Shown here: in pieces, positions 1 to 64,000 of the stretch
How positions within the stretch are numbered: the stretch's first letter is position 1
How the letters are laid out: the number at the start of each line of letters is the position of its first letter
Origin: Cellulophaga sp. L1A9
GTDB taxonomy: Bacteria; Bacteroidota; Bacteroidia; Flavobacteriales; Flavobacteriaceae
Direction of reading: 5' to 3'
Length of the DNA: 64,000 nt
Assembly (NCBI RefSeq): GCF_009797025.1
Contig: NZ_CP047027.1
Span: 3,844,001-3,908,000, forward strand
Notes under the pieces: model-generated
Told to the model about the DNA's origin: nothing
The model's database searches: none
Seen by the model: only the letters and a program-made list of their open reading frames with translations
Translations under genes and position numbers: made by a program

Positions 1-208
1 TAAATTTTTGGTTGTCTATATTTTCCGTTACAAAATTTGCTTTGGTCGGTTTTCCCACAACTAAATATTCCGCATTGTTTTCTAAAACCATTTCTACTTT
101 TTTATCCGCTTTTGAGTAAACAAAATCCGATTGAGTTTTATTTCCGCAACTTGCTAAAGTCAGAGTTATTATTCCAAAAATTATGTAATTCAAAACCTTA
201 ATTCTCAT
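1..208 (-). CDS. partial lipoprotein (N-terminal 69 residues)
   Basis: The gene starts with ATG at 206-208 and runs off the left edge. The visible protein opens MRIKVLNYIIFGIITLTLASC, a short signal peptide with lipobox LASC, so the mature protein is probably a lipid-anchored envelope protein. The following stretch (EYLVVGKPTKANF...) loosely resembles the beta-sandwich domains seen in GldM-like gliding proteins, but this is only an impression. The start codon lies 29 bases from the cassette boundary at 238, like other genes of the array. The 3' end and its own attC lie outside the window. Confidence 0.7.
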   Translation of the reverse strand, partial: MRIKVLNYIIFGIITLTLASCGNKTQSDFVYSKADKKVEMVLENNAEYLVVGKPTKANFVTENIDNQKF

Positions 209-237
209 TCAATTTCTGCGTTTTTTAAATTAATGGC

Positions 238-425
238 AACGTTAAGTATAAGAAACGTAGGGTAGGTGATAAGCACTTTCGTTTCGGTTTATTACTTAGC
301 TAAATATAAATATTTTGCTTTTATCTTATCTACTATAAACGCCAAAATTTTATATTTAGCGGACTTTCTTAACATTCACAGACCTTTCGGTTTAGCACAA
401 ACGCCCTATGTTTTTTATACATTGT
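238..425. repeat. attC-like site 1 (family A), split by group II intron
   Basis: Outer arms GTATAAGAAACGTAGGG and CCCTATGTTTTTTATAC pair imperfectly. An inner pair (GCTAAATATAAAT with ATTTTATATTTAGC) is followed by GCGGACTT. The GTT core is split: GT lies at 424-425 and its last T at 1060, after the intron. Confidence 0.85.
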
Positions 426-1059
426 GTGTGCCCAGCATGGGCATCTTTTGATTTACTGAAAGGTAAATAATTAATCTAGAGGGTGCAAGTCCCTTATGGG
501 CAGGTGTAACGCCCTGAACCATTAGTAAGCTGCAAGGTTGCTAGTTGTGAGACTAGGACTGAAGGAAGCAGGACTACAAAACTCGGTACTGACGAACAGG
601 AACCGTATAGGAGGCATAATTATCTGGGTAAGCAACCACATCATTGTAACGCCCTAAAGATTACCAAAATGATAGTTATGTAGATACGGCAGGGATCGAG
701 AGAAAGAAGATGTTCTTACCTGGGGAGATCTCTATAACCACGAGTTGGTATAGTAGAGAAGTCAGCAGAGGTCATAGTACTCACGAGAAACGAGTTGCAG
801 CATATCTGCATAGGTCTCACAAGTGAGGAAGGACTGAAAGTAATCCTTTCTGAAGTGCCAGATGGAGCATTAATTTTCGTTATTGGTTGACCGATTCCCT
901 AGAAAATTTGTAGCCATTTGATAAAGTAAGAAATAGTTTTGATTGGTGTAAAGAGCAATTGGAAAGATGGGTTACTAACCGCCGTATACGAGACCCGTAT
1001 GTACGGTGGTGTGAGAGGCGCACTCCGTTCCTAATTAGGGGCGGAGCCGTCTACTCGAT
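426..1059 (+). mobile_element. ORF-less group IIC intron inserted in attC core
   Basis: The element begins GTGTGCCCAGCATGGGC and ends CTACTCGAT. It carries typical group IIC features: the GAGGGTGCAAGTCCC segment, CTGAAGGAAGCAG, TTCTTACCTGGGGAG, GAAGTCAGCAGAGGTCATAG, and a domain V reading AACCGCCGTATAC ... GTACGGTGGTGTGAGAGG, followed by a domain VI helix around 1018-1048. The layout matches the Oceanobacillus iheyensis class C intron closely. No reverse transcriptase or maturase ORF is present, so mobility and perhaps splicing need a partner in trans. Exons are ...TATACATTGT and TAGCCACAGG; joined, they restore a normal attC end followed by the cassette end TTAGCCACAGG. Class C introns of the attC type are known to insert into integron attC sites. 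Confidence 0.9.
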
Positions 1060-1073
1060 TAGCCACAGGTTTT

Positions 1074-1283
1074 TTATTCAGCATCAGAATATTCCATTAA
1101 ATCGGCAGGCTGACAATCAAGAGCTTTACATATAGATTCTAATGTCGAAAAACGAATAGCCTTAGCCTTTCCTGATTTTAAAATTGAAATATTGGCTGTT
1201 GTAATTCCAATTATTTTTGCGAGTTCTTTACTTTTCATTTTTCGTTTGGCTAGCATAACATCAAGGTTTATTATTATAGCCAT
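1074..1283 (-). CDS. XRE-family helix-turn-helix regulator
   Basis: A 69-residue Cro/C1-type DNA-binding protein of the YozG-like class. Residues 18-60 contain the five-helix core (SKELAKIIGITTANISILKSG ... LESICKALDCQPADLM). It starts three bases after the DUF2975 membrane protein and is transcribed with it. This membrane protein plus small XRE regulator pairing is common in Bacteroidota and Firmicutes, and the regulator probably controls its own operon. The cassette ends TTAGCCACAGG and CTTGTGGCTAA flank the two genes. Confidence 0.85.
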   Translation of the reverse strand: MAIIINLDVMLAKRKMKSKELAKIIGITTANISILKSGKAKAIRFSTLESICKALDCQPADLMEYSDAE

Positions 1284-1286
1284 AAA

Positions 1287-1784
1287 TTAAACTGTTAGTT
1301 CATTTTCTTCTTTTATATTTTTTGCCAAATTGAGCGTGTTACTTTGGATGATAAAAAACATTCCAATAATCGTTAAAAAGAGAGGAACTAATAAGTTGGT
1401 GTCATAAATTAGTTCAAATTTACCTCCATAGAGTTTATTTAGCCACAGAATAGCATAAAGTGCAAATGAAATAATTCCAGTAAGCAAAAAATGACTCCCT
1501 GATTTTTTTAAATTACCAATAATTTTTTCCGAGAAATATTTATTTGATAGTAAGAACCTTGCCATTTTTCTTAAAAAATATAATCCTCTTAGAAATATTA
1601 CATAAGTGATTAAACTCAAAATTAGAATTGCCCAATAGAACATACTCCAATCTTCAACATTTATATTGACTTGATTGATATTTACAATGCCAAAGGGTAT
1701 AATAAATACTATTCCAATCAATCCAATAAAGTGAAGGAAATAAAGAATGTCGACTAGCGATTTAAATAAAATGGTGTTTTTCAT
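1287..1784 (-). CDS. DUF2975-family membrane protein
   Basis: A 165-residue inner-membrane protein with four predicted transmembrane helices (about residues 17-35, 49-66, 95-115 and 128-147) and charged loops. Layout and partner fit DUF2975 proteins, whose function is unknown. It is the first gene of a two-gene cassette, with the XRE regulator three bases downstream. Its start lies 88 bases from the cassette boundary at 1872, longer than most leaders in this array, so it may hold its own promoter. Confidence 0.8.
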   Translation of the reverse strand: MKNTILFKSLVDILYFLHFIGLIGIVFIIPFGIVNINQVNINVEDWSMFYWAILILSLITYVIFLRGLYFLRKMARFLLSNKYFSEKIIGNLKKSGSHFLLTGIISFALYAILWLNKLYGGKFELIYDTNLLVPLFLTIIGMFFIIQSNTLNLAKNIKEENELTV

Positions 1785-1871
1785 GTTCGAATAAATTATT
1801 ATTCAAATATAATAAAATTATTGATAAACAATAATATAATTATGAAAAACGATATTTTTTAACTTGTGGCT

Positions 1872-1994
1872 AACGTTTATGTATAAGAATAGTTGCGGGT
1901 TTGTATGCGAGGATTTTCCGAAGGAAAATCAGACGTTACAAACACGCAAGGACCTTTGATTAAGCTATTAAGCCGCAATTATTTTTATACGGTG
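1872..1994. repeat. attC-like site 2 (family B), interrupted by IS1182
   Basis: Arms GTATAAGAATAGTTGCGG and CCGCAATTATTTTTATAC. The centre has the hairpin GATTTTCC-GAA-GGAAAATC instead of the long inner pair. The site stops at GGTG where IS1182 copy 1 begins; a foreign end CATTGTT (3738-3744) follows the element. Confidence 0.8.
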
Positions 1995-3737
1995 TGCCTG
2001 TTGCACAAGTTAGCAATTAATTGACATATCGTTAAAGTAAATTATTGATTGATTTCTTAACTTTAAGGATGCAAGGCAAAAAAACATATCAAGAAAAGCT
2101 TTTTAATAGTTTTCGCTTAAGCGAACGAGTTCCTCAAGACAATTTTTATCGTTTATTAAAAGGTGTATTAGATTTAAATTTTCTCTATGTTCAAACCAAG
2201 AGTTACTATGGCGACAGTGGCCAGAAGAGTATAGATCCGGTAGTGTTTTTCAAGTTGTGTTTAGTTGGTTATTTAGAGAATATTATCAGTGACCGTAAAT
2301 TAATACAGCATTGTTCTATGCGATTAGATATTCTCTATTTCATTGATTACGATTTAGACGAGGAGCTTCCTTGGCACAGTACGATAAGTAGGACTCGTCA
2401 GTTGTTTCCTGAGTCAGTATTTGAAGAAGTTTTCACTAAAGTACTTAGTATGTGTATAGAAAAGGGCATGGTGAGTGGCCATACACAAGCTATTGATTCT
2501 GCCCCTATAAAAGCGAATGCAAGTATGGATACTTTGGAGCTTAAAGTACCTGAAGAAGATTTGCAAGCACATTTGCGAAAGGTTCGTGTGTTTAGTTCTA
2601 TGGACAAAGAAACACCGCATCGTAAAAGCAAAGGCGATAAGTCAGATAGAGGTCAGCGTATCGTTACAGCGAGCAAGAAAGAACTAGGTGCTATCCAAAG
2701 CAGAAATAAGAAATGGAGTACAGATCAAGATCAACGACCAGGGTCAGGAAACAAAGGCTCGAAGTATACCAGTAATAAAACCCATTATAGTCCTACTGAT
2801 CCAGATGCTCGGATTAGTGTAAAGCCTGGCAAGGCTCGGAAGCTAAATTACTTGAGTCAGTTAAGTGTGGATACGGCTAGTCATGTCATCACCGACATTC
2901 GGGCGTATCATGCTGATGGAAAAGACAATCAACAATTACCAGATATAGTAGAACGTTTACATAAGCGTTTGTGGCAACAGGGTCTGTTTTGGGAAAATTG
3001 TGTTGCGGACACTGGCTACAGTAGTGGCGAGAACTATGCTTATTTAGAGCAGAAAGGACTTAGAAGTTTTATTCCTCCACATGGGACCTATAAAGGTGGT
3101 CCGGATGGTTTTATTTATAATAGAGAAGAAGATTATTATCAGTGTCCACAAGGAAAGATTATCCCCTTTACTAAAGCGTTTAATGATTATAGAACAGGAA
3201 CAAAAAAGAAAGAATATAGGGCACGAAAACATGTTTGTGTTGCTTGCCCAATGCGCAGTAGTTGTCTAGGGAAAAGTGCCCAAGAAAAGAAGTTTAGTGA
3301 ACGTATTACCGAGAAGAATATGAACGTAATAATGCTAGGGTACACAGTCCACAGGGCAGATACATGAAAGGCAAACGCCAAAGTACAGTTGAACCCGTAT
3401 TTGGTACTTTAACGCAGTTTATGGGCTTACGGAAAATAAATACGCTAGGCTTAAAACAAGCCAATAAGGTGATGCACCTATCAGCAATAGCCTATAATCT
3501 GAAGACCTGCCTGCCGGCAGGCAGGAGTACCTGAAATTCACTCAAAAACACGTAAAAAGTGGAGCAGGAATGGGGTCTTTATTCATTCTTCTAAAAAAGA
3601 CCTTATATGCTCTAAAAAACTCATGTTTAAGCACCTCAAAAATAACCAGTTACTTAACTAATTGAAAAATGAAACCGCCTTAAAAGGCGGTTATAAAGGC
3701 CATTATTTTATAAATTATGGAGTTGTGCAACGGTTAC
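1995..3737 (+). mobile_element. IS1182-family element, copy 1
   Basis: A 1743-bp element with ends TGCCTGTTGCACAAGTTAGC and (inverted) GTAACCGTTGCACAACT, sharing a CYGTTGCACAAST core. The tail carries a strong hairpin with GC-rich arms (ACCGCCTT and AAGGCGGT, 3673-3692), probably a terminator. It sits exactly before the TT of an attC core. Flanks are CGGTG on the left and CATTG on the right; because they differ, this copy has recombined since insertion. Confidence 0.9.
2069..3534 (+). pseudogene. IS1182 transposase, frameshifted (copy 1)
   Basis: Compared with the intact copy at 22787-24253, one T is missing near 3302 (AGTG-AACG against AGTGTAACG). The reading frame ends at 3367 after 432 residues, losing the C-terminal region. 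The retained part has the N-terminal DUF772-like domain and most of the DDE domain. ATG at 2069 was chosen over an upstream TTG because the family protein starts MQGKKTYQEKLF. Likely inactive, though a complete copy elsewhere in the window could act in trans. Confidence 0.85.
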
Positions 3738-3894
3738 CATTGTTGTGTGTAGTTTTTGTTTATTCTTTTATCAATTTTATATATGCATTCCCAATCAACA
3801 ATAGCTAAAGATGTAGCAGTATATGTTGGTGCTAATTTAGATATTGATAAAACAGCCAAAGGACTATTTTTTGGTTTAATTTCAAATAATGTGT

Positions 3895-4683
3895 TTATTT
3901 AACAGTACTTCGTAGTACAATCCTATGAAGTAGTTTTGGAAATATTCTCAGATACGTTGCCATCGCTTCTTTACCACCGATATAAGCTTCGAATTTATTT
4001 CGCTCTATAGCTCTTATCATTTTTTTACCGAATACCGTCACATCAAATCCATTTTCCGTAGCGTCATCTTGTTGGTTCTGTGCAGATCCATCTTCTGTTA
4101 AAGCATTTTGAGCCACATTGGTGTTTATAAATCCAGGGCAAATCATGGTAACACCGATGCCATCTTTTTCATGCTCCATTCGAAGGGCATCAAAAAAGCC
4201 GTGTAGTGCGTGTTTAGCTCCACAATAGCCAGAGCGATATGGAGAACTGAATTTCCCCATAAGACTACTTATGATGACAAATTTTCCTTTTTTATTTTCA
4301 ATGAAATAAGGTAATAATGCTTTAGATATTGCAACGGTGCCCAAGTAATTGACATCTATCAGTTTTTTATAAACTTCAAAATTGGTGTTAGATATCAGTG
4401 ATCTTTGACTTAATCCAGCATTATTGATTAATATATCAATAGGTCCAAACGCAGCAATTGCCTTGCTGGCTTTATCCTGCATTCCATCATAATCACAAAG
4501 GTCTAATGGTAAAAGTTTAATATTTTCTTGATTTTTACAATTTAACTTTACCTGATTCAACTGATCTTCTTTGCGTGAAGAAAGAATCAATTTGCAGTTT
4601 CTTTTTTCTAAATTATAGGTTAGTGCCTCACCAATTCCTGATGATGCACCTGTAATCCAAATCGTTTTTCCGTCAATCTTCAT
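3895..4683 (-). CDS. short-chain dehydrogenase/reductase (SDR)
   Basis: A 262-residue classical SDR, NAD(P)H-dependent oxidoreductase. It shows the cofactor motif TGASSGIG (residues 11-18), NNAG (about 87-90), the catalytic Ser in IISSLMG (about 138-144) and the YxxxK motif YCGAK (about 153-157), followed by PGFI. Length and sequence resemble DHRS7-type reductases. It is the last gene of the five-gene - strand cassette. With a hydrolase and a flavin monooxygenase upstream, it probably oxidises or reduces an alcohol/ketone in a small catabolic pathway; the substrate cannot be read from the sequence. Confidence 0.9.
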   Translation of the reverse strand: MKIDGKTIWITGASSGIGEALTYNLEKRNCKLILSSRKEDQLNQVKLNCKNQENIKLLPLDLCDYDGMQDKASKAIAAFGPIDILINNAGLSQRSLISNTNFEVYKKLIDVNYLGTVAISKALLPYFIENKKGKFVIISSLMGKFSSPYRSGYCGAKHALHGFFDALRMEHEKDGIGVTMICPGFINTNVAQNALTEDGSAQNQQDDATENGFDVTVFGKKMIRAIERNKFEAYIGGKEAMATYLRIFPKLLHRIVLRSTVK

Positions 4684-4925
4684 TTCGGTCTGTATAAGAA
4701 ACTTCAGGCAAGAGATTAGTGCCTTGATTTCGGGTTTTTAATTACTAATTACTCTTTTAATATCTTTAAATTTTCCAAAAACTAAAATATTAATACACGT
4801 AAAGAATTACTTCAAAAGGTGAGTGAAATAGAAGAAACTTTATTTGGAGTAAAAGATTTAATACTCATTTTTATTAAATTTTATTTGCTGCGTAAAGCTA
4901 TTCCTACTCCACCGTAATGTGTAAG

Positions 4926-5768
4926 TTAAGACAACCGTTCTTCCAGTATTTGAACATAATCTTCAAAAGCATCTATTTGTAAAAAATGTCCACTGTTTTC
5001 TATTTTAAAAACCTCACTATTTGTAATTGTTTTATTCAAAGTAATTCCAGCTTTATTCCAAGGCTGAAATTTATCTTTCATTGCCCAAACCAAATCAACA
5101 GGTAACTGCACTTTTGAAAGAGCTTGCATATTATTCATAGTATGAACATTATCTAAACATGTAAGCATTTTCTGAAATTTCTTTACACTTTTGTCCTTAT
5201 TAAATTTCCCATCATAAAATATTCTTTTGAAATCATGTTCTGAAATCCCGTTTCTATAAAAAGATTTTGAAATTACTTTACACATTATTTTTGAACTAAG
5301 AAAGCCTAATTTTGCTATCCAATAGAACAGACCAAGCTTACTTGCAATAATCATTATTTGCACGCTAGAAACTGGCCAGCTTTTTTCTGTAACGCAATTA
5401 CTTAAAATAACTTTATCAAATAATTTTTCTTCTTTTGTCATTAAAATCTGAGCAATTCCACCTCCTATGTCATGAGCAACAAGTTTGATGTTAGTGAAGC
5501 CTTTTTGTTTAAAAAACAAAATGAGAAGTTCTGAACATTTTGTTAAGTTATAATATTCATCATCTTCAATCTCAGTCTCTCCATAACCTGAAAGATCTGG
5601 AGCCAAACAGTAATAACCTTTGGAAGAAAATTTAATCATTGTATCTCTCCATAGTTCAGCTGAGGCAGGTATCCCGTGTATAAAAACTACAACTGGGTTC
5701 TGTTCATTTCCACTCTCTAAAACTGAAAGTTTATTCTTTTCTATATGGTATACTTTTCTGTTAATCAT
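4926..5768 (-). CDS. alpha/beta hydrolase (haloalkane dehalogenase/epoxide hydrolase-like)
   Basis: A 280-residue alpha/beta-fold hydrolase. The oxyanion motif HGIP is near residue 31. The nucleophile elbow reads VAHDIGGG (about 97-104), giving an Asp nucleophile as in epoxide hydrolases and haloalkane dehalogenases rather than Ser. The catalytic His lies in NSGHFLQ near the C terminus. It has no signal peptide, so is cytoplasmic. It lies between the SDR (243-bp gap) and the broken flavin monooxygenase, which suggests opening or hydrolysis of an oxidised intermediate. The gap on its 3' side holds no convincing gene. Confidence 0.88.
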   Translation of the reverse strand: MINRKVYHIEKNKLSVLESGNEQNPVVVFIHGIPASAELWRDTMIKFSSKGYYCLAPDLSGYGETEIEDDEYYNLTKCSELLILFFKQKGFTNIKLVAHDIGGGIAQILMTKEEKLFDKVILSNCVTEKSWPVSSVQIMIIASKLGLFYWIAKLGFLSSKIMCKVISKSFYRNGISEHDFKRIFYDGKFNKDKSVKKFQKMLTCLDNVHTMNNMQALSKVQLPVDLVWAMKDKFQPWNKAGITLNKTITNSEVFKIENSGHFLQIDAFEDYVQILEERLS

Positions 5769-5937
5769 TTTAGTCTATATTTTACTAGCTTACTTTTATA
5801 AATCAAAATACAATTTTAAGCCTATATGAACAATAAGTTGATATTAGTGAACCAAGTAACTTAACTATAATCCACCTATGGTTTGTCCTATTCGTGATAT
5901 TCTATCAATTGTTTCAGGAGCTGTCTTTATTAATATA

Positions 5938-7248
5938 TCACACCACTTTCCATAGAGGAGCATCTTTAGGAATCTCTTTTTTTAATTCGTCCATAAAGTC
6001 ATGATAATCGACCTCAATGGTATGTCGTTTTCTACTTAAAAATCGCTTATTAATATCAGCACTATCTTTAAGAGCCAACTGTTCTATATTATTAGGAATT
6101 TTATACCACCCCATAATTTTATTCGCAGCGATTTTTGCTTGTCGATCAGCACATGGCCATATAGCTCCTTGAGGTTGGAATAAGCCAATAAAAAATAAGG
6201 AAGGGTGCTTTGTGTGAAACATACGCAAATACAAGGGCACTTCATCTGCTTCGGAATAATCCAAAAAGTCTTTATCAAAGAAAGACGTAACAATTTTATA
6301 TCCTGTGGCTGCCAATAAAACATCAAACTCTTCTACTTGACCATCGGTGAACCTTACTTGTTTTTCTTCTACTTTTTCAATTCCTTTTTTAGGCGAAATT
6401 TTCCCATGCTTTATTTTGTAAAGTACTTCAGAGTTAATCGTAGGATGGGCTTCGAGCAATTTATGCTTTGGTGTTTCAAGACCATAGCTCTTGTAACTTC
6501 CGAGTTGTATAGCAATGGAGATCCTTTGTACCAATGGTCGCATAAATTTTGGTATTTTATAAATAATATTAGCAGCAACATCGACGGGTTTACCCATTAA
6601 AAACTTGGGAATAATATATTGTGGTGTACGAATACTCATCGCCACATAGTCTGCGACCCTGCTGATTTCACTAGCATAATCGCATCCGCTATTACCTACC
6701 CCTACCACAAGGACCCTTTTATCTTTGAAAGGCGAATTATTTTTAAAATCATGCGAATGCAAATATTCTCCCTTAAAATCAGAAGCAAAATCTGGATGTC
6801 TCAGTACAGCATGATGACCATTTGCTACGATTAAATAATCGAATATTTCGCTAGAGCTATCTCCCTTTGTGATTTCCCATGTTTCATTCTCCTTTTTAAT
6901 TACTTTTTTGATTTCTGTATTAAAACGAATATATTTTTCAAGATCAAAATGTCGGGCATAAGATTGGAAATAAGCCAATACCTGTGTATGAGAAGGATAG
7001 TCTGGATAGTCTTCCGGCATTGGGAAATCTTCATATTGAGACATCGTCTTGGAACTAATTAAGTGTGTGATTTCACAAATACTGCTATGAGAGACATCAC
7101 CTGTGAATACCCAATTCCCTCCAATCTGATTTCCTTTTTCAAAACAAACTACATGTTTTACTCCAGCTTATATTAAATTTTTTATAGCAGTAATTCCAGA
7201 GCATCCTGCTCCAATTATTGCGACTCTTGTATTATTATCCTGTAGCAT
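5938..7248 (-). pseudogene. flavin-containing monooxygenase, interrupted by a stop codon
   Basis: From ATG at 7246-7248 the frame reads MLQDNNTRVAIIGAGCSGI, with the FAD motif GAGCSG. It then meets an in-frame TAA at 7168-7170, after ...AIKNLI, and continues in the same frame as AGVKHVVCFEKG for the rest of the protein. The remainder has the second dinucleotide motif GVGNSG and the ATGY motif typical of FMO/Baeyer-Villiger enzymes. Without readthrough the longest product starts at 7044 and lacks the FAD-binding fold, so the enzyme should be inactive. It may be a recent mutation or a sequencing error, because the rest is intact. Confidence 0.85.
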
Positions 7249-7367
7249 ATATTCTATTTTATAAAGTTTATATTTAAATAGATATTATTCAATCTAAACA
7301 ACCGGATTTCATTCGCTAATTTTTAATATTTACAAGCAGTAAAAATTATATTTATAAATAGCCTGTA

Positions 7368-8195
7368 TCATTTTATAGGTAATAGTAATTCACGGTCTAA
7401 CTGATTAATTTTAAAATCAACAATAGACATCTTATGTAGGAAACCTTTTTTAAGGAGATTCGATTCTACTGGCATAGTGCTGGGTAGAATAATTCCATTA
7501 TACTCCTTATAATCTTGGTAATGAGCTACACCAGAAACAAATCGGTATTTATCTCTAACCGTATAGGCTATTTTGATAATTCTTTTGCTGATAGCGTCTA
7601 TCCAAATAACATATTGGTCTAAATCATTTTGAGGTTCAACTGTATTCCATGAAGCTATTATTCCTTCTGCTTTTGCACCATTAATCATTTTGGTGCCTAA
7701 GTAATCAATTGCTGTAGCCTCTTGAATTCTACTCGGAAATTCTATGAAATATTGATAGGTAGGAATGTAAAACTTCATATTCTTATTTTCTTCTACTTTA
7801 AGATTACCTTTTTCATCTAAACGGTATGTATTCCCTGATTGAATTCCCCAAATTTCACTCTTTTCTTTACCATTCAGGATTTTTAATTGACCATCAAAGG
7901 TTTTGGGAATATAATTTAAAGAGAACTCCATTTTTTGTTCTTTAAACCCATGTGTTCTTTCACCTAGGAAGCCATAAAATTCATCCTCAAATATCACATT
8001 GTATGTCTCAATATCATTCCACTTTTCAATTTGATGTGCCTTTCCCATTTCTTCAAGAAGATACTTGGCTTTTTCAATATTGTTCGGATACTCATAACCT
8101 TGAGGACGTAAATCAGTTAGCTTACAACCAATAAATAATGCAACTAGAATTATTAGGGACAAAATTGATATAATATATTTTAATGGTTTTTTCAT
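7368..8195 (-). CDS. hypothetical lipoprotein
   Basis: A 275-residue protein opening MKKPLKYIISILSLIILV with lipobox LFIGC, so it is probably lipid-anchored in the envelope. The mature part is rich in beta-strand-like stretches, and the C-terminal half (ISKRIIKIAYTVRDKYRF ... YQDYKEYNGIILPSTM) resembles outer-membrane lipoprotein-sorting or DUF-type sheets that bind hydrophobic ligands; this is weak. It lies between the Crp regulator and the flavin monooxygenase in the multi-gene cassette, so may bind or deliver a lipophilic substrate. Confidence 0.65.
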   Translation of the reverse strand: MKKPLKYIISILSLIILVALFIGCKLTDLRPQGYEYPNNIEKAKYLLEEMGKAHQIEKWNDIETYNVIFEDEFYGFLGERTHGFKEQKMEFSLNYIPKTFDGQLKILNGKEKSEIWGIQSGNTYRLDEKGNLKVEENKNMKFYIPTYQYFIEFPSRIQEATAIDYLGTKMINGAKAEGIIASWNTVEPQNDLDQYVIWIDAISKRIIKIAYTVRDKYRFVSGVAHYQDYKEYNGIILPSTMPVESNLLKKGFLHKMSIVDFKINQLDRELLLPIK

Positions 8196-8272
8196 GACAT
8201 CAAATTAACATTTAATTTGACGTAAAAATAAGATCAATTTGGACTTAAAATGATTGACTTTCGTCAATAAAA

Positions 8273-8836
8273 CTATATGCGTTTTCGTATTCTACTTAAA
8301 GATTCTGGCGTAATACCTAAATACGAAGCAATCATATACTGCGGAACAGCTTGAAGAATATTTGGGTCTTTAATTAAAAGTTGAAGATAACGCTCTTTAG
8401 GAGAGTCTTTTAAAAAACCGTCCAAACGTAAGGCCTTTTTTAAAAAAAGCTGTTCTGACACTATTCTTCCTAGCTTATTAAAATTAACAGATTCCTCATA
8501 AAGTTTATACATATAAGTTCTCTTTAATTTCCAAATAGTTCCAGGACTCATCGCTTCAATATTAAAATTAGAAGGGGTATTCGTAAGGTAACTTCGGTAA
8601 TCTGAAAAATAATCCATGGGAAACCAAAATTCATTTGTTTTTTCATTGCCCTCTTTTGTCGTATAAAAACGAAAAAGACCTGTTTTGATGATGCCAATAA
8701 AATCACATTCATCCCCTTCGGATAAAATTAAATCTCCTTTTGCGCATGATATTTCTTGAATACCATTTTTTAAAACATTCCATTCTTCTTCATTTAAAGA
8801 AACAATATTATTTATGTGCTTTTTAAGATATTCCAA
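8273..8836 (-). CDS. Crp/Fnr-family transcriptional regulator
   Basis: A 187-residue regulator with an N-terminal cyclic-nucleotide-binding-type beta roll (about residues 15-120, LSEGDECDFIGIIKTGLFRFY) and a C-terminal helix-turn-helix ending YLGITPESLSRIRKR. This short form is common in Bacteroidota. It is the first gene of the - strand five-gene cassette, 77 bases upstream of the lipoprotein gene, and probably controls the cassette. Its start is 87 bases from the cassette boundary, enough to hold a promoter, unlike most cassettes here. Confidence 0.88.
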   Translation of the reverse strand: MEYLKKHINNIVSLNEEEWNVLKNGIQEISCAKGDLILSEGDECDFIGIIKTGLFRFYTTKEGNEKTNEFWFPMDYFSDYRSYLTNTPSNFNIEAMSPGTIWKLKRTYMYKLYEESVNFNKLGRIVSEQLFLKKALRLDGFLKDSPKERYLQLLIKDPNILQAVPQYMIASYLGITPESLSRIRKRI

Positions 8837-8922
8837 TTTTTTACTTTTATTTTAAAAACCTATAAACTTAGATTTGTAGCATTAAGTTATTGAATGGAGG
8901 CAGGAGCAGTGTAATTACACAC

Positions 8923-9042
8923 AACGGTTAGTATATGGTTTGTTGCGTGTTTAAATAGCTAATTTAATTAATAAAAACTAAAAGGTAAATTAGTTCTATT
9001 TTTCTTAATTAAACTAAAACTAGCAATAAATTATATACTTTG
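8923..9042. repeat. attC-like site 3 (family C), interrupted by IS1182
   Basis: Arms AGTATATGGTTTGTTGC and GCAATAAATTATATACT. The site ends CTTTG at the start of IS1182 copy 2. The left boundary ACACACAACGG pairs with TTGTGTGTAG at 3744-3753, defining the 5.2-kb multi-gene cassette. Confidence 0.8.
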
Positions 9043-10782
9043 TGCCTGTTGCACAAGTTAGCAATTAATTGACATATCGTTAAAGTAAATTATTGATTGA
9101 TTTCTTAACTTTAAGGATGCAAGGCAAAAAAACATATCAAGAAAAGCTTTTTAATAGTTTTCGCTTAAGCGAACGAGTTCCTCAAGACAATTTTTATCGT
9201 TTATTAAAAGGTGTATTAGATTTAAATTTTCTCTATGTTCAAACCAAGAGTTACTATGGCGATAGCGGCCAGAAGAGTATAGATCCGGTAGTGTTTTTCA
9301 AGTTGTGTTTAGTTGGTTATTTAGAGAATATTATCAGTGACCGTAAATTAATACAGCATTGTTCTATGCGATTAGATATTCTCTATTTCATTGATTACGA
9401 TTTAGACGAGGAGCTTCCTTGGCACAGTACGATAAGTAGGACTCGTCAGTTGTTTCCTGAGTCAGTATTTGAAGAAGTTTTCACTAAAGTACTTAGTATG
9501 TGTATAGAAAAGGGAATGGTGAGTGGTCATACCCAAGCTATTGATTCTGCCCCTATAAAAGCGAATGCAAGTATGGATACTTTGGAGCTTAAAGTACCTG
9601 AAGAAGATTTGCAAGCACATTTGCGAAAGGTTCGTGTGTTTAGTTCTATGGACAAAGAAACACCGCATCGTAAAAGCAAAGGCGATAAGTCAGATAGAGG
9701 TCAGCGTATCGTTACAGCGAGCAAGAAAGAACTAGGTGCTATCCAAAGCAGAAATAAGAAATGGAGTACAGATCAAGACCAACGACCAGGGTCAGGAAAC
9801 AAAGGCTCGAAGTATACCAGTAATAAAACCCATTATAGTCCTACTGATCCAGATGCTCGGATTAGTGTAAAGCCTGGCAAGGCTCGGAAGCTAAATTACT
9901 TGAGTCAGTTAAGTGTGGATACGGCTAGTCATGTCATCACCGACATTCGGGCGTATCATGCTGATGGAAGGACAATCAACAATTGCCAGATATAGTAGAA
10001 CGTTTACATAAGCGTTTGTGGCAACAGGGTCTGTTTTGGGAAAATTGTGTTGCGGACACTGGCTACAGTAGTGGCGAGAACTATGCTTATTTAGAGCAAA
10101 AAGGACTTAAAAGTTTTATTCCTCCACATGGGACCTATAAAGGTGGACCGGATGGTTTTATTTATAATAGGGAAGAAGATTATTATCAGTGCCCAAGGAA
10201 AGATTATCCCTTTACCAAAGCGTTTAATGATTATAGAACGGGAACAAAGAAGAAAGAATATAGGGCACGAAAACATGTTTGTGTTGCTTGCCCAATGCGC
10301 AGTAGTTGTCTAGGGAAAAGTGCCCAAGAAAAGAAGTTTAGTGTAACGTATTACCGAGAAGAATATGAACGTAATAATGCTAGGGTACACAGTCCACAGG
10401 GCAGATACATGAAAGGCAAACGCCAAAGTACAGTTGAACCCGTATTTGGTACTTTAACGCAGTTTATGGGCTTACGGAAAATAAATACGCTAGGCTTAAA
10501 ACAAGCCAATAAGGTGATGCACCTATCAGCAATAGCCTATAATCTGAAGACCTGCCTGCCGGCAGGCAGGAGTACCTGAAATTCACTCAAAAACACGTAA
10601 AAAGTGGAGCAGGAATGGGGTCTTTGTTCATTCTTCTAAAAAAGACCTTATATGCTGTAAAAAACTCATGTTTAAGCACCTCAAAAATAACCAATTACTT
10701 GACTAATTGAAAAATGAAACCGCCTTAAAAGGCGGTTATAAAGGCCATTATTTTATAAATTATGGAGTTGTGCAACGGTTAC
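9043..10782 (+). mobile_element. IS1182-family element, copy 2
   Basis: A 1740-bp copy with the same ends as copy 1. Left flank CTTTG (9038-9042), right flank TTGTG (10783-10787). The left flank equals the right flank of copy 3 (24457-24461), while the inner flanks differ, so copies 2 and 3 look like the two ends of a compound unit. The transposase gene is frameshifted. Confidence 0.9.
9117..10579 (+). pseudogene. IS1182 transposase, frameshifted (copy 2)
   Basis: One base is missing near 9968 (GATGGAAGGACA against GATGGAAAAGACA), splitting the protein into about 292 and 198 residues. A second set of deletions near 10195-10210 removes three bases in total and keeps the frame (CPRKDYPF instead of CPQGKIIPF). 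It still encodes both halves of the DDE domain, in different frames, and is probably inactive. Confidence 0.85.
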
Positions 10783-10903
10783 TTGTGTTGGCAACAGTTT
10801 TTCTTTCTAATTAGATTATAATAATTCTCATTTTATTAAATGACCAAATTAAACCTTTTGTGTTGATCAAAGTCTTAGAATAAAGAACATAAAATAATTT
10901 TAC

Positions 10904-12247
10904 ATGATATTGATGTTTATTAAATCCAAAAAAAGCAATTTACTTTTAAGTATAATTTTAATTGCATTTACTTTTTTTAGTTGCAATAGTAGCGATAATA
11001 GTACTGAAGAAATTATTGATGATGAAGTAATTGATGACGATGCAATGTTTTATCAAGCAGAAAGCTTTGTAAAGATAGAGAATGGTTTGGGAGGGCTTGA
11101 TGCTGATTTGGATGCTGGAGACAGGTTTGCGAGAGACCATGATGCCATAGGTGATGTGAATGGGGATGGTGTAATAGATTATGTTATTGGCGCGCGATCA
11201 GATGATGATGGTGGGGTTGATGCCGGAGCAGTATATATTTTGTTTATGAATAGTGATGGTTCTGTATCATCTAATCAAAAAATATCCACAGAAGAAGGTA
11301 ATTTTGATGAAACTTTAAATGCCGGAAATTTCTTTGGTTACGGTGTTGCTGGTGTGGGGGATTACAATGATGATGGTATTCCTGATATTGCAGTTTCCGC
11401 ACCAACGAGTCCCAATAACTCATTGTATATTATTCACTTGGATACGAATGGAAAAGTAAAAAGCTATGTAAAAAATGAAAATATAAACGCTCAAGGTTTA
11501 ACGGCTATCGGGGATATTAATAACGATAATCGAATTGATTTAGTAGCATGCGACCCAGTATCGGATGATGGTGGTTCAAATAGGGGCGCTATTGATATAT
11601 TGTTTTTAAATGATAGTTCTGAAGTTCTTAATGAAAGTACGGTAACCATTAGTTCTACACAAGGCAATTTTGGTGAAGGATTGCAAGATGGCGATGAATT
11701 TGGAGGAAGGGAAGTTGCTATGCTTGGGGATTTAGATAATGATGGGGCTATAGAGATGGCTGTAGGGGCATTTTTGTCCGACGGTGGTAAAGGTGCAATC
11801 TGGATACTTTCATTGGATGTAACAACATTAAATGTAGTTTCTAAAATTAAAATAACAGAAGGATTAAATGGTTTTACGGAAACACTTGATTTAGAAGAGA
11901 ACCCCAATGGTACTTTTGGTGCGCAGTTTGGGCATGCTATGTGCGCAGCTGGTGATATTGATGGTGATGGGATAACAGATTTAGTTACGGGAGCCAATCA
12001 GCAAAATGAAGGTAACGGGTATATCCTATATCTAAATGAAGATAAGACCGTAAAAACATTTGATAAAATTAGTGCAACGGAAGGTGGTTTTGATTTGGTT
12101 CTTGGCTCAGATGATCGTTTTGCACGTTCCATATCTTATGTAGGAGATATAAAAGGAGACGGTTCTTTTGCAGTAAATTTTGGTGGTGGTGTAGGAATTG
12201 GTGGAACAGGCTCGCTTTATACACTTTTCTTTAGACCTATTAATTAG
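10904..12247 (+). CDS. FG-GAP/integrin-like repeat lipoprotein
   Basis: A 447-residue surface-type lipoprotein: hydrophobic signal, then lipobox FFSC near residue 28, then an acidic Asp/Glu/Ile linker. The rest holds about five to six FG-GAP beta-propeller repeats with calcium-binding DxNxDGxxD loops (DVNGDGVIDYVIGAR, DYNDDGIPDIAVSAP, DINNDNRIDLVA, DLDNDGAIEMAVGA, DIDGDGITDLVTGA). It is probably an outer-surface adhesion or carbohydrate-binding propeller. It is one of only two array genes on the + strand. The segment that carries it has non-complementary ends, so it is not a normal intact cassette. Confidence 0.85.
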   Translation: MILMFIKSKKSNLLLSIILIAFTFFSCNSSDNSTEEIIDDEVIDDDAMFYQAESFVKIENGLGGLDADLDAGDRFARDHDAIGDVNGDGVIDYVIGARSDDDGGVDAGAVYILFMNSDGSVSSNQKISTEEGNFDETLNAGNFFGYGVAGVGDYNDDGIPDIAVSAPTSPNNSLYIIHLDTNGKVKSYVKNENINAQGLTAIGDINNDNRIDLVACDPVSDDGGSNRGAIDILFLNDSSEVLNESTVTISSTQGNFGEGLQDGDEFGGREVAMLGDLDNDGAIEMAVGAFLSDGGKGAIWILSLDVTTLNVVSKIKITEGLNGFTETLDLEENPNGTFGAQFGHAMCAAGDIDGDGITDLVTGANQQNEGNGYILYLNEDKTVKTFDKISATEGGFDLVLGSDDRFARSISYVGDIKGDGSFAVNFGGGVGIGGTGSLYTLFFRPIN

Positions 12248-12359
12248 TTTAATCTTGTTGGGTCTAATATTTTGAAGCGTTCTTCTATTTTACTATTCAA
12301 AAAAAATCTTAACTAAATAAAATTTTAATCGTAAGTATAAATCTAAAGAAATCAATTTG

Positions 12360-12968
12360 ATGAAAAAAAATAAAAAACAGAGTAAAATGGTAAGAACATT
12401 TTCAATAACAATAAAAAGTATAGGCATACTTATGCTTTTTATTGTTATTATGAGTTGTAAAAAGGATGAAGAAAGTGAACCTGAAGTATTGATTGAGTTG
12501 AATGCTCCTATTATTCAAACTCCGGCACCACTTATTCACCTTGCAGATAACCTTGATGAACAAGATGAATTAGGATGGTGTATTGACACGCAAGGCAATG
12601 GCTTCGCTGAAAATCTTCATGCGCATTCTTGTAAACCAGATGGTGGTGATGTTCAATTTTATTATAATGAAGAAACAAATCAAATTTGTTCAGCAGAATA
12701 TGTTGATTTCTGTGTTGAAATGACTGGAGGTCCCGTGGAAGGAATGACTTTAAGCCTAGTTGATAGTGACCCTAACTCATCTGAGCAGAAGTTTATTTAT
12801 CATGATGAAAGCGGCGAGTTTAGACCAGATGGTAACAATAATCTTTGCCTTGCTGCAGGTGCCATAAGTGCTGTTGCTGGTATATATATGTCACGTACTT
12901 TAACATTAGAGCTTATTTCTAATACTGACGTAAGTTTAAAAAAATGGGTTATTGTAAGTGCGGAGTAA
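12360..12968 (+). CDS. hypothetical lipoprotein
   Basis: About 202 residues from ATG at 12360 (a TTG lies one codon upstream). A hydrophobic signal ends in lipobox IMSC near residue 34, followed by KKDEESEPEV, the usual acidic spacer of exported lipoproteins. The mature part has paired cysteines (WCIDTQ, HSCKPDG, ICSAEYVDFC, NNLCLAAG) and an alternation that could be a ricin-type or jelly-roll beta fold, but I do not recognise the family. It follows the FG-GAP protein by 112 bases on the same strand; the two may act together at the cell surface. Confidence 0.7.
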   Translation: MKKNKKQSKMVRTFSITIKSIGILMLFIVIMSCKKDEESEPEVLIELNAPIIQTPAPLIHLADNLDEQDELGWCIDTQGNGFAENLHAHSCKPDGGDVQFYYNEETNQICSAEYVDFCVEMTGGPVEGMTLSLVDSDPNSSEQKFIYHDESGEFRPDGNNNLCLAAGAISAVAGIYMSRTLTLELISNTDVSLKKWVIVSAE

Positions 12969-13117
12969 ACGGATTAGTTCTGTTTTAACGTAAGTTTATG
13001 TTTTTTTAGAATATTTACTTAAAGAAATACTAACCTGTAATTAATGTATATCCTTAAAAATATGTACTTCTGTATTGCGTTTAAACTAAATTTTGACTAT
13101 TGATCAAAATTAGAGAT

Positions 13118-13240
13118 AACGTTGTTGTATATGGTTTGTTGCGTGTTTCAAGCACCTAATTTAGTAAATAATTACTGACCAAGAAAGTCCGCGAGGACTT
13201 TCGTAAGTAGGCTAGAACTAGTAATAAATTATATACGGCT
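13118..13240. repeat. attC-like site 4 (family C), interrupted by IS110
   Basis: Arms TTGTATATGGTTTGTTGC and GTAATAAATTATATAC, with central hairpin GAAAGTCC-GCGA-GGACTTTC. The right arm stops at CT (13239-13240), where the IS110 element begins; the end TTTGTTGG resumes after 14550. Confidence 0.75.
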
Positions 13241-13470
13241 TAAGTTTGATTCTTAGTAAATTGTTGCTATAACTAGAAAGAACAAAAGAGAGAATTAAGG
13301 TTAGTATACACGGTGAAGCTTTAGACTTCGACAACATTGATAATCCTCTCTCTTTTACTACTTAAATCACGTTCAGTTCCCTGCCTGTCGGCAGACAGGT
13401 GTGAGACTTTAGATCTCGTTTTCAAGTTGTTGTGAGCAGAAGTAGCTAGTTCTTTCATAAAACATTTCTT
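13241..13470 (+). ncRNA. candidate IS110 bridge RNA region (left non-coding end)
   Basis: The 230 bases between the element boundary and the transposase start contain no ORF on the coding strand. They are rich in short inverted repeats, including GAAGCTTTAGACTTC and CCTGCCTGTCGGCAGACAGG. IS110-group elements encode their bridge RNA at this end. I infer the position by family precedent and have not identified the target- and donor-binding loops. Confidence 0.35.
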
Positions 13471-14438
13471 ATGAATAAATATAAAGAAACTTTTGGAGTT
13501 GACATCAGTAAAGATGTCTTTGATGTACATGGTAGTAACCAAGGTCACGACCAGTATAAGAATGATGAAATTGGATTTAAGAAATTCCTTAAGGAATTAC
13601 CCAAAAGTTCATTGGTCGTTATGGAAGCTACCGGTTATTATCATTACAGACTTGCACAGTTTCTTTACAAGAATGGAGTAGTAGTTTCAGTAGTAAATCC
13701 ATTATCGATAAAGCGGTTCATTCAAATGAAACTGGCCAAGGTAAAAACGGACAAGAGCGATGCCAAGGCTATATGTGAATATGCCCTGATCAACGAGGTT
13801 CCTATTTACAATGCTTTGACGGATACCCAGAGTGAGTGTCTACAGTTGTTCCGGTTATTGGATACCTATTTAAAACAACGAACGGCAACCAAGAACAAAA
13901 TACATGGGGAAGCGGTTTTAGGTATACCCTCAAAGTTTGTTTATCGTTCGTTGATACGCAACAAGAAGCAGCTCAATAAAGAAGTAACGGCAATCGAATC
14001 AAAGATTCTATCATTAGTGAAAGAGGACCAACAAGAGCAATTGACCCTGTTGACGTCAATACCTGGCATAGGGCAAAAGACCGCATTGTTCCTAATAGTG
14101 GTCACTGATGGTTTCAGTAAGTTCGAAACGGCATCACAGCTTTGTAGTTATGTAGGTATAACCCCAACGATACGAGAGTCTGGGAGCAGTGTAAGAGGTC
14201 GAGCGAGAATAAGTAAGGTCGGTATAGAAAGCTTCGTAATTTATTGTTTCTATGTTCTTTCAATGCCTGTAAACACAACAAGGCATGCAGAGAGGTATAT
14301 GAGCGAATCGTGAATAAAGGGAAGAGCAAGAAACTGGCACTGATAGCAGTTGCTAACAAACTACTTAAACAGTCCTTTGCTATCGCAAAATCTGGCAGAC
14401 CCTATGATGAAGCTTATGTTTCTGTATTACCTAAATAA
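13471..14438 (+). pseudogene. IS110-family transposase, frameshifted
   Basis: The N-terminal part (from MNKYKETFGVDISKDVFDVH) is the DEDD RuvC-like domain: Asp in GVDISK, Glu in VVMEATGYYH, and the KTDKSDAKAI motif with its acidic residues. The C-terminal Tnp_20 domain has the helix-hairpin-helix SIPGIGQKTA. After ARISKVG (about 14222) the frame is lost. The proper C terminus (RKLRNLLFLCSFNACKHN ... GRPYDEAYVSVLPK) continues in another frame to 14438. A one-base deletion near 14222-14230 explains both pieces, so the protein is probably inactive. Confidence 0.85.
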
Positions 14439-14567
14439 ATAGGGAATAAACCGAATAAAAAAAGCTCAAGAATCTGTTTTTTGAATTTATGAGCCTAGAA
14501 TAATAGTGTCTCAGATTAAGGAAGAATTTACTTGTTTTTTACCTCAGTTCTTTGTTGGCAATAGTTT

Positions 14568-15650
14568 TTATTTTATGATTTTTATCTCTGGACGAGATTC
14601 CTCTTTTGGAATTTCTTTTTTTATTTGGAATTTATATATCTTATTATCTATAGTTTTTAGATGAATAATAATGTTATATGAATATTTCCCGTTATTTGGG
14701 TTTGGACCTTTTAAATAGAATTTTTCGCCAATAGCATTATTACTTTTTAAATACTGAGGTAATTGATTAGACCATTTAATATTATTAGGAAACATATAAT
14801 TATCAAATACATTTTCTATTTTTATGATTTCACAAGGTTCACCATAATTAATTAAAGTTATTGATATTTCCTCTTTATTAAATTTGTTTTCAATAAATTG
14901 TAAAACTATTCTACCTTCAATACTTTCAATATCACTAATAATATATTTTTTGTTTTCATTAAAAAAATCTAATCCCACTTCTTTTTCACTCTCATAAACT
15001 TTATCGTAATCAAGATATATTGTGCTTTTTAGTGTTTCCTTTTTTATCCAAATAGAATCCACTAAATTTTTATTTATAAAGTAGTATTCTAGAAGATTTT
15101 TATTACTTGAATATTTTAATTTATTAGGAAACAATTTTTTTAATAATATACTATCTCCATTTATTTTTTCAACTTTTAAAGGGAATCTATCAGTCTTATA
15201 CATATAATATGGAGAATTAGAAGGAGTTAATTTTATTAAATAATTTGTATTTAAATTATTTAATTCCTTTTTGTTTTGAAGAGCTTTTTTCTCATAATTT
15301 TTTATGTCAGATTGTTTATCTTTAAAACTCTTATATTGAAGGTTACAGAAGATTGAAAAATACATAATAAAAATCAAAATAAATACTAGGAACGAATACC
15401 AAGGTGTTTTTGGTTTGTCTTTAATTGCATCTTCTATTTTATAAGTTAAACTATAATTTAAATCATAAAGCTTACCATCTTCTTTTCTTAAAGCGAAAAA
15501 TTTCTTAACAGGAAAGAAAGGAATGAAAAAAAGATGAAAATATTTCTGTCTATATTCAACTCTTGATTTAGGAGAATTTTCATTAGCTATTCCTATTTCT
15601 TCAAAAGAATATGATTTTAATTTTAAGCTTCTTAATCCAAAAATTATCAT
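14568..15650 (-). CDS. single-pass membrane protein of unknown function
   Basis: A 360-residue protein. The N-terminal 75 residues (YFHLFFIPFFPVKKFFALRK) match the fold of flavobacterial zinc-ribbon/YgiT-like headers, but the metal cysteines are absent. One transmembrane helix lies at about residues 85-105 (WYSFLVFILIFIMYFSIF), followed by a lysine-rich coiled stretch and a beta-rich C-terminal domain. I do not recognise the family. Cassette ends TTGGCAATAG and TTATTGCCAA flank the gene; the start is 27 bases from the boundary. Confidence 0.65.
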   Translation of the reverse strand: MIIFGLRSLKLKSYSFEEIGIANENSPKSRVEYRQKYFHLFFIPFFPVKKFFALRKEDGKLYDLNYSLTYKIEDAIKDKPKTPWYSFLVFILIFIMYFSIFCNLQYKSFKDKQSDIKNYEKKALQNKKELNNLNTNYLIKLTPSNSPYYMYKTDRFPLKVEKINGDSILLKKLFPNKLKYSSNKNLLEYYFINKNLVDSIWIKKETLKSTIYLDYDKVYESEKEVGLDFFNENKKYIISDIESIEGRIVLQFIENKFNKEEISITLINYGEPCEIIKIENVFDNYMFPNNIKWSNQLPQYLKSNNAIGEKFYLKGPNPNNGKYSYNIIIHLKTIDNKIYKFQIKKEIPKEESRPEIKIIK

Positions 15651-15676
15651 TATTTCTATTTTTTTTAATTATTGCC

Positions 15677-15863
15677 AACGTTAAATATATGGCATTTAGG
15701 GCGGAAAATAAACGCTTATTTTCGGTTAAGCACTAAGCCAAACTTTTGTATTTTGATTTATCTTTTTTATCATAAAGCCAAATCAAAAGATTTGGCGACC
15801 TAGCAAACAAACAAAGGCTTTTCGAATAAACAATAAGCCGCCCTATTTGCTATATATAGTGTT
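15677..15863. repeat. attC-like site 5 (family D)
   Basis: Outer arms AAATATATGGCATTTAGGGC and GCCCTATTTGCTATATATAG. Inner pair GCCAAA.. with CAAAAGATTTGGC, then GCGACC. Left boundary TTGCCAACG, right GTTGTACATAG. Confidence 0.85.
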
Positions 15864-15875
15864 GTACATAGTGTT

Positions 15876-16421
15876 TTACTGTGGGAATTTCACATAAGTA
15901 GTTTCCTCTTTATAATCTTTCCATTTAATTTTCAGAGTGTCCTTATTTGAAGAGTTAATGATTCCTTTTTGAATAAAGTCATTATAAAATACAGTAATCT
16001 CATTTTTATCTAAAATATATGGCATTGCACCATCACCATCATAATCAACGATATAAAAAGAGTTTTTGTCAAGTAAAAAATCAGCGTGTGGGCCGTCTGG
16101 GTCTAAAGTCCAAATTCCAAAAGCATTAGTTGTATCAATTTCAAGATTTCGAACGATTGATTTACTAGGACGCTTTATGTTTTCTATTTCTTTATCATCA
16201 GTATTATATTCCGAAACAGTATATTTCTCTCTATTTTGAGTATTAGCGAGTTCGTCATAGCTATTTATAATAGTGTCTTTTTTAAAGTCTAATTTATCAT
16301 CAATAATAGGTGCAGTTTTTTTAGAAATCACATCTATTTTTAAATTAGAGTTTTTGGTTTTAGGACTCTCTTTACAAGAAATATTAAATAAAATTAATGT
16401 CAATAAGAATATAAATTTCAT
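15876..16421 (-). CDS. hypothetical lipoprotein
   Basis: 181 residues if started at MKFIFLLTLILFNISCKES. An upstream in-frame ATG adds seven residues but weakens the signal peptide and sits on the cassette end. Lipobox NISC places it in the envelope. The C-terminal domain (GIWTLDPDGPHADFLLDKNSFYIVDYDGDG) looks like a small beta barrel for a secreted protein, family unknown. Flanked by the cassette ends TTGTACATAGTG and CATTATGTACAA. Confidence 0.65.
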   Translation of the reverse strand: MKFIFLLTLILFNISCKESPKTKNSNLKIDVISKKTAPIIDDKLDFKKDTIINSYDELANTQNREKYTVSEYNTDDKEIENIKRPSKSIVRNLEIDTTNAFGIWTLDPDGPHADFLLDKNSFYIVDYDGDGAMPYILDKNEITVFYNDFIQKGIINSSNKDTLKIKWKDYKEETTYVKFPQ

Positions 16422-16440
16422 TTTTTTTGGCATTATGTAC

Positions 16441-16652
16441 AACGCTTAAGCTATGAGTAGTGCGGAGGCGAGGAAACCTATTTGTTTCCGCCTTATCACT
16501 TAGCAAAAGCTTTTTGCCTGCCTGCCGACGAGGCTGGTTTTGATTTATTTTTTTGTTGCCAGAGCAAAATCGGAAAGATTTTGCGGACATAGTAAATATA
16601 CACAAAACATTAAATTAAACACCATACCCCGTATTACTTCATAGGTATTGTT
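16441..16652. repeat. attC-like site 6 (family F variant)
   Basis: Arms GCTATGAGTAGTGCGG and CCCGTATTACTTCATAGG. Inner pair GCAAAAGC.. with GCAAAATCGG...GATTTTGC. It also contains a GCCTGCCTGCCG fragment related to the CCTGCC palindrome of IS1182. Longest site seen, 212 bp. Confidence 0.8.
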
Positions 16653-16998
16653 AGCACATTGTTTTTTTATACGTTCTACTACGAACCAGTTTTGAACTTC
16701 TGCTTTACCGCACAGCTTTGTAAATCCGCCTGCTTAAGAGTGAGAATTCCGATTACGTAGGAGTAAGCATTTAAATCCTATTGCATAAACGAGCTAAAGT
16801 CCTAAAGCTTTTGAGTTTTAAATCGGACTGAGTATGAGTAAGTTTTTGTTATGTTTATGAAAACTGGCAAAACCCCTAAATTGTTTGCGTGATTTTAGCG
16901 TTTAAAATAGGTTTTAGTTTGAAAAAAAAATTCAGCTATTTTTATATGTAAACAGCTTTGAGTGGATCCCAAATTTCCACTTTGGATGACTTTGTGCT
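16653..16998. other. ORF-less cassette body (346 bp)
   Basis: No ORF with coding character on either strand. The ends TTAGCACATTG and CTTTGTGCTAA are complementary, so this is a complete cassette and not a remnant between sites. Several phrases (GGAGTAAGC, CTAAAGTCCTAAAGC, CGGACTGAG) resemble parts of the repeated ORF-less cassette at 18723-19346, hinting at a diverged relative. Confidence 0.6.
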
Positions 16999-17124
16999 AA
17001 CGTTTTTGGCTATGGTTTGCTGCGTTGGTTAAGCAATAAATTTAGTAAATAAAAACTGACCATTCACGTTTGCGTAGTTTTTCCGAAGGAAAAACTACCA
17101 AGCAGTAAACTATAGGCGGTGTTG
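16999..17124. repeat. attC-like site 7 (family E)
   Basis: Arms GCTATGGTTTGCTGC and GCAGTAAACTATAGGC, central hairpin AGTTTTTCC-GAA-GGAAAAACT; 126 bp. Identical to site 12, the site left of the other copy of the toxin-antitoxin cassette. Confidence 0.88.
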
Positions 17125-17135
17125 GCAACTGGCTT

Positions 17136-17453
17136 TTATTTTGTCCGTTTGAGTTTCGGTGGATTCTGTCGAGTATCAAAAACGTCAGCAATTTTTATAA
17201 ATCCGTTTTCCGTATCAACAGAATAAATCAGTTTGTAGTTTTTGTAAACTAAATATCTATAATGAATTTCTCTTTGTTTTAGTAATTCCTCTTCTTGTCC
17301 AATTTGAGGTGTCTTTATCAACTTTTTTGGTTCGTTGATAATTCCTTTCAGAAGTTTTTTTGCAATTCTAGGACTTGCTTTCTTTTCGTAATATTCGTAG
17401 ATTTCGTCAAGTTGAGTTTCAGCGAATTCAGACCAAATAATTTTCAAGACCAT
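17136..17453 (-). CDS. ParE/RelE-family toxin (copy 1)
   Basis: A 105-residue RelE/ParE superfamily toxin, with the N-terminal VLKIIWSEFAETQLDEIYEYY helix region and the C-terminal IKIADVFDTRQNP strand. Such proteins inhibit gyrase (ParE) or cut mRNA on the ribosome (RelE); the sequence alone does not decide which. Its start overlaps the antitoxin stop (17453), a normal translational coupling. Toxin-antitoxin cassettes are known stabilisers of large integrons. The whole 776-bp cassette recurs unchanged at 21754-22529. Confidence 0.9.
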   Translation of the reverse strand: MVLKIIWSEFAETQLDEIYEYYEKKASPRIAKKLLKGIINEPKKLIKTPQIGQEEELLKQREIHYRYLVYKNYKLIYSVDTENGFIKIADVFDTRQNPPKLKRTK

Positions 17454-17686
17454 TATTCGTATTTGGCTAAAAGTTCAGAACTGTTTTTAAATCGATTGTT
17501 TCGGAAATCAGATTCTGATTGGTCAATTCGTTTATTCAATTCATCTTCGGTCATAGATTCAAATATCGGCTCGTCAGAAGCATTTTTTTCTTTTCTCAAT
17601 ATTTTTTCAAGACGAGAAACAGCTTCTTCACTTTGAAGTTTTAAAAATTCCTGAACAAATTCTATTTTTCGAGCTTCTAAATTCAT
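17453..17686 (-). CDS. antitoxin of the ParE/RelE pair (copy 1)
   Basis: A 77-residue acidic, helical protein (ESMTEDELNKRIDQSESDFRNN) upstream of and overlapping the toxin gene by one base. Position and size fit a Phd/ParD-like antitoxin that binds the toxin and represses the operon, but no clear DNA-binding motif is visible. Its start lies 86 bases from the cassette boundary at 17772, so this cassette may carry its own promoter, as toxin-antitoxin cassettes usually do. Confidence 0.85.
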   Translation of the reverse strand: MNLEARKIEFVQEFLKLQSEEAVSRLEKILRKEKNASDEPIFESMTEDELNKRIDQSESDFRNNRFKNSSELLAKYE

Positions 17687-17771
17687 TTTATTAAGCTTTT
17701 TATCAAAGATACAAAATTATCAATTCAGTCATCATTTTTCTTGAATTAACGGATTTTCACAGCTTGTTGCC

Positions 17772-17957
17772 AACGTTAAATATATGGCATGTTGGGCAAT
17801 AAATAAACGATTATTATCGGTTTAGCCACAAGCCAAATCTTTTTATTTTGTTTTAATTTTTCTCATTTAATACCAAATCAAAAGATTTGGCGACTTTGTA
17901 AATAGGCAACAGCCTTTGGATTAAAAACTAATCGCCCAATTTGCTATATATAGTGTT
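17772..17957. repeat. attC-like site 8 (family D)
   Basis: Arms AAATATATGGCATGTTGGGC and GCCCAATTTGCTATATATAG. Inner CCAAATC pair and GGCGACTTTGTAAATA core. It belongs to the cassette on its right (17972-18490), not to the toxin-antitoxin cassette. Confidence 0.85.
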
Positions 17958-17971
17958 GTAGGTAGGCTTTT

Positions 17972-18490
17972 CTATAGTTCGTTTCTGTTTTTTTGTGCAT
18001 ATTCACGATATAAGTCTTTCTTTGGTCCGTCTGGGTAACTCGAAAATTCGCTGTCAAATTCCGTCATTAATCTTTCCGAATTTTCGTCAGAACTTTCAAA
18101 AAACCAACTATCATTTTCTGGAAGTAATGCAATCGCTTGCTCTATAATTTCGGCAGATTTAGGCGCTCCAATTTCACCCAGTGATTTTATTACTTGTCTT
18201 TTCTGTTTAGGAAACCATTCTTGTAAAAAAGTTAAAATACTATCCGCTTGACCAGCATTTTCCAAATGCATACACAAAAATAAATTCAGTTGTACTGAGT
18301 TTAGCGAATTTGGATTTTTTTCGTGTCTATTTACAAGAATTTCATATAACGCAATTGAAAAATCAGAATTGTCATCTAATAAAAATAAGCTTTCAATATC
18401 TTCATCTCGTACAATTTTATCTCTTTTCCGAATTTCAGCTTTCATTTTTTCCGTCATCCACGAAAGTCCACTAAAAGAGTCATTATCCAT
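17972..18490 (-). CDS. DMP19/DUF4375-like protein
   Basis: A 172-residue cytoplasmic protein. The central part (SVQLNLFLCMHLENAGQADSILTFLQEWF ... VIKSLGEIGAPKSAEIIEQAIALLPE) resembles DMP19 (DUF4375) immunity-like domains, with a characteristic helical pair and a GA-containing turn. Some members are DNA mimics or toxin immunity proteins; no function can be assigned here. Cassette ends TTGTAGGTAGGC and GCTTACCTACAA flank it. Confidence 0.65.
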   Translation of the reverse strand: MDNDSFSGLSWMTEKMKAEIRKRDKIVRDEDIESLFLLDDNSDFSIALYEILVNRHEKNPNSLNSVQLNLFLCMHLENAGQADSILTFLQEWFPKQKRQVIKSLGEIGAPKSAEIIEQAIALLPENDSWFFESSDENSERLMTEFDSEFSSYPDGPKKDLYREYAQKNRNEL

Positions 18491-18530
18491 AATTTTAATT
18501 TATTTCCTGCGGTTTTTTTAGCTTACCTAC

Positions 18531-18722
18531 AACGTTCAGGCTATGAGTAGTGCGGAAGCAAACTTGCGTTTAACTTACCTTTAAGCACTTAGCCAAAGCA
18601 TTTTATTTGCGTTTAATTTTATTTCGTTCTAAATGTCTAATCAAACTGGTTTGGCGACATAGTAAATATACACAAACGATTTAATTAAACACCAAACCTC
18701 CGCATTACTTATAGGGTTTGTT
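18531..18722. repeat. attC-like site 9 (family F)
   Basis: Arms GGCTATGAGTAGTGCGG and CCGCATTACTTATAGG, inner AATCAAACTGGTTTGGCGAC region; 192 bp. Nearly identical to sites 22 and 28, always attached to the same ORF-less cassette body. Confidence 0.88.
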
Positions 18723-19346
18723 ACCACACGTTTTTTATTCTAACATACGACTACGTAACGCTTTTCCGCTTTTATTTTCCGTAAAGATTGGCGATTACTA
18801 TTTAGTTTTGAGTGTAGAATTCTTTTGCGCATAAACAGGCTAAAATCCGACCGTAACAGTTGCGTTTGAGTAAGAATTTCGGCTTAGGTAAACTAGCTAA
18901 ATTCCTTTTGAAGTATGGTATAATTACCGTAGAAATCTGCTAAAAATCGATGTTCAAATTAAGGGGTAGGGAGTAACTTGTTCATTCTGTGCTTAAGCGC
19001 TCCTCGCTTGCACGACTTTCTCAAGTTACTCCTTTCCAAGGTAATATGAAAATAAATTTGTTGTAGTGTACTGATTATTAGTTTATTGCAATTTCAGAAA
19101 GATTTAGGTATTTGTTTATTCATTTTTTTCTTGATAAAAAAACGAACCAAAAAAATCAAGGCTTGACCCTTCGGATATATTTCACATCCTTATTCGCTAA
19201 ATCAAATGAACTCGCTATCGCTCAAACAGCATTTGATTCTTAACGCTCTTTTCGGTGGAAATATGAATCCTGCCAGGGATCTAGGCCGAACCCGATGACT
19301 TTGCAATTTACCGTGCAGCTTAGACCTATTTTAGGCAATGTGTGGT
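18723..19346. other. ORF-less cassette body, copy 1 of 3
   Basis: About 624 bp between complementary ends TTACCACACG and TGTGTGGTAA. No plausible ORF on either strand. A hairpin with 11-bp arms GGAGTAACTTG (18970-18980) and CAAGTTACTCC (19022-19032) encloses a smaller stem AAGCG/CGCTT. The right third (TTCTTGATAAAAAAACGAAC ... CCAGGGATCTAGGCCGAACC) is a stretch I have the impression of meeting between genes in other flavobacteria. It could carry a promoter, a small RNA or a host-derived spacer. Repeated at 35128 and 44577. Confidence 0.75.
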
Positions 19347-19536
19347 AACGGTTAGGCTATGGCAAGTAGGGCAGGCAAGGAAACTTTTCGTTTCCGTTTG
19401 CGCTCGTAGCCAAAGCTTTTTATTTCTTTTTATCCTTCATTTTTTAAAAGCCAAATCAAAAGATTTGGCGGACTTCACAAACACGAACAGGCCTTTAAAT
19501 TCAGCATTTACTGCCCTATTTGTTATAGGTATTGTT
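19347..19536. repeat. attC-like site 10 (unique family)
   Basis: Arms GGCTATGGCAAGTAGGGC and GCCCTATTTGTTATAGG. Inner GCCAAA... with CAAAAGATTTGGC and GGCGGACTTC core; right end ATTGTTAGCA. Confidence 0.83.
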
Positions 19537-19551
19537 AGCAAAAGTTTTTAT

Positions 19552-20655
19552 TTATTCAACACTGCAATTACTGTCTGTAAAATCCTGTTCAGTTGGATTG
19601 TAAGCATTTAGACTTATAGCAAAAAGTGTTCCCCCATTGTTAAATAAGGAATTCAATCCACAAAAATCTTTTAGAACTGTATTACTTTCAACTTCTAGAC
19701 GACCACTAGTTGAAGTTATATTTGATAAACCATCTAAGTTGGATAAGATATCATTAAAATAAATCTTTATTTGTCCACCTACCGAACTTAGGCTCGATAA
19801 GCCATTAATATTTTCTAAATTAATGTTGCCGAAAACATCTAGTTCACCGCTCAAAATTGACAGATTATTTATTTCATCTAAATTCTGTAAGCCATCATTT
19901 CCCCTAACACTTAGATTCCCTTGTATTGAATTTATGTTTTGAAAACCATTTAAGTTTTCTAAATTATCATTATTATTAATTTCTAATAAACCGTTTATTT
20001 TTTGAAGGTCAGAAAATTGCTCTAAACTTTGAATTTTTGTTTGTGAAATTACTATCGATTCTGTAGTTAATCCAATTTTAGGTAATCCATTTAAATTTTG
20101 CAGACTTTCCATTTCCAGCCAAATAAAACCTTTAAGAGTTGATGTAACATTTTTGAATGCTTCTAAACTACTAATTTGAGATTGTTTGATATTAAAGTCT
20201 CCTCCAATCGAAACTAAGTTTGCAAGTCCATCAATATTTTCAAGAGCATTATTTCTAATAGTTAAATTTGAACCTATACTTTTCAAATTTAAAAATCCAT
20301 TTAGATTTTTTATTGCATTATTAACTAGCTCTAAGCTTCCACCAACAAGTTGAACCTTGGAAAAGCTTTCTGTATTCATAACACCATAATTATTCTCTAA
20401 TATAAAATCTCCTCCTATTTCAGTTAAATCACTAAATACTGATAAGTTTATAATGTCAGTTGAACTAAGTAGAGTTTCTATTCTTAGATCGCCAGAGATT
20501 TTTGTGTAAGCTTCAAGTAAGTCAACTTCTGCTTGAGAACTGATTACAATATCTCCATTGAAAATGTTTTCAGTTGGTTCGGAGTTATTATCGTCTGTTG
20601 AACAGCTTAATAGAATTAAACAAAGAAGTAGATTTAGTAGGTTTTTAATTGTCAT
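19552..20655 (-). CDS. receptor-L-domain/LRR-like lipoprotein
   Basis: A 367-residue lipoprotein with signal MTIKNLLNLLLCLILLSC. The rest consists of about 12 irregular repeats of 22-24 residues of the form NLxxLNGFxNLxSIxGNLxIxNN (for example LNGFQNINSIQGNLSVRGN). These build a solenoid like BspA or receptor L domains. It is probably displayed on the outer surface for protein or glycan binding. Ends TTAGCAAAAG and TTTTTGCTAA flank the cassette; start 27 bases from the boundary. Confidence 0.8.
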   Translation of the reverse strand: MTIKNLLNLLLCLILLSCSTDDNNSEPTENIFNGDIVISSQAEVDLLEAYTKISGDLRIETLLSSTDIINLSVFSDLTEIGGDFILENNYGVMNTESFSKVQLVGGSLELVNNAIKNLNGFLNLKSIGSNLTIRNNALENIDGLANLVSIGGDFNIKQSQISSLEAFKNVTSTLKGFIWLEMESLQNLNGLPKIGLTTESIVISQTKIQSLEQFSDLQKINGLLEINNNDNLENLNGFQNINSIQGNLSVRGNDGLQNLDEINNLSILSGELDVFGNINLENINGLSSLSSVGGQIKIYFNDILSNLDGLSNITSTSGRLEVESNTVLKDFCGLNSLFNNGGTLFAISLNAYNPTEQDFTDSNCSVE

Positions 20656-20681
20656 AAATGTTCGTTTTTTAAATTTTTGCT

Positions 20682-20870
20682 AACGTTACCGTATAAGAAA
20701 CGTAGGGCAGGTGATAAGCACAATCGTTTCGGTTTATTACTTAGCTAAATATAAATATTTTGCTTTTATCTTTTCTACTATAAACGCCAAATTTTATATT
20801 TAGCGGACTTTATTAATATGCACAGACCTTTCTGTTTAGCACAAACGCCCTATGTTTTTTATACATTGTT
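20682..20870. repeat. attC-like site 11 (family A)
   Basis: Arms GTATAAGAAACGTAGGGC and GCCCTATGTTTTTTATAC, inner GCTAAATATAAAT/ATTTTATATTTAGC pair, GCGGACTTTATTAATA core. Intact relative of site 1. Confidence 0.87.
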
Positions 20871-20880
20871 GTATGCCGTA

Positions 20881-21717
20881 TTATTTTTTCACAAACCAAT
20901 AATTCCATTTTTCATTGTCAATTCCAAATTCTCCTTTCCACCATCTTGAAGGATAGCCAACATCATCATTTCTTACCGGTCTGTGTTCTCTTTCGGAATA
21001 TGTTACGTATTTTTCAAAATAACCAAAATGTTTTTCATCGTGCAAAACACCAATTATACCCAAAATCTCTAAAATTCCTAAACGCTCTTCGTCATTTGAT
21101 TTTATAGTTTTAGAAATATTCTTTTTTAGTTGTGAAACTCTGTCGTTATTTTCGCTGTCTTCAATAGTTTTTTTGAGCCCATTTAATATTTCGAAGTCAT
21201 TATTGTTAGGCTTTTTAATAGAATATTTAGGGAACTGTTCTAAATCAAATAAAACCGAAATTAAATTATCTGTACAACTTCCGTGTTTGTATTTGAAATA
21301 ATTCAAGGTATTAAATTCAATTAATTCTTCAAATTCATAACTATGGAGTCCGCAAATTTCACAAATCGTTTCGTTTGGTTTAGGACTTGCTGTGAAACTA
21401 TGCTCAGTTAAACTTTTTCCAATACAATAACTGGAAAGAAATGAACGGTATTCTAATTGTCTTGTACTTAAACTATATAGAAAAGCATCTACAACTTCTT
21501 GCTTTTTAATTTTTTCAACCGCTATTTTAATTCTTTTGCAAATTTCATTATGGTCTAATTTTACTCGGTCATACATTACAAAATGTTTCTTTGCATAATT
21601 AAAATCCTCATCAGTAATATGTTTTTTATATGTATCCCATTCATACCAACTTCTTAAATTTTCGGCTTGAGAAGTTTTAATTGTTTTTAGTAAGATTTTA
21701 ATCGCTTTTTTGTCCAT
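20881..21717 (-). CDS. hypothetical protein with zinc-knuckle motif
   Basis: A 278-residue cytoplasmic protein of unknown family. A CxxC pair (ETICEICGLHS, about residues 118-121) may bind zinc or mark an HNH-like fold. The N terminus is helical and basic. The C terminus ends in an aromatic-rich segment (YPSRWWKGEFGIDNEKWNYWF). Cassette ends TTGTATGCCGT and ATATGGCATACAA flank it, with the start 37 bases from the boundary. No neighbour in the cassette helps with function. Confidence 0.6.
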   Translation of the reverse strand: MDKKAIKILLKTIKTSQAENLRSWYEWDTYKKHITDEDFNYAKKHFVMYDRVKLDHNEICKRIKIAVEKIKKQEVVDAFLYSLSTRQLEYRSFLSSYCIGKSLTEHSFTASPKPNETICEICGLHSYEFEELIEFNTLNYFKYKHGSCTDNLISVLFDLEQFPKYSIKKPNNNDFEILNGLKKTIEDSENNDRVSQLKKNISKTIKSNDEERLGILEILGIIGVLHDEKHFGYFEKYVTYSEREHRPVRNDDVGYPSRWWKGEFGIDNEKWNYWFVKK

Positions 21718-21753
21718 TTTGTTTCTCTATGTTGTTTTCGGCATATGGCATAC

Positions 21754-21878
21754 AACGTTTTTGGCTATGGTTTGCTGCGTTGGTTAAGCAATAAATTTAG
21801 TAAATAAAAACTGACCATTCACGTTTGCGTAGTTTTTCCGAAGGAAAAACTACCAAGCAGTAAACTATAGGCGGTGTT
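21754..21878. repeat. attC-like site 12 (family E)
   Basis: Same sequence as site 7. Because it precedes the second toxin-antitoxin copy in the same way, it shows that a cassette carries the site on its left (3' of the gene). Confidence 0.88.
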
Positions 21879-21890
21879 GGCAACTGGCTT

Positions 21891-22208
21891 TTATTTTGTC
21901 CGTTTGAGTTTCGGTGGATTCTGTCGAGTATCAAAAACGTCAGCAATTTTTATAAATCCGTTTTCCGTATCAACAGAATAAATCAGTTTGTAGTTTTTGT
22001 AAACTAAATATCTATAATGAATTTCTCTTTGTTTTAGTAATTCCTCTTCTTGTCCAATTTGAGGTGTCTTTATCAACTTTTTTGGTTCGTTGATAATTCC
22101 TTTCAGAAGTTTTTTTGCAATTCTAGGACTTGCTTTCTTTTCGTAATATTCGTAGATTTCGTCAAGTTGAGTTTCAGCGAATTCAGACCAAATAATTTTC
22201 AAGACCAT
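21891..22208 (-). CDS. ParE/RelE-family toxin (copy 2)
   Basis: Protein identical to the toxin at 17136-17453, within an unchanged copy of the whole cassette. The right-hand neighbour site differs (site 13 here, site 8 there), so the duplicate arose by cassette-level insertion or copying, not by tandem duplication of a larger region. Two identical toxin-antitoxin cassettes 4.8 kb apart also give homologous recombination a substrate. Confidence 0.9.
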   Translation of the reverse strand: MVLKIIWSEFAETQLDEIYEYYEKKASPRIAKKLLKGIINEPKKLIKTPQIGQEEELLKQREIHYRYLVYKNYKLIYSVDTENGFIKIADVFDTRQNPPKLKRTK

Positions 22209-22441
22209 TATTCGTATTTGGCTAAAAGTTCAGAACTGTTTTTAAATCGATTGTTTCGGAAATCAGATTCTGATTGGTCAATTCGTTTATTCAATTCATC
22301 TTCGGTCATAGATTCAAATATCGGCTCGTCAGAAGCATTTTTTTCTTTTCTCAATATTTTTTCAAGACGAGAAACAGCTTCTTCACTTTGAAGTTTTAAA
22401 AATTCCTGAACAAATTCTATTTTTCGAGCTTCTAAATTCAT
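22208..22441 (-). CDS. antitoxin of the ParE/RelE pair (copy 2)
   Basis: Protein identical to the antitoxin at 17453-17686, with the same one-base overlap with the toxin and the same 86-base leader to the boundary at 22527. Two identical antitoxin genes mean the loss of one copy would not trigger the toxin of the other. Confidence 0.85.
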   Translation of the reverse strand: MNLEARKIEFVQEFLKLQSEEAVSRLEKILRKEKNASDEPIFESMTEDELNKRIDQSESDFRNNRFKNSSELLAKYE

Positions 22442-22526
22442 TTTATTAAGCTTTTTATCAAAGATACAAAATTATCAATTCAGTCATCATTTTTCTTGAA
22501 TTAACGGATTTTCACAGCTTGTTGCC

Positions 22527-22712
22527 AACGATTTGGCTATGAACAGTACGGGAGCAAACTGGCGTTTGCTTTCCGCCACGCACATAGCGAAATCTTTTGG
22601 TTTTGTTTTTTCTTTTTTCTGTCAAAAGCGAAATCCCAAAGATTTCGCGACCTCTTAAAAATACACAAACCTTAGCGTTTAAGCCCGAAGCCCGTATTGT
22701 TTATAGGTGTTG
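22527..22712. repeat. attC-like site 13 (family G), interrupted by IS1182
   Basis: Arms GGCTATGAACAGTACGGG and CCCGTATTGTTTATAGG, inner GCGAAATCTTT/AAAGATTTCGC pair. The site ends TGTTG where IS1182 copy 3 starts; a different end CTTTGTT follows the element at 24457. Confidence 0.83.
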
Positions 22713-24456
22713 TGCCTGTTGCACAAGTTAGCAATTAATTGACATAGTGTTAAAGTAAATTATTGATTGATTTCTTAACTTTAAGGATGCAAGGCAAAAA
22801 AACATATCAAGAAAAGCTTTTTAATAGTTTTCGCTTAAGCGAACGAGTTCCTCAAGACAATTTTTATCGTTTATTAAAAGGTGTATTAGATTTAAATTTT
22901 CTCTATGTTCAAACCAAGAGTTACTATGGCGGCAGTGGCCAGAAGAGTATAGATCCGGTAGTGTTCTTCAAGTTGTGTTTGGTTGGTTATTTAGAGAATA
23001 TTATCAGTGACCGTAAATTAATACAGCATTGTTCTATGCGATTAGATATTCTCTATTTCATTGATTACGATTTAGACGAGGAGCTTCCTTGGCACAGTAC
23101 GATAAGTAGGACTCGTCAGTTGTTTCCTGAGTCAGTATTTGAAGAAGTTTTCACTAAAGTACTTAGTATGTGTATAGAAAAGGGCATGGTAAGTGGTCAT
23201 ACCCAAGCTATTGATTCTGCCCCAATAAAAGCGAATGCAAGTATGGATACTTTGGAGCTTAAAGTACCTGAAGAAGATTTGCAAGCACATTTACGAAAGG
23301 TTCGTGTGTTTAGTTCTATGGACAAAGAAACACCGCACCGTAAAAGCAAAGACGATAAGTCAGATAGAGGTCAGCGTATCGTTACAGCGAGCAAGAAAGA
23401 ACTAGGTGCTATCCAAAGCAGAAATAAGAAATGGAGTACAGATCAAGACCAACGACCAGGGTCAGGAAACAAAGGCTCGAAGTATACCAGTAATAAAACC
23501 CATTATAGTCCTACTGATCCAGATGCTCGGATTAGTGTAAAGCCTGGCAAGGCTCGGAAGCTAAATTACTTGAGTCAGTTAAGTGTGGATACGGCTAGTC
23601 ATGTCATCACCGACATTCGGGCGTATCATGCTGATGGAAAAGACAATCAACAATTACCAGATATAGTAGAACGTTTACATAAGCGTTTGTGGCAACAGGG
23701 TCTGTTTTGGGAAAATTGTGTTGCGGACACTGGCTACAGTAGTGGCGAGAACTATGCTTATTTAGAGCAGAAAGGACTTAGAAGTTTTATTCCTCCACAT
23801 GGGACCTATAAAGGTGGTCCGGATGGTTTTATTTATAATAGAGAAGAAGATTATTATCAGTGTCCACAAGGAAAGATTATCCCCTTTACTAAAGCGTTTA
23901 ATGATTATAGAACAGGAACAAAAAAGAAAGAATATAGGGCACGAAAACATGTTTGTGTTGCTTGCCCAATGCGCAGTAGTTGTCTAGGGAAAAGTGCCCA
24001 AGAAAAGAAGTTTAGTGTTACTTATTATAGAGCAGAATACGAACGTAATAATGCTAGGGTACACAGTCCACAGGGCAGATACATGAAAGGCAAACGGCAA
24101 AGTACAGTTGAACCCGTATTTGGTACTTTAACGCAGTTTATGGGCTTACGGAAAATAAATACGCTAGGCTTAAAACAAGCCAATAAGGTGATGCACCTAT
24201 CAGCAATAGCCTATAATCTGAAGACCTGCCTGCCGGCAGGCAGGAGTACCTGAAATTCACTCAAAAACACGTAAAAAGTGGAGCAGGAATGGGGTCTTTG
24301 TTCATTCTTCTAAAAAAGACTTTATATGCTCTAAAAAACTCATGTTTAAGCACCTCAAAAATAACCAATTACTTAACTAATTGAAAAATGAAACCGCCTT
24401 AAAAGGCGGTTATAAAGGCCATTATTTTATAAATTATGGAGTTGTGCAACGGTTAC
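22713..24456 (+). mobile_element. IS1182-family element, copy 3 (intact)
   Basis: The longest copy (1744 bp) and the only one with an open transposase gene, so the probable source of activity for all four. Left flank TGTTG, right flank CTTTG. The right flank matches the left flank of copy 2, not its own left flank. Confidence 0.92.
22787..24253 (+). CDS. IS1182-family transposase, full length
   Basis: 488 residues from ATG at 22787 (MQGKKTYQEKLFNSF); a TTG eight codons upstream is possible but less likely. It has an N-terminal DUF772-type domain, a central basic linker with KPGKARKLNYLSQLSVDTAS, a DDE-type domain (VADTGYSSGENYAYLE) and a cysteine cluster (CVACPMRSSCLG), ending in the TVEPVFGTLTQFMGLRK motif. 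The final residues LKTCLPAGRST come from a CCTGCCTGCC/GGCAGGCAGG palindrome that forms the end of the gene. It cuts and pastes the element; insertion is always at the attC core in this window. Confidence 0.92.
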   Translation: MQGKKTYQEKLFNSFRLSERVPQDNFYRLLKGVLDLNFLYVQTKSYYGGSGQKSIDPVVFFKLCLVGYLENIISDRKLIQHCSMRLDILYFIDYDLDEELPWHSTISRTRQLFPESVFEEVFTKVLSMCIEKGMVSGHTQAIDSAPIKANASMDTLELKVPEEDLQAHLRKVRVFSSMDKETPHRKSKDDKSDRGQRIVTASKKELGAIQSRNKKWSTDQDQRPGSGNKGSKYTSNKTHYSPTDPDARISVKPGKARKLNYLSQLSVDTASHVITDIRAYHADGKDNQQLPDIVERLHKRLWQQGLFWENCVADTGYSSGENYAYLEQKGLRSFIPPHGTYKGGPDGFIYNREEDYYQCPQGKIIPFTKAFNDYRTGTKKKEYRARKHVCVACPMRSSCLGKSAQEKKFSVTYYRAEYERNNARVHSPQGRYMKGKRQSTVEPVFGTLTQFMGLRKINTLGLKQANKVMHLSAIAYNLKTCLPAGRST

Positions 24457-25006
24457 CTTTGTTAGCTGCTGGCTTTTTTCTCCAGCTATATATTCCGATT
24501 CCTAGAGTTATTATAGATAAAACTCCGAATGCAATCCAAAAGTATGGTTTAAGGGCTTTTGCTAGAGCAATTCCAACAGATGGACCTCCACCTGTTACGT
24601 CGGCATAAATACGAACTTTTTTTCCGATTAGTGATTTGTCTATTCCGTTAATTATTAATTCAAAATCATCTCCCGAATCAGCAACAAAGCGTTTATATAC
24701 TAAATTATTATTTCTGTCAATATTTAACAATTCGGTTTTATTCAAAATTATATTACCTTCTTGCTTAAGTAAAACATTAAATGTTTTTTCAACTGAAAGA
24801 AATTTATCTTCAAGCAATATAACACTCAATTCGTAGCCATAATCAAAATCAGTTGTAAAGGTTTCACTAATGTTTTCAGTTATAATTATTTCTTTATCAA
24901 TGGCTGATGTTCTTGCTGTTTTTTCAGGTTGTATTAAATCCCATAATAACAATAGCGTAAGTATGAGAAAAATTATAAAAACTATTTTTGAGGTTAATTT
25001 TGTCAT
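24434..25006 (-). CDS. membrane protein of unknown function; stop codon supplied by IS1182
   Basis: A 190-residue protein with an N-terminal transmembrane helix (about residues 8-25), a beta-rich extracytoplasmic domain and a second helix (about 154-172, FWIAFGVLSIITLGIGIY). After YSWRKKPAANK the frame runs through the attC end and into IS1182 copy 3 (GNRCTTP), stopping at 24434-24436. The native tail must have ended in or just after the attC. Family not recognised. Cassette ends TTAGCTGCTGGC and TTGCAGCTAA. Confidence 0.65.
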   Translation of the reverse strand: MTKLTSKIVFIIFLILTLLLLWDLIQPEKTARTSAIDKEIIITENISETFTTDFDYGYELSVILLEDKFLSVEKTFNVLLKQEGNIILNKTELLNIDRNNNLVYKRFVADSGDDFELIINGIDKSLIGKKVRIYADVTGGGPSVGIALAKALKPYFWIAFGVLSIITLGIGIYSWRKKPAANKGNRCTTP

Positions 25007-25025
25007 TTTTTTTCATCTTGCAGCT

Positions 25026-25213
25026 AACGCTTGAGCTAAGCGTAGTGCGGTAGTAAGGACACGTTGAGTTTCCGTCTGCGCACGAAGCTAAAGCTTTTTG
25101 TTTAGTTTTAATTTTTCTTGTCCAAAGCTAAATCCCAAAGATTTAGCGACATTCTAAATATACACAGACCTTTCGGTTTTGCCCTAAAGTTCGCATTACG
25201 TTTAGGTTTTGTT
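25026..25213. repeat. attC-like site 14 (family H)
   Basis: Arms GAGCTAAGCGTAGTGCGG and CGCATTACGTTTAGG, inner AAGCTAAAGC.. with AAAGATTTAGCGAC, then ATATACACAGACCTTTCGG. Confidence 0.86.
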
Positions 25214-25226
25214 GGCAACTGGCTTT

Positions 25227-25742
25227 TTATTCCGTTCTTTTCCTTAAATCAGTTACTTCGTTTTCTAAATCATATTTTGCTCTTAATTTCCATTCCGTTC
25301 TTTCGTTTTCGGCTTGAGTTTTAGACTCTTTTTTGTTCGGCGGTAATGGTTCCGGCGGTGTTGTGGCAGAAACGTTGTTTTCGGGGTTTTCAAAACTACG
25401 AGTTAGCCCACAAGCGTTTATCTCGATTAAATTTTCAGTGTTATAATTGCCATAAATTAGCCATCTACCTTCCTTGTTAATTATCGGACCACAATAATTA
25501 TCATAAGTTCCTTTATAAATGTTTCCAATTCCATCTCCATTAAAAGATTCAACTACCTTAATCTCAAAAGTGCTATTTTCAGAATCAATTTTGAGTACTT
25601 CTCCAATAAAAATACAATCAGAATTTTGAAATTCGTAGTCTTGAATAGCTTTTAAACTTTTAGGAATGGAACAGGTACAAGCAAATGCATTGTAAGAAAT
25701 CAATGTTAATATGAGAAATAATATCTGTAATCTATTTTTCAT
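25227..25742 (-). CDS. secreted TIMP/NTR-like protein
   Basis: A 171-residue protein with a signal peptide (MKNRLQILFLILTLISYNAFA) followed directly by CTCSIPKS, the CxC start of tissue-inhibitor-of-metalloproteinase (NTR/OB-fold) domains. Next come a DCIFIGEVLKI strand and a KGTYDNYCGP loop. In bacteria such domains are exported and of unknown role. The C terminus is charged and Pro-rich (PPEPLPPNKKESK). Ends TTGGCAACTGGC and AGCTTGTTGCCAA define the cassette. Confidence 0.72.
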   Translation of the reverse strand: MKNRLQILFLILTLISYNAFACTCSIPKSLKAIQDYEFQNSDCIFIGEVLKIDSENSTFEIKVVESFNGDGIGNIYKGTYDNYCGPIINKEGRWLIYGNYNTENLIEINACGLTRSFENPENNVSATTPPEPLPPNKKESKTQAENERTEWKLRAKYDLENEVTDLRKRTE

Positions 25743-25758
25743 TTTTCAGCTTGTTGCC

Positions 25759-25828
25759 AACGATAGATGTATAATTTGTGGCCTTTATTCATATCAGTTA
25801 GTTTAGGCCATAAATTATACAGCGTGTT
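25759..25828. repeat. attC-like site 15 (short, 70 bp)
   Basis: The most compact site of the array and closest in size to classical attC sites. Arms GTATAATTTGTGGCC and GGCCATAAATTATAC pair with one mismatch around a loop of about 21 bases. Bounded by CCAACG and GTGTTGTG. Confidence 0.85.
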
Positions 25829-26242
25829 GTGTGCCGTTTTATTTTAATTTTTACTTTTCTAAAATTAGCAATAAAAAAGGTAACCGTTTAAAATACCGAA
25901 CGTAATAGATCCATTTTTTTAAAGATTACCCATACTTATGTTTTTATGTAGAAGCATGAAACGTTAGTATGGGAAACAGAAAAATCGATCTCCTATTTTG
26001 TTATAAATCCATAATTATTTGACTTTGTATTTTATTTTAACGTTCTTATAACAAGTATTTTAACGTGATAACGTTTAGAAAGTCTTCTTTCTACGCCATC
26101 AAGCGCAATACTTGAGTTATAATTCCATCCTAAAGGCTGTAATTTATAACTAACAAAACAGGAGATCTCCCATTTCTTTATTCATAAACCTTTTCATATA
26201 ACCTTTAAAAAAATGTCTTAGCGGTATTGCAAATGGCATCAC
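25829..26242. other. ORF-less cassette body (about 414 bp)
   Basis: No coding ORF. The ends TTGTGTGCCG and ATGGCATCACAA are largely complementary, so it is a cassette. It contains a long-range pair of phrases (CCATACTTATG, 25928-25938, and CGTTAGTATGGG, 25962-25973). Unrelated in sequence to the repeated ORF-less cassette. Function unknown. Confidence 0.6.
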
Positions 26243-26421
26243 AACGCTTGAGCTATGAACAGTACGGGCGCAAACTAGCGTTTGCTTTCCGCCACGCACA
26301 TAGCGCAATCTTTTGGTTTTGTTTTTTCTTTTTTTGTGTCAAAGCGAAATCCCAAAGATTTCGCGACATTATAAATATACACAGACCTTTCGATTAAGCC
26401 CGAAGCCCGTATTGTTTATAG
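26243..26421. repeat. attC-like site 16 (family G), interrupted by IS3 element
   Basis: Arms GAGCTATGAACAGTACGGG and CCCGTATTGTTTATAG. The right arm is cut by an IS3-family element; GTTTATAGGTTTTGTT resumes at 27739-27754, repeating GTTTATAG. Confidence 0.85.
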
Positions 26422-26480
26422 TTTAGCCCCTAATAAGTTCGGAGTGATCTTTTAAATTTCAAACTTAATATATTTGAGAT

Positions 26481-26792
26481 ATGAAATACAAGAAATGGAC
26501 CTTAGATCAGAAGTTAGAAATTCTCTCTATTTCAGAAGAGATCGGCATCATAGAAGCCTGTCGTAAATACGGAGTTAGTACAGGTACTTTTTATAGTTGG
26601 AAGACGAAACATGAGAGTCAAGGAGAAGCAGGCTTAAAAGTCATCTATGATACTAAAAGTAAAGAACACAAGCAGGCAGAAGAAGAAAACCGAATACTAC
26701 GTAAGCTTCTAAGCAATAAGGAAATTGAATTAGAAGTACAACGAGAACTTTTAAAAAAAAAGTTTGGAACGTCCGATCCAAGAAAGATTTAG
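26481..26792 (+). CDS. IS3 element OrfA (HTH, transposase_8 type)
   Basis: 103 residues: an N-terminal helix-turn-helix (ACRKYGVSTGTFYSWKTKHE) and a leucine-zipper tail. It ends LLKKKFGTSDPRKI. A run of nine A at 26753-26761 near the end (codons AAA AAA AAG) is a likely -1 frameshift site for making the OrfAB fusion, since OrfB lies in the -1 frame. Confidence 0.88.
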   Translation: MKYKKWTLDQKLEILSISEEIGIIEACRKYGVSTGTFYSWKTKHESQGEAGLKVIYDTKSKEHKQAEEENRILRKLLSNKEIELEVQRELLKKKFGTSDPRKI

Positions 26793-27688
26793 TGAATGCT
26801 GTTTATAGCAAGCATAAAATTAGTAAAACCAACATAATTAATATGGTAGGGATGGTTCATAGTAGCTATTACCGTACTCCCAGTTTTGGTAAAAAGGGTA
26901 ATACTCCTAGTAAACTCACCTATCATAAATCTAGAGGTTGGGTTAATCAAGACGCTGTTATTGCTTCTATAAAAGAGATTTTAAGTCATGAATTTATAGA
27001 TTGTGGTTACCGATTAATGACTTCTTACTTAAAAAAAGAAGCATACCTGATTAATCATAAAAAGCTCTACAGAATTATGAAAGAACAGGGAATGCTAAAA
27101 CTAGAGAATCGGATAAACAGGAGTGGTTCTGGGCGTAAATTTGTAAAATTCAGAAAAGTAAATACCTCAAGACCAATGGAATGTTTAGAGATGGATATAA
27201 AGATGGTATGGATTCCTAATGTGGGTAAAAACGCTTATTTATTATCCATCATAGACGTACATACTCGTAGAATATTAAAAGACTATTTTTCTTTTTCTAT
27301 TAAACAGGATAAGGTGATAGCGTTTTTATCAGAGTTGTTTGCAGAATACCAATACCCTGATAACGTTGTTATTAGAAGTGACAACGGTAGTCAGTTTATT
27401 GCAAATAATGTACGTGAATACCTTGGACTAATTGGGGTTCAGCAAGAATTTACACATATAGCCACACCAGAAGAAAATGCGCATATAGAAGCCTATCATG
27501 GAATACTAAAAAAAGAAATTTTTAAAAGAGTGGATTACACATGTTTTGGGCAAATTGAACAAATCTTAAAAAGGTATGTGACTTTTTACAACAATACTAG
27601 GTTACATGGGCTCTTAGGGCGTATTACACCAATGGAAAAATGGAACGCTGATAAACACCTAATTCTAATGAAAAAAATAACAGCTTAA
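26792..27688 (+). CDS. IS3 element OrfB (rve integrase domain)
   Basis: 298 residues, listed from a GTG that overlaps the OrfA stop; in vivo mainly made as the OrfAB fusion. It has a DDE integrase core: D in LEMDIKMVW, D in VIRSDNGSQF and E in NAHIEAYHG. The frame is uninterrupted, so the element may be active. Confidence 0.88.
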   Translation: MNAVYSKHKISKTNIINMVGMVHSSYYRTPSFGKKGNTPSKLTYHKSRGWVNQDAVIASIKEILSHEFIDCGYRLMTSYLKKEAYLINHKKLYRIMKEQGMLKLENRINRSGSGRKFVKFRKVNTSRPMECLEMDIKMVWIPNVGKNAYLLSIIDVHTRRILKDYFSFSIKQDKVIAFLSELFAEYQYPDNVVIRSDNGSQFIANNVREYLGLIGVQQEFTHIATPEENAHIEAYHGILKKEIFKRVDYTCFGQIEQILKRYVTFYNNTRLHGLLGRITPMEKWNADKHLILMKKITA

Positions 27689-27764
27689 GCTATAATCGAA
27701 ATTTAAAAGATTACTCTTGTTTTATAGGGGTCAAAACAGTTTATAGGTTTTGTTGTACCACGTT

Positions 27765-28454
27765 TTATTTCGGTTTCTGCTTTACCAATTCTATAAATTC
27801 AATTGGTTCATTAACCTTTAAATTTAATTCGGCCTCACTAATTTCATCTGGTCTATGAACTAATTTATTTCTAAACTCAGTTATCCCTTTTAATACAGAC
27901 TCTTCATTATTTGATAAATTGAATAGTTCTTTGAAGTTCTTTTTGCTATAAATTTTTGGACCTTGATTAACAACTAATTTATTGAAGTCCGCCCAAACTA
28001 ATAGGAAATCATCGATACCATATTTTTTGCCTTCGATTTCAACTTTTTCGCCAAATAAATTTTCAAAAAGTATTTTTGCTATACTGGAATAGGCAATTAC
28101 TTTTTCTTTTTCAACCGTAATTCCATTCCCGTCATGATATAGTTGATTTCTAATTCTATGATACCATTCTATTTCGCCTAGTTCAATCCCTACAAGTTTA
28201 TCTTTTGCAAACCTGTCCATTGTATCAATTAAACTTGGAAAGCTTTTAGTCGCTTCGTCATATATTTTACGAGTTACGCCTTCAAGCTTTGTAATCCGTT
28301 TTGGTAAGCCCAAATATGTTTTCATCATTAATTCGACTGAATTGTCGATAACAATCATTCCCATTCGATAATCAAAGTCCGTTTCGAGAGATAAGTGCTC
28401 AAGACCATGCCTTAATAATTCTTTTGGTCCCGATTTCCAAGGTTCGTTTTTCAT
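27765..28454 (-). CDS. HEPN-like protein with two Rx4H motifs
   Basis: A 229-residue helical cytoplasmic protein. Two R-x4-H motifs typical of HEPN ribonucleases are visible: RNQLYH (about residues 102-107) and RNKLVH (about 197-202). An acidic helix between them suggests two HEPN units in one chain. HEPN proteins often cut RNA in toxin or abortive-infection systems, so a defence role is plausible but not shown. It is alone in its cassette, with no antitoxin-like partner. Ends TTGTACCACG and TGTGTTACAA. Confidence 0.68.
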   Translation of the reverse strand: MKNEPWKSGPKELLRHGLEHLSLETDFDYRMGMIVIDNSVELMMKTYLGLPKRITKLEGVTRKIYDEATKSFPSLIDTMDRFAKDKLVGIELGEIEWYHRIRNQLYHDGNGITVEKEKVIAYSSIAKILFENLFGEKVEIEGKKYGIDDFLLVWADFNKLVVNQGPKIYSKKNFKELFNLSNNEESVLKGITEFRNKLVHRPDEISEAELNLKVNEPIEFIELVKQKPK

Positions 28455-28473
28455 TCAGTTTTAAATGTGTTAC

Positions 28474-28595
28474 AACGTTAAGTATATGAAAAGTAGGGCA
28501 GTTGATAAGCACTACATTTCAGATTTAGCGGACTTTGTAAATAAACACAGAACTTTGGATTTAGCACAAAAGCCCTATTTTTTATATACATTGTT
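28474..28595. repeat. attC-like site 17 (short variant of family A)
   Basis: Arms AGTATATGAAAAGTAGGGC and GCCCTATTTTTTATATAC; the inner pair of family A is mostly lost, leaving TTTAGCGGACTTTGTAAATA. 122 bp. Confidence 0.84.
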
Positions 28596-28604
28596 AACAG
28601 CTTT

Positions 28605-29786
28605 TTATTCTCCCCATTCATGTAAAATATTTTCATTCCACAATTTTTGACTAAATTTTTTAAATGAATTAGGAGCAGTTATAAATTTCTCATCATATTT
28701 ATATTCACCTCCGTAATATTCATCTGATGAAATTTTGACTTTATTATGTCCTCTCATAGCATATTTTTGAACGCCTTCATACATTATTATTTTCATTTCT
28801 AAAGGGCTAACATCTCCGTGACATACTTTTCTATACATTAACCATACTTCTTTAATTCCGTCATTATCTAAATCAGTTACGTGTAATGTGTTTTTTCTAA
28901 ATTTAGCTTCAATCTCTACAGGGCATTCTTTTATAAAATCATATACTTTCCATACTTTTTTATGAGTATTGTTTTTTAATATGTAGTGATAAGCAAATAT
29001 TTCAGCATTAGAACCATCATCTTCAGAATTTTTAGGTGTGTATATTCCTGTTTCGCTTGTAATTATATAATGTTTACCATTAGTGTCTTTCCAAGATATT
29101 ACATTTTTTAGTTTTCCATCATATTTAATGAATTTGGGTATTTCACTTAAAGTAACTTTTTCGAAATTTATGTCCTGTTCAACTTTTTTGATATAAGCAT
29201 TGTAATCTTTGTCTTTCTTTGAAACTGTTAAATACTCATTCTTATATTTATGATATAATTCAGAACATTTCATTGAATAGACATCTAAGTACTCTTCGTT
29301 AAATTCACTTAAATTTATTTTTGGGAGCACCATTTTAGTTTTAATAGTGGGTAATGCCATCAATTTTTTTTTATCTAAATCATAGTATTTCCAATTTCCG
29401 ATATAGTCATTAGTTAGTATATTAATGCTAGATTTACCACTTCCGTCATTTGATGCGTTTCCAAACTCATACCTACTCATTCCTATAAGTTCTATTTTTT
29501 CTGAATTTAAATTGTATCTAAATTGAGCTTTAACTCCTGCTTTTCTATAATTTATTTCATATTGAAACCCATTTCTAGTTTTTATAATGTGAAAGGAACC
29601 ACCATAATTTTCTATTAAGTCAATAGAAATCGGGTGGAATTTTTTTGTAGATAATTTATGTATAATTGACTCATTTGAACTATAAATAGAGTCTTTTATA
29701 TTATCTCCATCGATATCTTCAATTAAATAACTCTGGCTAAATGTTTTAGTGCTTAAAAACAGTAATAAAAAAAATATTCTTTTCAT
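28605..29786 (-). CDS. secreted protein with DxDxDG calcium-binding loops
   Basis: A 393-residue exported protein (signal MKRIFFLLLFLSTKTFSQ). Two loops of the FG-GAP/dockerin kind are visible: EDIDGDNIKDSI near the N terminus and TDLDNDGIKEVWL near residue 310. The middle part is helical. The C-terminal region resembles M949_RS01915-type surface proteins of flavobacteria, which is only an impression. Ends TTAACAGC and GCTGTTAA define the cassette. Confidence 0.7.
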   Translation of the reverse strand: MKRIFFLLLFLSTKTFSQSYLIEDIDGDNIKDSIYSSNESIIHKLSTKKFHPISIDLIENYGGSFHIIKTRNGFQYEINYRKAGVKAQFRYNLNSEKIELIGMSRYEFGNASNDGSGKSSINILTNDYIGNWKYYDLDKKKLMALPTIKTKMVLPKINLSEFNEEYLDVYSMKCSELYHKYKNEYLTVSKKDKDYNAYIKKVEQDINFEKVTLSEIPKFIKYDGKLKNVISWKDTNGKHYIITSETGIYTPKNSEDDGSNAEIFAYHYILKNNTHKKVWKVYDFIKECPVEIEAKFRKNTLHVTDLDNDGIKEVWLMYRKVCHGDVSPLEMKIIMYEGVQKYAMRGHNKVKISSDEYYGGEYKYDEKFITAPNSFKKFSQKLWNENILHEWGE

Positions 29787-29815
29787 CTATTATATGAAGT
29801 TTGTTAATTGCTGTT

Positions 29816-29939
29816 AACGTTTATGTATAAGAATAGTGCGGTTTTGTGTGCGAGGATTTTCCGCAGGAAAATCAGACGTAACAAAAGTGCACGGACTCTT
29901 GATTAAGCACTAAACTAAGCATTATTTTTATACGGTGTT
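29816..29939. repeat. attC-like site 18 (family B)
   Basis: Left arm GTATAAGAATAGTGCGG, right arm GCATTATTTTTATAC, central hairpin GATTTTCC-GCA-GGAAAATC. It shows the uninterrupted form of site 2, ending ACGGTGTTGGC. 124 bp. Confidence 0.86.
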
Positions 29940-29951
29940 GGCAACTGGCTT

Positions 29952-30506
29952 TTATTCAATTATTCTGTCGTTTTTAAATCTATAAAAGAAATCAGTTGTA
30001 TCTTTTTTTAGTAATTCTGTAATTTTCGAATTCTCATATTTATAAAATTTTTGCAAATTCCAAGCGTCTGAACTAAAAGCTATAATTCTGTCTTCCATCA
30101 CAAAAAATTTTCCTTCTTCATCTGCCTGATTTTCGATGTCGTAATAATATTTCTTGACAGTCAATCGATTGTTTTTATCAGAATACTGTTTTTCGGAAAT
30201 CAGTTTTACAGGAATTTTGTCAATCAGAATTTGGGAACTATCGTTCAGATTGAATTCGAAAGGTAAGTCCATAATTATTTCATATTCGCCATCACTTTCA
30301 AGTCCAAATAAGTGAAAGTTTATGCTGTCATTTTTTCGGATAGTTAAAGTTGTTGTGTCAGAATGATGAAATTTGCTTTTTGAATATTCCTCAATTACTA
30401 CAGGAAATGTTTTTTCGGTCAATTCATTTTTCGTTTCGGACTTGCAAGAGGTCAGAATTGAGATTAAGAATAATATTCCAATTATATGTTTGTTATTGAG
30501 TTTCAT
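29952..30506 (-). CDS. hypothetical lipoprotein
   Basis: 184 residues, signal MKLNNKHIIGILFLISILTSC with lipobox. The mature part looks like an all-beta domain with repeated short strands (TTTLTIRKNDSINFHLFGLESDGEYEIIM); no family recognised. The start is 16 bases from the cassette boundary and the stop 13 bases from the preceding site, among the tightest cassettes here. Ends TTGGCAACTGGC and AGCTTGTTGCCAA. Confidence 0.65.
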   Translation of the reverse strand: MKLNNKHIIGILFLISILTSCKSETKNELTEKTFPVVIEEYSKSKFHHSDTTTLTIRKNDSINFHLFGLESDGEYEIIMDLPFEFNLNDSSQILIDKIPVKLISEKQYSDKNNRLTVKKYYYDIENQADEEGKFFVMEDRIIAFSSDAWNLQKFYKYENSKITELLKKDTTDFFYRFKNDRIIE

Positions 30507-30521
30507 TTTCAGCTTGTTGCC

Positions 30522-30710
30522 AACGATGGAGCTATGAACAGTACGGGAGCAAATAAGCGATTACTTACCGCCACGCACATAGCAAAATCTTTTTGTTTTG
30601 TTTTTTCTTTGTCTGCCTAAAAAGCAAAATCCCAAAGATTTTGCGGACTTCATAAAAATACACAAACCTTTCGATTAATCACGGAGCCCGTATTGTTTAT
30701 AGGTTTTGTT
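30522..30710. repeat. attC-like site 19 (family G)
   Basis: Arms GAGCTATGAACAGTACGGG and CCCGTATTGTTTATAGG, inner GCAAAATC../AAAGATTTTGC, GCGGACTTCATAAAAATA core. Confidence 0.87.
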
Positions 30711-30838
30711 GTCATTAGTGATTTTGCGTTCTGCTTGGCACGTTTTACTTGCGTAACTATTACGTTTTGATTGGTTGTTTCCGCAATCAAGCTAGAAAGT
30801 CCATCGACATAACAATTGCGTTTGAGTAAGTTGTCCAT

Positions 30839-31222
30839 TTACTTAAAATCCGAGATTTGCTTTTCGAATTTAGAACTGTCTTTAAATGCACATAAATTAC
30901 CGTCAGGGTCTCGGAATTTTGCAATGTTACCCCAAGAATGTTCTTGATAGTCCACTTCTATATTATTCGAAGTCAATCTATCCGAAAGTATTTTTACATT
31001 TGGAACATTCATACGCAAACACATTTTTGTCCGTTCCGTTCCAGTTTTTTGTCCATCATATTCGTCATCCAACTCCACCATTAAATATGCTTGTCCGAAT
31101 TTAAAACAAGTCAGATTTTTGCCCTCAAATATTTTTTTGAGACCTAGAATATTTTCATAAAACTCCACACAATTTTTGTATTCAAGAGTATATAATATTA
31201 TTCCAGTTCGGTCAAATTCCAT
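30839..31222 (-). CDS. VOC-superfamily protein (glyoxalase/bleomycin-resistance fold)
   Basis: 127 residues with the paired beta-alpha-beta-beta-beta units of the VOC fold: VEFYENILGLKKIFEGKNLTCFKFG in the first half and EVDYQEHSWGNIAKFRDPDGNLCAFKD in the second, including the usual FRDPDGN turn and C-terminal Glu/Asp metal-ligand region. Members are lyases, dioxygenases or drug-binding resistance proteins; the substrate cannot be told. About 128 bases of ORF-poor DNA separate its stop from site 19. Ends TTGTCATTAGTG and TCATTAATGACAA. Confidence 0.82.
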   Translation of the reverse strand: MEFDRTGIILYTLEYKNCVEFYENILGLKKIFEGKNLTCFKFGQAYLMVELDDEYDGQKTGTERTKMCLRMNVPNVKILSDRLTSNNIEVDYQEHSWGNIAKFRDPDGNLCAFKDSSKFEKQISDFK

Positions 31223-31253
31223 TACACGATTTTATTTTTTCATCATTAATGAC

Positions 31254-31441
31254 AACGTCTGAGCTAAGCGTAGTGCGGAGATAAGGAAACCTTTCGTTTC
31301 CGTCTGAGCACGAAGCTAAAGCTTATTGTTTAGTTTTATTTTTTCTATTCTAAAGCTAAATCCATAAGATTTAGCGACTTTATAAATATACACAGACCTT
31401 TAGATTAAGCCCTAAAGTCCGCATTACGTTTAGGTTTTGTT
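31254..31441. repeat. attC-like site 20 (family H)
   Basis: Arms GAGCTAAGCGTAGTGCGG and CCGCATTACGTTTAGG, inner AAGCTAAAGC../AAGATTTAGCGAC. Confidence 0.87.
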
Positions 31442-31451
31442 GGGCACAGTT

Positions 31452-33452
31452 TTATTCCAATTGTAATTTCTTGAAAAATATTTTATTTCTTAATGTAGCG
31501 TCTTTCAATAATTTTTTAAAACTAATAATTTCTACGTACATCTTGAATCCATTATGAAATCCAAAAAAACCTTCTTTGTCTGGACTTTCGGTCAATTGAC
31601 CATTACGTGCAAACTCTTTTATTTTAGGAGTTATATCTGCAATTACATAACCGTAAATGGGAGTGGAGTCATTAATTTTTATTGGTTCTAAACCATCAGG
31701 CATTTCATATTTACCATCACGTATTTTTTCTAAGTATCTTCCAATTTGTAAAATTGGGTCATCTTTGGCTGCGTAATCGTTTCTTTTAGGCCGTTTAAAC
31801 TCAAATATGGTTAACGGGTTGCTGAATTCATTATCACCAGCTCTAAAAGATGATTTTTGGTCAAAAATTAACAAGTCGGGCTCGTCAAGAGCATTGTTTT
31901 TTTTGTTTGAAGATATTTTTTCATCTGAAGAAATATATTCAGAAAAAACAAGTCTCTCATCTAATAACCACAAATTATGCTCTTCATAAGTTGTGTTTTC
32001 AGAATTTCTTGTCATTGGATAAATAATATTATGAATTTCTTTTTCTAAATGCCCTTTGCCTTCATCGTTTCTTTTAAGCATTTCTTTAAAAGCTTGTAAA
32101 ATACATTTTCTGTTGTAGACATAATGAGCTAAATCACTTTTCCCAATTTCAGAAATTTGATTAACCATTTCACTTAAGGTATTATCTTCAAAATTTTCTG
32201 GATTTTCTAAAAGCTCTGTAAATTTACTTCGTGTTTCAATTTCCTTTTTATGCTTTACTTTATGTAAGGCAACTTCTATTTCGTTATTAGATAAATTGTA
32301 GCCCATTTGAGAGAAATCTAAATCGTTCACATATGAATTATGCCAAGGGGCATGTTCTTTAACATAAGCCCTAATTTTGGAAGCCTTAATATCAGACCGA
32401 GATGAAATATCTTCGTTGAAAATTTGTTTTGTTTCTAAAGCAGCTTGCGTTTCAATATCTTTTTGCGAAAATGGATAAAAGCTATCACCTTCTTCTTTAT
32501 CAAAATCAAAAGCTTCTCTTTCTAAGGATACGTTATTATCTAGATACTCACCTAAAATATAGGTTTTAATTATATAGTTTTTTTTACTTTTTGAACCTTT
32601 ATTGTTGTCATAAAATTCATCTTCAAATTCAGGAATGTATCTATGTAGATTGGTTTCGGTAACTTCTCGATTGTGACCTGTCAAACTAATTTTACTTTTT
32701 TGATTTCCTGGAAAATAGATTTTAAATACTTTTCCTTTAAATTGTTCAGAATACCCATCTTTAGTTTTTAGGACGAAATCAAATTCTTCAATTTGTTGTA
32801 TTTCGTTTCTGCCTGAGATGTAATCGTTTAAAATTATAGACTGGTTATCACCTTCTTCCTTCACTATAATAGTTGGACAGTTGAAAGAATCGTTTATAAA
32901 GAATATTAATAATTTTTCTAAAAGTTTACGAGAGAACGTTTCTATATTCTTATCGAATGAATGAGTAGAAATAAGGTTATTCAAATTAATTATAGAATAA
33001 GTATCTACTGCAATTGTATCGTTTATGGTTTCATCAACGATTATTTCATATTTCCTTCCAAACCTGAATGTTCTTGATTTTAACTTGATTTCTTGATTTT
33101 GAAAAACACTTTCTACGTTAACATCACCAAAATATTTCACAAACATAAAGCGACCAAATCCTTTTCCTCCAATTTTTTTCTTATGCTCGCTATAAAAAGT
33201 ATCGAAGGAATCTCTGTTTTCTTTGTTAAAACCACTTCCGTTATCTCTGATTGATATTGATTTTATTGGTGGAATTTGATTTTCAAAATCTAAAGTATGT
33301 TCTCTTATAAGTGTGATTTCAATTTTACCATTTTCTACGTTTTTTTTTGTAATTGACTGAATAGAATTCACAATAGATTCTATTATAGGAGTATATACAT
33401 TTGTTTTACTTCTAATATTATCAATCGTTCCTTGAATATTAATTCTACTCAT
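31452..33452 (-). CDS. GHKL ATPase fused to PD-(D/E)xK-like nuclease
   Basis: A 666-residue single-gene cassette. The N-terminal 150 residues are a Hsp90/MutL-type ATPase: N-box ESIVNSI (about 25), DNGSGF (about 68-73) and the lid GGKGFGRFMF (about 95-104). The middle part is helical. The C terminus has PDLLIF (about 524) followed by IFEFKRPKR (about 549), a D...ExK arrangement of PD-(D/E)xK nucleases, with a downstream Q/Y-rich helix (ILQIGRYLEKI). Such ATPase-nuclease fusions are frequent in phage defence islands, so a defence role is likely but inferred. Ends TTGGGCACAG and TTGTGCCCAA. Confidence 0.8.
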   Translation of the reverse strand: MSRINIQGTIDNIRSKTNVYTPIIESIVNSIQSITKKNVENGKIEITLIREHTLDFENQIPPIKSISIRDNGSGFNKENRDSFDTFYSEHKKKIGGKGFGRFMFVKYFGDVNVESVFQNQEIKLKSRTFRFGRKYEIIVDETINDTIAVDTYSIINLNNLISTHSFDKNIETFSRKLLEKLLIFFINDSFNCPTIIVKEEGDNQSIILNDYISGRNEIQQIEEFDFVLKTKDGYSEQFKGKVFKIYFPGNQKSKISLTGHNREVTETNLHRYIPEFEDEFYDNNKGSKSKKNYIIKTYILGEYLDNNVSLEREAFDFDKEEGDSFYPFSQKDIETQAALETKQIFNEDISSRSDIKASKIRAYVKEHAPWHNSYVNDLDFSQMGYNLSNNEIEVALHKVKHKKEIETRSKFTELLENPENFEDNTLSEMVNQISEIGKSDLAHYVYNRKCILQAFKEMLKRNDEGKGHLEKEIHNIIYPMTRNSENTTYEEHNLWLLDERLVFSEYISSDEKISSNKKNNALDEPDLLIFDQKSSFRAGDNEFSNPLTIFEFKRPKRNDYAAKDDPILQIGRYLEKIRDGKYEMPDGLEPIKINDSTPIYGYVIADITPKIKEFARNGQLTESPDKEGFFGFHNGFKMYVEIISFKKLLKDATLRNKIFFKKLQLE

Positions 33453-33471
33453 AGTTTTTTAAATTGTGCCC

Positions 33472-33598
33472 AACGGTTGGTGTATGGTTAGTTGCTTGGT
33501 TTAAACAACTAATTTAACAAAAGGAAACCGAATGTTAGGGAAATCTGAAGGATTTTCCGGGTACACACAGACCTAAGCAATTAATTATACAATTTGTT
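33472..33598. repeat. attC-like site 21 (family C)
   Basis: Arms GGTGTATGGTTAGTTGC and GCAATTAATTATACAA, central hairpin GGAAATC-TGAA-GGATTTTCC. 127 bp. Confidence 0.84.
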
Positions 33599-33612
33599 AG
33601 CAAATGTTTTTA

Positions 33613-34917
33613 TTATAAATAAATTCTTGTATTTGGCATAGTTTTTTTTAAAGCTTCAATTTCAGATTTATCAAAATTATTTCCAGAAATAAATAATTGT
33701 TTTAGGTTTTTCAAATTTGAAATTTCTTTGGGCAACTTTTTAAGTTTATTTTCTGATAGATCAAGCTTAGTTAAAAACTTTAATTCCCCTATTTCTTTAG
33801 GTATAATCTCAAGTTGATTTTGATCTAAATGCAGCTCTTGTAAATTTTCTAATTGTCCAATTGCGTTAGGTAGAGAACTAATTTTGTTATTTCGTAACCA
33901 CAAAACCCTAAGATTTATTAAATTACCTATACTTGTAGTTAGTGATTTTATGTTATTGTCATTTAAGTACAATTCATTTAGTGTAGAGATTTTGCTAATA
34001 CTAAAAGGAAGAGAATCTATTTTATTATTACTTAATCTTAAGAGTTTAAGATTTTTTAATTCACCTATTTCATTGGGAAGAGAAACAATGTTATTGTCGC
34101 CTAAATGTAATTCAATAAGTTTATCTAATTTAATTATTTCTTTAGGGATTTCTTTTAAATCGTTTTCCCATAAAAAAAGTTTTTCCAAAGTATTTAATTC
34201 ACCAATCCATTGTGGTAAAACTGTAATTTTATTCTCTCCGAGGTTCAATATTTTTATTTTTTTTAAAGTTCTTATTGAGCTTGGAAAAGATTCAAGTAGG
34301 TTTGTTCTTAAACTTATGTTATTTAAATTTATTAATTTTCCTATAGTATTTGGTAATTCCTTAATTTGGTTATATTCTAACCAAAGACGTTTTAATTCTT
34401 GCAAATCACCAATCCAAGTAGGAATTGATGTTAGTTGATTCTGTGCAAAAGAAATTTCCTCTAAATGAGTTAAGTTTTTAATACAATTAGGAATTGAAGT
34501 AAATTTATTACTTCTACCTTGAAGTTTTTTAAGACTTTTTAGATTACCAAATTCAACTGGCAATGAATTGATTTGGTTAGAATCAAAACAAATGTCTTCT
34601 AGATTTGAAAGTTTTTGTATGTTTTTAGGGATATATTTTAATTCATTTCTATAAAAGTATAATTTTTCCAATTCTTTAAAACCTCCAATCCATTTAGGCA
34701 ATTCAATTAAGTTATTACTATTGATGCTCAAGTCTTTTAAATTCTTTAATTTTTTGAGACTCTTTGGGACATTATCTATACCCTTATCATCTAAATTAAG
34801 CTTAAATACTTTTTCATTAGAGTTTAAAGCTTTTTCTAATGATTGATATTCTTTTAATGTCTGTGAATACCCATTTAGAAAAAAGGATAAGAAAAGTAGA
34901 AGTAATGTTTTTGTCAT
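33613..34917 (-). CDS. secreted leucine-rich repeat protein
   Basis: 434 residues with signal peptide MTKTLLLLFLSFFLNGYSQ and about 16 canonical 23-residue LRRs of the bacterial/plant type (LPxxIGxLxxLxxLxLxxNxI), covering residues 40-420. No extra domain and no C-terminal sorting signal is visible. Probably exported to periplasm or surface as a protein-binding solenoid. The start is 19 bases from the cassette boundary. Ends TTAGCAAATG and TATTTGCTAA. Confidence 0.88.
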   Translation of the reverse strand: MTKTLLLLFLSFFLNGYSQTLKEYQSLEKALNSNEKVFKLNLDDKGIDNVPKSLKKLKNLKDLSINSNNLIELPKWIGGFKELEKLYFYRNELKYIPKNIQKLSNLEDICFDSNQINSLPVEFGNLKSLKKLQGRSNKFTSIPNCIKNLTHLEEISFAQNQLTSIPTWIGDLQELKRLWLEYNQIKELPNTIGKLINLNNISLRTNLLESFPSSIRTLKKIKILNLGENKITVLPQWIGELNTLEKLFLWENDLKEIPKEIIKLDKLIELHLGDNNIVSLPNEIGELKNLKLLRLSNNKIDSLPFSISKISTLNELYLNDNNIKSLTTSIGNLINLRVLWLRNNKISSLPNAIGQLENLQELHLDQNQLEIIPKEIGELKFLTKLDLSENKLKKLPKEISNLKNLKQLFISGNNFDKSEIEALKKTMPNTRIYL

Positions 34918-34935
34918 TCTTTTTTAATATTTGCT

Positions 34936-35127
34936 AACGTTCAGGCTATGAGTAGTGCGGAAGCAAACTTGCGTTTAACTTACCTTTAAGCACTTAGCCA
35001 AAGCATTTTATTTGCGTTTAATTTTATTTGGTTCTAAATGTCTAATCAAACTGGTTTGGCGACATAGTAAATATACACAAACGATTTAATTAAACACCAA
35101 ACCTCCGCATTACTTATAGGGTTTGTT
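34936..35127. repeat. attC-like site 22 (family F)
   Basis: Nearly identical to site 9 across its 192 bp, and attached to the second copy of the ORF-less cassette. Identity starts at AACGTTCAGG; the preceding bases differ (TTTGCT here, CCTACA there). Confidence 0.88.
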
Positions 35128-35752
35128 ACCACACGTTTTTTATTCTAACATACGACTACGTAACGCTTTTCCGCTTTTATTTTCCGTAAAGATTGGCGAT
35201 TACTATTTAGTTTTGAGTGTAGAATTCTTTTGCGCATAAACAGGCTAAAATCCGACCGTAACAGTTGCGTTTGAGTAAGAATTTCGGCTTAGGTAAACTA
35301 GCTAAATTCCTTTTGAAGTATTGGTATAATTACCGTAGAAATCTGCTAAAAATCGATGTTCAAATTAAGGGGTAGGGAGTAACTTGTTCATTCTGTGCTT
35401 AAGCGCTCCTCGCTTGCACGACTTTCTCAAGTTACTCCTTTCCAAGGTAATATGAAAATAAATTTGTTGTAGTGTACTGATTATTAGTTTATTGCAATTT
35501 CAGAAAGATTTAGGTATTTGTTTATTCATTTTTTTCTTGATAAAAAAACGAACCAAAAAAATCAAGGCTTGACCCTTCGGATATATTTCACATCCTTATT
35601 CGCTAAATCAAATGAACTCGCTATCGCTCAAACAGCATTTGATTCTTAACGCTCTTTTCGGTGGAAATATGAATCCTGCCAGGGATCTAGGCCGAACCCG
35701 ATGACTTTGCAATTTACCGTGCAGCTTAGACCTATTTTAGGCAATGTGTGGT
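35128..35752. other. ORF-less cassette body, copy 2 of 3
   Basis: About 625 bp, almost identical to copy 1 (one visible difference: an extra T in GAAGTATTGGTATAAT). It includes the GGAGTAACTTG/CAAGTTACTCC hairpin. Ends TTACCACACG and TGTGTGGTAA. Identity with copy 1 stops at GTAACGG, where site 23 replaces site 10. Confidence 0.75.
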
Positions 35753-35943
35753 AACGGCTCCGTATATGAAAAGTAGCGCTGAAAATAAGCAGTTACTTTT
35801 CGGATTAACACAAGCCGAGTTTTTAAATTTTACTATTTATCTTTTTCATTGGAAATCGTCAAATTTAAAAATTTGGCGACTTTCCAAAAATGCCCAAACC
35901 ATAGTGTTAGCAATGACTTGCGCTATTTTTTATATACAATGTT
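35753..35943. repeat. attC-like site 23 (unique family)
   Basis: Arms CCGTATATGAAAAGTAGCGC and GCGCTATTTTTTATATAC; inner CGAGTTTTTAAATTT with AAATTTAAAAATTTGGCGAC. Confidence 0.84.
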
Positions 35944-35951
35944 GCCCACAG

Positions 35952-36923
35952 TTATTTTCCGCTTTGTATTTTCTCTCCTTTAATCGGTGAGTAATCCATT
36001 TTCATTTTTCCGTCAATCATTATTTGGTCGAAATAACATTTTACTCCAGTCGCTACATTCATATCTTTTACATTCTGAATATGAAAATGTAAATGTGGTT
36101 CGGACGAATTTCCAGAATTACCGCAAAGCCCTAAAGTTTCTCCTTGTTTTATTTTTTGACCTTTTTTGACTTTGATAGAATTCTGTTTGAAGTGTGCAAA
36201 AAATAAATATTCGTTATTAGCTGTTTTTAGGATTACTGTATTTCCAGGCACATAAATTGGATTTAATTCTCCTGGAACATTATCATCAACACCATCTACA
36301 ACTAAAACAATTTCGCCATCACAAGGTGCAATTAATTCTTTTCCAAATGCGTAATAATCTTCATTGGTATTTCCATCAGTTTTATAGGACTTTCCATTTT
36401 TGTCTGTTATTACGAAGTCAAATGCGTTTTTTTGAGCCTTACTTTCAACGTGATAATTTAATTCTGCTGTGTCTCCGCCCCAAGTTACTGACCATTTGTC
36501 TTTGAACGGAAGAATCAATTTGGTCGAGTTCCGCTCTATTTTAGGTAAATTATCTTCTTTAAAAGGCTCAATATAAAGTCCGATTATTTTTAATTGATTG
36601 TCTGTTGATATATTGACAGCAAAAACTCCATTCTCGAAAGTGGTTTTGTATGAAGCAAAACTGCCTCTCACGTATTTGGTAAAATCACGAGTATTTATTT
36701 TTCCAGCTTGCGTTTTTAATCCAACAAAAAATTGGTTTGCTTGTTCTTTCGGAAGTGCATTTTTCATATCGTCAGAAAACAATTCAAATATTCCATTATA
36801 ATCGCTTAAGTTGAAAAATTCTTCAAACTTTCCAGAAATATTCTTGTCACTCATTTTCTCGGTTTGAGCATAACTCAAAATCGAAACGAAAAGTAAAATG
36901 ATAAGTACAGGTGTTTTTTTCAT
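35952..36923 (-). CDS. M23-family metallopeptidase with N-terminal DUF3887
   Basis: 323 residues from MKKTPVLIILLFVSILSYAQ (signal peptide). An upstream extension of the frame to 37028 runs across attC site 24 and is not part of the gene. Residues about 30-120 form a DUF3887 domain. The C-terminal half is a LytM/M23 peptidase with Asp in NEDYYAFGKELIAP, His in FAHFKQNSI and the HLHFH motif, which bind zinc. The usual role is cutting peptidoglycan crosslinks in the periplasm. Ends TTGCCCACAG and TTGTGGGCAA. Confidence 0.88.
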   Translation of the reverse strand: MKKTPVLIILLFVSILSYAQTEKMSDKNISGKFEEFFNLSDYNGIFELFSDDMKNALPKEQANQFFVGLKTQAGKINTRDFTKYVRGSFASYKTTFENGVFAVNISTDNQLKIIGLYIEPFKEDNLPKIERNSTKLILPFKDKWSVTWGGDTAELNYHVESKAQKNAFDFVITDKNGKSYKTDGNTNEDYYAFGKELIAPCDGEIVLVVDGVDDNVPGELNPIYVPGNTVILKTANNEYLFFAHFKQNSIKVKKGQKIKQGETLGLCGNSGNSSEPHLHFHIQNVKDMNVATGVKCYFDQIMIDGKMKMDYSPIKGEKIQSGK

Positions 36924-36933
36924 AATTGTGGGC

Positions 36934-37057
36934 AACGGTCTAGTATAAGAATAGTAGCGGATTTTTTCGCACTTACTTTTCGGTTGAACACAGACCTTTT
37001 TTATATTTATCCACCCTTGATTTAGCACTAAAACCGCTATTATTTTTATACATTGTT
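36934..37057. repeat. attC-like site 24 (family B)
   Basis: Arms AGTATAAGAATAGTAGCGG and CCGCTATTATTTTTATAC; the centre differs from sites 2 and 18 (no GATTTTCC hairpin). 124 bp. Confidence 0.84.
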
Positions 37058-37075
37058 GGGCGTTCGTACTTTTTT

Positions 37076-38815
37076 TCAGAAGATTGACATTTGTTCACTT
37101 ACACTTACTTTAATCATTGCTCCAAACTCTTCCCAATGTTCAATTTTCAAGTCGGAAATTCTATCTTTAGCATTCTCAAACTCAAAATTTTCATACGCTT
37201 TTTCAAAGTCAATACGCATTAAAGTATCTTTGTTGATTGATCTTTTTGAATCTGAAAATATGATTGATTTAAGGAATTTTTGAACTAAATCAGAGTTAAC
37301 TAAAAAATGAGCAATCTTTGCCATTTTAATGTTCTTAAATCCAATAAAGTAGCAAGTGTCATCCAGCATAATTGGTTTAGAATCTTCAGGACAGACTAAA
37401 GTAAAATGTGTTGATTTATAAAGTCCCGAAATAGCAATTTTATATTTTGCAAATGAATAATCGCCAATGCCAAAAATCGAAAAATCTGGTTTGCCCTTGT
37501 AGATAGAAGATTTACGTTTATCAAAAAAATCTTTTTGTGAACTCAAATATTTATAAGTTAGAGGTAAACTATCTTTAATATAATTTGTTTCCTGCCCTAT
37601 TTTTTTTTGAGTGATTATTGTTAGTTTTCTATAATCGTTAGTTTTATCAGTTTTTAAATCTGAACTCTTTAACAAACCAAACACTAATTTTTTTTCAAGA
37701 TTAAATTCTTCTCCCAATCCGTTTATAAAATGACCATTCATGCGCTCAAACTCCATAACTTTTGAGCAGTCGTGTTTTACTCCTGAACGCCAAGTGAAAA
37801 TAGATTTTCCATCTACAATACTTGATATGTCGTAGTCTTTTACAGAGTTAACAAACTTATCTTTATACCAACCAAAAGTTGTTAAGTATTCTCGACTATA
37901 AAAGTCAAACTCTTCACAAGTATAATCTGGTTCGGTATTGAGGTTGGTTAAAAATAAACAGGCATTTACAGAAACGTTAAATTCTTTTTTAGAGTCAATA
38001 TTTAATTTTTCCGAATGTCTAATCTTAAAATTGTTTCTTTTTTGGTCTTGAATTAGGTTTTTTACAACTGAATTTTTTATTAAAAAAGCAAAAGTTCCAT
38101 TATGATTTTCAAAACACTTGAGCATTATTAATGAAATATATTCTCCAATATCAAAATTACCTTTTCCGGTAATAGCCTCAAATCCACTATGGTTCTTAAA
38201 ATTTGATTTTTCAGGAAGATTTTTTGAATCTATTGAACCAAGCTCCGAATTTGTAACCCAAGGTGGGTTGCCAATAACTAATGTTTTTAAATTAGATGTA
38301 GATTCTGCCAATTGATTATAATCAAACTCAAATACATTTCCGTGAATTATATCAATTTCAGGTTTGTTAGCATTTAAATTTAGTAGATAGTAATCGAGAA
38401 TTTTAAATTTAGTTTCCCAAACATAAGGTTGATAAATTTCTACACCTACAATTTTTTTTAGCGAATTCGATTGTTTTATTGAGGCAAGAATAAAGTTTCC
38501 TTTTCCACAAGTTGGCTCTAAAACAAATTCAAAATCGTTGCGTTTCAAAAATGTATACTCGGCTACTTGTAAAGCTAAATTTTCGTTTGTTTGAAAATCT
38601 CCGTATTCCCTTCTGAAAGGCTCTGAAACAATGGAATTTTCTTCAGTAATATTTTCTAACAATTCTGTTGCTTCGTTTTGGGAAGTGAAAAAATTGTTAA
38701 TTCCGCAAATCTTTCGTAATAATTCGTTTGAAGTATTATAATTTGATAAATATTCTACGTTTTCTTTAAAGAACTCTAATGCTAAATTGCTTATATTTAT
38801 TTCATCATAAATCAT
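37076..38815 (-). CDS. N6-adenine DNA methyltransferase (type II modification enzyme)
   Basis: 579 residues. The SAM-binding motif I appears as LEPTCGKGNFI (about residues 118-128) and the catalytic motif IV as NPPW (about 181-184), typical of gamma-class N6-adenine methyltransferases of restriction-modification systems. The second half is a target-recognition region (SIFTWRSGVKHDCSKVMEFERMNG ... INGLG). It lies 34 bases downstream of a small nuclease gene in the same cassette, forming a compact R-M pair. Ends TTGGGCGTTCGTA and TATGACGCCCAA. Confidence 0.85.
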   Translation of the reverse strand: MIYDEINISNLALEFFKENVEYLSNYNTSNELLRKICGINNFFTSQNEATELLENITEENSIVSEPFRREYGDFQTNENLALQVAEYTFLKRNDFEFVLEPTCGKGNFILASIKQSNSLKKIVGVEIYQPYVWETKFKILDYYLLNLNANKPEIDIIHGNVFEFDYNQLAESTSNLKTLVIGNPPWVTNSELGSIDSKNLPEKSNFKNHSGFEAITGKGNFDIGEYISLIMLKCFENHNGTFAFLIKNSVVKNLIQDQKRNNFKIRHSEKLNIDSKKEFNVSVNACLFLTNLNTEPDYTCEEFDFYSREYLTTFGWYKDKFVNSVKDYDISSIVDGKSIFTWRSGVKHDCSKVMEFERMNGHFINGLGEEFNLEKKLVFGLLKSSDLKTDKTNDYRKLTIITQKKIGQETNYIKDSLPLTYKYLSSQKDFFDKRKSSIYKGKPDFSIFGIGDYSFAKYKIAISGLYKSTHFTLVCPEDSKPIMLDDTCYFIGFKNIKMAKIAHFLVNSDLVQKFLKSIIFSDSKRSINKDTLMRIDFEKAYENFEFENAKDRISDLKIEHWEEFGAMIKVSVSEQMSIF

Positions 38816-38849
38816 ATTCTAATATACTAAATATTATCAATTTTAACAT

Positions 38850-39335
38850 CTAAAAGTCTTTAATCATTTCTCTAATCAATTCCATTTTTCTTGTTTCTTT
38901 GGCCATATATTTTTCGTAAGCTGTTCTCATTCCTTTAAAAAAAGCTTTTTTATCTTGGTTCAAATCAATTTTCAGGGGTCGCGGCATCTGTATTACTCCC
39001 CAACCTTGTGCCTCAATAGTAAGACAATCCCAACTGATATGTTCAATTGCTATTAGTCCAGAATCTTTTACAATTTGTAAGCCATTTGGGTTTTTATTAT
39101 AATCTACAAAAATAAAATATAACTCATTTCCATCTTGTTGCATCCACTTAATTAGTCTTTTTGCAGAAATGATATTTGGTGAATAGTTGTTTTTAGCCAG
39201 ATTGTTACTTTTAACGTTAACTGGTTTTTTAATATCATCATTGAGTAAAAAATCCCCTAATGATTTCCTTGTCCCTTTTGCACTTGCGTTATGTCTTTTT
39301 GCTATTTCAACTTCTATTGATCTGTAATCATCCAT
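38850..39335 (-). CDS. putative type II restriction endonuclease
   Basis: A small 161-residue protein directly upstream of the adenine methyltransferase. The stretch GDFLLNDDIKKPVNVKSNNL (about residues 28-47) fits a PD-(D/E)xK active site (Asp, then VNVK), as in HincII-like enzymes, followed by ELYFIFVDYN. It would cleave the DNA that the neighbour protects. Size is low but within range for orthodox type II enzymes. An alternative reading is a regulatory or targeting subunit, which I think less likely. The start is 134 bases from the boundary at 39469, leaving room for a promoter. Confidence 0.7.
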   Translation of the reverse strand: MDDYRSIEVEIAKRHNASAKGTRKSLGDFLLNDDIKKPVNVKSNNLAKNNYSPNIISAKRLIKWMQQDGNELYFIFVDYNKNPNGLQIVKDSGLIAIEHISWDCLTIEAQGWGVIQMPRPLKIDLNQDKKAFFKGMRTAYEKYMAKETRKMELIREMIKDF

Positions 39336-39468
39336 ATTTTAATTGATAAATTGTCGTTTATAATTTAGCGGACGAATTTAATGTTAAAAATATACTTTAA
39401 CAGTTATTTATCAATAATAATGGTTGATGGTTTTTTGGACAGTGTTGATGTTTTTTTGTATGACGCCC

Positions 39469-39654
39469 AACGATGGAGCTATGAACAGTACGGGAGCAAA
39501 CTAGCATTTACTTTCCGCCACACACATAGCAAAATCTTTTTGTTTTGTTTTTTCTTTTATTGTTTAAAGCAAAATCCTAAAGATTTTGCGACATCATAAA
39601 AATACACAAACCTTTCGTTTAAGCCCGAAGCCCGTATTGTTTATAGGTTTTGTT
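39469..39654. repeat. attC-like site 25 (family G)
   Basis: Arms GAGCTATGAACAGTACGGG and CCCGTATTGTTTATAGG; inner GCAAAATC../AAAGATTTTGC and GCGACATCATAAAAATA core. Confidence 0.87.
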
Positions 39655-39667
39655 GTGCCCAGTTATT

Positions 39668-40357
39668 TTAGCATCCTTTTCCATAATTCCATACATTAAG
39701 AGTTTCTTCTTCCGAAATAAGTTTAATCCAACCTGAATACGTTTTAATAACGAGATTATCTTCGCCAGAACAAGGATGTTTTCTATATATCGTAACTTTC
39801 ACTTTACTCCATTTCCCTTTTTTTTCAGCTGTCAGTTTAATACCAAACAAGTCGCCTTTTAGCGTTGTTATTTTTTCAAAGTCAGTTGAAGGCCCTTTTC
39901 TTAAATTCAATCCTGGTTTATTTGCATACCATTCGGTGTCTTTCTTAATGGCATAATCCATCCAAGAAATTAATCTTAAATTTTTAGATTTTAGTTCTTC
40001 CGAATTAATCCAACATCCATTATTAAGCTTTACGAATCCAAATTTTGAGTCTACAAATACTAAAGCCATTACTTCATAACCAACCATTTCAAGGTTCTGA
40101 TATTCCAATTCTTTTTCAATTCCATTTTTTTCAATAATAGCAGTATAAAATTCATTGTTATCATCTGCCTTTCCTAAATAGATTTGTCCTTGAGTTTTTC
40201 CATTAGGTTTGTCATAAATTTTAAGTCCAGAACTTGGAATATAAACACAACATAACTTAAACTCTTCATTTGGCATTATAAGTCCAGCTTTAAATTCTTG
40301 AGAAAAAATAGCGTTAGAACTAATTATAAAAAGTATTATTAATGGTAGGCTCTTCAT
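39668..40357 (-). CDS. secreted protein with bacterial SH3 domain
   Basis: 229 residues with signal peptide MKSLPLIILFIISSNAIFSQ. Residues about 150-195 form a bacterial SH3 (SH3b) domain (GLNLRKGPSTDFEKITTLKGDLFG ... KWSKVKV), commonly used for peptidoglycan or protein binding. The N-terminal half is an unassigned beta-rich domain with a Cys pair (FKLCCVY). Ends TTGTGCCCAGTT and ATTGGGCACAA. Confidence 0.78.
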   Translation of the reverse strand: MKSLPLIILFIISSNAIFSQEFKAGLIMPNEEFKLCCVYIPSSGLKIYDKPNGKTQGQIYLGKADDNNEFYTAIIEKNGIEKELEYQNLEMVGYEVMALVFVDSKFGFVKLNNGCWINSEELKSKNLRLISWMDYAIKKDTEWYANKPGLNLRKGPSTDFEKITTLKGDLFGIKLTAEKKGKWSKVKVTIYRKHPCSGEDNLVIKTYSGWIKLISEEETLNVWNYGKGC

Positions 40358-40374
40358 TTTTTTTAATTGGGCAC

Positions 40375-40562
40375 AACGGTTTAGCTATGAACAGTGCGGG
40401 AACAAACTAACGTTTGCTTTCCGCCACGCACATAGCGAAATCTTTTGGTTTTGTTTTTTCTTTTCCTTGTTTAAAGCAAAATCCCAAAGATTTTGCGGAC
40501 TTCATAAAAATACGCAAACCATTGGTTTAAGCCCGAAGCCCGTATTGTTTATAGGTTTTGTT
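40375..40562. repeat. attC-like site 26 (family G)
   Basis: Left arm TTAGCTATGAACAGTGCGGG, right arm CCCGTATTGTTTATAGG; inner GCGAAATCTTT pairs with AAAGATTTTGC. Confidence 0.87.
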
Positions 40563-40573
40563 GTAACCAGTAC

Positions 40574-41263
40574 TTATTCCGCTGCCTTTATTGTTCTATC
40601 TTTTTTGGTAACGTAAAATATAACGCTAGATGCAATCAGAATAGTTGTAGCAAGAAATAATTCAAAATAACCAAAATTCATTCTCGTAATTCCAAAGCTT
40701 GAAATTTCTATAGAATGAGTAAGAGTTATTAAACTATATATGGTTAAAAATTTAGCCACAATAATTGTAATTACTAAGATGGGAATATTTGTGAAATTGC
40801 GCATATTAAAATTTTCATTCTTGTATTTTTTATAGAATAGTGCAAACGGAAATATGCTTAGTGATATCAGTAAACCTATCGAAACCCAATTGTAATAAGA
40901 ATCATTCAATCCCAATTTATCAACTAGTAATATTGAAGTGTTTGTTAATAATTCTGTGATTGTCATGAATGCAATAAACATTAAAATACCTTTAAGGTAG
41001 GGTAGAACCATACTTCTAAAGTATACTTTTTGGTTAACTTTACTAAATTCAGAAGTAAGTTGGTCTATTGAGCCAAGTCTTTGAATGGCTACTAAAAATG
41101 ATTCTTCATCATTCAACCCAAGTTCTTTTAATCCTTGAATTTCATCTAATAGGTGGCTTTCTAGTTCATTGATGTTATCTCCTGTAAAATTAACTTTTTT
41201 AGATAGTTGAGATTTCCAGTTAATTATGCTTTTATCTATGCTAAACTCGGTTCTATTTTCCAT
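40574..41263 (-). CDS. HAAS/permease-prefix membrane protein
   Basis: 229 residues. The N-terminal 70 residues are a HAAS-type signalling domain (ELESHLLDEIQGLKELGLNDEESFLVAIQRLG), normally found next to PadR regulators. Four transmembrane helices follow (about residues 90-110, 125-143, 158-178 and 200-218). Its start overlaps the PadR gene by 28 bases, so the pair is co-translated. It probably senses or transports an envelope-active compound under PadR control. Confidence 0.82.
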   Translation of the reverse strand: MENRTEFSIDKSIINWKSQLSKKVNFTGDNINELESHLLDEIQGLKELGLNDEESFLVAIQRLGSIDQLTSEFSKVNQKVYFRSMVLPYLKGILMFIAFMTITELLTNTSILLVDKLGLNDSYYNWVSIGLLISLSIFPFALFYKKYKNENFNMRNFTNIPILVITIIVAKFLTIYSLITLTHSIEISSFGITRMNFGYFELFLATTILIASSVIFYVTKKDRTIKAAE

Positions 41264-41580
41264 AATTTTGATATGATTTTATTCATTTCTGCCCAATTTT
41301 CTTTTTCCTGAGACAGTTCTTTTTTGCCTGTTTTACTGATTTTATAGTATTTTCTTTTTCTGCTAGTTTCTCCAACTTTCCAATAGGATTCTATTAGACC
41401 CTTTTTTTCTAACTTGTGTAGTACCGGATACAAAGTTCCATCTCCGTATTCTATTCGTCCATTGGATATTTCTTTTACGCTTTGAATTATTTCATAGCCG
41501 TAAGATTCATTTTTAGAGAGTATTGAGAGAATAATTGGCATGGAAGAGGCGCCAATTAATTCTTTAGATAGTTTTTCCAT
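41236..41580 (-). CDS. PadR-family transcriptional regulator
   Basis: 114 residues from MEKLSKELIGASSMPIILSIL; an upstream in-frame extension to 41634 lies in the leader and is ignored. It has a winged-helix PadR domain (YGYEIIQSVKEISNGRIEYGDGTLYPVLHKLEKKGLIESYWK). Such regulators repress their own operon and a linked membrane protein, here the HAAS protein. IS3 copy A is inserted 75 bases upstream, between the gene and the cassette boundary at 42974, and may have cut it off from its promoter or supply a new one. Confidence 0.87.
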   Translation of the reverse strand: MEKLSKELIGASSMPIILSILSKNESYGYEIIQSVKEISNGRIEYGDGTLYPVLHKLEKKGLIESYWKVGETSRKRKYYKISKTGKKELSQEKENWAEMNKIISKLWKIEPSLA

Positions 41581-41693
41581 TTGGATGTTTCTTTGAAAAC
41601 AAATATACATAGAAGTTCGATGTATAAAAAGCAATACTATAATTTTTTTCAGTATGTCACGTCCTAAAATACGGCTACAGATTAATATTAGTT

Positions 41694-42551
41694 TTAAGCG
41701 GCATATTGATGCACGTAATTAGGTGTTTTATAATCTAAAGATAAATGTAATCTTTTTGAGTTGTATAATTTGATTGCATTTTTGGCTGCTTTTTTAGCAT
41801 GGACCACACTGGTAAATGTTTGATCAAGATAGAATTCATCTTTTAGAATACCATTGACCCTTTCGGCTAGGGCGTTTTCATAGCAATGATTTTCTTCTGT
41901 CATACTGATTTTAATTTTCTTTCTTTTTAGTATTTGGGTATAGACGTTACTGCAATATTGAATACCTCTGTCCGAGTGATGAATAAGGTGATCAATGTTC
42001 TTAGCATTGTAAATAGCCTTATTTAAAGCTCTGACACACCCTTTTAGCTCTAGGCTATCACTTAGGTCGTATCCAACGATTTTACGGGAATACATGTCTG
42101 TAATCAATGCTAGGTAACAGAATCCTTTTATGGTTCTGATATAGGTAATATCGGATGCCCAAACCTGATTAGGTCTATTGATTTTCAAGTCTTTTATAAT
42201 ATTACCATACTTGTAAAACCGGTGATATGAATTGGTGGTTCTAGAGGAGTACTTCTTTCTTCTAATGAGCAATCGATTTTCTCTTAAGATACGGAACAGC
42301 TGGTCTCTACCTACTTTAAGGTGGTACTTATGAAACTCATCTTTTAATGATCTCATGAGTTTTCTGGTACCTTCTCGAGGTAGTGTTCTTCTGCTTTTTC
42401 GAACAAGTTCGAGTACATCTTGTTCTATCTGTTTTTTGATAACAAAACGTTTTTGGAATTTGTAATAGGCATCTCTTTTCAGATCAAAGGCATTACAGAT
42501 AGTACCAATCGAATACAGTCTTTCATTACGGTTTATCGGTGCTACTTTCAT
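41694..42551 (-). CDS. IS3 OrfB transposase (copy A)
   Basis: About 285 residues from ATG at 42549-42551. DDE core: Asp in VWASDITYI, Asp in HHSDRGIQY and Glu in ENALAERVNG. Preceded by an HTH_21-type linker (REGTRKLMRSLK). Normally made by a -1 frameshift from OrfA at a run of nine A (- strand), because the OrfB frame is open back to that run. Confidence 0.92.
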   Translation of the reverse strand: MKVAPINRNERLYSIGTICNAFDLKRDAYYKFQKRFVIKKQIEQDVLELVRKSRRTLPREGTRKLMRSLKDEFHKYHLKVGRDQLFRILRENRLLIRRKKYSSRTTNSYHRFYKYGNIIKDLKINRPNQVWASDITYIRTIKGFCYLALITDMYSRKIVGYDLSDSLELKGCVRALNKAIYNAKNIDHLIHHSDRGIQYCSNVYTQILKRKKIKISMTEENHCYENALAERVNGILKDEFYLDQTFTSVVHAKKAAKNAIKLYNSKRLHLSLDYKTPNYVHQYAA

Positions 42552-42946
42552 CAAGGCTTTATGTTTAAGTTTTTTTTTAATTCTTCAACATCTCTATAGC
42601 CCAGGTTTTCGGCGGCTACCTCAAGATAGCTGTCGGTCACCAGTTTGTCTAGGTCCTTTTTAATAAGAAGGTCCTTAAGTTGTTTCAGCTCTTTTTGAAG
42701 GGCTTTGATACGGGAAAGTTCATCGTCTGTTTGCACGGTTACACGGGTGTTCATTAAATCTTTACGATCATACTTTTTGATCCATACATTTATAGTACTG
42801 GATTGTATACCGTAAGTTAATGCAATTTGTCTTTTGGAATGGTTTCCTTTGGTAAGTTCTGCCAAGACTTTGAGCTTAAAGCTCTCACTATAGCGTTTTA
42901 CATATCCATCATTTTTATACATATACTTGAAGTGTTTTGTATACAT
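42551..42946 (-). CDS. IS3 OrfA (copy A)
   Basis: 131 residues with a helix-turn-helix (SKRQIALTYGIQSSTINVWIKKY) and a leucine-rich tail for dimerisation. It ends ELKKNLNIKP after a slippery stretch of nine A, as in other IS3 elements. Confidence 0.9.
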   Translation of the reverse strand: MYTKHFKYMYKNDGYVKRYSESFKLKVLAELTKGNHSKRQIALTYGIQSSTINVWIKKYDRKDLMNTRVTVQTDDELSRIKALQKELKQLKDLLIKKDLDKLVTDSYLEVAAENLGYRDVEELKKNLNIKP

Positions 42947-42973
42947 ATTTCAGGACGGGTCAGTATTGGTTAC

Positions 42974-43156
42974 AACGTTAAGTATAAGAAACGTAGGGCA
43001 GGTGAAAAGCACTTTCGTTTTATTACTTAGCTAAATATAAATATTTTGCTTTTATCTTTTCTACTATAAACGCCAAATTTTATATTTAGCGGACTTTGTT
43101 AATAGGCACAGAACTTTCGGTAAACACAAACGCCCTATGTTTTTTATACCGTGTTA
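42974..43156. repeat. attC-like site 27 (family A)
   Basis: Arms GTATAAGAAACGTAGGGC and GCCCTATGTTTTTTATAC, inner GCTAAATATAAAT/ATTTTATATTTAGC pair. Confidence 0.87.
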
Positions 43157-43187
43157 GCAACAGATGTTTATTTTTATGTCTGTTAAA

Positions 43188-43802
43188 TTAAGTTCTTTTG
43201 CTGAAATTTAAAAGTACTTCTTCATCACTTTTTTCGTCAATAATATTTTTCGAATAGCAAAAGCTTATTGTTGGTTCTTCTTTAAATTTCAAATACAAAT
43301 TTGGTCTTAATAATCTAGATTTATTGTCATTAAATAGGGAGCGACTTTCCTTGTTTGGATTTCGTCTAACTGTAAAACAATATATTTTTTCAGGGTCTTC
43401 ACTGTCACTTTTTGATAATGAAGAAATCATTGATTTTTTTAAATTCCCAGGCTTGTTAGGATTTATTTGAGTAGGAATAAATATTGAAAAGTGATTTTCA
43501 AATTGTTTTAAAATATCTCCGATGTTTTTTGAATATTCAATATTAAAAAATTCTCGTAATGTTTTAGCATCTGTTATAAAACCGTTTGAATTAGCAGGTA
43601 TTGTTAAGCTTTTAGAGGTATTATCTGCTTTTATGATTTCAGTTTTTAAAAGAGCGTATTTAGGTCTTTTTTCGTGTTCTTGATATAATTTTGCAAGGAT
43701 TATATAGTCAACCATTTTGTAGTTAAAGGGAAAAGCTTCTATTACCCAGCCATTCTGAATCATATCTGATTTAAGTAACTTGAAGTTTTCAAAAATATTC
43801 AT
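43188..43802 (-). CDS. hypothetical protein (possible DUF6037)
   Basis: 204 residues, no signal, no transmembrane segment. The start MNIFENFKLLKSDMIQNGWVIEAFPFNYKMVDYIILAKLY resembles DUF6037 proteins, but this is from memory of the pattern and weak. It is the second gene of a two-gene cassette, 16 bases downstream of a partner of similar size. Ends TTAGCAACAG and TTTGTTGCTAA. Confidence 0.6.
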   Translation of the reverse strand: MNIFENFKLLKSDMIQNGWVIEAFPFNYKMVDYIILAKLYQEHEKRPKYALLKTEIIKADNTSKSLTIPANSNGFITDAKTLREFFNIEYSKNIGDILKQFENHFSIFIPTQINPNKPGNLKKSMISSLSKSDSEDPEKIYCFTVRRNPNKESRSLFNDNKSRLLRPNLYLKFKEEPTISFCYSKNIIDEKSDEEVLLNFSKRT

Positions 43803-43818
43803 TGCCTGTATTCTTTTC

Positions 43819-44355
43819 TTAAATTAAAGAGATTATTTTTTCCTTGTCAATGTCAATTCCTTTTTCGGATTCAAGATAATTTAGTAAATCATTAAGGTTA
43901 TTTACATTTTTGAAATCTGAATAGAATTTCTGAGCATTAATAAAGTCATCTTCTTTATATTTTTCAAAATCAATCATTTCGTTATTTCGGAAGTCAGCAA
44001 TACAAAATCCTGATATAAAAACTGATTTAGAATATTTGTGTAAGATATTGATACACATACTTGAAATAATAATATCATTCATCACATACGCTTTTTTCCC
44101 TGCGTTGTCTATTTCTCCTTCAAATCCAATTTCTTTCAAGCACTTCTCTGAAGTATCGATTGGTCTTATTCTATCAATTACACAAGAAATTTTATCTTTA
44201 GACTTAACTAATTCAAGACCAACTAACCAGTAATAATCAAACTTTTTTATATTTAAAATTTTCGCAAAACCTTTTTCCCGTCTCGTTTCGTCTAGAGTAG
44301 AATAATCCCCTCCATATTTCACATAATCGCCAACTTCGTAAAGTGATTTTCTCAT
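43819..44355 (-). CDS. hypothetical protein, partner of the 43188 gene
   Basis: 178 residues. The N-terminal 75 residues look like a small SH3/KOW-type barrel (YEVGDYVKYGG ... GFAKILNIKKFDYYWLVGLELV), followed by a helical C terminus (DFINAQKFYSDFKNVNNLNDLLNYLESEKGI). Family not recognised. It is the first gene of a two-gene cassette, so the pair probably acts together, perhaps as a toxin-antitoxin or defence pair; there is no direct evidence for that. Confidence 0.6.
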   Translation of the reverse strand: MRKSLYEVGDYVKYGGDYSTLDETRREKGFAKILNIKKFDYYWLVGLELVKSKDKISCVIDRIRPIDTSEKCLKEIGFEGEIDNAGKKAYVMNDIIISSMCINILHKYSKSVFISGFCIADFRNNEMIDFEKYKEDDFINAQKFYSDFKNVNNLNDLLNYLESEKGIDIDKEKIISLI

Positions 44356-44384
44356 TATTTTGTGTTGTATTTGAATTTGTTGCT

Positions 44385-44576
44385 AACGTTTAGGCTATGA
44401 GTAGTGCGGAAGCAAACTTGCGTTTAACTTACCTTTAAGCACTTAGCCAAAGCATTTTATTTGCGTTTAATTTTATTTCGTTCTAAATGTCCAATCAAAC
44501 TGGTTTGGCGACATAGTAAATATACACAAACGATTTAATTAAACACCAAACCTCCGCATTACTTATAGGATTTGTT
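44385..44576. repeat. attC-like site 28 (family F)
   Basis: Same as sites 9 and 22 with a few base changes (TTTAGG for TTCAGG, ATAGGATTTG for ATAGGGTTTG). Attached to the third ORF-less cassette copy. Confidence 0.88.
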
Positions 44577-45201
44577 ACCACACGTTTTTTATTCTAACAT
44601 ACGACTACGTAACGCTTTTCCGCTTTTATTTACGCTAAAGATTGGCGATTACTATTTAGTTTTGAGTGTTAAAATCTTTTGCAGATAAACAGGCTAAAAT
44701 CCGACCGTAACAGTTGCGTTTGAGTAAGAATTTCGGCTTTGTTAAACTAGCAAAATTCCTTTTGAAGTATTGGTATAATTACCGTAGAAATCTGCTAAAA
44801 ATCGATGCTCAAATTAAGGGGTAGGGAGTAACTTGTTCATTCTGTGCTTAAGCGCTCCTCGCTTGCACGACTTTCTCAAGTTACTCCTTTCCAAGGTAAT
44901 ATGAAAATAAATTTGTTGTAGTGTACTGATTATTAGTTTATTGCAATTTCAGAAAGATTTAGGTATTTGTTTATTCATTTTTTTCTTGATAAAAAAACGA
45001 ACCAAAAAAATCAAGGCTTGACCCTTCGGATATATTTCACATCCTTATTCGCTAAATCAAATGAACTCGCTATCGCTCAAACAGCATTTGATTCTTAACG
45101 CTCTTTTCGGTGGAAATATGAATCCTGCCAGGGATCTAGGCCGAACCCGATGACTTTGCAATTTACCGTGCAGCTTAGACCTATTTTAGGCAATGTGTGG
45201 T
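44577..45201. other. ORF-less cassette body, copy 3 of 3
   Basis: About 625 bp. The right 400 bp are essentially identical to copies 1 and 2, including the GGAGTAACTTG/CAAGTTACTCC hairpin and the CCAGGGATCTAGGCCGAACC end. The left 180 bp show several substitutions (TTTACGCTAAAG, GTGTTAAAATC, GCAGATAAACAG). Ends TTACCACACG and TGTGTGGTAA. Uneven divergence suggests selection or conversion of the right part. Confidence 0.75.
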
Positions 45202-45389
45202 AACGGTTGGGCTAAGCGTAGTGCGGAGGCAAGGAAACTTTTCGTTTCCGTCTACGCACGAAGCTAAAGCTTATTGTTTAGTTTTATTTTTTCTTGTCCA
45301 AAGCTAAATCCATAAGATTTAGCGACATCATAAATATACGCAGACCTTTCGGTTTTGCCCAAAAGTCCGCATTACGTTTAGGTTTTGTT
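45202..45389. repeat. attC-like site 29 (family H)
   Basis: Arms GGCTAAGCGTAGTGCGG and CCGCATTACGTTTAGG; inner AAGCTAAAGC../AAGATTTAGCGAC. Confidence 0.87.
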
Positions 45390-45402
45390 AGCCACAGGCT
45401 TT

Positions 45403-45993
45403 TCATCCGAGTGAGTCCACAATAAAAACTAGTCCGAAAATCCAGCCGACATAGAGAGCGGTATAGCCAATTGCATACATTGCGGATATGCCAATATCTC
45501 CTTTTGTCTCAGACGATTTGGTAAACACAAACTTTAAAGCACGGAAGAATACCCAATATAACATCGCCAAAATAATAAAAATCGAAAGCCATAATACAGC
45601 TTCGAAAAGCACTAATAAGATAGCAAGTAGAATAGTTATTCCAATCCATAAGAGTATTGATATTAAAAGTCCACCAATTCCATCTCCGACTTCTATACTA
45701 GGTGCTACTGGCATATTGCCAGAATTAAATATTGGTGTTTTTGCTTTATAATCTTCCATTTTTGGAAAGTCGTCCAAAAGTCCTACACCTTTATAGAGTC
45801 CATAAATCATAAACAGAAAAAGTGCACAAGAAATAACACCTAAAGAAAGATAAAAATTATCGGTTAAACTTCTGTTGTAATTTTCTCCGGTTAGATAAAC
45901 GGTTAAGATGGTAACTCCAATTACGATTAGAGATACTTTAAAAACTGATTTCCCTTTGAGATATGTTTGTTTGGCTTTCAAATGTTTTTTCAA
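45403..45993 (-). CDS. multi-pass membrane protein of unknown function
   Basis: About 197 residues if started at TTG 45993 (LKKHLKAKQTYLKGK). The open frame continues upstream through site 30 without a credible start, and no ATG lies between boundary and coding region. Four hydrophobic segments (about residues 22-38, 50-72, 112-138 and 170-190) and a charged loop. Family unknown. Cassette ends TTAGCCACAGGC and AAGCTTGTGGCTAA leave only 11 bases of leader, supporting the TTG start. Confidence 0.6.
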   Translation of the reverse strand: MKKHLKAKQTYLKGKSVFKVSLIVIGVTILTVYLTGENYNRSLTDNFYLSLGVISCALFLFMIYGLYKGVGLLDDFPKMEDYKAKTPIFNSGNMPVAPSIEVGDGIGGLLISILLWIGITILLAILLVLFEAVLWLSIFIILAMLYWVFFRALKFVFTKSSETKGDIGISAMYAIGYTALYVGWIFGLVFIVDSLG

Positions 45994-46003
45994 GCTTGTG
46001 GCT

Positions 46004-46194
46004 AACGGAATTGTATAAGAATAGTAGGGCGGAAAAAACGCACAAACCATTCGGTTAAACACAAGCCGAATTTTTAAATTTTTCTTATTATCTTTTTTTC
46101 TCAATAAGCCAAATTTAAAAATTTGGCGACTTCGCAAAAGTGCCCAAGCCATTGAATTAAGCAACTAATTGCCCTATTATTTTTATACGGTGTT
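46004..46194. repeat. attC-like site 30 (family B arms, long form)
   Basis: Arms TGTATAAGAATAGTAGGGC and GCCCTATTATTTTTATAC, with a long inner pair GCCGAATTTTTAAATTT / AAATTTAAAAATTTGGC. The stop codon of the next gene lies inside its right end. Confidence 0.85.
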
Positions 46195-47178
46195 AGCCAC
46201 AGTTATTTTTTCGATATTATTATATTCAATCCAAGATTTTAGTCTTTCGACATAAAACATTTTGAGATAATTTTCAGATAAAAAGATATTCGACCAATCA
46301 AACCTTTGTGCTTGAATACCAAGATAAAAAACAAAAACAGCCAATCCTGCTTTAGGAATTAATTTCAATTCATTATCAGATAATAGTCTAATACTTTGAT
46401 AACCTTCTAAAAAATGTTTCATTTTTAATTCGTATTCTTTCTTGTCAGTTTCAATGTGAAATAGATGCTTGCAAAAATAACCAACATCTAAAATTTGTAT
46501 TCCATTCCCACAAAAATCAAAATCGTAAAATGTAATTTCCTTTTCATTTGTTACTGCCATATTATCATACCAAATATCCATATGAACGACTCCTTTTTGA
46601 GTGTTTTCAAAATCAGTTTTTTGAAAAAATTCACCAATCTCTTTAATAAATTCCATTTCCGGTAATTTCTCTGAAAAGAATTCTTTTAAGTGTTCATATG
46701 GTAATTCTAAAAGCGATTCTTTATCATAAGAAATTCGGTCGATAGTTGTGTTTGAAGTAAGATTATGGATTTTGGCCATTAATGAGCCAATTACAAAACA
46801 AGTTTCTTTGTCAGTAAATCTAATTTTCACTCCTTCCGCAAACGAAAAAAGAACTACGTATCTAATTCCTTCTGGTGCATTTATTTCTTGAATTAATTCT
46901 CTGTTTTTATCTTGAATTGGAAAAGAGACACTTAAATTATTCTCCTTTAATAGGTTTAACAGCTCTAACTCAGCAATAATTTCAGATTTTGACCTCCAAT
47001 TATGACTATAAACTCTCAAAACATATTTTGTTTCATTGTCCGAAAGAAAATAAGTATGGTTCATTCCTGTCCTAAATAGTTTACAGTCATAATTTTCATT
47101 AAGTCCGTATCTTTTTTTTGCAAATTCTCCCAATTCTTTTTCTGAAATTGTAGAGGCTATAACTGGAAATGGTCTCAT
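46183..47178 (-). CDS. aminoglycoside-phosphotransferase-like kinase
   Basis: 331 residues of the APH/choline-kinase-like superfamily. The catalytic motif HMDIWYDN (HxDxxxxN, about residues 198-205) and the metal-binding YDFDFCG (about 217-223) are complete, with an N-terminal lobe including VLRVYSH. It resembles SrkA/YihE or homoserine-kinase-II-like kinases; antibiotic phosphorylation is possible but unproved. The last residues (VANTV) and the stop are encoded by the cassette end and the right end of site 30. Ends TTAGCCACAG and TTGTGGCTAA. Confidence 0.83.
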   Translation of the reverse strand: MRPFPVIASTISEKELGEFAKKRYGLNENYDCKLFRTGMNHTYFLSDNETKYVLRVYSHNWRSKSEIIAELELLNLLKENNLSVSFPIQDKNRELIQEINAPEGIRYVVLFSFAEGVKIRFTDKETCFVIGSLMAKIHNLTSNTTIDRISYDKESLLELPYEHLKEFFSEKLPEMEFIKEIGEFFQKTDFENTQKGVVHMDIWYDNMAVTNEKEITFYDFDFCGNGIQILDVGYFCKHLFHIETDKKEYELKMKHFLEGYQSIRLLSDNELKLIPKAGLAVFVFYLGIQAQRFDWSNIFLSENYLKMFYVERLKSWIEYNNIEKITVANTV

Positions 47179-47196
47179 TTTTTTCTAATTGTGGCT

Positions 47197-47384
47197 AACG
47201 ATGGAGCTATGAACAGTACGGGAGCAAACTAGCGTTTGCTTTCCGCCAAGCACATAGCAAAATCTTTTTGTTTTGTTTTTTCTTTTCCTTGTTTAAAGCA
47301 AAATCCCAAAGATTTTGCGGACATCATAAAAATACGCAAACCTTCTGATTAAGCCCAAAACCCGTATTGTTTATAGGTTGTGTT
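47197..47384. repeat. attC-like site 31 (family G)
   Basis: Arms GAGCTATGAACAGTACGGG and CCCGTATTGTTTATAGG; inner GCAAAATC../AAAGATTTTGC; right end GTGTTGTACATAG. Confidence 0.87.
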
Positions 47385-47395
47385 GTACATAGTAT

Positions 47396-47875
47396 TTATT
47401 CTACACAGATTATACCATTTTGGGATATTACTTTCCCTCCATTTGTTGTCATAGTGGCCTTATAAAACATACATTTACCCTCTATTTTATCTTTTGAAAC
47501 CACAATTCCATTATTAGCATTAACCCATTGCTTTTGCTCATCCAAATCCGATTTTGAAGCGTCGTAAGTTAATCGGTAAGTACAATCATCAATCCACTCG
47601 ATTATTTCATGCATAGGAGTCCCATTATTAAGTCCATTATACCATTCTGTTTGAGTTGTTTCATTCCGAATAACGATGTATTTCTTAATGCTAGAATCTC
47701 TTTCTTGAATCAATTCCGTTACGCTATCTTTTGAAACGACCGTGAACTTTTTCATTTCTTCACTTGTTGGAATATAGAATTTACCAATCCTGAAATCCTT
47801 GCAAGTCAAGTCCTGAGACCAGGAATTTAATCCAATGAGAATTAAAGTCAGTAGTAATAGATTTGTTTTTTTAAA
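47396..47875 (-). pseudogene. secreted protein gene with start removed at IS3 copy B
   Basis: The frame encodes about 159 native residues with a signal-like start (FKKTNLLLLTLILIGLNSWSQ) and a mature part of unknown family containing CKDFRIGKFYIPTSEEM and ECCD-free beta strands. IS3 copy B begins one base upstream of the first native codon; the only start now available (GTG) lies in the IS. Rejoining the IS flanks does not restore an ATG, and the target duplication is missing, so a small deletion beside the IS probably removed the start. Some expression from the IS GTG is possible. Confidence 0.65.
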
Positions 47876-47914
47876 TGTCACGTCCTAAAATACGGCTACA
47901 GATTAATATTAGTT

Positions 47915-48772
47915 TTAAGCGGCATATTGATGCACGTAATTAGGTGTTTTATAATCTAAAGATAAATGTAATCTTTTTGAGTTGTATAATTTGATTGCAT
48001 TTTTGGCTGCTTTTTTAGCATGGACCACACTGGTAAATGTTTGATCAAGATAGAATTCATCTTTTAGAATACCATTGACCCTTTCGGCTAGGGCGTTTTC
48101 ATAGCAATGATTTTCTTCTGTCATACTGATTTTAATTTTCTTTCTTTTTAGTATTTGGGTATAGACGTTACTGCAATATTGAATACCTCTGTCCGAGTGA
48201 TGAATAAGGTGATCAATGTTCTTAGCATTGTAAATAGCCTTATTTAAAGCTCTGACACACCCTTTTAGCTCTAGGCTATCACTTAGGTCGTATCCAACGA
48301 TTTTACGGGAATACATGTCTGTAATCAATGCTAGGTAACAGAATCCTTTTATGGTTCTGATATAGGTAATATCGGATGCCCAAACCTGATTAGGTCTATT
48401 GATTTTCAAGTCTTTTATAATATTGCCATACTTGTAAAACCGGTGATATGAATTGGTGGTTCTAGAGGAGTACTTCTTTCTTCTAATGAGCAATCGATTT
48501 TCTCTTAAGATACGGAACAGCTGGTCTCTACCTACTTTAAGGTGGTACTTATGAAACTCATCTTTTAATGATCTCATGAGTTTTCTGGTACCTTCTCGAG
48601 GTAGTGTTCTTCTGCTTTTTCGAACAAGTTCGAGTACATCTTGTTCTATCTGTTTTTTGATAACAAAACGTTTTTGGAATTTGTAATAGGCATCTCTTTT
48701 CAGATCAAAGGCATTACAGATAGTACCAATCGAATACAGCCTTTCATTACGGTTTATCGGTGCTACTTTCAT
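47915..48772 (-). CDS. IS3 OrfB transposase (copy B)
   Basis: Protein identical to OrfB of copy A, with DDE residues in WASDITYI, HHSDRGIQY and NALAERVNG. Frame open, nine-A slippage site retained upstream. Confidence 0.92.
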   Translation of the reverse strand: MKVAPINRNERLYSIGTICNAFDLKRDAYYKFQKRFVIKKQIEQDVLELVRKSRRTLPREGTRKLMRSLKDEFHKYHLKVGRDQLFRILRENRLLIRRKKYSSRTTNSYHRFYKYGNIIKDLKINRPNQVWASDITYIRTIKGFCYLALITDMYSRKIVGYDLSDSLELKGCVRALNKAIYNAKNIDHLIHHSDRGIQYCSNVYTQILKRKKIKISMTEENHCYENALAERVNGILKDEFYLDQTFTSVVHAKKAAKNAIKLYNSKRLHLSLDYKTPNYVHQYAA

Positions 48773-49167
48773 CAAGGCTTTATGTTTAAGTTTTTTTTTA
48801 ATTCTTCAACATCTCTATAGCCCAGGTTTTCGGCGGCTACCTCAAGATAGCTGTCGGTCACCAGTTTGTCTAGGTCCTTTTTAATAAGAAGGTCCTTAAG
48901 TTGTTTCAGCTCTTTTTGAAGGGCTTTGATACGGGAAAGTTCATCGTCTGTTTGCACGGTTACACGGGTGTTCATTAAATCTTTACGATCATACTTTTTG
49001 ATCCATACATTTATAGTACTGGATTGTATACCGTAAGTTAATGCAATTTGTCTTTTGGAATGGTTTCCTTTGGTAAGTTCTGCCAAGACTTTGAGCTTAA
49101 AGCTCTCACTATAGCGTTTTACATATCCATCATTTTTATACATATACTTGAAGTGTTTTGTATACAT
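48772..49167 (-). CDS. IS3 OrfA (copy B)
   Basis: 131 residues, identical to OrfA of copy A, with the helix-turn-helix and the nine-A run before its end. Reading stops just after OrfB begins. Confidence 0.9.
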   Translation of the reverse strand: MYTKHFKYMYKNDGYVKRYSESFKLKVLAELTKGNHSKRQIALTYGIQSSTINVWIKKYDRKDLMNTRVTVQTDDELSRIKALQKELKQLKDLLIKKDLDKLVTDSYLEVAAENLGYRDVEELKKNLNIKP

Positions 49168-49194
49168 ATTTCAGGACGGGTCAAGCTTGTTTAC

Positions 49195-49382
49195 AACGCT
49201 TGAGCTATGAACAGTACGGGAGCAAACTAGCGTTTGCTTTCCGCCACACACATAGCAAAATCTTTTTGTTTTGTTTTTTCTTTTCCTTGTTTAAAGCAAA
49301 ATCCAAAAGATTTTGCGGACTTCATAAAAATACACAAACCTAGCGACTAAGCCCGAAGCCCGTATTGTTTATAGGTTGTGTT
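49195..49382. repeat. attC-like site 32 (family G)
   Basis: Arms GAGCTATGAACAGTACGGG and CCCGTATTGTTTATAGG; inner GCAAAATC../AAAGATTTTGC; right end TTGTGTTGGCAATAG. Confidence 0.87.
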
Positions 49383-49390
49383 GGCAATAG

Positions 49391-50110
49391 TTATTCTTCT
49401 TTCAGCTCCTTCAAATACTCTTTAATCTCATCATTTTCCATAAACTTTTGAAATAATAAGTTTATTGAATCAGATGTTTGTATTGGATTATAGTTCAATT
49501 CTAATAAAGACGAAACAATTATTTGATAATTAAAAGAGGAAGCTTCGCCATAATAACCTTTAATGTTTTTCATATATTCTTCTGTCGAAATTTTTGAATT
49601 CCGATAGTAAATTTTCAAATATTCTTTGAAGTCACTCAAAGGCATTTCGTCAATCGATTTTTTTTCTTTGAAGGTTTCCAAATACTCTTTTGAGTATAAA
49701 TCATAACCAAAAAGCTGTCTCTTATCATTTTGATTAAGTCTTGTTATCGTTTTAATATTAGAAATTGAATCAATTCCGTTCCAGACGTATTTAAGAGACT
49801 TGTGGTTTTCAGAAGGAACTAAGGTCATTATAGTATAAAATTCAGAGTGATTTTTAGGATTTTCTCCAATCAACAAAACTCTATCCGCTAACTTTATTTT
49901 TTCTGTAATACCGTAATCAAATTTTCCTTTCCCTTTTCGAATAAAATTAGGATATAACTTCCGATTAATTAGGCTGTCTTTTGTGATAGTCCATTCAACA
50001 AAGCCACTTTTGTTAATCATATACCATTTTCCGTCTACATTCTGTTCAATTTGAGACGAGCAGTTAGTTGTTGAAAACAAGATTAGTATTAAAAAGATGA
50101 TTTTTTTCAT
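49391..50110 (-). CDS. hypothetical lipoprotein
   Basis: 239 residues from MKKIIFLILILFSTTNC, with a lipobox-like TTNC; four upstream in-frame residues belong to the cassette end. The C-terminal half has alternating charged helices (YNPIQTSDSINLLFQKFMENDEIKEYLKELK). No family recognised. Ends TTGGCAATAGTTATT and AATTATTGCCAA are complementary over 15 bases, the longest pair noticed. Confidence 0.65.
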   Translation of the reverse strand: MKKIIFLILILFSTTNCSSQIEQNVDGKWYMINKSGFVEWTITKDSLINRKLYPNFIRKGKGKFDYGITEKIKLADRVLLIGENPKNHSEFYTIMTLVPSENHKSLKYVWNGIDSISNIKTITRLNQNDKRQLFGYDLYSKEYLETFKEKKSIDEMPLSDFKEYLKIYYRNSKISTEEYMKNIKGYYGEASSFNYQIIVSSLLELNYNPIQTSDSINLLFQKFMENDEIKEYLKELKEE

Positions 50111-50121
50111 AATTATTGCCA

Positions 50122-50306
50122 ACGGTTAGGCTAAGCGTAGTGCGGAGGCAAGGAAACTTTTCGTTTCCGTCTGCGCACGAAGCTAAAGCTTATTGTTTAG
50201 TTTTATTTTTTCTTGTCCAAAGCTAAATCCATAAGATTTAGCGACACAATAAATATACACAGACCTTTCGGTTTTGCCCTAAAGTCCGCATTACGTTTAG
50301 GCATTG
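50122..50306. repeat. attC-like site 33 (family H), interrupted by IS1182
   Basis: Arms GGCTAAGCGTAGTGCGG and CCGCATTACGTTTAGG. Ends CATTG before IS1182 copy 4; the same CATTG, then TTGTACC, follows the element at 52049. Confidence 0.86.
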
Positions 50307-52048
50307 TGCCTGTTGCACAAGTTAGCAATTAATTGACATAGTGTTAAAGTAAATTATTGATTGATTTCTTAACTTTAAGGATGCAAGGCAAAAAAACATA
50401 TCAAGAAAAGCTTTTTAATAGTTTTCGCTTAAGCGAACGAGTTCCTCAAGACAATTTTTATCGTTTATTAAAAGGTGTATTAGATTTAAATTTTCTCTAT
50501 GTTCAAACCAAGAGTTACTATGGCGACAGTGGCCAGAAGAGTATAGATCCGGTAGTGTTCTTCAAGTTGTGTTTGGTTGGTTATTTAGAGAATATTATCA
50601 GTGACCGTAAATTAATACAGCATTGTTCTATGCGATTAGATATTCTCTATTTCATTGATTACGATTTAGACGAGGAGCTTCCTTGGCACAGTACGATAAG
50701 TAGGACTCGTCAGTTGTTTCCTGAGTCAGTATTTGAAGAAGTTTTCACTAAAGTACTTAGTATGTGTATAGAAAAGGGAATGGTAAGTGGTCATACACAA
50801 GCTATTGATTCGGCCCCAATAAAAGCGAATGCAAGTATGGATACTTTGGAGCTTAAAGTACCTGAAGAAGATTTGCAAGCACATTTGCGAAAGGTTCGTG
50901 TGTTTAGTTCTATGGACAAAGAAACACCGCACCGTAAAAGCAAAGACGATAAGTCAGATAGAGGTCAGCGTATCGTTACAGCGAGCAAGAAAGAACTAGG
51001 TGCTATCCAAAGCAGAAATAAGAAATGGAGTACAGATCAAGACCAACGACCAGGGTCAGGAAACAAAGGCTCGAAGTATACCAGTAATAAAACCCATTAT
51101 AGTCCTACTGATCCAGATGCTCGGATTAGTGTAAAGCCTGGCAAGGCTCGGAAGCTTAATTACTTGAGTCAGTTAAGTGTGGATACGGCTAGTCATGTCA
51201 TCACCGACATTCGGGCGTATCATGCTGATGGAAAAGACAATCAACAATTACCAGATATAGTAGAACGTTTACATAAGCGTTTGTGGCAACAGGGTCTGTT
51301 TTGGGAAAATTGTGTTGCGGACACTGGCTACAGTAGTGGCGAGAACTATGCTTATTTAGAGCAGAAAGGACTTAGAAGTTTTATTCCTCCACATGGGACC
51401 TATAAAGGTGGTCCGGATGGTTTTATTTATAATAGGGAAGAAGATTATTATCAGTGTCCACAAGGAAAGATTATCCCCTTTACTAAAGCGTTTAATGATT
51501 ATAGAACAGGAACAAAAAGAAAGAATATAGGGCACGAAAACATGTTTGTGTTGCTTGCCCAATGCGCAGTAGTTGTCTAGGGAAAAGTGCCCAAGAAAAG
51601 AAGTTTAGTGTAACGTATTACCGAGAAGAATATGACGTAATAATGCTAGGGTACACAGTCCACAGGGCAGATACATGAAAGGCAAACGCCAAAGTACAGT
51701 TGAACCCGTATTTGGTACTTTAACGCAGTTTATGGGCTTACGGAAAATAAATACGCTAGGCTTAAAACAAGCCAATAAGGTGATGCACCTATCAGCAATA
51801 GCCTATAATCTGAAGACCTGCCTGCCGGCAGGCAGGAGTACCTGAAATTCACTCAAAAACACGTAAAAAGTGGAGCAGGAATGGGGTCTTTATTCATTCT
51901 TCTAAAAAAGACCTTATATGCTCTAAAAAACTCATGTTTAAGCACCTCAAAAATAACCAGTTACTTAACTAATTGAAAAATGAAACCGCCTTAAAAGGCG
52001 GTTATAAAGGCCATTATTTTATAAATTATGGAGTTGTGCAACGGTTAC
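50307..52048 (+). mobile_element. IS1182-family element, copy 4
   Basis: 1742 bp; the only copy with matching 5-bp flanks (CATTG, 50302-50306 and 52049-52053), which defines the target duplication and insertion point: directly before the TT of the attC GTT core. The transposase is frameshifted, so movement needed a helper or predates the mutations. Confidence 0.93.
50381..51845 (+). pseudogene. IS1182 transposase, frameshifted (copy 4)
   Basis: One A is missing in the A-run near 51515 (GGAACAAAAAGAAAG against GGAACAAAAAAGAAAG), ending the frame at 51580 after about 399 residues. A second base is missing near 51634 (TATGACGTAAT against TACGAACGTAAT). The catalytic N-terminal part is intact; the C terminus is lost. 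Confidence 0.85.
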
Positions 52049-52077
52049 CATTGTTGTACCACGTATTTTTTCCGCTA

Positions 52078-52491
52078 TTATAAATCTTCGGGATAAGTTT
52101 GGTCAAATTTAATTTCGCTAATATTTAGTTCTTTAACCTTACTCTCAAAATTCGATTTATTCATAGGTCCGAACACTTTGCTTTGGATTCTGATATCAAT
52201 AATAAAATAATTCGTTTTGGTTGTGTCAATTTCATAACCGTTTTTAAATCCGCTTGTAGGGTGCTGCTTCGCAATTATAAAATCCGAGTTATGTCCAACT
52301 GCAAATACATATTCGCTAATAAGACCTAAATAGCCAGTAGAACTAGTCCGTTCGCAAACCGCTCGGGTATTCGGCGTGTCAATCCATGATACTTCATACT
52401 TTCCAATGATTTTATCAGCATCATTATCAAATAAATAGCACGAATTCAAAGTCAGAATTCCGAATGCTAAAATGAGTAGTTTAATTTTCAT
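52078..52491 (-). CDS. hypothetical lipoprotein
   Basis: 137 residues from MKIKLLILAFGILTLNSC, with lipobox LNSC. An upstream in-frame start at 52518 would lie in the cassette end and is rejected. The mature protein is small and beta-rich (GKYEVSWIDTPNTRAVCERTSSTGYLGLISEYVFAVG), family unknown. Ends TTGTACCACGTA and ATGTGGTACAA. Confidence 0.66.
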   Translation of the reverse strand: MKIKLLILAFGILTLNSCYLFDNDADKIIGKYEVSWIDTPNTRAVCERTSSTGYLGLISEYVFAVGHNSDFIIAKQHPTSGFKNGYEIDTTKTNYFIIDIRIQSKVFGPMNKSNFESKVKELNISEIKFDQTYPEDL

Positions 52492-52516
52492 CGATTGGTT
52501 AGTCAATATGTGGTAC

Positions 52517-52704
52517 AACGATGGAGCTATGAACAGTACGGGAGCAAACTAGCGTTTGCTTTCCGCCACGCACATAGCAAAATCTTTTGGTTTTGATTTA
52601 TTTTTTCCTGTCTAGAGCAAAATCCAAAAGATTTTGCGGACTTCATAAAAATACGCAAACCTTTCGTTTAAATCCCTAACCCCGTATTGTTTATAGGTTT
52701 TGTT
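52517..52704. repeat. attC-like site 34 (family G)
   Basis: Arms GAGCTATGAACAGTACGGG and CCCGTATTGTTTATAGG; inner GCAAAATC../AAAGATTTTGC. Confidence 0.87.
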
Positions 52705-52752
52705 GTAGGTAGTTTTATCCCATTATATAGCTCTGAAAAATACAATTTTGGC

Positions 52753-54270
52753 CTATTCTATAATCGTTTCTGAAAAAATTATACCTGTGTGCTTTGATTG
52801 CTCAATTACAATTTCTTTTGCATGAATCAGTTCAGGATTATCAGCTTTTTTAAAAAGGTGTTTTTTAATTTTAGAGTTGTTCTTTTCAAAGTGAAGTAAG
52901 GTATCTAATCCATCTAACTTTTCCGATACTCTCTTGCTAATGTTTTCGATTCTTATAACTTTAAATTTTCCTCGTGTTTTCAATTTATCATTTAGGTCTT
53001 TTTTTAGAGGTCTGATGTAAATAAAATGACTAAAAAAAACCACGGCAATAACTGATAAGATTACTATGATAACCATTGTTGGATTCTGAAACATATATTC
53101 GTTTACATCTTCTAAATTTCTAATGCTCTGTTTTTTGTCAAAATATTTTATAAAATTCCAAATTTTTGGAGGTGTAAATAATGCTAGAATACCTAATAAA
53201 GAAGCAACCACAGAAACACTTTTGAATTTGGTATACCTCTTTTCATATTTTCTGTTAAGAATATCCAATTCTGCGGACGTTAGTGGTAGAATTTCAAAAT
53301 TGGTTGATGGCTTTGGATTATCTAAAGCCACCTTTTCTTCATGCTTTGCTAGGTATTCGTTTATCTTTTTCTTGATTTCATTTTTTCTTGTTATAGTAAA
53401 CTCATTTTGATTTTCAATTAGTTCAAAGTCTGAGATAACCTCTTTCATTTTATCCTGCCGATTTAGCTTTTTAAGTATTTCAAATTTTCTACTTAAAAAA
53501 GCAAGCTCCGGCTTCTCTCTTAACTTCTTGTCATTATTTTGTAGTACCTTTTGTAAGGTATTCTCCTTAGAATTTGTATCGTTAATTTCAGAATAAATTT
53601 CTGCTAATTGAATACCAATAAAATAATCATCACTTTGGTTTACTAGTGATTTCTTTAATCGCTTAATGACTTCTTCATATTTTTTGAGTCCAATTAGATT
53701 TTTAGTAATACCGTTTTCGATTTTAGTAATTTCATTTTCTTTTTTTGAAGAGCTAATCGTTTTTGGTATTTGCTTTTTCAATTTGGTAAGTATCCCAATT
53801 GCATTTTCAAATTGACCTAACTTGTTTTTGTTATTCGCAAGTTTCCAAGAATAGTCATATTTTTTCTTCTCGTCTCCCCCCTCAAGCTGAATTACTTTAG
53901 TAATCGATTTATTCAAATCTTGGAATAATTCTACTTTTGAGTTGAATGTCTTTATTTCATATGCCTCTTTTGTATTTTCATTAAAATACATTTGTCCCTC
54001 AGAAGAAAATTTTGAAATTAGAGAAAGTGTCGTGCACTTTTGTTGAATTGTCCAAGAATTATTTGGGTCAATTTTAATCGCATGATTTATAGATTCTATA
54101 GCCCCATCAAAGTCAGCTATTTTATTTTGAATCGTCGATAAATGAGTCCATCCATCTAAATTTTTCGGGTAAGCTTTCAGTAATTCCTTAAATGCTGGAA
54201 TAGCGTCAAGTTCCTTACCTTCTTTGTGATAAAGGTCAATTGCTATTGCTAACAGCTCGTTTTCTTTCAT
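52753..54270 (-). CDS. TPR protein with two transmembrane helices
   Basis: 505 residues. Residues 1-250 hold about five to six tetratricopeptide-like helical pairs (AIPAFKELLKAYPKNLDGWTHLSTIQ, AIESINHAIKIDPNNSW, AIGILTKLKKQIP). Two transmembrane helices follow (about 354-372 and 398-417), then a cytoplasmic-looking basic tail. It probably scaffolds a protein complex at the inner membrane. 48 bases separate its stop from site 34; the start is 18 bases from the boundary. Ends TTGTAGGTAG and TTACCTACAA. Confidence 0.78.
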   Translation of the reverse strand: MKENELLAIAIDLYHKEGKELDAIPAFKELLKAYPKNLDGWTHLSTIQNKIADFDGAIESINHAIKIDPNNSWTIQQKCTTLSLISKFSSEGQMYFNENTKEAYEIKTFNSKVELFQDLNKSITKVIQLEGGDEKKKYDYSWKLANNKNKLGQFENAIGILTKLKKQIPKTISSSKKENEITKIENGITKNLIGLKKYEEVIKRLKKSLVNQSDDYFIGIQLAEIYSEINDTNSKENTLQKVLQNNDKKLREKPELAFLSRKFEILKKLNRQDKMKEVISDFELIENQNEFTITRKNEIKKKINEYLAKHEEKVALDNPKPSTNFEILPLTSAELDILNRKYEKRYTKFKSVSVVASLLGILALFTPPKIWNFIKYFDKKQSIRNLEDVNEYMFQNPTMVIIVILSVIAVVFFSHFIYIRPLKKDLNDKLKTRGKFKVIRIENISKRVSEKLDGLDTLLHFEKNNSKIKKHLFKKADNPELIHAKEIVIEQSKHTGIIFSETIIE

Positions 54271-54287
54271 TTTTTTAAATTACCTAC

Positions 54288-54475
54288 AACGATGGAGCTA
54301 TGAACAGTACGGGAGCAAACTAGCGTTTACTTTCCGCTAAGCACATAGCAAAATCTTTTTGTTTTCTTTTTTCTTTTCCTTGTTTAAAGCAAAATCCCAA
54401 AGATTTTGCGGACATCATAAAAATACACAAACGTTTCGATTAAGCCCAAAGCCCGTATTGTTTATAGGTTTTGTT
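54288..54475. repeat. attC-like site 35 (family G)
   Basis: Arms GAGCTATGAACAGTACGGG and CCCGTATTGTTTATAGG; inner GCAAAATC../AAAGATTTTGC. Confidence 0.87.
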
Positions 54476-54577
54476 GTACCCAGTTTTTATTTTGAATTCA
54501 GCTGCCATACCATTCTTATTATATTCCACATAGCAAAATAGTCCGAACCTTTAAATGCATAAACATTGCTTACTTTA

Positions 54578-54949
54578 TCATATTTCAGTCAAAGTCAATT
54601 CGTTCCATTCCATTTTTGGTAAAGAACCGTTAACCGCTTTTTCGAATTTTTCTTTACTATCAAGAGAATGAGGTTTGATTTCTTTAATATTTGAAAATAA
54701 TAAGGATTCCGATTGTCCGTTTTCTCCCCAAACTATTTTTCGCGTTCCAATAATTGTCCATTTAGTACTATTGGGTTGTATGAAAAGTAAAGTCGGGATT
54801 CCAATATTTTGGTCCATTATATATTCATAATAATGGTCTTTCTTTTTTTGAGTAAGATTTTCAAAGTAAAATGAATATTCGGTAGGAAGGCTATATTGTT
54901 TAGCTTTCCATGTTAATCTGCTAGCGATATATTCATCGGTTTTTTGCAT
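54578..54949 (-). CDS. hypothetical cytoplasmic protein
   Basis: 123 residues (MQKTDEYIASRLTWKAKQYSL...), no signal or membrane segment. It has a compact alpha/beta look with a strand pair LLFIQPNSTKWTIIGTRKIVW, of unknown family. Its ATG lies eight bases from the end of IS3 copy C; before the insertion the start would have been only about 17 bases from the cassette boundary. About 100 bases between its stop and site 35 hold no ORF. Ends TTGTACCCAGTT and AATTGGGTACAA. Confidence 0.6.
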   Translation of the reverse strand: MQKTDEYIASRLTWKAKQYSLPTEYSFYFENLTQKKKDHYYEYIMDQNIGIPTLLFIQPNSTKWTIIGTRKIVWGENGQSESLLFSNIKEIKPHSLDSKEKFEKAVNGSLPKMEWNELTLTEI

Positions 54950-54996
54950 TTTTTAAATGTCACGTCCTAAAATACGGCTACAGATTAATATTAGTT

Positions 54997-55854
54997 TTAA
55001 GCGGCATATTGATGCACGTAATTAGGTGTTTTATAATCTAAAGATAAATGTAATCTTTTTGAGTTGTATAATTTGATTGCATTTTTGGCTGCTTTTTTAG
55101 CATGGACCACACTGGTAAATGTTTGATCAAGATAGAATTCATCTTTTAGAATACCATTGACCCTTTCGGCTAGGGCGTTTTCATAGCAATGATTTTCTTC
55201 TGTCATACTGATTTTAATTTTCTTTCTTTTTAGTATTTGGGTATAGACGTTACTGCAATATTGAATACCTCTGTCCGAGTGATGAATAAGGTGATCAATG
55301 TTCTTAGCATTGTAAATAGCCTTATTTAAAGCTCTGACACACCCTTTTAGCTCTAGGCTATCACTTAGGTCGTATCCAACGATTTTACGGGAATACATGT
55401 CTGTAATCAATGCTAGGTAACAGAATCCTTTTATGGTTCTGATATAGGTAATATCGGATGCCCAAACCTGATTAGGTCTATTGATTTTCAAGTCTTTTAT
55501 AATATTACCATACTTGTAAAACCGGTGATATGAATTGGTGGTTCTAGAGGAGTACTTCTTTCTTCTAATGAGCAATCGATTTTCTCTTAAGATACGGAAC
55601 AGCTGGTCTCTACCTACTTTAAGGTGGTACTTATGAAACTCATCTTTTAATGATCTCATGAGTTTTCTGGTACCTTCTCGAGGTAGTGTTCTTCTGCTTT
55701 TTCGAACAAGTTCGAGTACATCTTGTTCTATCTGTTTTTTGATAACAAAACGTTTTTGGAATTTGTAATAGGCATCTCTTTTCAGATCAAAGGCATTACA
55801 GATAGTACCAATCGAATACAGTCTTTCATTACGGTTTATCGGTGCTACTTTCAT
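54997..55854 (-). CDS. IS3 OrfB transposase (copy C)
   Basis: OrfB sequence identical to copies A and B, with DDE residues intact. Because the A-run is shortened, a -1 shift from OrfA no longer enters this frame, so the OrfAB fusion should not form normally. Confidence 0.9.
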   Translation of the reverse strand: MKVAPINRNERLYSIGTICNAFDLKRDAYYKFQKRFVIKKQIEQDVLELVRKSRRTLPREGTRKLMRSLKDEFHKYHLKVGRDQLFRILRENRLLIRRKKYSSRTTNSYHRFYKYGNIIKDLKINRPNQVWASDITYIRTIKGFCYLALITDMYSRKIVGYDLSDSLELKGCVRALNKAIYNAKNIDHLIHHSDRGIQYCSNVYTQILKRKKIKISMTEENHCYENALAERVNGILKDEFYLDQTFTSVVHAKKAAKNAIKLYNSKRLHLSLDYKTPNYVHQYAA

Positions 55855-55867
55855 CAAGGCTTTATGT

Positions 55868-56248
55868 TTAAGTTTTTTTTAATTCTTCAACATCTCTATA
55901 GCCCAGGTTTTCGGCGGCTACCTCAAGATAGCTGTCGGTCACCAGTTTGTCTAGGTCCTTTTTAATAAGAAGGTCCTTAAGTTGTTTCAGCTCTTTTTGA
56001 AGGGCTTTGATACGGGAAAGTTCATCGTCTGTTTGCACGGTTACACGGGTGTTCATTAAATCTTTACGATCATACTTTTTGATCCATACATTTATAGTAC
56101 TGGATTGTATACCGTAAGTTAATGCAATTTGTCTTTTGGAATGGTTTCCTTTGGTAAGTTCTGCCAAGACTTTGAGCTTAAAGCTCTCACTATAGCGTTT
56201 TACATATCCATCATTTTTATACATATACTTGAAGTGTTTTGTATACAT
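55868..56248 (-). CDS. IS3 OrfA (copy C), altered end
   Basis: 126 residues; identical to the other OrfA proteins up to VEELKK, then ends early as T-stop because one A is missing from the slippery run. The helix-turn-helix is intact, so it could still act as an inhibitor. Confidence 0.85.
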   Translation of the reverse strand: MYTKHFKYMYKNDGYVKRYSESFKLKVLAELTKGNHSKRQIALTYGIQSSTINVWIKKYDRKDLMNTRVTVQTDDELSRIKALQKELKQLKDLLIKKDLDKLVTDSYLEVAAENLGYRDVEELKKT

Positions 56249-56275
56249 ATTTCAGGACGGGTCAAAATTGGGTAC

Positions 56276-56463
56276 AACGGTTTAGCTATGAACAGTACGG
56301 GGGCAAACCAGCGTTTGCTTTCCGCCACGCACATAGCGAAATCTTTTTGTTTTGTTTTTTCTTTTCCTTGTTTAAAGCAAAATCCCAAAGATTTTGCGGA
56401 CTTCATAAAAATACACAAACCTTTCGACTAAGCCCGAAGCCCGTATTGTTTATAGGTTGTGTT
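56276..56463. repeat. attC-like site 36 (family G)
   Basis: Left arm TTAGCTATGAACAGTACGGG, right arm CCCGTATTGTTTATAGG; inner GCGAAATC../AAAGATTTTGC. Confidence 0.87.
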
Positions 56464-56480
56464 GTGCGCTGGCTTTTCCA

Positions 56481-57056
56481 CTACCAGATTTTCCACCATG
56501 GCTTAGTTTCGTTTCCATTAAATATATAAGAACTACCGCTTAATAATTCTTTGGTTAAAAGATTAAGGGAGAACTCTGTCCATTGTCCATCTCCAGATGT
56601 AGGCACGTAATAAAATCCACTAACAATATTTTCTTTCAGTTTGATGTCCTTAAATCCGTCAAATGAGATACGTTCTGAATGCCAAATTTCTCCATTTTCT
56701 TCAATAATTGTCAAGTTAGTTTGGTCTTCCAAAATCAGCCCTCCATTTTCTTTTTCTAGTAAAGACTTATACCCAACTCCAAATACATTTCTTGGTTTTA
56801 TCTCATCTGGATGCATTAAGTAACATGTTCCACTAGAAATTACAACGATTAAATCAGTATTTTCAAATGAATGAACACAATTGAAGTCAGACCAGCCAGT
56901 TTTAAAATTAGCTATCCATTCAGTACTATCGGACTTAAAAAATTTCACCACATAACCTTCCGAATAGCTTTCCATTCCATCATCTGAGACAGTAACATAC
57001 ATCGGTCCATAGGGTGGAAGCGATTTTAAAATTTCGTATTTGGGCTCTTTTTTCAA
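56481..57056 (-). CDS. hypothetical protein
   Basis: 191 residues, no signal peptide. The N terminus MKKEPKYEILKSLPPYGPMYVTVSDDGMESYSEGYVV and later repeated short strands with W and G (TEWIANFKTGWSDFNCVHSFENTDLIVVIS) suggest a small beta-propeller-like or WG-repeat-like protein; family not recognised. Ends TTGTGCGCTGGC and AGCTTGCGCACAA. Confidence 0.6.
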   Translation of the reverse strand: MKKEPKYEILKSLPPYGPMYVTVSDDGMESYSEGYVVKFFKSDSTEWIANFKTGWSDFNCVHSFENTDLIVVISSGTCYLMHPDEIKPRNVFGVGYKSLLEKENGGLILEDQTNLTIIEENGEIWHSERISFDGFKDIKLKENIVSGFYYVPTSGDGQWTEFSLNLLTKELLSGSSYIFNGNETKPWWKIW

Positions 57057-57088
57057 TCTTGGTAAAAATGATTTTTCAGCTTGCGCAC

Positions 57089-57275
57089 AACGTTAAATAT
57101 ATGGCAAGTTGGGCAGAAAATAAGCGATTACTTTCGGTTTAGTCACAAGCCAAATCTTTTGTATTTTGTTTTAATTTCTCTCATTTAATACCAAATCAAA
57201 AGATTTGGCGACTTTGCAAATAGACAATAACCTTTCGATTAAACACTAATCGCCCAATTTGCTATATATAGTGTT
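57089..57275. repeat. attC-like site 37 (family D)
   Basis: Arms AAATATATGGCAAGTTGGGC and GCCCAATTTGCTATATATAG; inner CCAAATC pair and GGCGACTTTGCAAATA core. Confidence 0.86.
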
Positions 57276-57285
57276 GTAAAACGTT

Positions 57286-57723
57286 TCATTCGGTTTCATT
57301 TTCATCAGTTGCTGGATGATATAAGCTTATTTCAATACCGATATTTAAATTCCCAGTCAGTTTGAGTAATTCAGGTTGCAAGTATTCAGTTTGACACCAG
57401 AAGTCAGCCATTTGATTTTCAATTGCAAATCCGATTAAAGGAATCTCTTTGTTTTCAAGTCCGAATCCGTTTAGTTTTTCCAATTTTTCATAATTCTGAT
57501 TTAGAAAAAGGATAACATCGTTTCTTTGCGCTTCAAAGTCATTAAAATCCGCTTTACTTAAATCAAACCTACAACCACTGGTTTCATACTTCATTGGCTT
57601 ATTAAGCTTTTTAAAAGGTTTTTTATCTCCTTTCAAATGTTTTTCATAAGGACTTAATCCGGTTTCTTTTAAAAAACCATTTACATCAAATTTTGAACCT
57701 TCAATTATTAAAATACAATTCAA
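57286..57723 (-). CDS. DUF4279-like protein
   Basis: 145 residues with no signal. The layout (MNCILIIEGSKFDVNGFLKETGLSPYEKHLKGD ... YETSGCRFDLSKADFNDFEAQRNDVILFLNQNYEKLEKL ... IGIEISLYHPA) fits DUF4279, small cytoplasmic proteins often found in toxin-immunity or defence loci and of unknown function. Ends TTGTAAAACG and TGTTTTACAA. Confidence 0.62.
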   Translation of the reverse strand: MNCILIIEGSKFDVNGFLKETGLSPYEKHLKGDKKPFKKLNKPMKYETSGCRFDLSKADFNDFEAQRNDVILFLNQNYEKLEKLNGFGLENKEIPLIGFAIENQMADFWCQTEYLQPELLKLTGNLNIGIEISLYHPATDENETE

Positions 57724-57747
57724 TATTTAGTTTTTTTAATGTTTTAC

Positions 57748-57933
57748 AACGTTTGGGCTATGAAACGTAGCGTGTAAAAAAACACGGAACTTTCGGTTTA
57801 TACCCAAGCCGAATTTTTAAATTTTCTTTTTATCTTATTCTCCCCAAAAGCCAAATTTAAAAATTTGGCGACTTAGCAAATACACACGAACCTCTCGGAA
57901 AGCCTGTAATAGCTATGTTTTATAGCCGTTGTT
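57748..57933. repeat. attC-like site 38 (unique family)
   Basis: Arms GGCTATGAAACGTAGCG and AGCTATGTTTTATAGCC; inner GCCGAATTTTTAAATTT / AAATTTAAAAATTTGGC. Last site before the recombinase. Confidence 0.85.
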
Positions 57934-57941
57934 GTACACCG

Positions 57942-58694
57942 TTATTTTTCGAGTTTTCTTTTTCTTATCAACTTTTCTTTGCCGTCGATAATTTTAAATT
58001 TCTTTGTCCAAACTCCATTTTTATTGTAAACGTATCTATAATTTTCAATTGGATGTAATGATGGTCCGCCTAACATATAAATTGGAAATTCTCGTTCAGG
58101 GCTGTATACTCGTCTTATCTCTATTTCGTTGCCTCGATTGTCATACAAATAGCTTAAAATTTCAGTCTGCTTTTCAATAGTTTTGTCATCTTTTTTAGTT
58201 TCTGAGTAAGTGGTGATTTTAGAGATATTACCATGTTTGTCATATTCATAAAGCTCTTTTTCGGTATGAAAGTCGAATATTACATCTGTCCTTTCTAAAA
58301 TTTTCGGTTTACCTTGCGCATTGAAATCCGAATATTTTTCTAGCATTCCAAGTTGTTTTCTTTCAGTAAGCAGGCTGTCTTTAACGTAAGTCAGGTCAAT
58401 CCGTACGGTGTCTCTTATAAATCCTTCGTTAATGTCGAAAGTCCTTATTTCCATGATTTTATTGCCGTATTTATCATATTCGAATTCATTTCTACTTCGT
58501 TTTTCTCCTTTAAAATAGCTTTCACGGGATGATATGAGTCCGTCAGTAAGGGTGAATTTTGATACCCAATGGTTTGATTCTAAATTTTTCTCGGTGTAGG
58601 CACGATATTTTTTAAGTCCATCTATTTCATTTTTTTGACAAAAGATTAGACTTGTCCAAACTAAAAATGTGTAAATGAAAAATGTTTGTTTCAT
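57942..58694 (-). CDS. secreted YD/RHS-repeat-like protein (first cassette)
   Basis: 250 residues from MKQTFFIYTFLVWTSLIFCQ (signal peptide); five upstream in-frame residues belong to the cassette end. It contains several YD-type repeats (YDKYGNKIMEIRTFD, YDKHGNISKITTYSE, YDNRGNEIEIRRVY, YNKNGVWTKKFKII), like the beta-rich shell of RHS proteins but short. It is the cassette next to the recombinase, thus the most recently inserted position in an integron. Ends TTGTACACCG and TGGTGTACAA. Confidence 0.72.
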   Translation of the reverse strand: MKQTFFIYTFLVWTSLIFCQKNEIDGLKKYRAYTEKNLESNHWVSKFTLTDGLISSRESYFKGEKRSRNEFEYDKYGNKIMEIRTFDINEGFIRDTVRIDLTYVKDSLLTERKQLGMLEKYSDFNAQGKPKILERTDVIFDFHTEKELYEYDKHGNISKITTYSETKKDDKTIEKQTEILSYLYDNRGNEIEIRRVYSPEREFPIYMLGGPSLHPIENYRYVYNKNGVWTKKFKIIDGKEKLIRKRKLEK

Positions 58695-58704
58695 AATGGT
58701 GTAC

Positions 58705-58746
58705 AACAATTGGATATACGCTATTGCGTATATCTGTACTATGTGC
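58705..58746. other. attI-like attachment site with palindrome
   Basis: Between the first cassette and the recombinase stop. The junction GTACAACAATTGG matches the attC boundary except AACA for AACG, giving TG^TTG on the - strand. Six bases further is a 22-bp interrupted palindrome: GATATACGC (58713-58721), TATT, GCGTATATC (58726-58734). There is no T-run, so it is unlikely to be a terminator, and it could be the recombinase-binding part of an attI site. The same GCGTATAT occurs upstream of the recombinase at 59932-59939. Confidence 0.55.
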
Positions 58747-59873
58747 CTAAGATAGTAAATCTTTTATTTCCATAAATGATCTATTGGCTACATGCGTGTA
58801 AATTTCAGTCGTTTTCGTAGAGCTATGCCCTAATAAGAGCTGAATGTGCCTAATATCAGTACCATTTTCTAAGAGATGTGTTGCAAAACTATGCCGTAAC
58901 ATATGAGGTGTAACTCTTTTTAAGATGCCAGCTCTTAAGGCAGCACTGGAAATTAAATTAAGTACACTTGTAGGACTATACTTGCCTCCGCTTTGCCCTT
59001 CAAAAAGGTATTTTTTTGGACGGTACTCTTTGTAATATTCCTGTAGATCCTTTAATATACTTGGACTCAACAAAGAGATTCGATCTTTATTGCCTTTTGC
59101 ATTTTTAATTTTCACCACCATTCTTTTACTGTCTATATCCGAAATATTTAAGTTTAATAACTCTGCTCTTCTAAGTCCCGCAGAATACAATAAACCTATA
59201 ATACATCTGTGTTTTAGGGTATTCGTATGTTCATAATTAAAACAACTTCTTCTTTAGATATAACTTCGGGCAGTTGTCTTTCTTTTCTAGGTCTTTCAAT
59301 AGCATAGAACCTATTTGGCATTCCGTGGACTATTTCATAAAAGAATTTTATACTATTAACAGCCATATTTATATAAGAATTAGACTTCCCTTCCTGTATT
59401 AGCTTTTGTAGATATTTTCTAACGTCAATCTCATTAAGCGCAATAGGATCAATAGTGTAATAATAATTTATAAACCCTTCAAAGCAAGAGACATAGTTGC
59501 GTACAGTGTTGTCAGCGTATCTTTTTAACTCTAGTTTTAATAAGTATTCTTCGGGGCAATATTTAAAGCCATCTTTAGGTTTTCTGCTTCTATACCGTTC
59601 TAAATTAAGTATGGGATTATCTGCATTAATAAGTTTGTCAGAAAAGAAAAAGTTACCATTTACCCAGGCTACACCTTGGAAAGTACGATATATTAATTTT
59701 AAATTAGCGGTGGTATTAGGTACATAAAACATCGCAAACTCTTGGCTCCAAGATACGTCAGGTAGCGTATCTATAAGCGCTTGTATAACCTTATTCGTGC
59801 TAAATTGAATACCAATAAACTTCTTTTGATTAATAAGGAGATGTTTTAATGTTATGCTTTTGTGTAATTCCAT
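58747..59873 (-). pseudogene. tyrosine recombinase of the cassette array, frameshifted
   Basis: About 375 residues over two frames. The first part has a family-specific head of about 105 residues, then the SAM-like core-binding domain (LKRYADNTVRNYVSCFEGFINYYY), ending wrongly at KEEVVLIMNIRIP. The second part resumes as LKHRCIIGLLYSAGLRRAELL and carries all catalytic residues: Arg in LRRAELL, Lys in AKGNKDR, HMLRHS, LLGHSS and Tyr in TTEIYTHV. One base is missing near 59215-59225. It lacks the extra segment between patches II and III that defines IntI. Orientation is the same as the cassettes. It is the best candidate for the enzyme that built the array. Confidence 0.8.
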
Positions 59874-59958
59874 TTTTTTATACTAAACTAATTGATATAA
59901 AGTACTTAGTGGTTTATTAATCGGATAATATGCGTATATTATACTCTTAAATTGTGGA

Positions 59959-60342
59959 ATGAAACAGCATAAAAAATGTGTGTATTGCGATGAAAAACTG
60001 GTAGGAAGATCAGATAAAAAATTTTGTGATGCCCAGTGTAAAAGTGCATACCAATACCAACAAACAAAACTACAGCCAGAACGTTTTTTTAATAAAGTAG
60101 ATAATCAGCTAAAGCTAAACCGTAAAATATTAAAAGAATACAATAGAGGGGGCAAAGTAACCGTAAGAGAAACTTTGTTAGTTGACAAAGGTTTTGATCC
60201 TAATTTTTTTACACATTATTGGAAAAATCAAAAAGGAGAAGTCTATTTGTTTGTGTATGAATTTGGTTTCTTGAAAATAAAAGAAAGGAATAATGAAAAA
60301 TATGTTTTAGTACTTTGGCAAGAATATATGGCTAAAACTTAG
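59959..60342 (+). CDS. zinc-ribbon protein
   Basis: 127 residues. The N terminus has two Cys pairs, KCVYCDEKL and KFCDAQCKSAYQYQQ, a zinc-ribbon like those of DUF2116-type proteins. The rest is a helical stretch and a beta-rich C terminus of unknown fold. It is divergent from the recombinase (86 bp apart) and is probably the first chromosomal gene beyond the array. The intergenic space contains the GCGTATAT motif shared with the attI-like region. Confidence 0.72.
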   Translation: MKQHKKCVYCDEKLVGRSDKKFCDAQCKSAYQYQQTKLQPERFFNKVDNQLKLNRKILKEYNRGGKVTVRETLLVDKGFDPNFFTHYWKNQKGEVYLFVYEFGFLKIKERNNEKYVLVLWQEYMAKT

Positions 60343-60544
60343 AAAAGCATATTGTTTTTCACTCTTTATTTTCGCTTAAATTTTTAATTTATCAGCTTAA
60401 AAGAGAGCCATTTATTACTTTTAAGAATCATTACTTTTTGTATTTATCCTGAAATACGTGAGTATCGCAATAGAAAAATGAAGTTAACTCTTTTAGGAGC
60501 TCACGTTTATTTATGAATTTAAAAAGTAATATCTCTAAAAAAAA

Positions 60545-60581
60545 AGCAAAAAAAAACGGTTTAGAATGAACTAAACCGTTT
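60545..60581 (-). terminator. Rho-independent terminator of tRNA-Met
   Basis: Arms AAACGGTTTAG (60554-60564) and CTAAACCGTTT (60571-60581) with a six-base loop; on the - strand it is followed by a T-run (A-run 60550-60556 on +). It lies directly downstream of the tRNA gene. Confidence 0.85.
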
Positions 60582-60587
60582 GTTTAC

Positions 60588-60664
60588 TGGTAGCGAGAAC
60601 GAGAGTTGAACTCGTGACCTCCGGGTTATGAATCCGACGCTCTAACCAACTGAGCTACCTCGCC
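60588..60664 (-). tRNA. tRNA-Met (anticodon CAT)
   Basis: The complement reads GGCGAGGTAGCTCAGTTGG ... TTCAACTCTCG ... CTCGCTA followed by encoded CCA (60588-60590). The acceptor stem, D-arm, TTCAACT loop and anticodon loop TTCATAA are all in place. CAT could also be initiator or a lysidine-modified Ile tRNA; the acceptor pairs (G1-C72 absent mismatch) favour elongator Met. It lies on the chromosomal side of the array end. Confidence 0.93.
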
Positions 60665-60801
60665 ATGTTTTTTTTAACGGCTGCAAATATATGCTTTAAT
60701 TTCCTGCCTATCAAAATTTATTTTGAAAAAAATATTCTACTACTTTTAATTTTTTTATCTTATATAAATATATATATTGCTCAACGAAAATACTATTTAG
60801 A

Positions 60802-61185
60802 ATGAGTGATAAAGTAAAATTTGAAATTGAGTTTGTGATACAATCGTCGCCTCAATTATTATATACCTATATTTCAACGCCTTCAGGATTATCTGAATGG
60901 TTCGCAGACAACGTTAATTCAAGAGGAGAAAAATTCTTTTTCATTTGGGATGAGTCCGAAGAAGAAGCAAAGTTGTTGAAAAGGAAAAATGAGGAATTTG
61001 TTAAATTTAGATGGACAGCCGAAGAGGACGATAGTTTTTTCGAAATGAAAATTATAGTAGACGAAATTACTTCTGATGTTTCTCTATTTATTACAGATTT
61101 TGCTGAAGAAGATGAAATTGAAGAATCTAAGATGCTTTGGACCAACCAAGTATCTAGTTTAAAACAAGTTTTAGGCTCTGCTTAA
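60802..61185 (+). CDS. START-like domain protein
   Basis: 127 residues, the START_2/AHSA1-like helix-grip fold common as a single-copy gene in Bacteroidota: EIEFVIQSSPQLLYTYISTPSGLSEWFADNV, FIWDESEEEAKLLKRK, FVKFRWTAEED and a C-terminal helix (ESKMLWTNQVSSLKQVLG). Function unknown; it may bind a hydrophobic ligand. A terminator follows it and overlaps the start region of the aminotransferase gene. Confidence 0.87.
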   Translation: MSDKVKFEIEFVIQSSPQLLYTYISTPSGLSEWFADNVNSRGEKFFFIWDESEEEAKLLKRKNEEFVKFRWTAEEDDSFFEMKIIVDEITSDVSLFITDFAEEDEIEESKMLWTNQVSSLKQVLGSA

Positions 61186-61214
61186 GGCTATTTTAACATA
61201 AAACAATATCTTTG

Positions 61215-61240
61215 ACCTTGAAATTTTTCAAGGTTTTTTT
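61215..61240 (+). terminator. Rho-independent terminator after START-like gene
   Basis: Hairpin ACCTTGAAA / TTTTCAAGGT followed by TTTTTTT, ending directly at the ATG of the next gene. The aminotransferase therefore has almost no room for its own leader, so some readthrough must feed it. Confidence 0.75.
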
Positions 61241-62086
61241 ATGCTCAATTATAACGGAAAATTAATTCCGACAACATCACACTTTATCAATCAAGAAAAT
61301 AGAGGGCTCCGTTATGGCGATTCTCTTTTCGAAACGATCAGGGTTGTAAATAGTAAAATCTATTTCTGGGAAGATCATTATCTAAGGCTAATGGCTTCTA
61401 TGCGGATTCTACGTATGGAAATACCGATGAGTTTTACCATGGAATATCTTGAAAAGCAAATTCTAGAAACCATTGCTCAGAATGCTTTAGAAAATTCTGC
61501 AGTACGCATACGTTTTACCGTTTTTAGGAATGAAGGAGGCTTATATGCGCCTGAGACAAATGATATTTCTTATATCATTGAAGCTAAAAAACTAGAGAAT
61601 ACATTTTTTATTATTAATGAATCTCCTTATGAAGTCGAACTTTTTAAAGACTTTTATGTAAATCCAGACATGCTTTCTACACTAAAAACTAATAATAAAA
61701 TATTAAATGTAGTCGGGAGTATTTTTGCAAAAGAAAATGGATACCAGAATTGCTTGCTTTTAAACAATCAAAAAATGGTGGTAGAAGCGTTAAATGGTAA
61801 TTTGTTTCTTGTTTCTGGGAAAACAATTAAAACACCTCCAAAAAGCGAAGGGTGTTTAAACGGAATTTTACGTAAGAAACTTATTGATATTTTAGGAAAA
61901 CTAGACGACTATATCTTTGAAGAGGCTTCCATTTCTCCTTTTGAACTTCAGAAAGCAGATGAATTGTTTATTACAAATGCTATTGTAGGCATACAGCCAA
62001 TTACAAAATACCGCAAAAAGATTTTTACAAATGTTGTGGCTAAAAACTTAATAGGAAAATTAAACGCAGCAGCGCGTTTAGGGTAA
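61241..62086 (+). CDS. class IV aminotransferase (PabC/IlvE-like)
   Basis: 281 residues of the pyridoxal-phosphate fold type IV family: start FINQENRGLRYGDSLFETIRV with the conserved RYGD...FET, the Lys-bearing region LKTNNKILNVVGSIFAKENG, ALNGNLFLVSG, and TPPKSEGCLNGILRKKLI. It could be 4-amino-4-deoxychorismate lyase (folate pathway) or a branched-chain/D-amino-acid aminotransferase; the short length and RxGxxxFE pattern lean to the PabC side. Chromosomal housekeeping gene. Confidence 0.85.
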   Translation: MLNYNGKLIPTTSHFINQENRGLRYGDSLFETIRVVNSKIYFWEDHYLRLMASMRILRMEIPMSFTMEYLEKQILETIAQNALENSAVRIRFTVFRNEGGLYAPETNDISYIIEAKKLENTFFIINESPYEVELFKDFYVNPDMLSTLKTNNKILNVVGSIFAKENGYQNCLLLNNQKMVVEALNGNLFLVSGKTIKTPPKSEGCLNGILRKKLIDILGKLDDYIFEEASISPFELQKADELFITNAIVGIQPITKYRKKIFTNVVAKNLIGKLNAAARLG

Positions 62087-62162
62087 TTTCAAAGAATAAA
62101 GAATAGCATTACGTTCTTCAAATAACCTTGAAGGAAGTACATGCATTAATTATATCGGGTAT

Positions 62163-62723
62163 TTAGTTTAAACTAGGGTTCTCAGGAGTGTTAGACCACA
62201 AAAGGTAATCTCCACCCAAAGTTAACATATTTTCCTTCCAGAAGGCTCCAGGGGCTTTCTGAATGATGCTGCTTTCATACTTGTTAGGTAGTATTGCCCA
62301 AGATTTTGAAGACAGTTCTTTATCTAACTGTAATGAGGACCATCCGGTATAGCCTAAGAAAAAACGAATATCTTCTTCAGATATCGCATTGGTATTGATA
62401 AGACCTACAATACACTCAAAATCTCCGCCCCAATAGATGCCATCAGATATTTCTATACTATTGGCTATCAGTTCTGGTACTTTATGTATAAAATATAAAT
62501 TATCCTGCTCTACAGGGCCTCCGTTAAATACTTTAAAGGGCACTTCTATTTCAGTAACCAAATCACTGATAGAGTAATCTAAAGGCTTATTTAAAATAAA
62601 TCCTACAGATCCCTCTTCGCCATGTTCGGCGAGTAAAACAACAGATCTACTAAAGGAAACATCACCAGCCAACGCTGGTTCTGCAATTAAGAGCTTACCC
62701 TTTTCAGGTTGAAGATGTATCAT
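62163..62723 (-). CDS. AlgH/YqgE family protein (DUF179)
   Basis: 186 residues with the family hallmarks: GKLLIAEPALAGDVSFSRSVVLLAEHGEEGSVGFILNKPL, FNGGPVEQDNLYFIH, and FFLGYTGWSSLQLDKEL. A widespread bacterial protein of unclear function. It lies downstream of HU on the same strand, separated by the HU terminator. Confidence 0.93.
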   Translation of the reverse strand: MIHLQPEKGKLLIAEPALAGDVSFSRSVVLLAEHGEEGSVGFILNKPLDYSISDLVTEIEVPFKVFNGGPVEQDNLYFIHKVPELIANSIEISDGIYWGGDFECIVGLINTNAISEEDIRFFLGYTGWSSLQLDKELSSKSWAILPNKYESSIIQKAPGAFWKENMLTLGGDYLLWSNTPENPSLN

Positions 62724-62782
62724 ATAGTCGTGGTTCGTTGTTCTAATGTAAGATTTTTTTTAGTTTCCTACAAAGTGTAGTA

Positions 62783-62816
62783 TAAAAAAAAAGCACTTCT
62801 TAAAAAGAAGTGCTTT
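62783..62816 (-). terminator. Rho-independent terminator of HU gene
   Basis: Arms AAAGCACTTCTT and AAGAAGTGCTTT around a short A loop, with an A-run at 62784-62792 (T-run on the - strand). Placed just downstream of the HU stop at 62838. Confidence 0.88.
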
Positions 62817-62837
62817 AATTATAGTACTAAAGTATTT

Positions 62838-63110
62838 TTAGTTTACTGCTTTCGCTAATTCAGCACCAGCTTTAAACTTAACAACGTTTTTAGCAGCGAT
62901 TTTGATAGTTGCTCCAGTTTGAGGATTTCTACCATCTCTTGCTTCTCTTTTAGATACAGACCAAGATCCGAAACCTACTAAAGAAACTCTATCACCTTTT
63001 TTAAGAGAACCTTCAACATTTCCTAAAAAAGACTCTAAAGCTTTCTTTGCAGCTGCTTTCGTGATACCAGCATCTGCTGCCATTGCATCGATTAATTCTG
63101 TTTTGTTCAT
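62838..63110 (-). CDS. HU-family DNA-binding protein
   Basis: 90 residues, standard HU: MNKTELIDAMAADAGITKAAAKKALESFLG, GDRVSLVGFGSWSVSKREARDGRNPQTG, then the basic arm end NVVKFKAGAELAKAV. It bends and compacts DNA. HU-type proteins also assist many site-specific recombinases, though nothing here links it to the array. A clear Bacteroidota promoter lies upstream. Confidence 0.97.
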   Translation of the reverse strand: MNKTELIDAMAADAGITKAAAKKALESFLGNVEGSLKKGDRVSLVGFGSWSVSKREARDGRNPQTGATIKIAAKNVVKFKAGAELAKAVN

Positions 63111-63151
63111 AATTTTAATAATTAATTGTTGTTAAAATTTCTATACCCTAA

Positions 63152-63181
63152 CAAATTTATAAGTAAAAGTGGTTAACGCAA
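63152..63181 (-). promoter_or_regulatory. Bacteroidota-type promoter of HU gene
   Basis: On the - strand TTG (63179-63181), a 19-base spacer, then TAAATTTG (63152-63159), matching the -33 TTG / -7 TAnnTTTG consensus of Bacteroidota. It lies about 42 bases before the start codon. Confidence 0.75.
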
Positions 63182-63282
63182 GTAAAACAAGGGGAAATCA
63201 GTGTTTTTGTTAATAACTCTAACAGTTTGTTGATAAAGTAGGCTATTTTTTACACTTCATCGAGACTAGTGATAGCAAGGGC

Positions 63283-64000
63283 TTAGCCCACATATGCTTT
63301 TTCATTCAATTTTAAGCCATTTAATACCTCATGGGTTTTCATTTTTCTCTTTCCTGGTAACTGTATTTCTAAGAGCTCAATAAAACCACCTGCTACCGCA
63401 ATTTTCATTGTCTTTTTATCAAAAACAATTGATTTAGGTTTTAGATCATGTGCCTCCTTTACTAGTGTGGCATCGTAAATTTTCAGAAATAGTTTGTCAT
63501 CACCATTATATAAGGTAGTCCATGCTGCCGGATACGGACTAAGACCTCTAATGTGGTTGTATATTTTATCAATAGTTGTATCCCAATTAATCTCACAAGT
63601 GTCCTTATGTATTTTATAAGCTACTTTTTCAATAGGAGTAGTGGGTTGTTTTTTAGGACTTACAGTGCCAGCCTCAATTGCTTTCACTGTCTCCACAACT
63701 ACACCAGCGCCCAGGCTCATTAGTTTATCATGCAAACTTCCTGCGTTGTCTTCTGGAGTAATGGCTATTTCAGATTGTAAGAGTATTTCTCCTGTATCGA
63801 TTTTATCATCTATAAAAAAGGTGGTCACTCCTGTTTTTGTTTCACCATTAATAATAGCCCAATTAATAGGCGCTGCACCACGGTAATCGGGTAGGAGAGA
63901 GGCGTGCAGGTTAAATGTACCCAATGCCGGTATTTCCCAGACCACTTTTGGTAACATTCTAAAAGCAACTATAATTTGCAAGTTTGGTTTTAAGCTTTTT
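63283..64000 (-). CDS. fmt: methionyl-tRNA formyltransferase, partial
   Basis: The C-terminal 239 residues or so; the N terminus lies beyond the right edge. It has the formyl-transferase core NLHASLLPDYRGAAPINWAIINGE, TGVTTFFIDDKIDTGEILLQ, and the C-terminal domain (DKLFLKIYDATLV ... IELLEIQLPGKRKM). It formylates Met-tRNA(fMet) for translation start. A TTG at 63979-63981 is not the true start, because upstream codons (LKPN) continue the family sequence to the edge. Confidence 0.95.
   Translation of the reverse strand, partial: KSLKPNLQIIVAFRMLPKVVWEIPALGTFNLHASLLPDYRGAAPINWAIINGETKTGVTTFFIDDKIDTGEILLQSEIAITPEDNAGSLHDKLMSLGAGVVVETVKAIEAGTVSPKKQPTTPIEKVAYKIHKDTCEINWDTTIDKIYNHIRGLSPYPAAWTTLYNGDDKLFLKIYDATLVKEAHDLKPKSIVFDKKTMKIAVAGGFIELLEIQLPGKRKMKTHEVLNGLKLNEKAYVG

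Follow-up and report, generated by a model that had tools for sequence, protein, structure and literature searches.

Integrons are the best-known gene-capture platform of bacteria, and the integrase IntI with its extra domain is taken as their definition. The attC sites of IntI integrons carry RYYYAAC and GTTRRRY boxes, and IIC-attC introns and IS1111-attC elements insert in attC. Xer proteins act on dif, resolving chromosome dimers; plasmid pdif modules are moved by XerC/XerD, and dif-like sites are 28 bp long. According to one report, the additional domain specific to IntI is located around patch III (PMC9668308). Apart from Chlorobi and Ignavibacteriae, a survey lists Bacteroidetes with a single complete integron, that of Salinibacter ruber (PMC9024848). 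IntegronFinder 2.0 returned no integrons for a Tenacibaculum genome (PMC10013915). No account of the system was found in searches of open-licence PMC papers, a collection with few subscription papers and no preprints, including passages of PMC8618304 and PMC8352920; a search for terms within PMC10963911 was likewise empty.

The window analysed here is a stretch of 64,000 nt from the 5.07 Mb genome of Cellulophaga sp. L1A9 (GCF_009797025.1, NZ_CP047027.1, 3844001-3908000, forward strand). It contains 37 hairpin attC-like sites, all on the + strand; as the earlier note had claimed, their row has a tyrosine recombinase gene at one end. A summary is given in Table 1. We are confident, if short of certain, that the array is a chromosomal integron of a lineage without IntI. 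Like classical integrons and super-integrons (IntI, attI, attC/VCR) it combines a tyrosine recombinase at one end and an adjoining landing site with tandem cassettes, hairpin sites at the 3' ends of genes, a GTT junction and a more stable non-coding strand. In contrast to them the recombinase has an N-terminal extension and no IntI insertion, it is co-directional with the cassettes in the 34 site-bearing loci considered below, the sites (about 120 or 187 nt) lack the RYYYAAC/GTTRRRY boxes and the attI-like site is palindromic.

Table 1. Features of the window. Bit scores of all 37 attC-like sites refer to the covariance model R1.
Feature	Position	Strand	Remarks
Tyrosine recombinase gene (integrase)	58747..59873	-	two ORFs, frameshift near 59200; Pfam PF00589 + PF13495
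attI-like site: AAC, 5 nt, palindrome GATATACGCTA/TTGCGTATATC, 1 mismatch	58705..58734	+	matching position in 37/48 recombinase loci
First cassette beside attI, ORF 57942-58709	57934..58704	-	complementary ends
attC-like site 1, GTT end interrupted by group II intron	238..426	+	138.9 bits
attC-like site 2, short form, interrupted by IS1182-type element	1872..1996	+	62.8 bits
attC-like site 3, short form, weak, interrupted by IS1182-type element	8923..9044	+	22.3 bits, E 0.008
attC-like site 4	15677..15863	+	164.9 bits
attC-like site 5	16441..16652	+	143.4 bits
attC-like site 6, short form	16999..17123	+	34.7 bits
attC-like site 7	17772..17957	+	168.5 bits
attC-like site 8	18531..18722	+	169.6 bits
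attC-like site 9	19347..19536	+	161.5 bits
attC-like site 10	20682..20870	+	140.5 bits
attC-like site 11, short form	21754..21878	+	34.7 bits
attC-like site 12, interrupted by IS1182-type element	22527..22714	+	180 bits
attC-like site 13	25026..25213	+	179 bits
attC-like site 14, 70 nt	25759..25828	+	33.5 bits
attC-like site 15, GTT end unlike other sites	26243..26424	+	171.6 bits
attC-like site 16, short form	28474..28595	+	102.2 bits
attC-like site 17, short form	29816..29939	+	56.1 bits
attC-like site 18	30522..30710	+	190.6 bits
attC-like site 19	31254..31441	+	185.1 bits
attC-like site 20, short form	33472..33598	+	33.5 bits
attC-like site 21	34936..35127	+	170.4 bits
attC-like site 22	35753..35943	+	132.7 bits
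attC-like site 23, short form	36934..37057	+	65 bits
attC-like site 24	39469..39654	+	204.6 bits
attC-like site 25	40375..40562	+	187.9 bits
attC-like site 26	42974..43155	+	136.3 bits
attC-like site 27	44385..44576	+	170.8 bits
attC-like site 28	45202..45389	+	182.5 bits
attC-like site 29	46004..46194	+	140.3 bits
attC-like site 30	47197..47384	+	198.3 bits
attC-like site 31	49195..49382	+	194.6 bits
attC-like site 32, interrupted by IS1182-type element	50121..50308	+	177.9 bits
attC-like site 33	52517..52704	+	198.7 bits
attC-like site 34	54288..54475	+	201.4 bits
attC-like site 35	56276..56463	+	195.7 bits
attC-like site 36	57089..57275	+	176.9 bits
attC-like site 37, belongs to first cassette after attI	57748..57933	+	143 bits

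Rfam, used at the gathering threshold, gave no match to the sites. An initial pattern scan for CAACG...TGTTG, allowing at most 50 nt in between, was empty because the real sites are longer, and scoring of inverted repeats with the AAC/GTT anchor alone did not tell the sites apart from a reversed-sequence control. Hence profile and covariance models were used. R1 was trained on 38 sites, 24 of which lie inside the window, and 13 of the 37 sites found there are absent from the training set. An E value of ≤ 1e-4 is reached by 36 sites, the exception being site 3; matches of R1 on the - strand of the window are the + strand palindromes read in reverse. The array noted previously, with 38 sites, is thus real; R1 places 37 sites in the window, the weak one included. 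The sites do not end at position 238 as had been assumed: to the left of the window a site-free stretch of ~44 kb is followed by further sites at ~3.78-3.80 Mb of the contig, and four more clusters are located at 3.64-3.66, 1.84-1.86, 0.97-1.00 and 0.22-0.24 Mb.

In an alignment of 38 sites the ends AACG...TGTT are invariant. The outer C and G of the ends CAACG and TGTTG given in the earlier note are cassette-specific and lie outside the site. The stems show covariation, with 97.5% of the cells paired and 151 double-change cells (shuffled: 80.6% and 40.0). GTTRRRY and RYYYAAC boxes occur in 7/127 sites each, which is about chance (1 in 16 expected) and agrees with the poor fit noted before; from this mismatch, standard tools (IntegronFinder, HattCI) would be expected to miss these sites.

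The ends of the cassettes are complementary to each other, another claim of the earlier note that held. The first cassette, for example, starts with GTACACC after GTT and finishes with GGTGTAC before AAC. Among 105 cassettes from the genome holding the window and two relatives, pairing is perfect over 6 nt in 74, with a mean of 4.93/6 compared to 2.25 after shuffling (maximum among 1000 shuffles 2.70), and 93 show G-T at pair position 8. When the cassettes were modelled as circles, the non-coding strand folded more stably in 103/105 and the circle form was more stable than the array form in 91/105. According to the mechanism we propose, the Xer/IntI-like tyrosine recombinase at the end of the array would exchange strands at AAC/GTT of attC-like and attI-like sites, the non-coding strand of a site folding into a long hairpin with imperfect pairing. 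Once a cassette is excised as a circle, its two ends would pair with each other (7 nt, the conserved G-T wobble and 3 nt) and lengthen this hairpin, so that every cassette would bring along both halves of its site. Re-entry would take place beside the recombinase or elsewhere within the array. The sites with their covariation and strand bias, the cassette-precise junctions, the attI-like site, the constant layout beside the recombinase and the missing IntI insertion can be read from the sequence; presumably the substrate is single-stranded, excised circles exist and this recombinase carries out the reaction.

The attI-like site consists of AAC, 4-6 nt and a lineage-specific palindrome following the recombinase gene. 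Such a palindrome was found in 37/48 recombinase loci versus 1/48 after shuffling, and was not found in the other 11. The first cassette is joined at attI in 13/13 named loci inspected by eye, some of them from overlapping genomes; first cassettes vary among species with the attI sequence after AAC conserved. Beside more distant recombinases the palindrome is mostly unclear.

Cassettes are present as whole copies at different places. In the same three genomes, taken from a collection of one genome per species, 14 duplicate pairs (97.9-100% identical) represent nine distinct cassettes, one with four copies supplying six pairs. The left neighbour differs in 14/14 pairs and the right neighbour in 13/14, a single pair having a common one. 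In 27 site pairs with a shared flank and different sites, identity extends through AACG and drops to background from the next base. AACG is common to nearly all sites and the breakpoint is hence placed inside or at the edge of it. The refutation named in the earlier note was thus tried within this genome and on two relatives, and the copies lie in changed surroundings, with breakpoints inside or at the edge of AACG. Variable bases after AACG travelling with the incoming cassette were also considered and not seen, the profile being near background, so that an excess of differences at these bases is not explained in this way.

These junctions bear on a reading in which the sites are dispersed intergenic palindromic repeats (MITE or REP-like) shuffled by homologous recombination. 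It would fit the related repeats found between genes, the presence of IS copies in that region and the several genomic loci. However, the window sites are confined to one strand, the units between them have complementary ends, the junctions are restricted to four bases and the layout beside one recombinase is constant, which makes this reading highly improbable.

Seemingly a frameshift divides the recombinase gene of the window into two pieces. They share 93% and 98% identity with the intact protein (375 aa) of a relative, and for the N-terminal one only a single match exists in the genome. Due to the frameshift this copy may be inactive. The frameshift could also be a sequencing error, and the reading frames are open in close relatives. 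The array might accordingly be a fossil, once an integron of the proposed type and inert in L1A9 today, as the broken gene and the several sites interrupted by IS and intron would suggest. On the other hand the cassette copies within this genome are 97.9-99.8% identical, so that movement was probably recent, and together with the open frames of the relatives this renders a fossil rather unlikely, albeit well worth considering; it would be compatible with an integron lineage lacking IntI.

Family scores were measured on the intact Cellulophaga algicola protein P0003. It reaches 188.8 bits with the IntI model TIGR02249 (cut-off 265) and 221.8 bits with the XerA model NF040815, barely above the cut-off of 220. 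In line with the earlier note, which saw no classical IntI gene, the genome gives no TIGR02249 match at E ≤ 1e-50. The catalytic and core-binding parts align end to end with XerA and other Xer proteins (NF040815, 4a8e, 5hxy); unlike those, the protein adjoins an array of cassettes and has an attI-like site of its own there. Residues which we take to be catalytic are invariant across 52 aligned recombinases. The N-terminal extension comprises ~105 residues; for residues 1-95 the HARP / XPB damage-recognition-domain fold is a tentative structural candidate.

A classical integron whose IntI has merely diverged would likewise possess an attI-like site, attC-like sites at gene 3' ends and compact one-way cassettes. 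Moreover VchIntIA (2a3v) is among the nearest solved structures, and in trees IntI forms the neighbouring clade. Yet the recombinase branches outside IntI in a separate clade (both 100/100), the TIGR02249 score stays below the cut-off, the R boxes are at chance level and the IntI-specific insertion is absent. From 46 IntI-only alignment columns 42 fall inside this insertion, and each of six more distant array-side recombinases has 0/42 of its residues. We therefore regard a diverged IntI as very unlikely. An exclusive clade of FLA with these six recombinases is weakly rejected (p-AU 0.04), hence in the present sampling the recombinases beside arrays do not amount to a single clade.

Beyond an integron without IntI, there is about an even chance that the system is a second integron lineage and the sister group of IntI, with complementary cassette halves, a palindromic attI and an N-terminal XPB/HARP-like domain that would read branched DNA and replace the IntI insertion in recognizing folded DNA. 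It would be widespread in Flavobacteriaceae, occur in other Bacteroidota families and on a mobilizable plasmid, and have been overlooked for want of a fit to the standard models of sites and integrases. If so, gene capture via folded single strands would either have evolved on two occasions or be older than the IntI domain.

Sites were detected in 229/299 sampled Flavobacteriaceae genomes, pointing to a large stock of cassettes in Bacteroidota that is still unread. All 50 genomes with a close recombinase have sites (two lists compared by eye), as do 179/249 without one. In a search of related genomes of the kind suggested by the earlier note, 34/40 recombinase loci fetched have sites of at least 40 bits, and 132/132 counted sites are downstream of and antisense to the recombinase. 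Two loci, L105 and L130, have no 40-bit site within 15 kb downstream, L105 having one of 29.3 bits; no site is found near the recombinases of L191 and Persicobacter L136, both inside the wider clade. Twelve genomes with sites and without close recombinase were queried. Six were fetched, and in each of them the array adjoins a more distant recombinase, divergent from the cassettes in 4/6. Neither G258 nor G189 gives a recombinase match near its listed sites, and in G119 there is no more than a remnant; G043, G253 and G271 were left out of the closer look.

The many genomes with sites and no close recombinase, its Xer-like character and other, separate XerD-model matches in the genome would agree with modules moved by housekeeping XerC/XerD in the manner of pdif modules, the adjacent recombinase being a bystander. 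But the recombinase is adjacent to the array in 34/40 loci, the attI-like palindrome abuts its gene and changes with its lineage, and the sites are hairpins of about 120 or 187 nt rather than 28-bp dif-like sites. A role of XerC/XerD of this kind is hardly credible.

A mobilizable plasmid carries a one-cassette version, which suggests that the integron is able to travel; with the two site queries used, it was the only match among 72,556 plasmid records. A viral origin was considered and not supported: one site as query matched no phage record, and no viral contig encoded a close recombinase.

Coding within the cassettes is mostly in one direction, as claimed earlier: the gene strand carries the longer ORF in 19/24 cassettes of 100-2000 nt in the region holding the window. 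TAnnTTTG is a promoter motif; it lies near the cassette start in only 8/105 cassettes, versus 1/105 after shuffling. A toxin-antitoxin-like cassette is present, as in classical integrons. A group II intron and an IS element are located at the GTT end of attC-like sites, similar to the insertion of IIC-attC introns and IS1111-attC elements in attC. We take the IS element to be of the IS1182 type and thus of a different family than IS1111. The intron at site 1 matches Rfam RF02001.

The array works like an integron, judged by its anatomy and by traces of past exchange: hairpin sites, their junctions, a strand asymmetry, a landing site and the association with a tyrosine recombinase are all observed. 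It lies outside the IntI type with respect to the IntI insertion and the R boxes (RYYYAAC/GTTRRRY), the features that define the classical integrase and attC. Taken together we class the system as a non-IntI integron.

A profile was seeded with 11 hand-picked sites and returned further copies in the genome of Cellulophaga sp. L1A9. The resulting alignment (A1) holds 38 sites from the window and other regions of this genome. Their ends, AACG and TGTT, are invariant and most of them are ~187 nt long. The consensus structure consists of an outer stem of 17 pairs and an inner stem of 8 pairs. Compared to 500 shuffles, stem cells are paired in 97.5% (80.6% shuffled), double-change cells amount to 151 (40.0 shuffled) and the covariation score is 0.440 (0.121 shuffled), whereby the structure was derived from the same 38 sequences and is thus favoured in this test. 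The pairing signal is lost once the partner strand is displaced by 1-3 columns. Two stem positions are G-T pairs on the folded non-coding strand, in 38/38 and 36/38 sequences, and mismatches if the coding strand is folded. We infer that the recombinase performs its reaction on this folded strand. The covariance model built from A1 (R1) detects 37 sites in the window, every one on the + strand, of which 24 are training rows and 13 are new to the model.

Past exchange was analyzed at the junctions of 127 sites from this genome and two relatives (G001 and G007). 34 site pairs are alike (≥90%) over the 40 nt before AAC; the sites that follow differ in 27 of them (identity <0.75), are intermediate in three (0.75-0.9) and alike in four. 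The 27 differing pairs show an identity of 0.85-1.00 in the 20 bases preceding AAC and of 1.00 across AACG, which drops to 0.30 at the first base thereafter (background 0.33). At most six of these pairs stem from one cluster of four sites, which have the end of an IS3-type element as their common flank. The breakpoint is hence within the four bases AACG, and no single base can be assigned since AACG is common to nearly all sites. On the other side, 39 pairs are alike over 40 nt after GTT. Here, 35 also have the same site (three are <0.75), past which the neighbours differ in 33 of these 35. Such a polarity would be expected of a site that moves together with its gene's 3' end.

Whole cassettes also occur in more than one copy. 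Among 105 cassettes of the three genomes 14 pairs are 97.9-100% identical; nine cassettes are involved, and one of them, present in four copies, accounts for six pairs. In direct comparison, similarity falls to background on the left of the unit in 14/14 pairs and in the body past the next site in 13/14. Every pair is located within a single genome. No whole cassette of one of the three genomes recurs in another (80% identity over 90% of the length); two cassette 5' ends are shared across genomes. Between sites of same-cassette copies in these genomes (31 pairs), differences concentrate at bases 4-10 (numbered from the A of AAC), with up to 0.35 per position vs 0.009 mid-site, and show a smaller peak of 0.19 located 7 bases from the GTT end. 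These peaks are perhaps an exchange tract.

The two ends of a cassette are mostly complementary to each other. Over 6 nt the match is perfect in 74 of the 105 cassettes, and mean complementarity is 4.93/6 vs 2.25 with shuffled partners (largest of 1000 shuffles 2.70). In these 74, pairing is also seen at position 7 in 67 cassettes, a G-T wobble at position 8 in 72, and full pairing across positions 9-11 in 53. At least some of the cassettes without a perfect match contain an insertion element. When modelled circles were folded using DNA parameters, the non-coding strand gave the more stable structure in 103/105 (mean -35.3 vs -32.1 kcal/mol), and the circle form exceeds the array form in stability for 91/105 cassettes. 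Based on these folds, complementary ends would be meaningful in an excised circle, and such circles presumably exist. A strand asymmetry of this kind is that of classical attC.

In the region surrounding the window, cassettes of 100-2000 nt (n = 24) have a median length of 729 nt. In 19 of them the gene strand carries the longer ORF, as it does in 12/14 cassettes of G001 and 44/49 of G007. Super-integrons typically hold toxin-antitoxin cassettes. Candidates and further features are summarized in the table.

Features in the window and their positions.
Feature	Position	Basis or remark
Group II intron	428-1059	
IS1182-type left ends	1996, 9044, 22714, 50308	
ParE-type toxin with small upstream gene, between two sites	17136-17686	Pfam PF05016
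Second place with ORFs of the same lengths as the ParE-type cassette	21891-22441	ORF lengths
Repeated cassette of ~625 nt	18723-19346, 35128-35752, 44577-45201	No ORF >43 aa; one further copy outside the window
Type II DNA methyltransferase-like gene, adjoining a site	37076-38815	PADLOC PDLC03310, E 4e-126
tRNA-Met gene, just past the recombinase gene	60588-60664	

The recombinase gene of the window is frameshifted; its product is closest to a Cellulophaga algicola recombinase (95% across the N-terminal piece). Intact relatives have ~375 aa. Of 57 Flavobacteriaceae recombinase places, 40 were fetched with flanks of ~2 kb upstream and at most 15 kb downstream; those left out are mostly near contig ends. 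Sites of ≥40 bits are found at 34 of these loci, and 132/132 counted sites of this strength are downstream of the recombinase and antisense to it. Position is less telling than orientation due to the shorter upstream stretch. The count is based on 134 rows minus one reverse duplicate and a 52-nt match (L132, 2840-2891), which is also downstream and antisense. Four of the six remaining loci reach the contig end ≤214 nt from the gene (L095, L101, L109 and L120, all draft contigs), while L105 and L130 show no site of ≥40 bits in up to 15 kb downstream. The repetitive arrays probably cause these contig ends, thus drafts may under-report such arrays.

Directly after the recombinase gene follows an attI-like landing site. 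It consists of AAC, 4-6 nt and a palindrome whose sequence varies by lineage. The palindrome is present at 37/48 loci, which include close relatives and are not independent, vs 1/48 shuffled. Left of the AAC each genome has a different cassette; the right side is conserved. The same layout is seen at 13 named loci (Winogradskyella, Psychroserpens, Gelidibacter, Xanthomarina, Flaviramulus and others) out of 15 found, with two fragments excluded and at least two genomes overlapping the 40. A site lies within the fetched flank (at most 3 kb) at six of the 13; three of the other seven end within 169 nt. The Arenibacter algicola plasmid pSMS7 (NZ_CP022516, L195), typed mobilizable, carries a site of 172.6 bits, a single complete cassette with complementary ends GTAGTGC/GCACTAC and a landing site of AAC, 4 nt and GGATATCC. 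Its recombinase is divergent and annotated as site-specific tyrosine recombinase/integron integrase.

R1 matches (E≤1e-4) occur in 229/299 Flavobacteriaceae genomes and 188/236 genera, surveyed with eight candidates scored per genome, strict filters and rough E-values. A close recombinase (E≤1e-100) is present in 50/299, and all 50 have sites. Twelve genomes with strong sites lacking a close recombinase were queried. In two, no recombinase was matched in the vicinity of the sites listed, and one has a remnant only. In each of six fetched genomes (L185-L190) the array, made up of the same kind of sites, has a recombinase of a more distant group (272-390 aa) no more than 2.6 kb away. This recombinase is divergent from the cassettes in four (L185-L188), which is the usual layout of classical integrons. 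Phylum-wide, R1 matches 55/247 Bacteroidota genomes, namely 16/27 listed Flavobacteriaceae and 39/220 others. Matches beyond Flavobacteriaceae are mostly sparse and weak; five genomes reach ≥134 bits. The IntI model exceeds its cut-off in 70/247, with none in Flavobacteriaceae among the matches listed.

The genome of Cellulophaga sp. L1A9 is a single contig of 5,072,468 bases with site clusters at about 3.78-3.90, 3.64-3.66, 1.84-1.86, 0.97-1.00 and 0.22-0.24 Mb. The window spans bases 3844001-3908000 of this contig, and the first cluster includes ~44 kb devoid of sites, left of the window. The fetched stretches contain 57 full-length sites of ≥50 bits (36, 4, 2, 6 and 9, respectively). Except for weaker matches in which the same palindromes are read in reverse, site orientation is + in the clusters at 3.78-3.90 and 3.64-3.66 Mb and - in the remaining three. 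dnaA is located at 501-986. Assuming that replication starts at dnaA and terminates about halfway along the contig, cassette genes on both arms would therefore point in the direction of fork movement.

These sites also appear to serve as targets for other mobile elements. In the fetched array regions of this genome, inspection by eye places the start of 8/8 IS1182-type and 4/5 group II intron copies right after the TGT of an apparent GTT end. Of five IS3-type ends, four are positioned 11 nt ahead of AAC.
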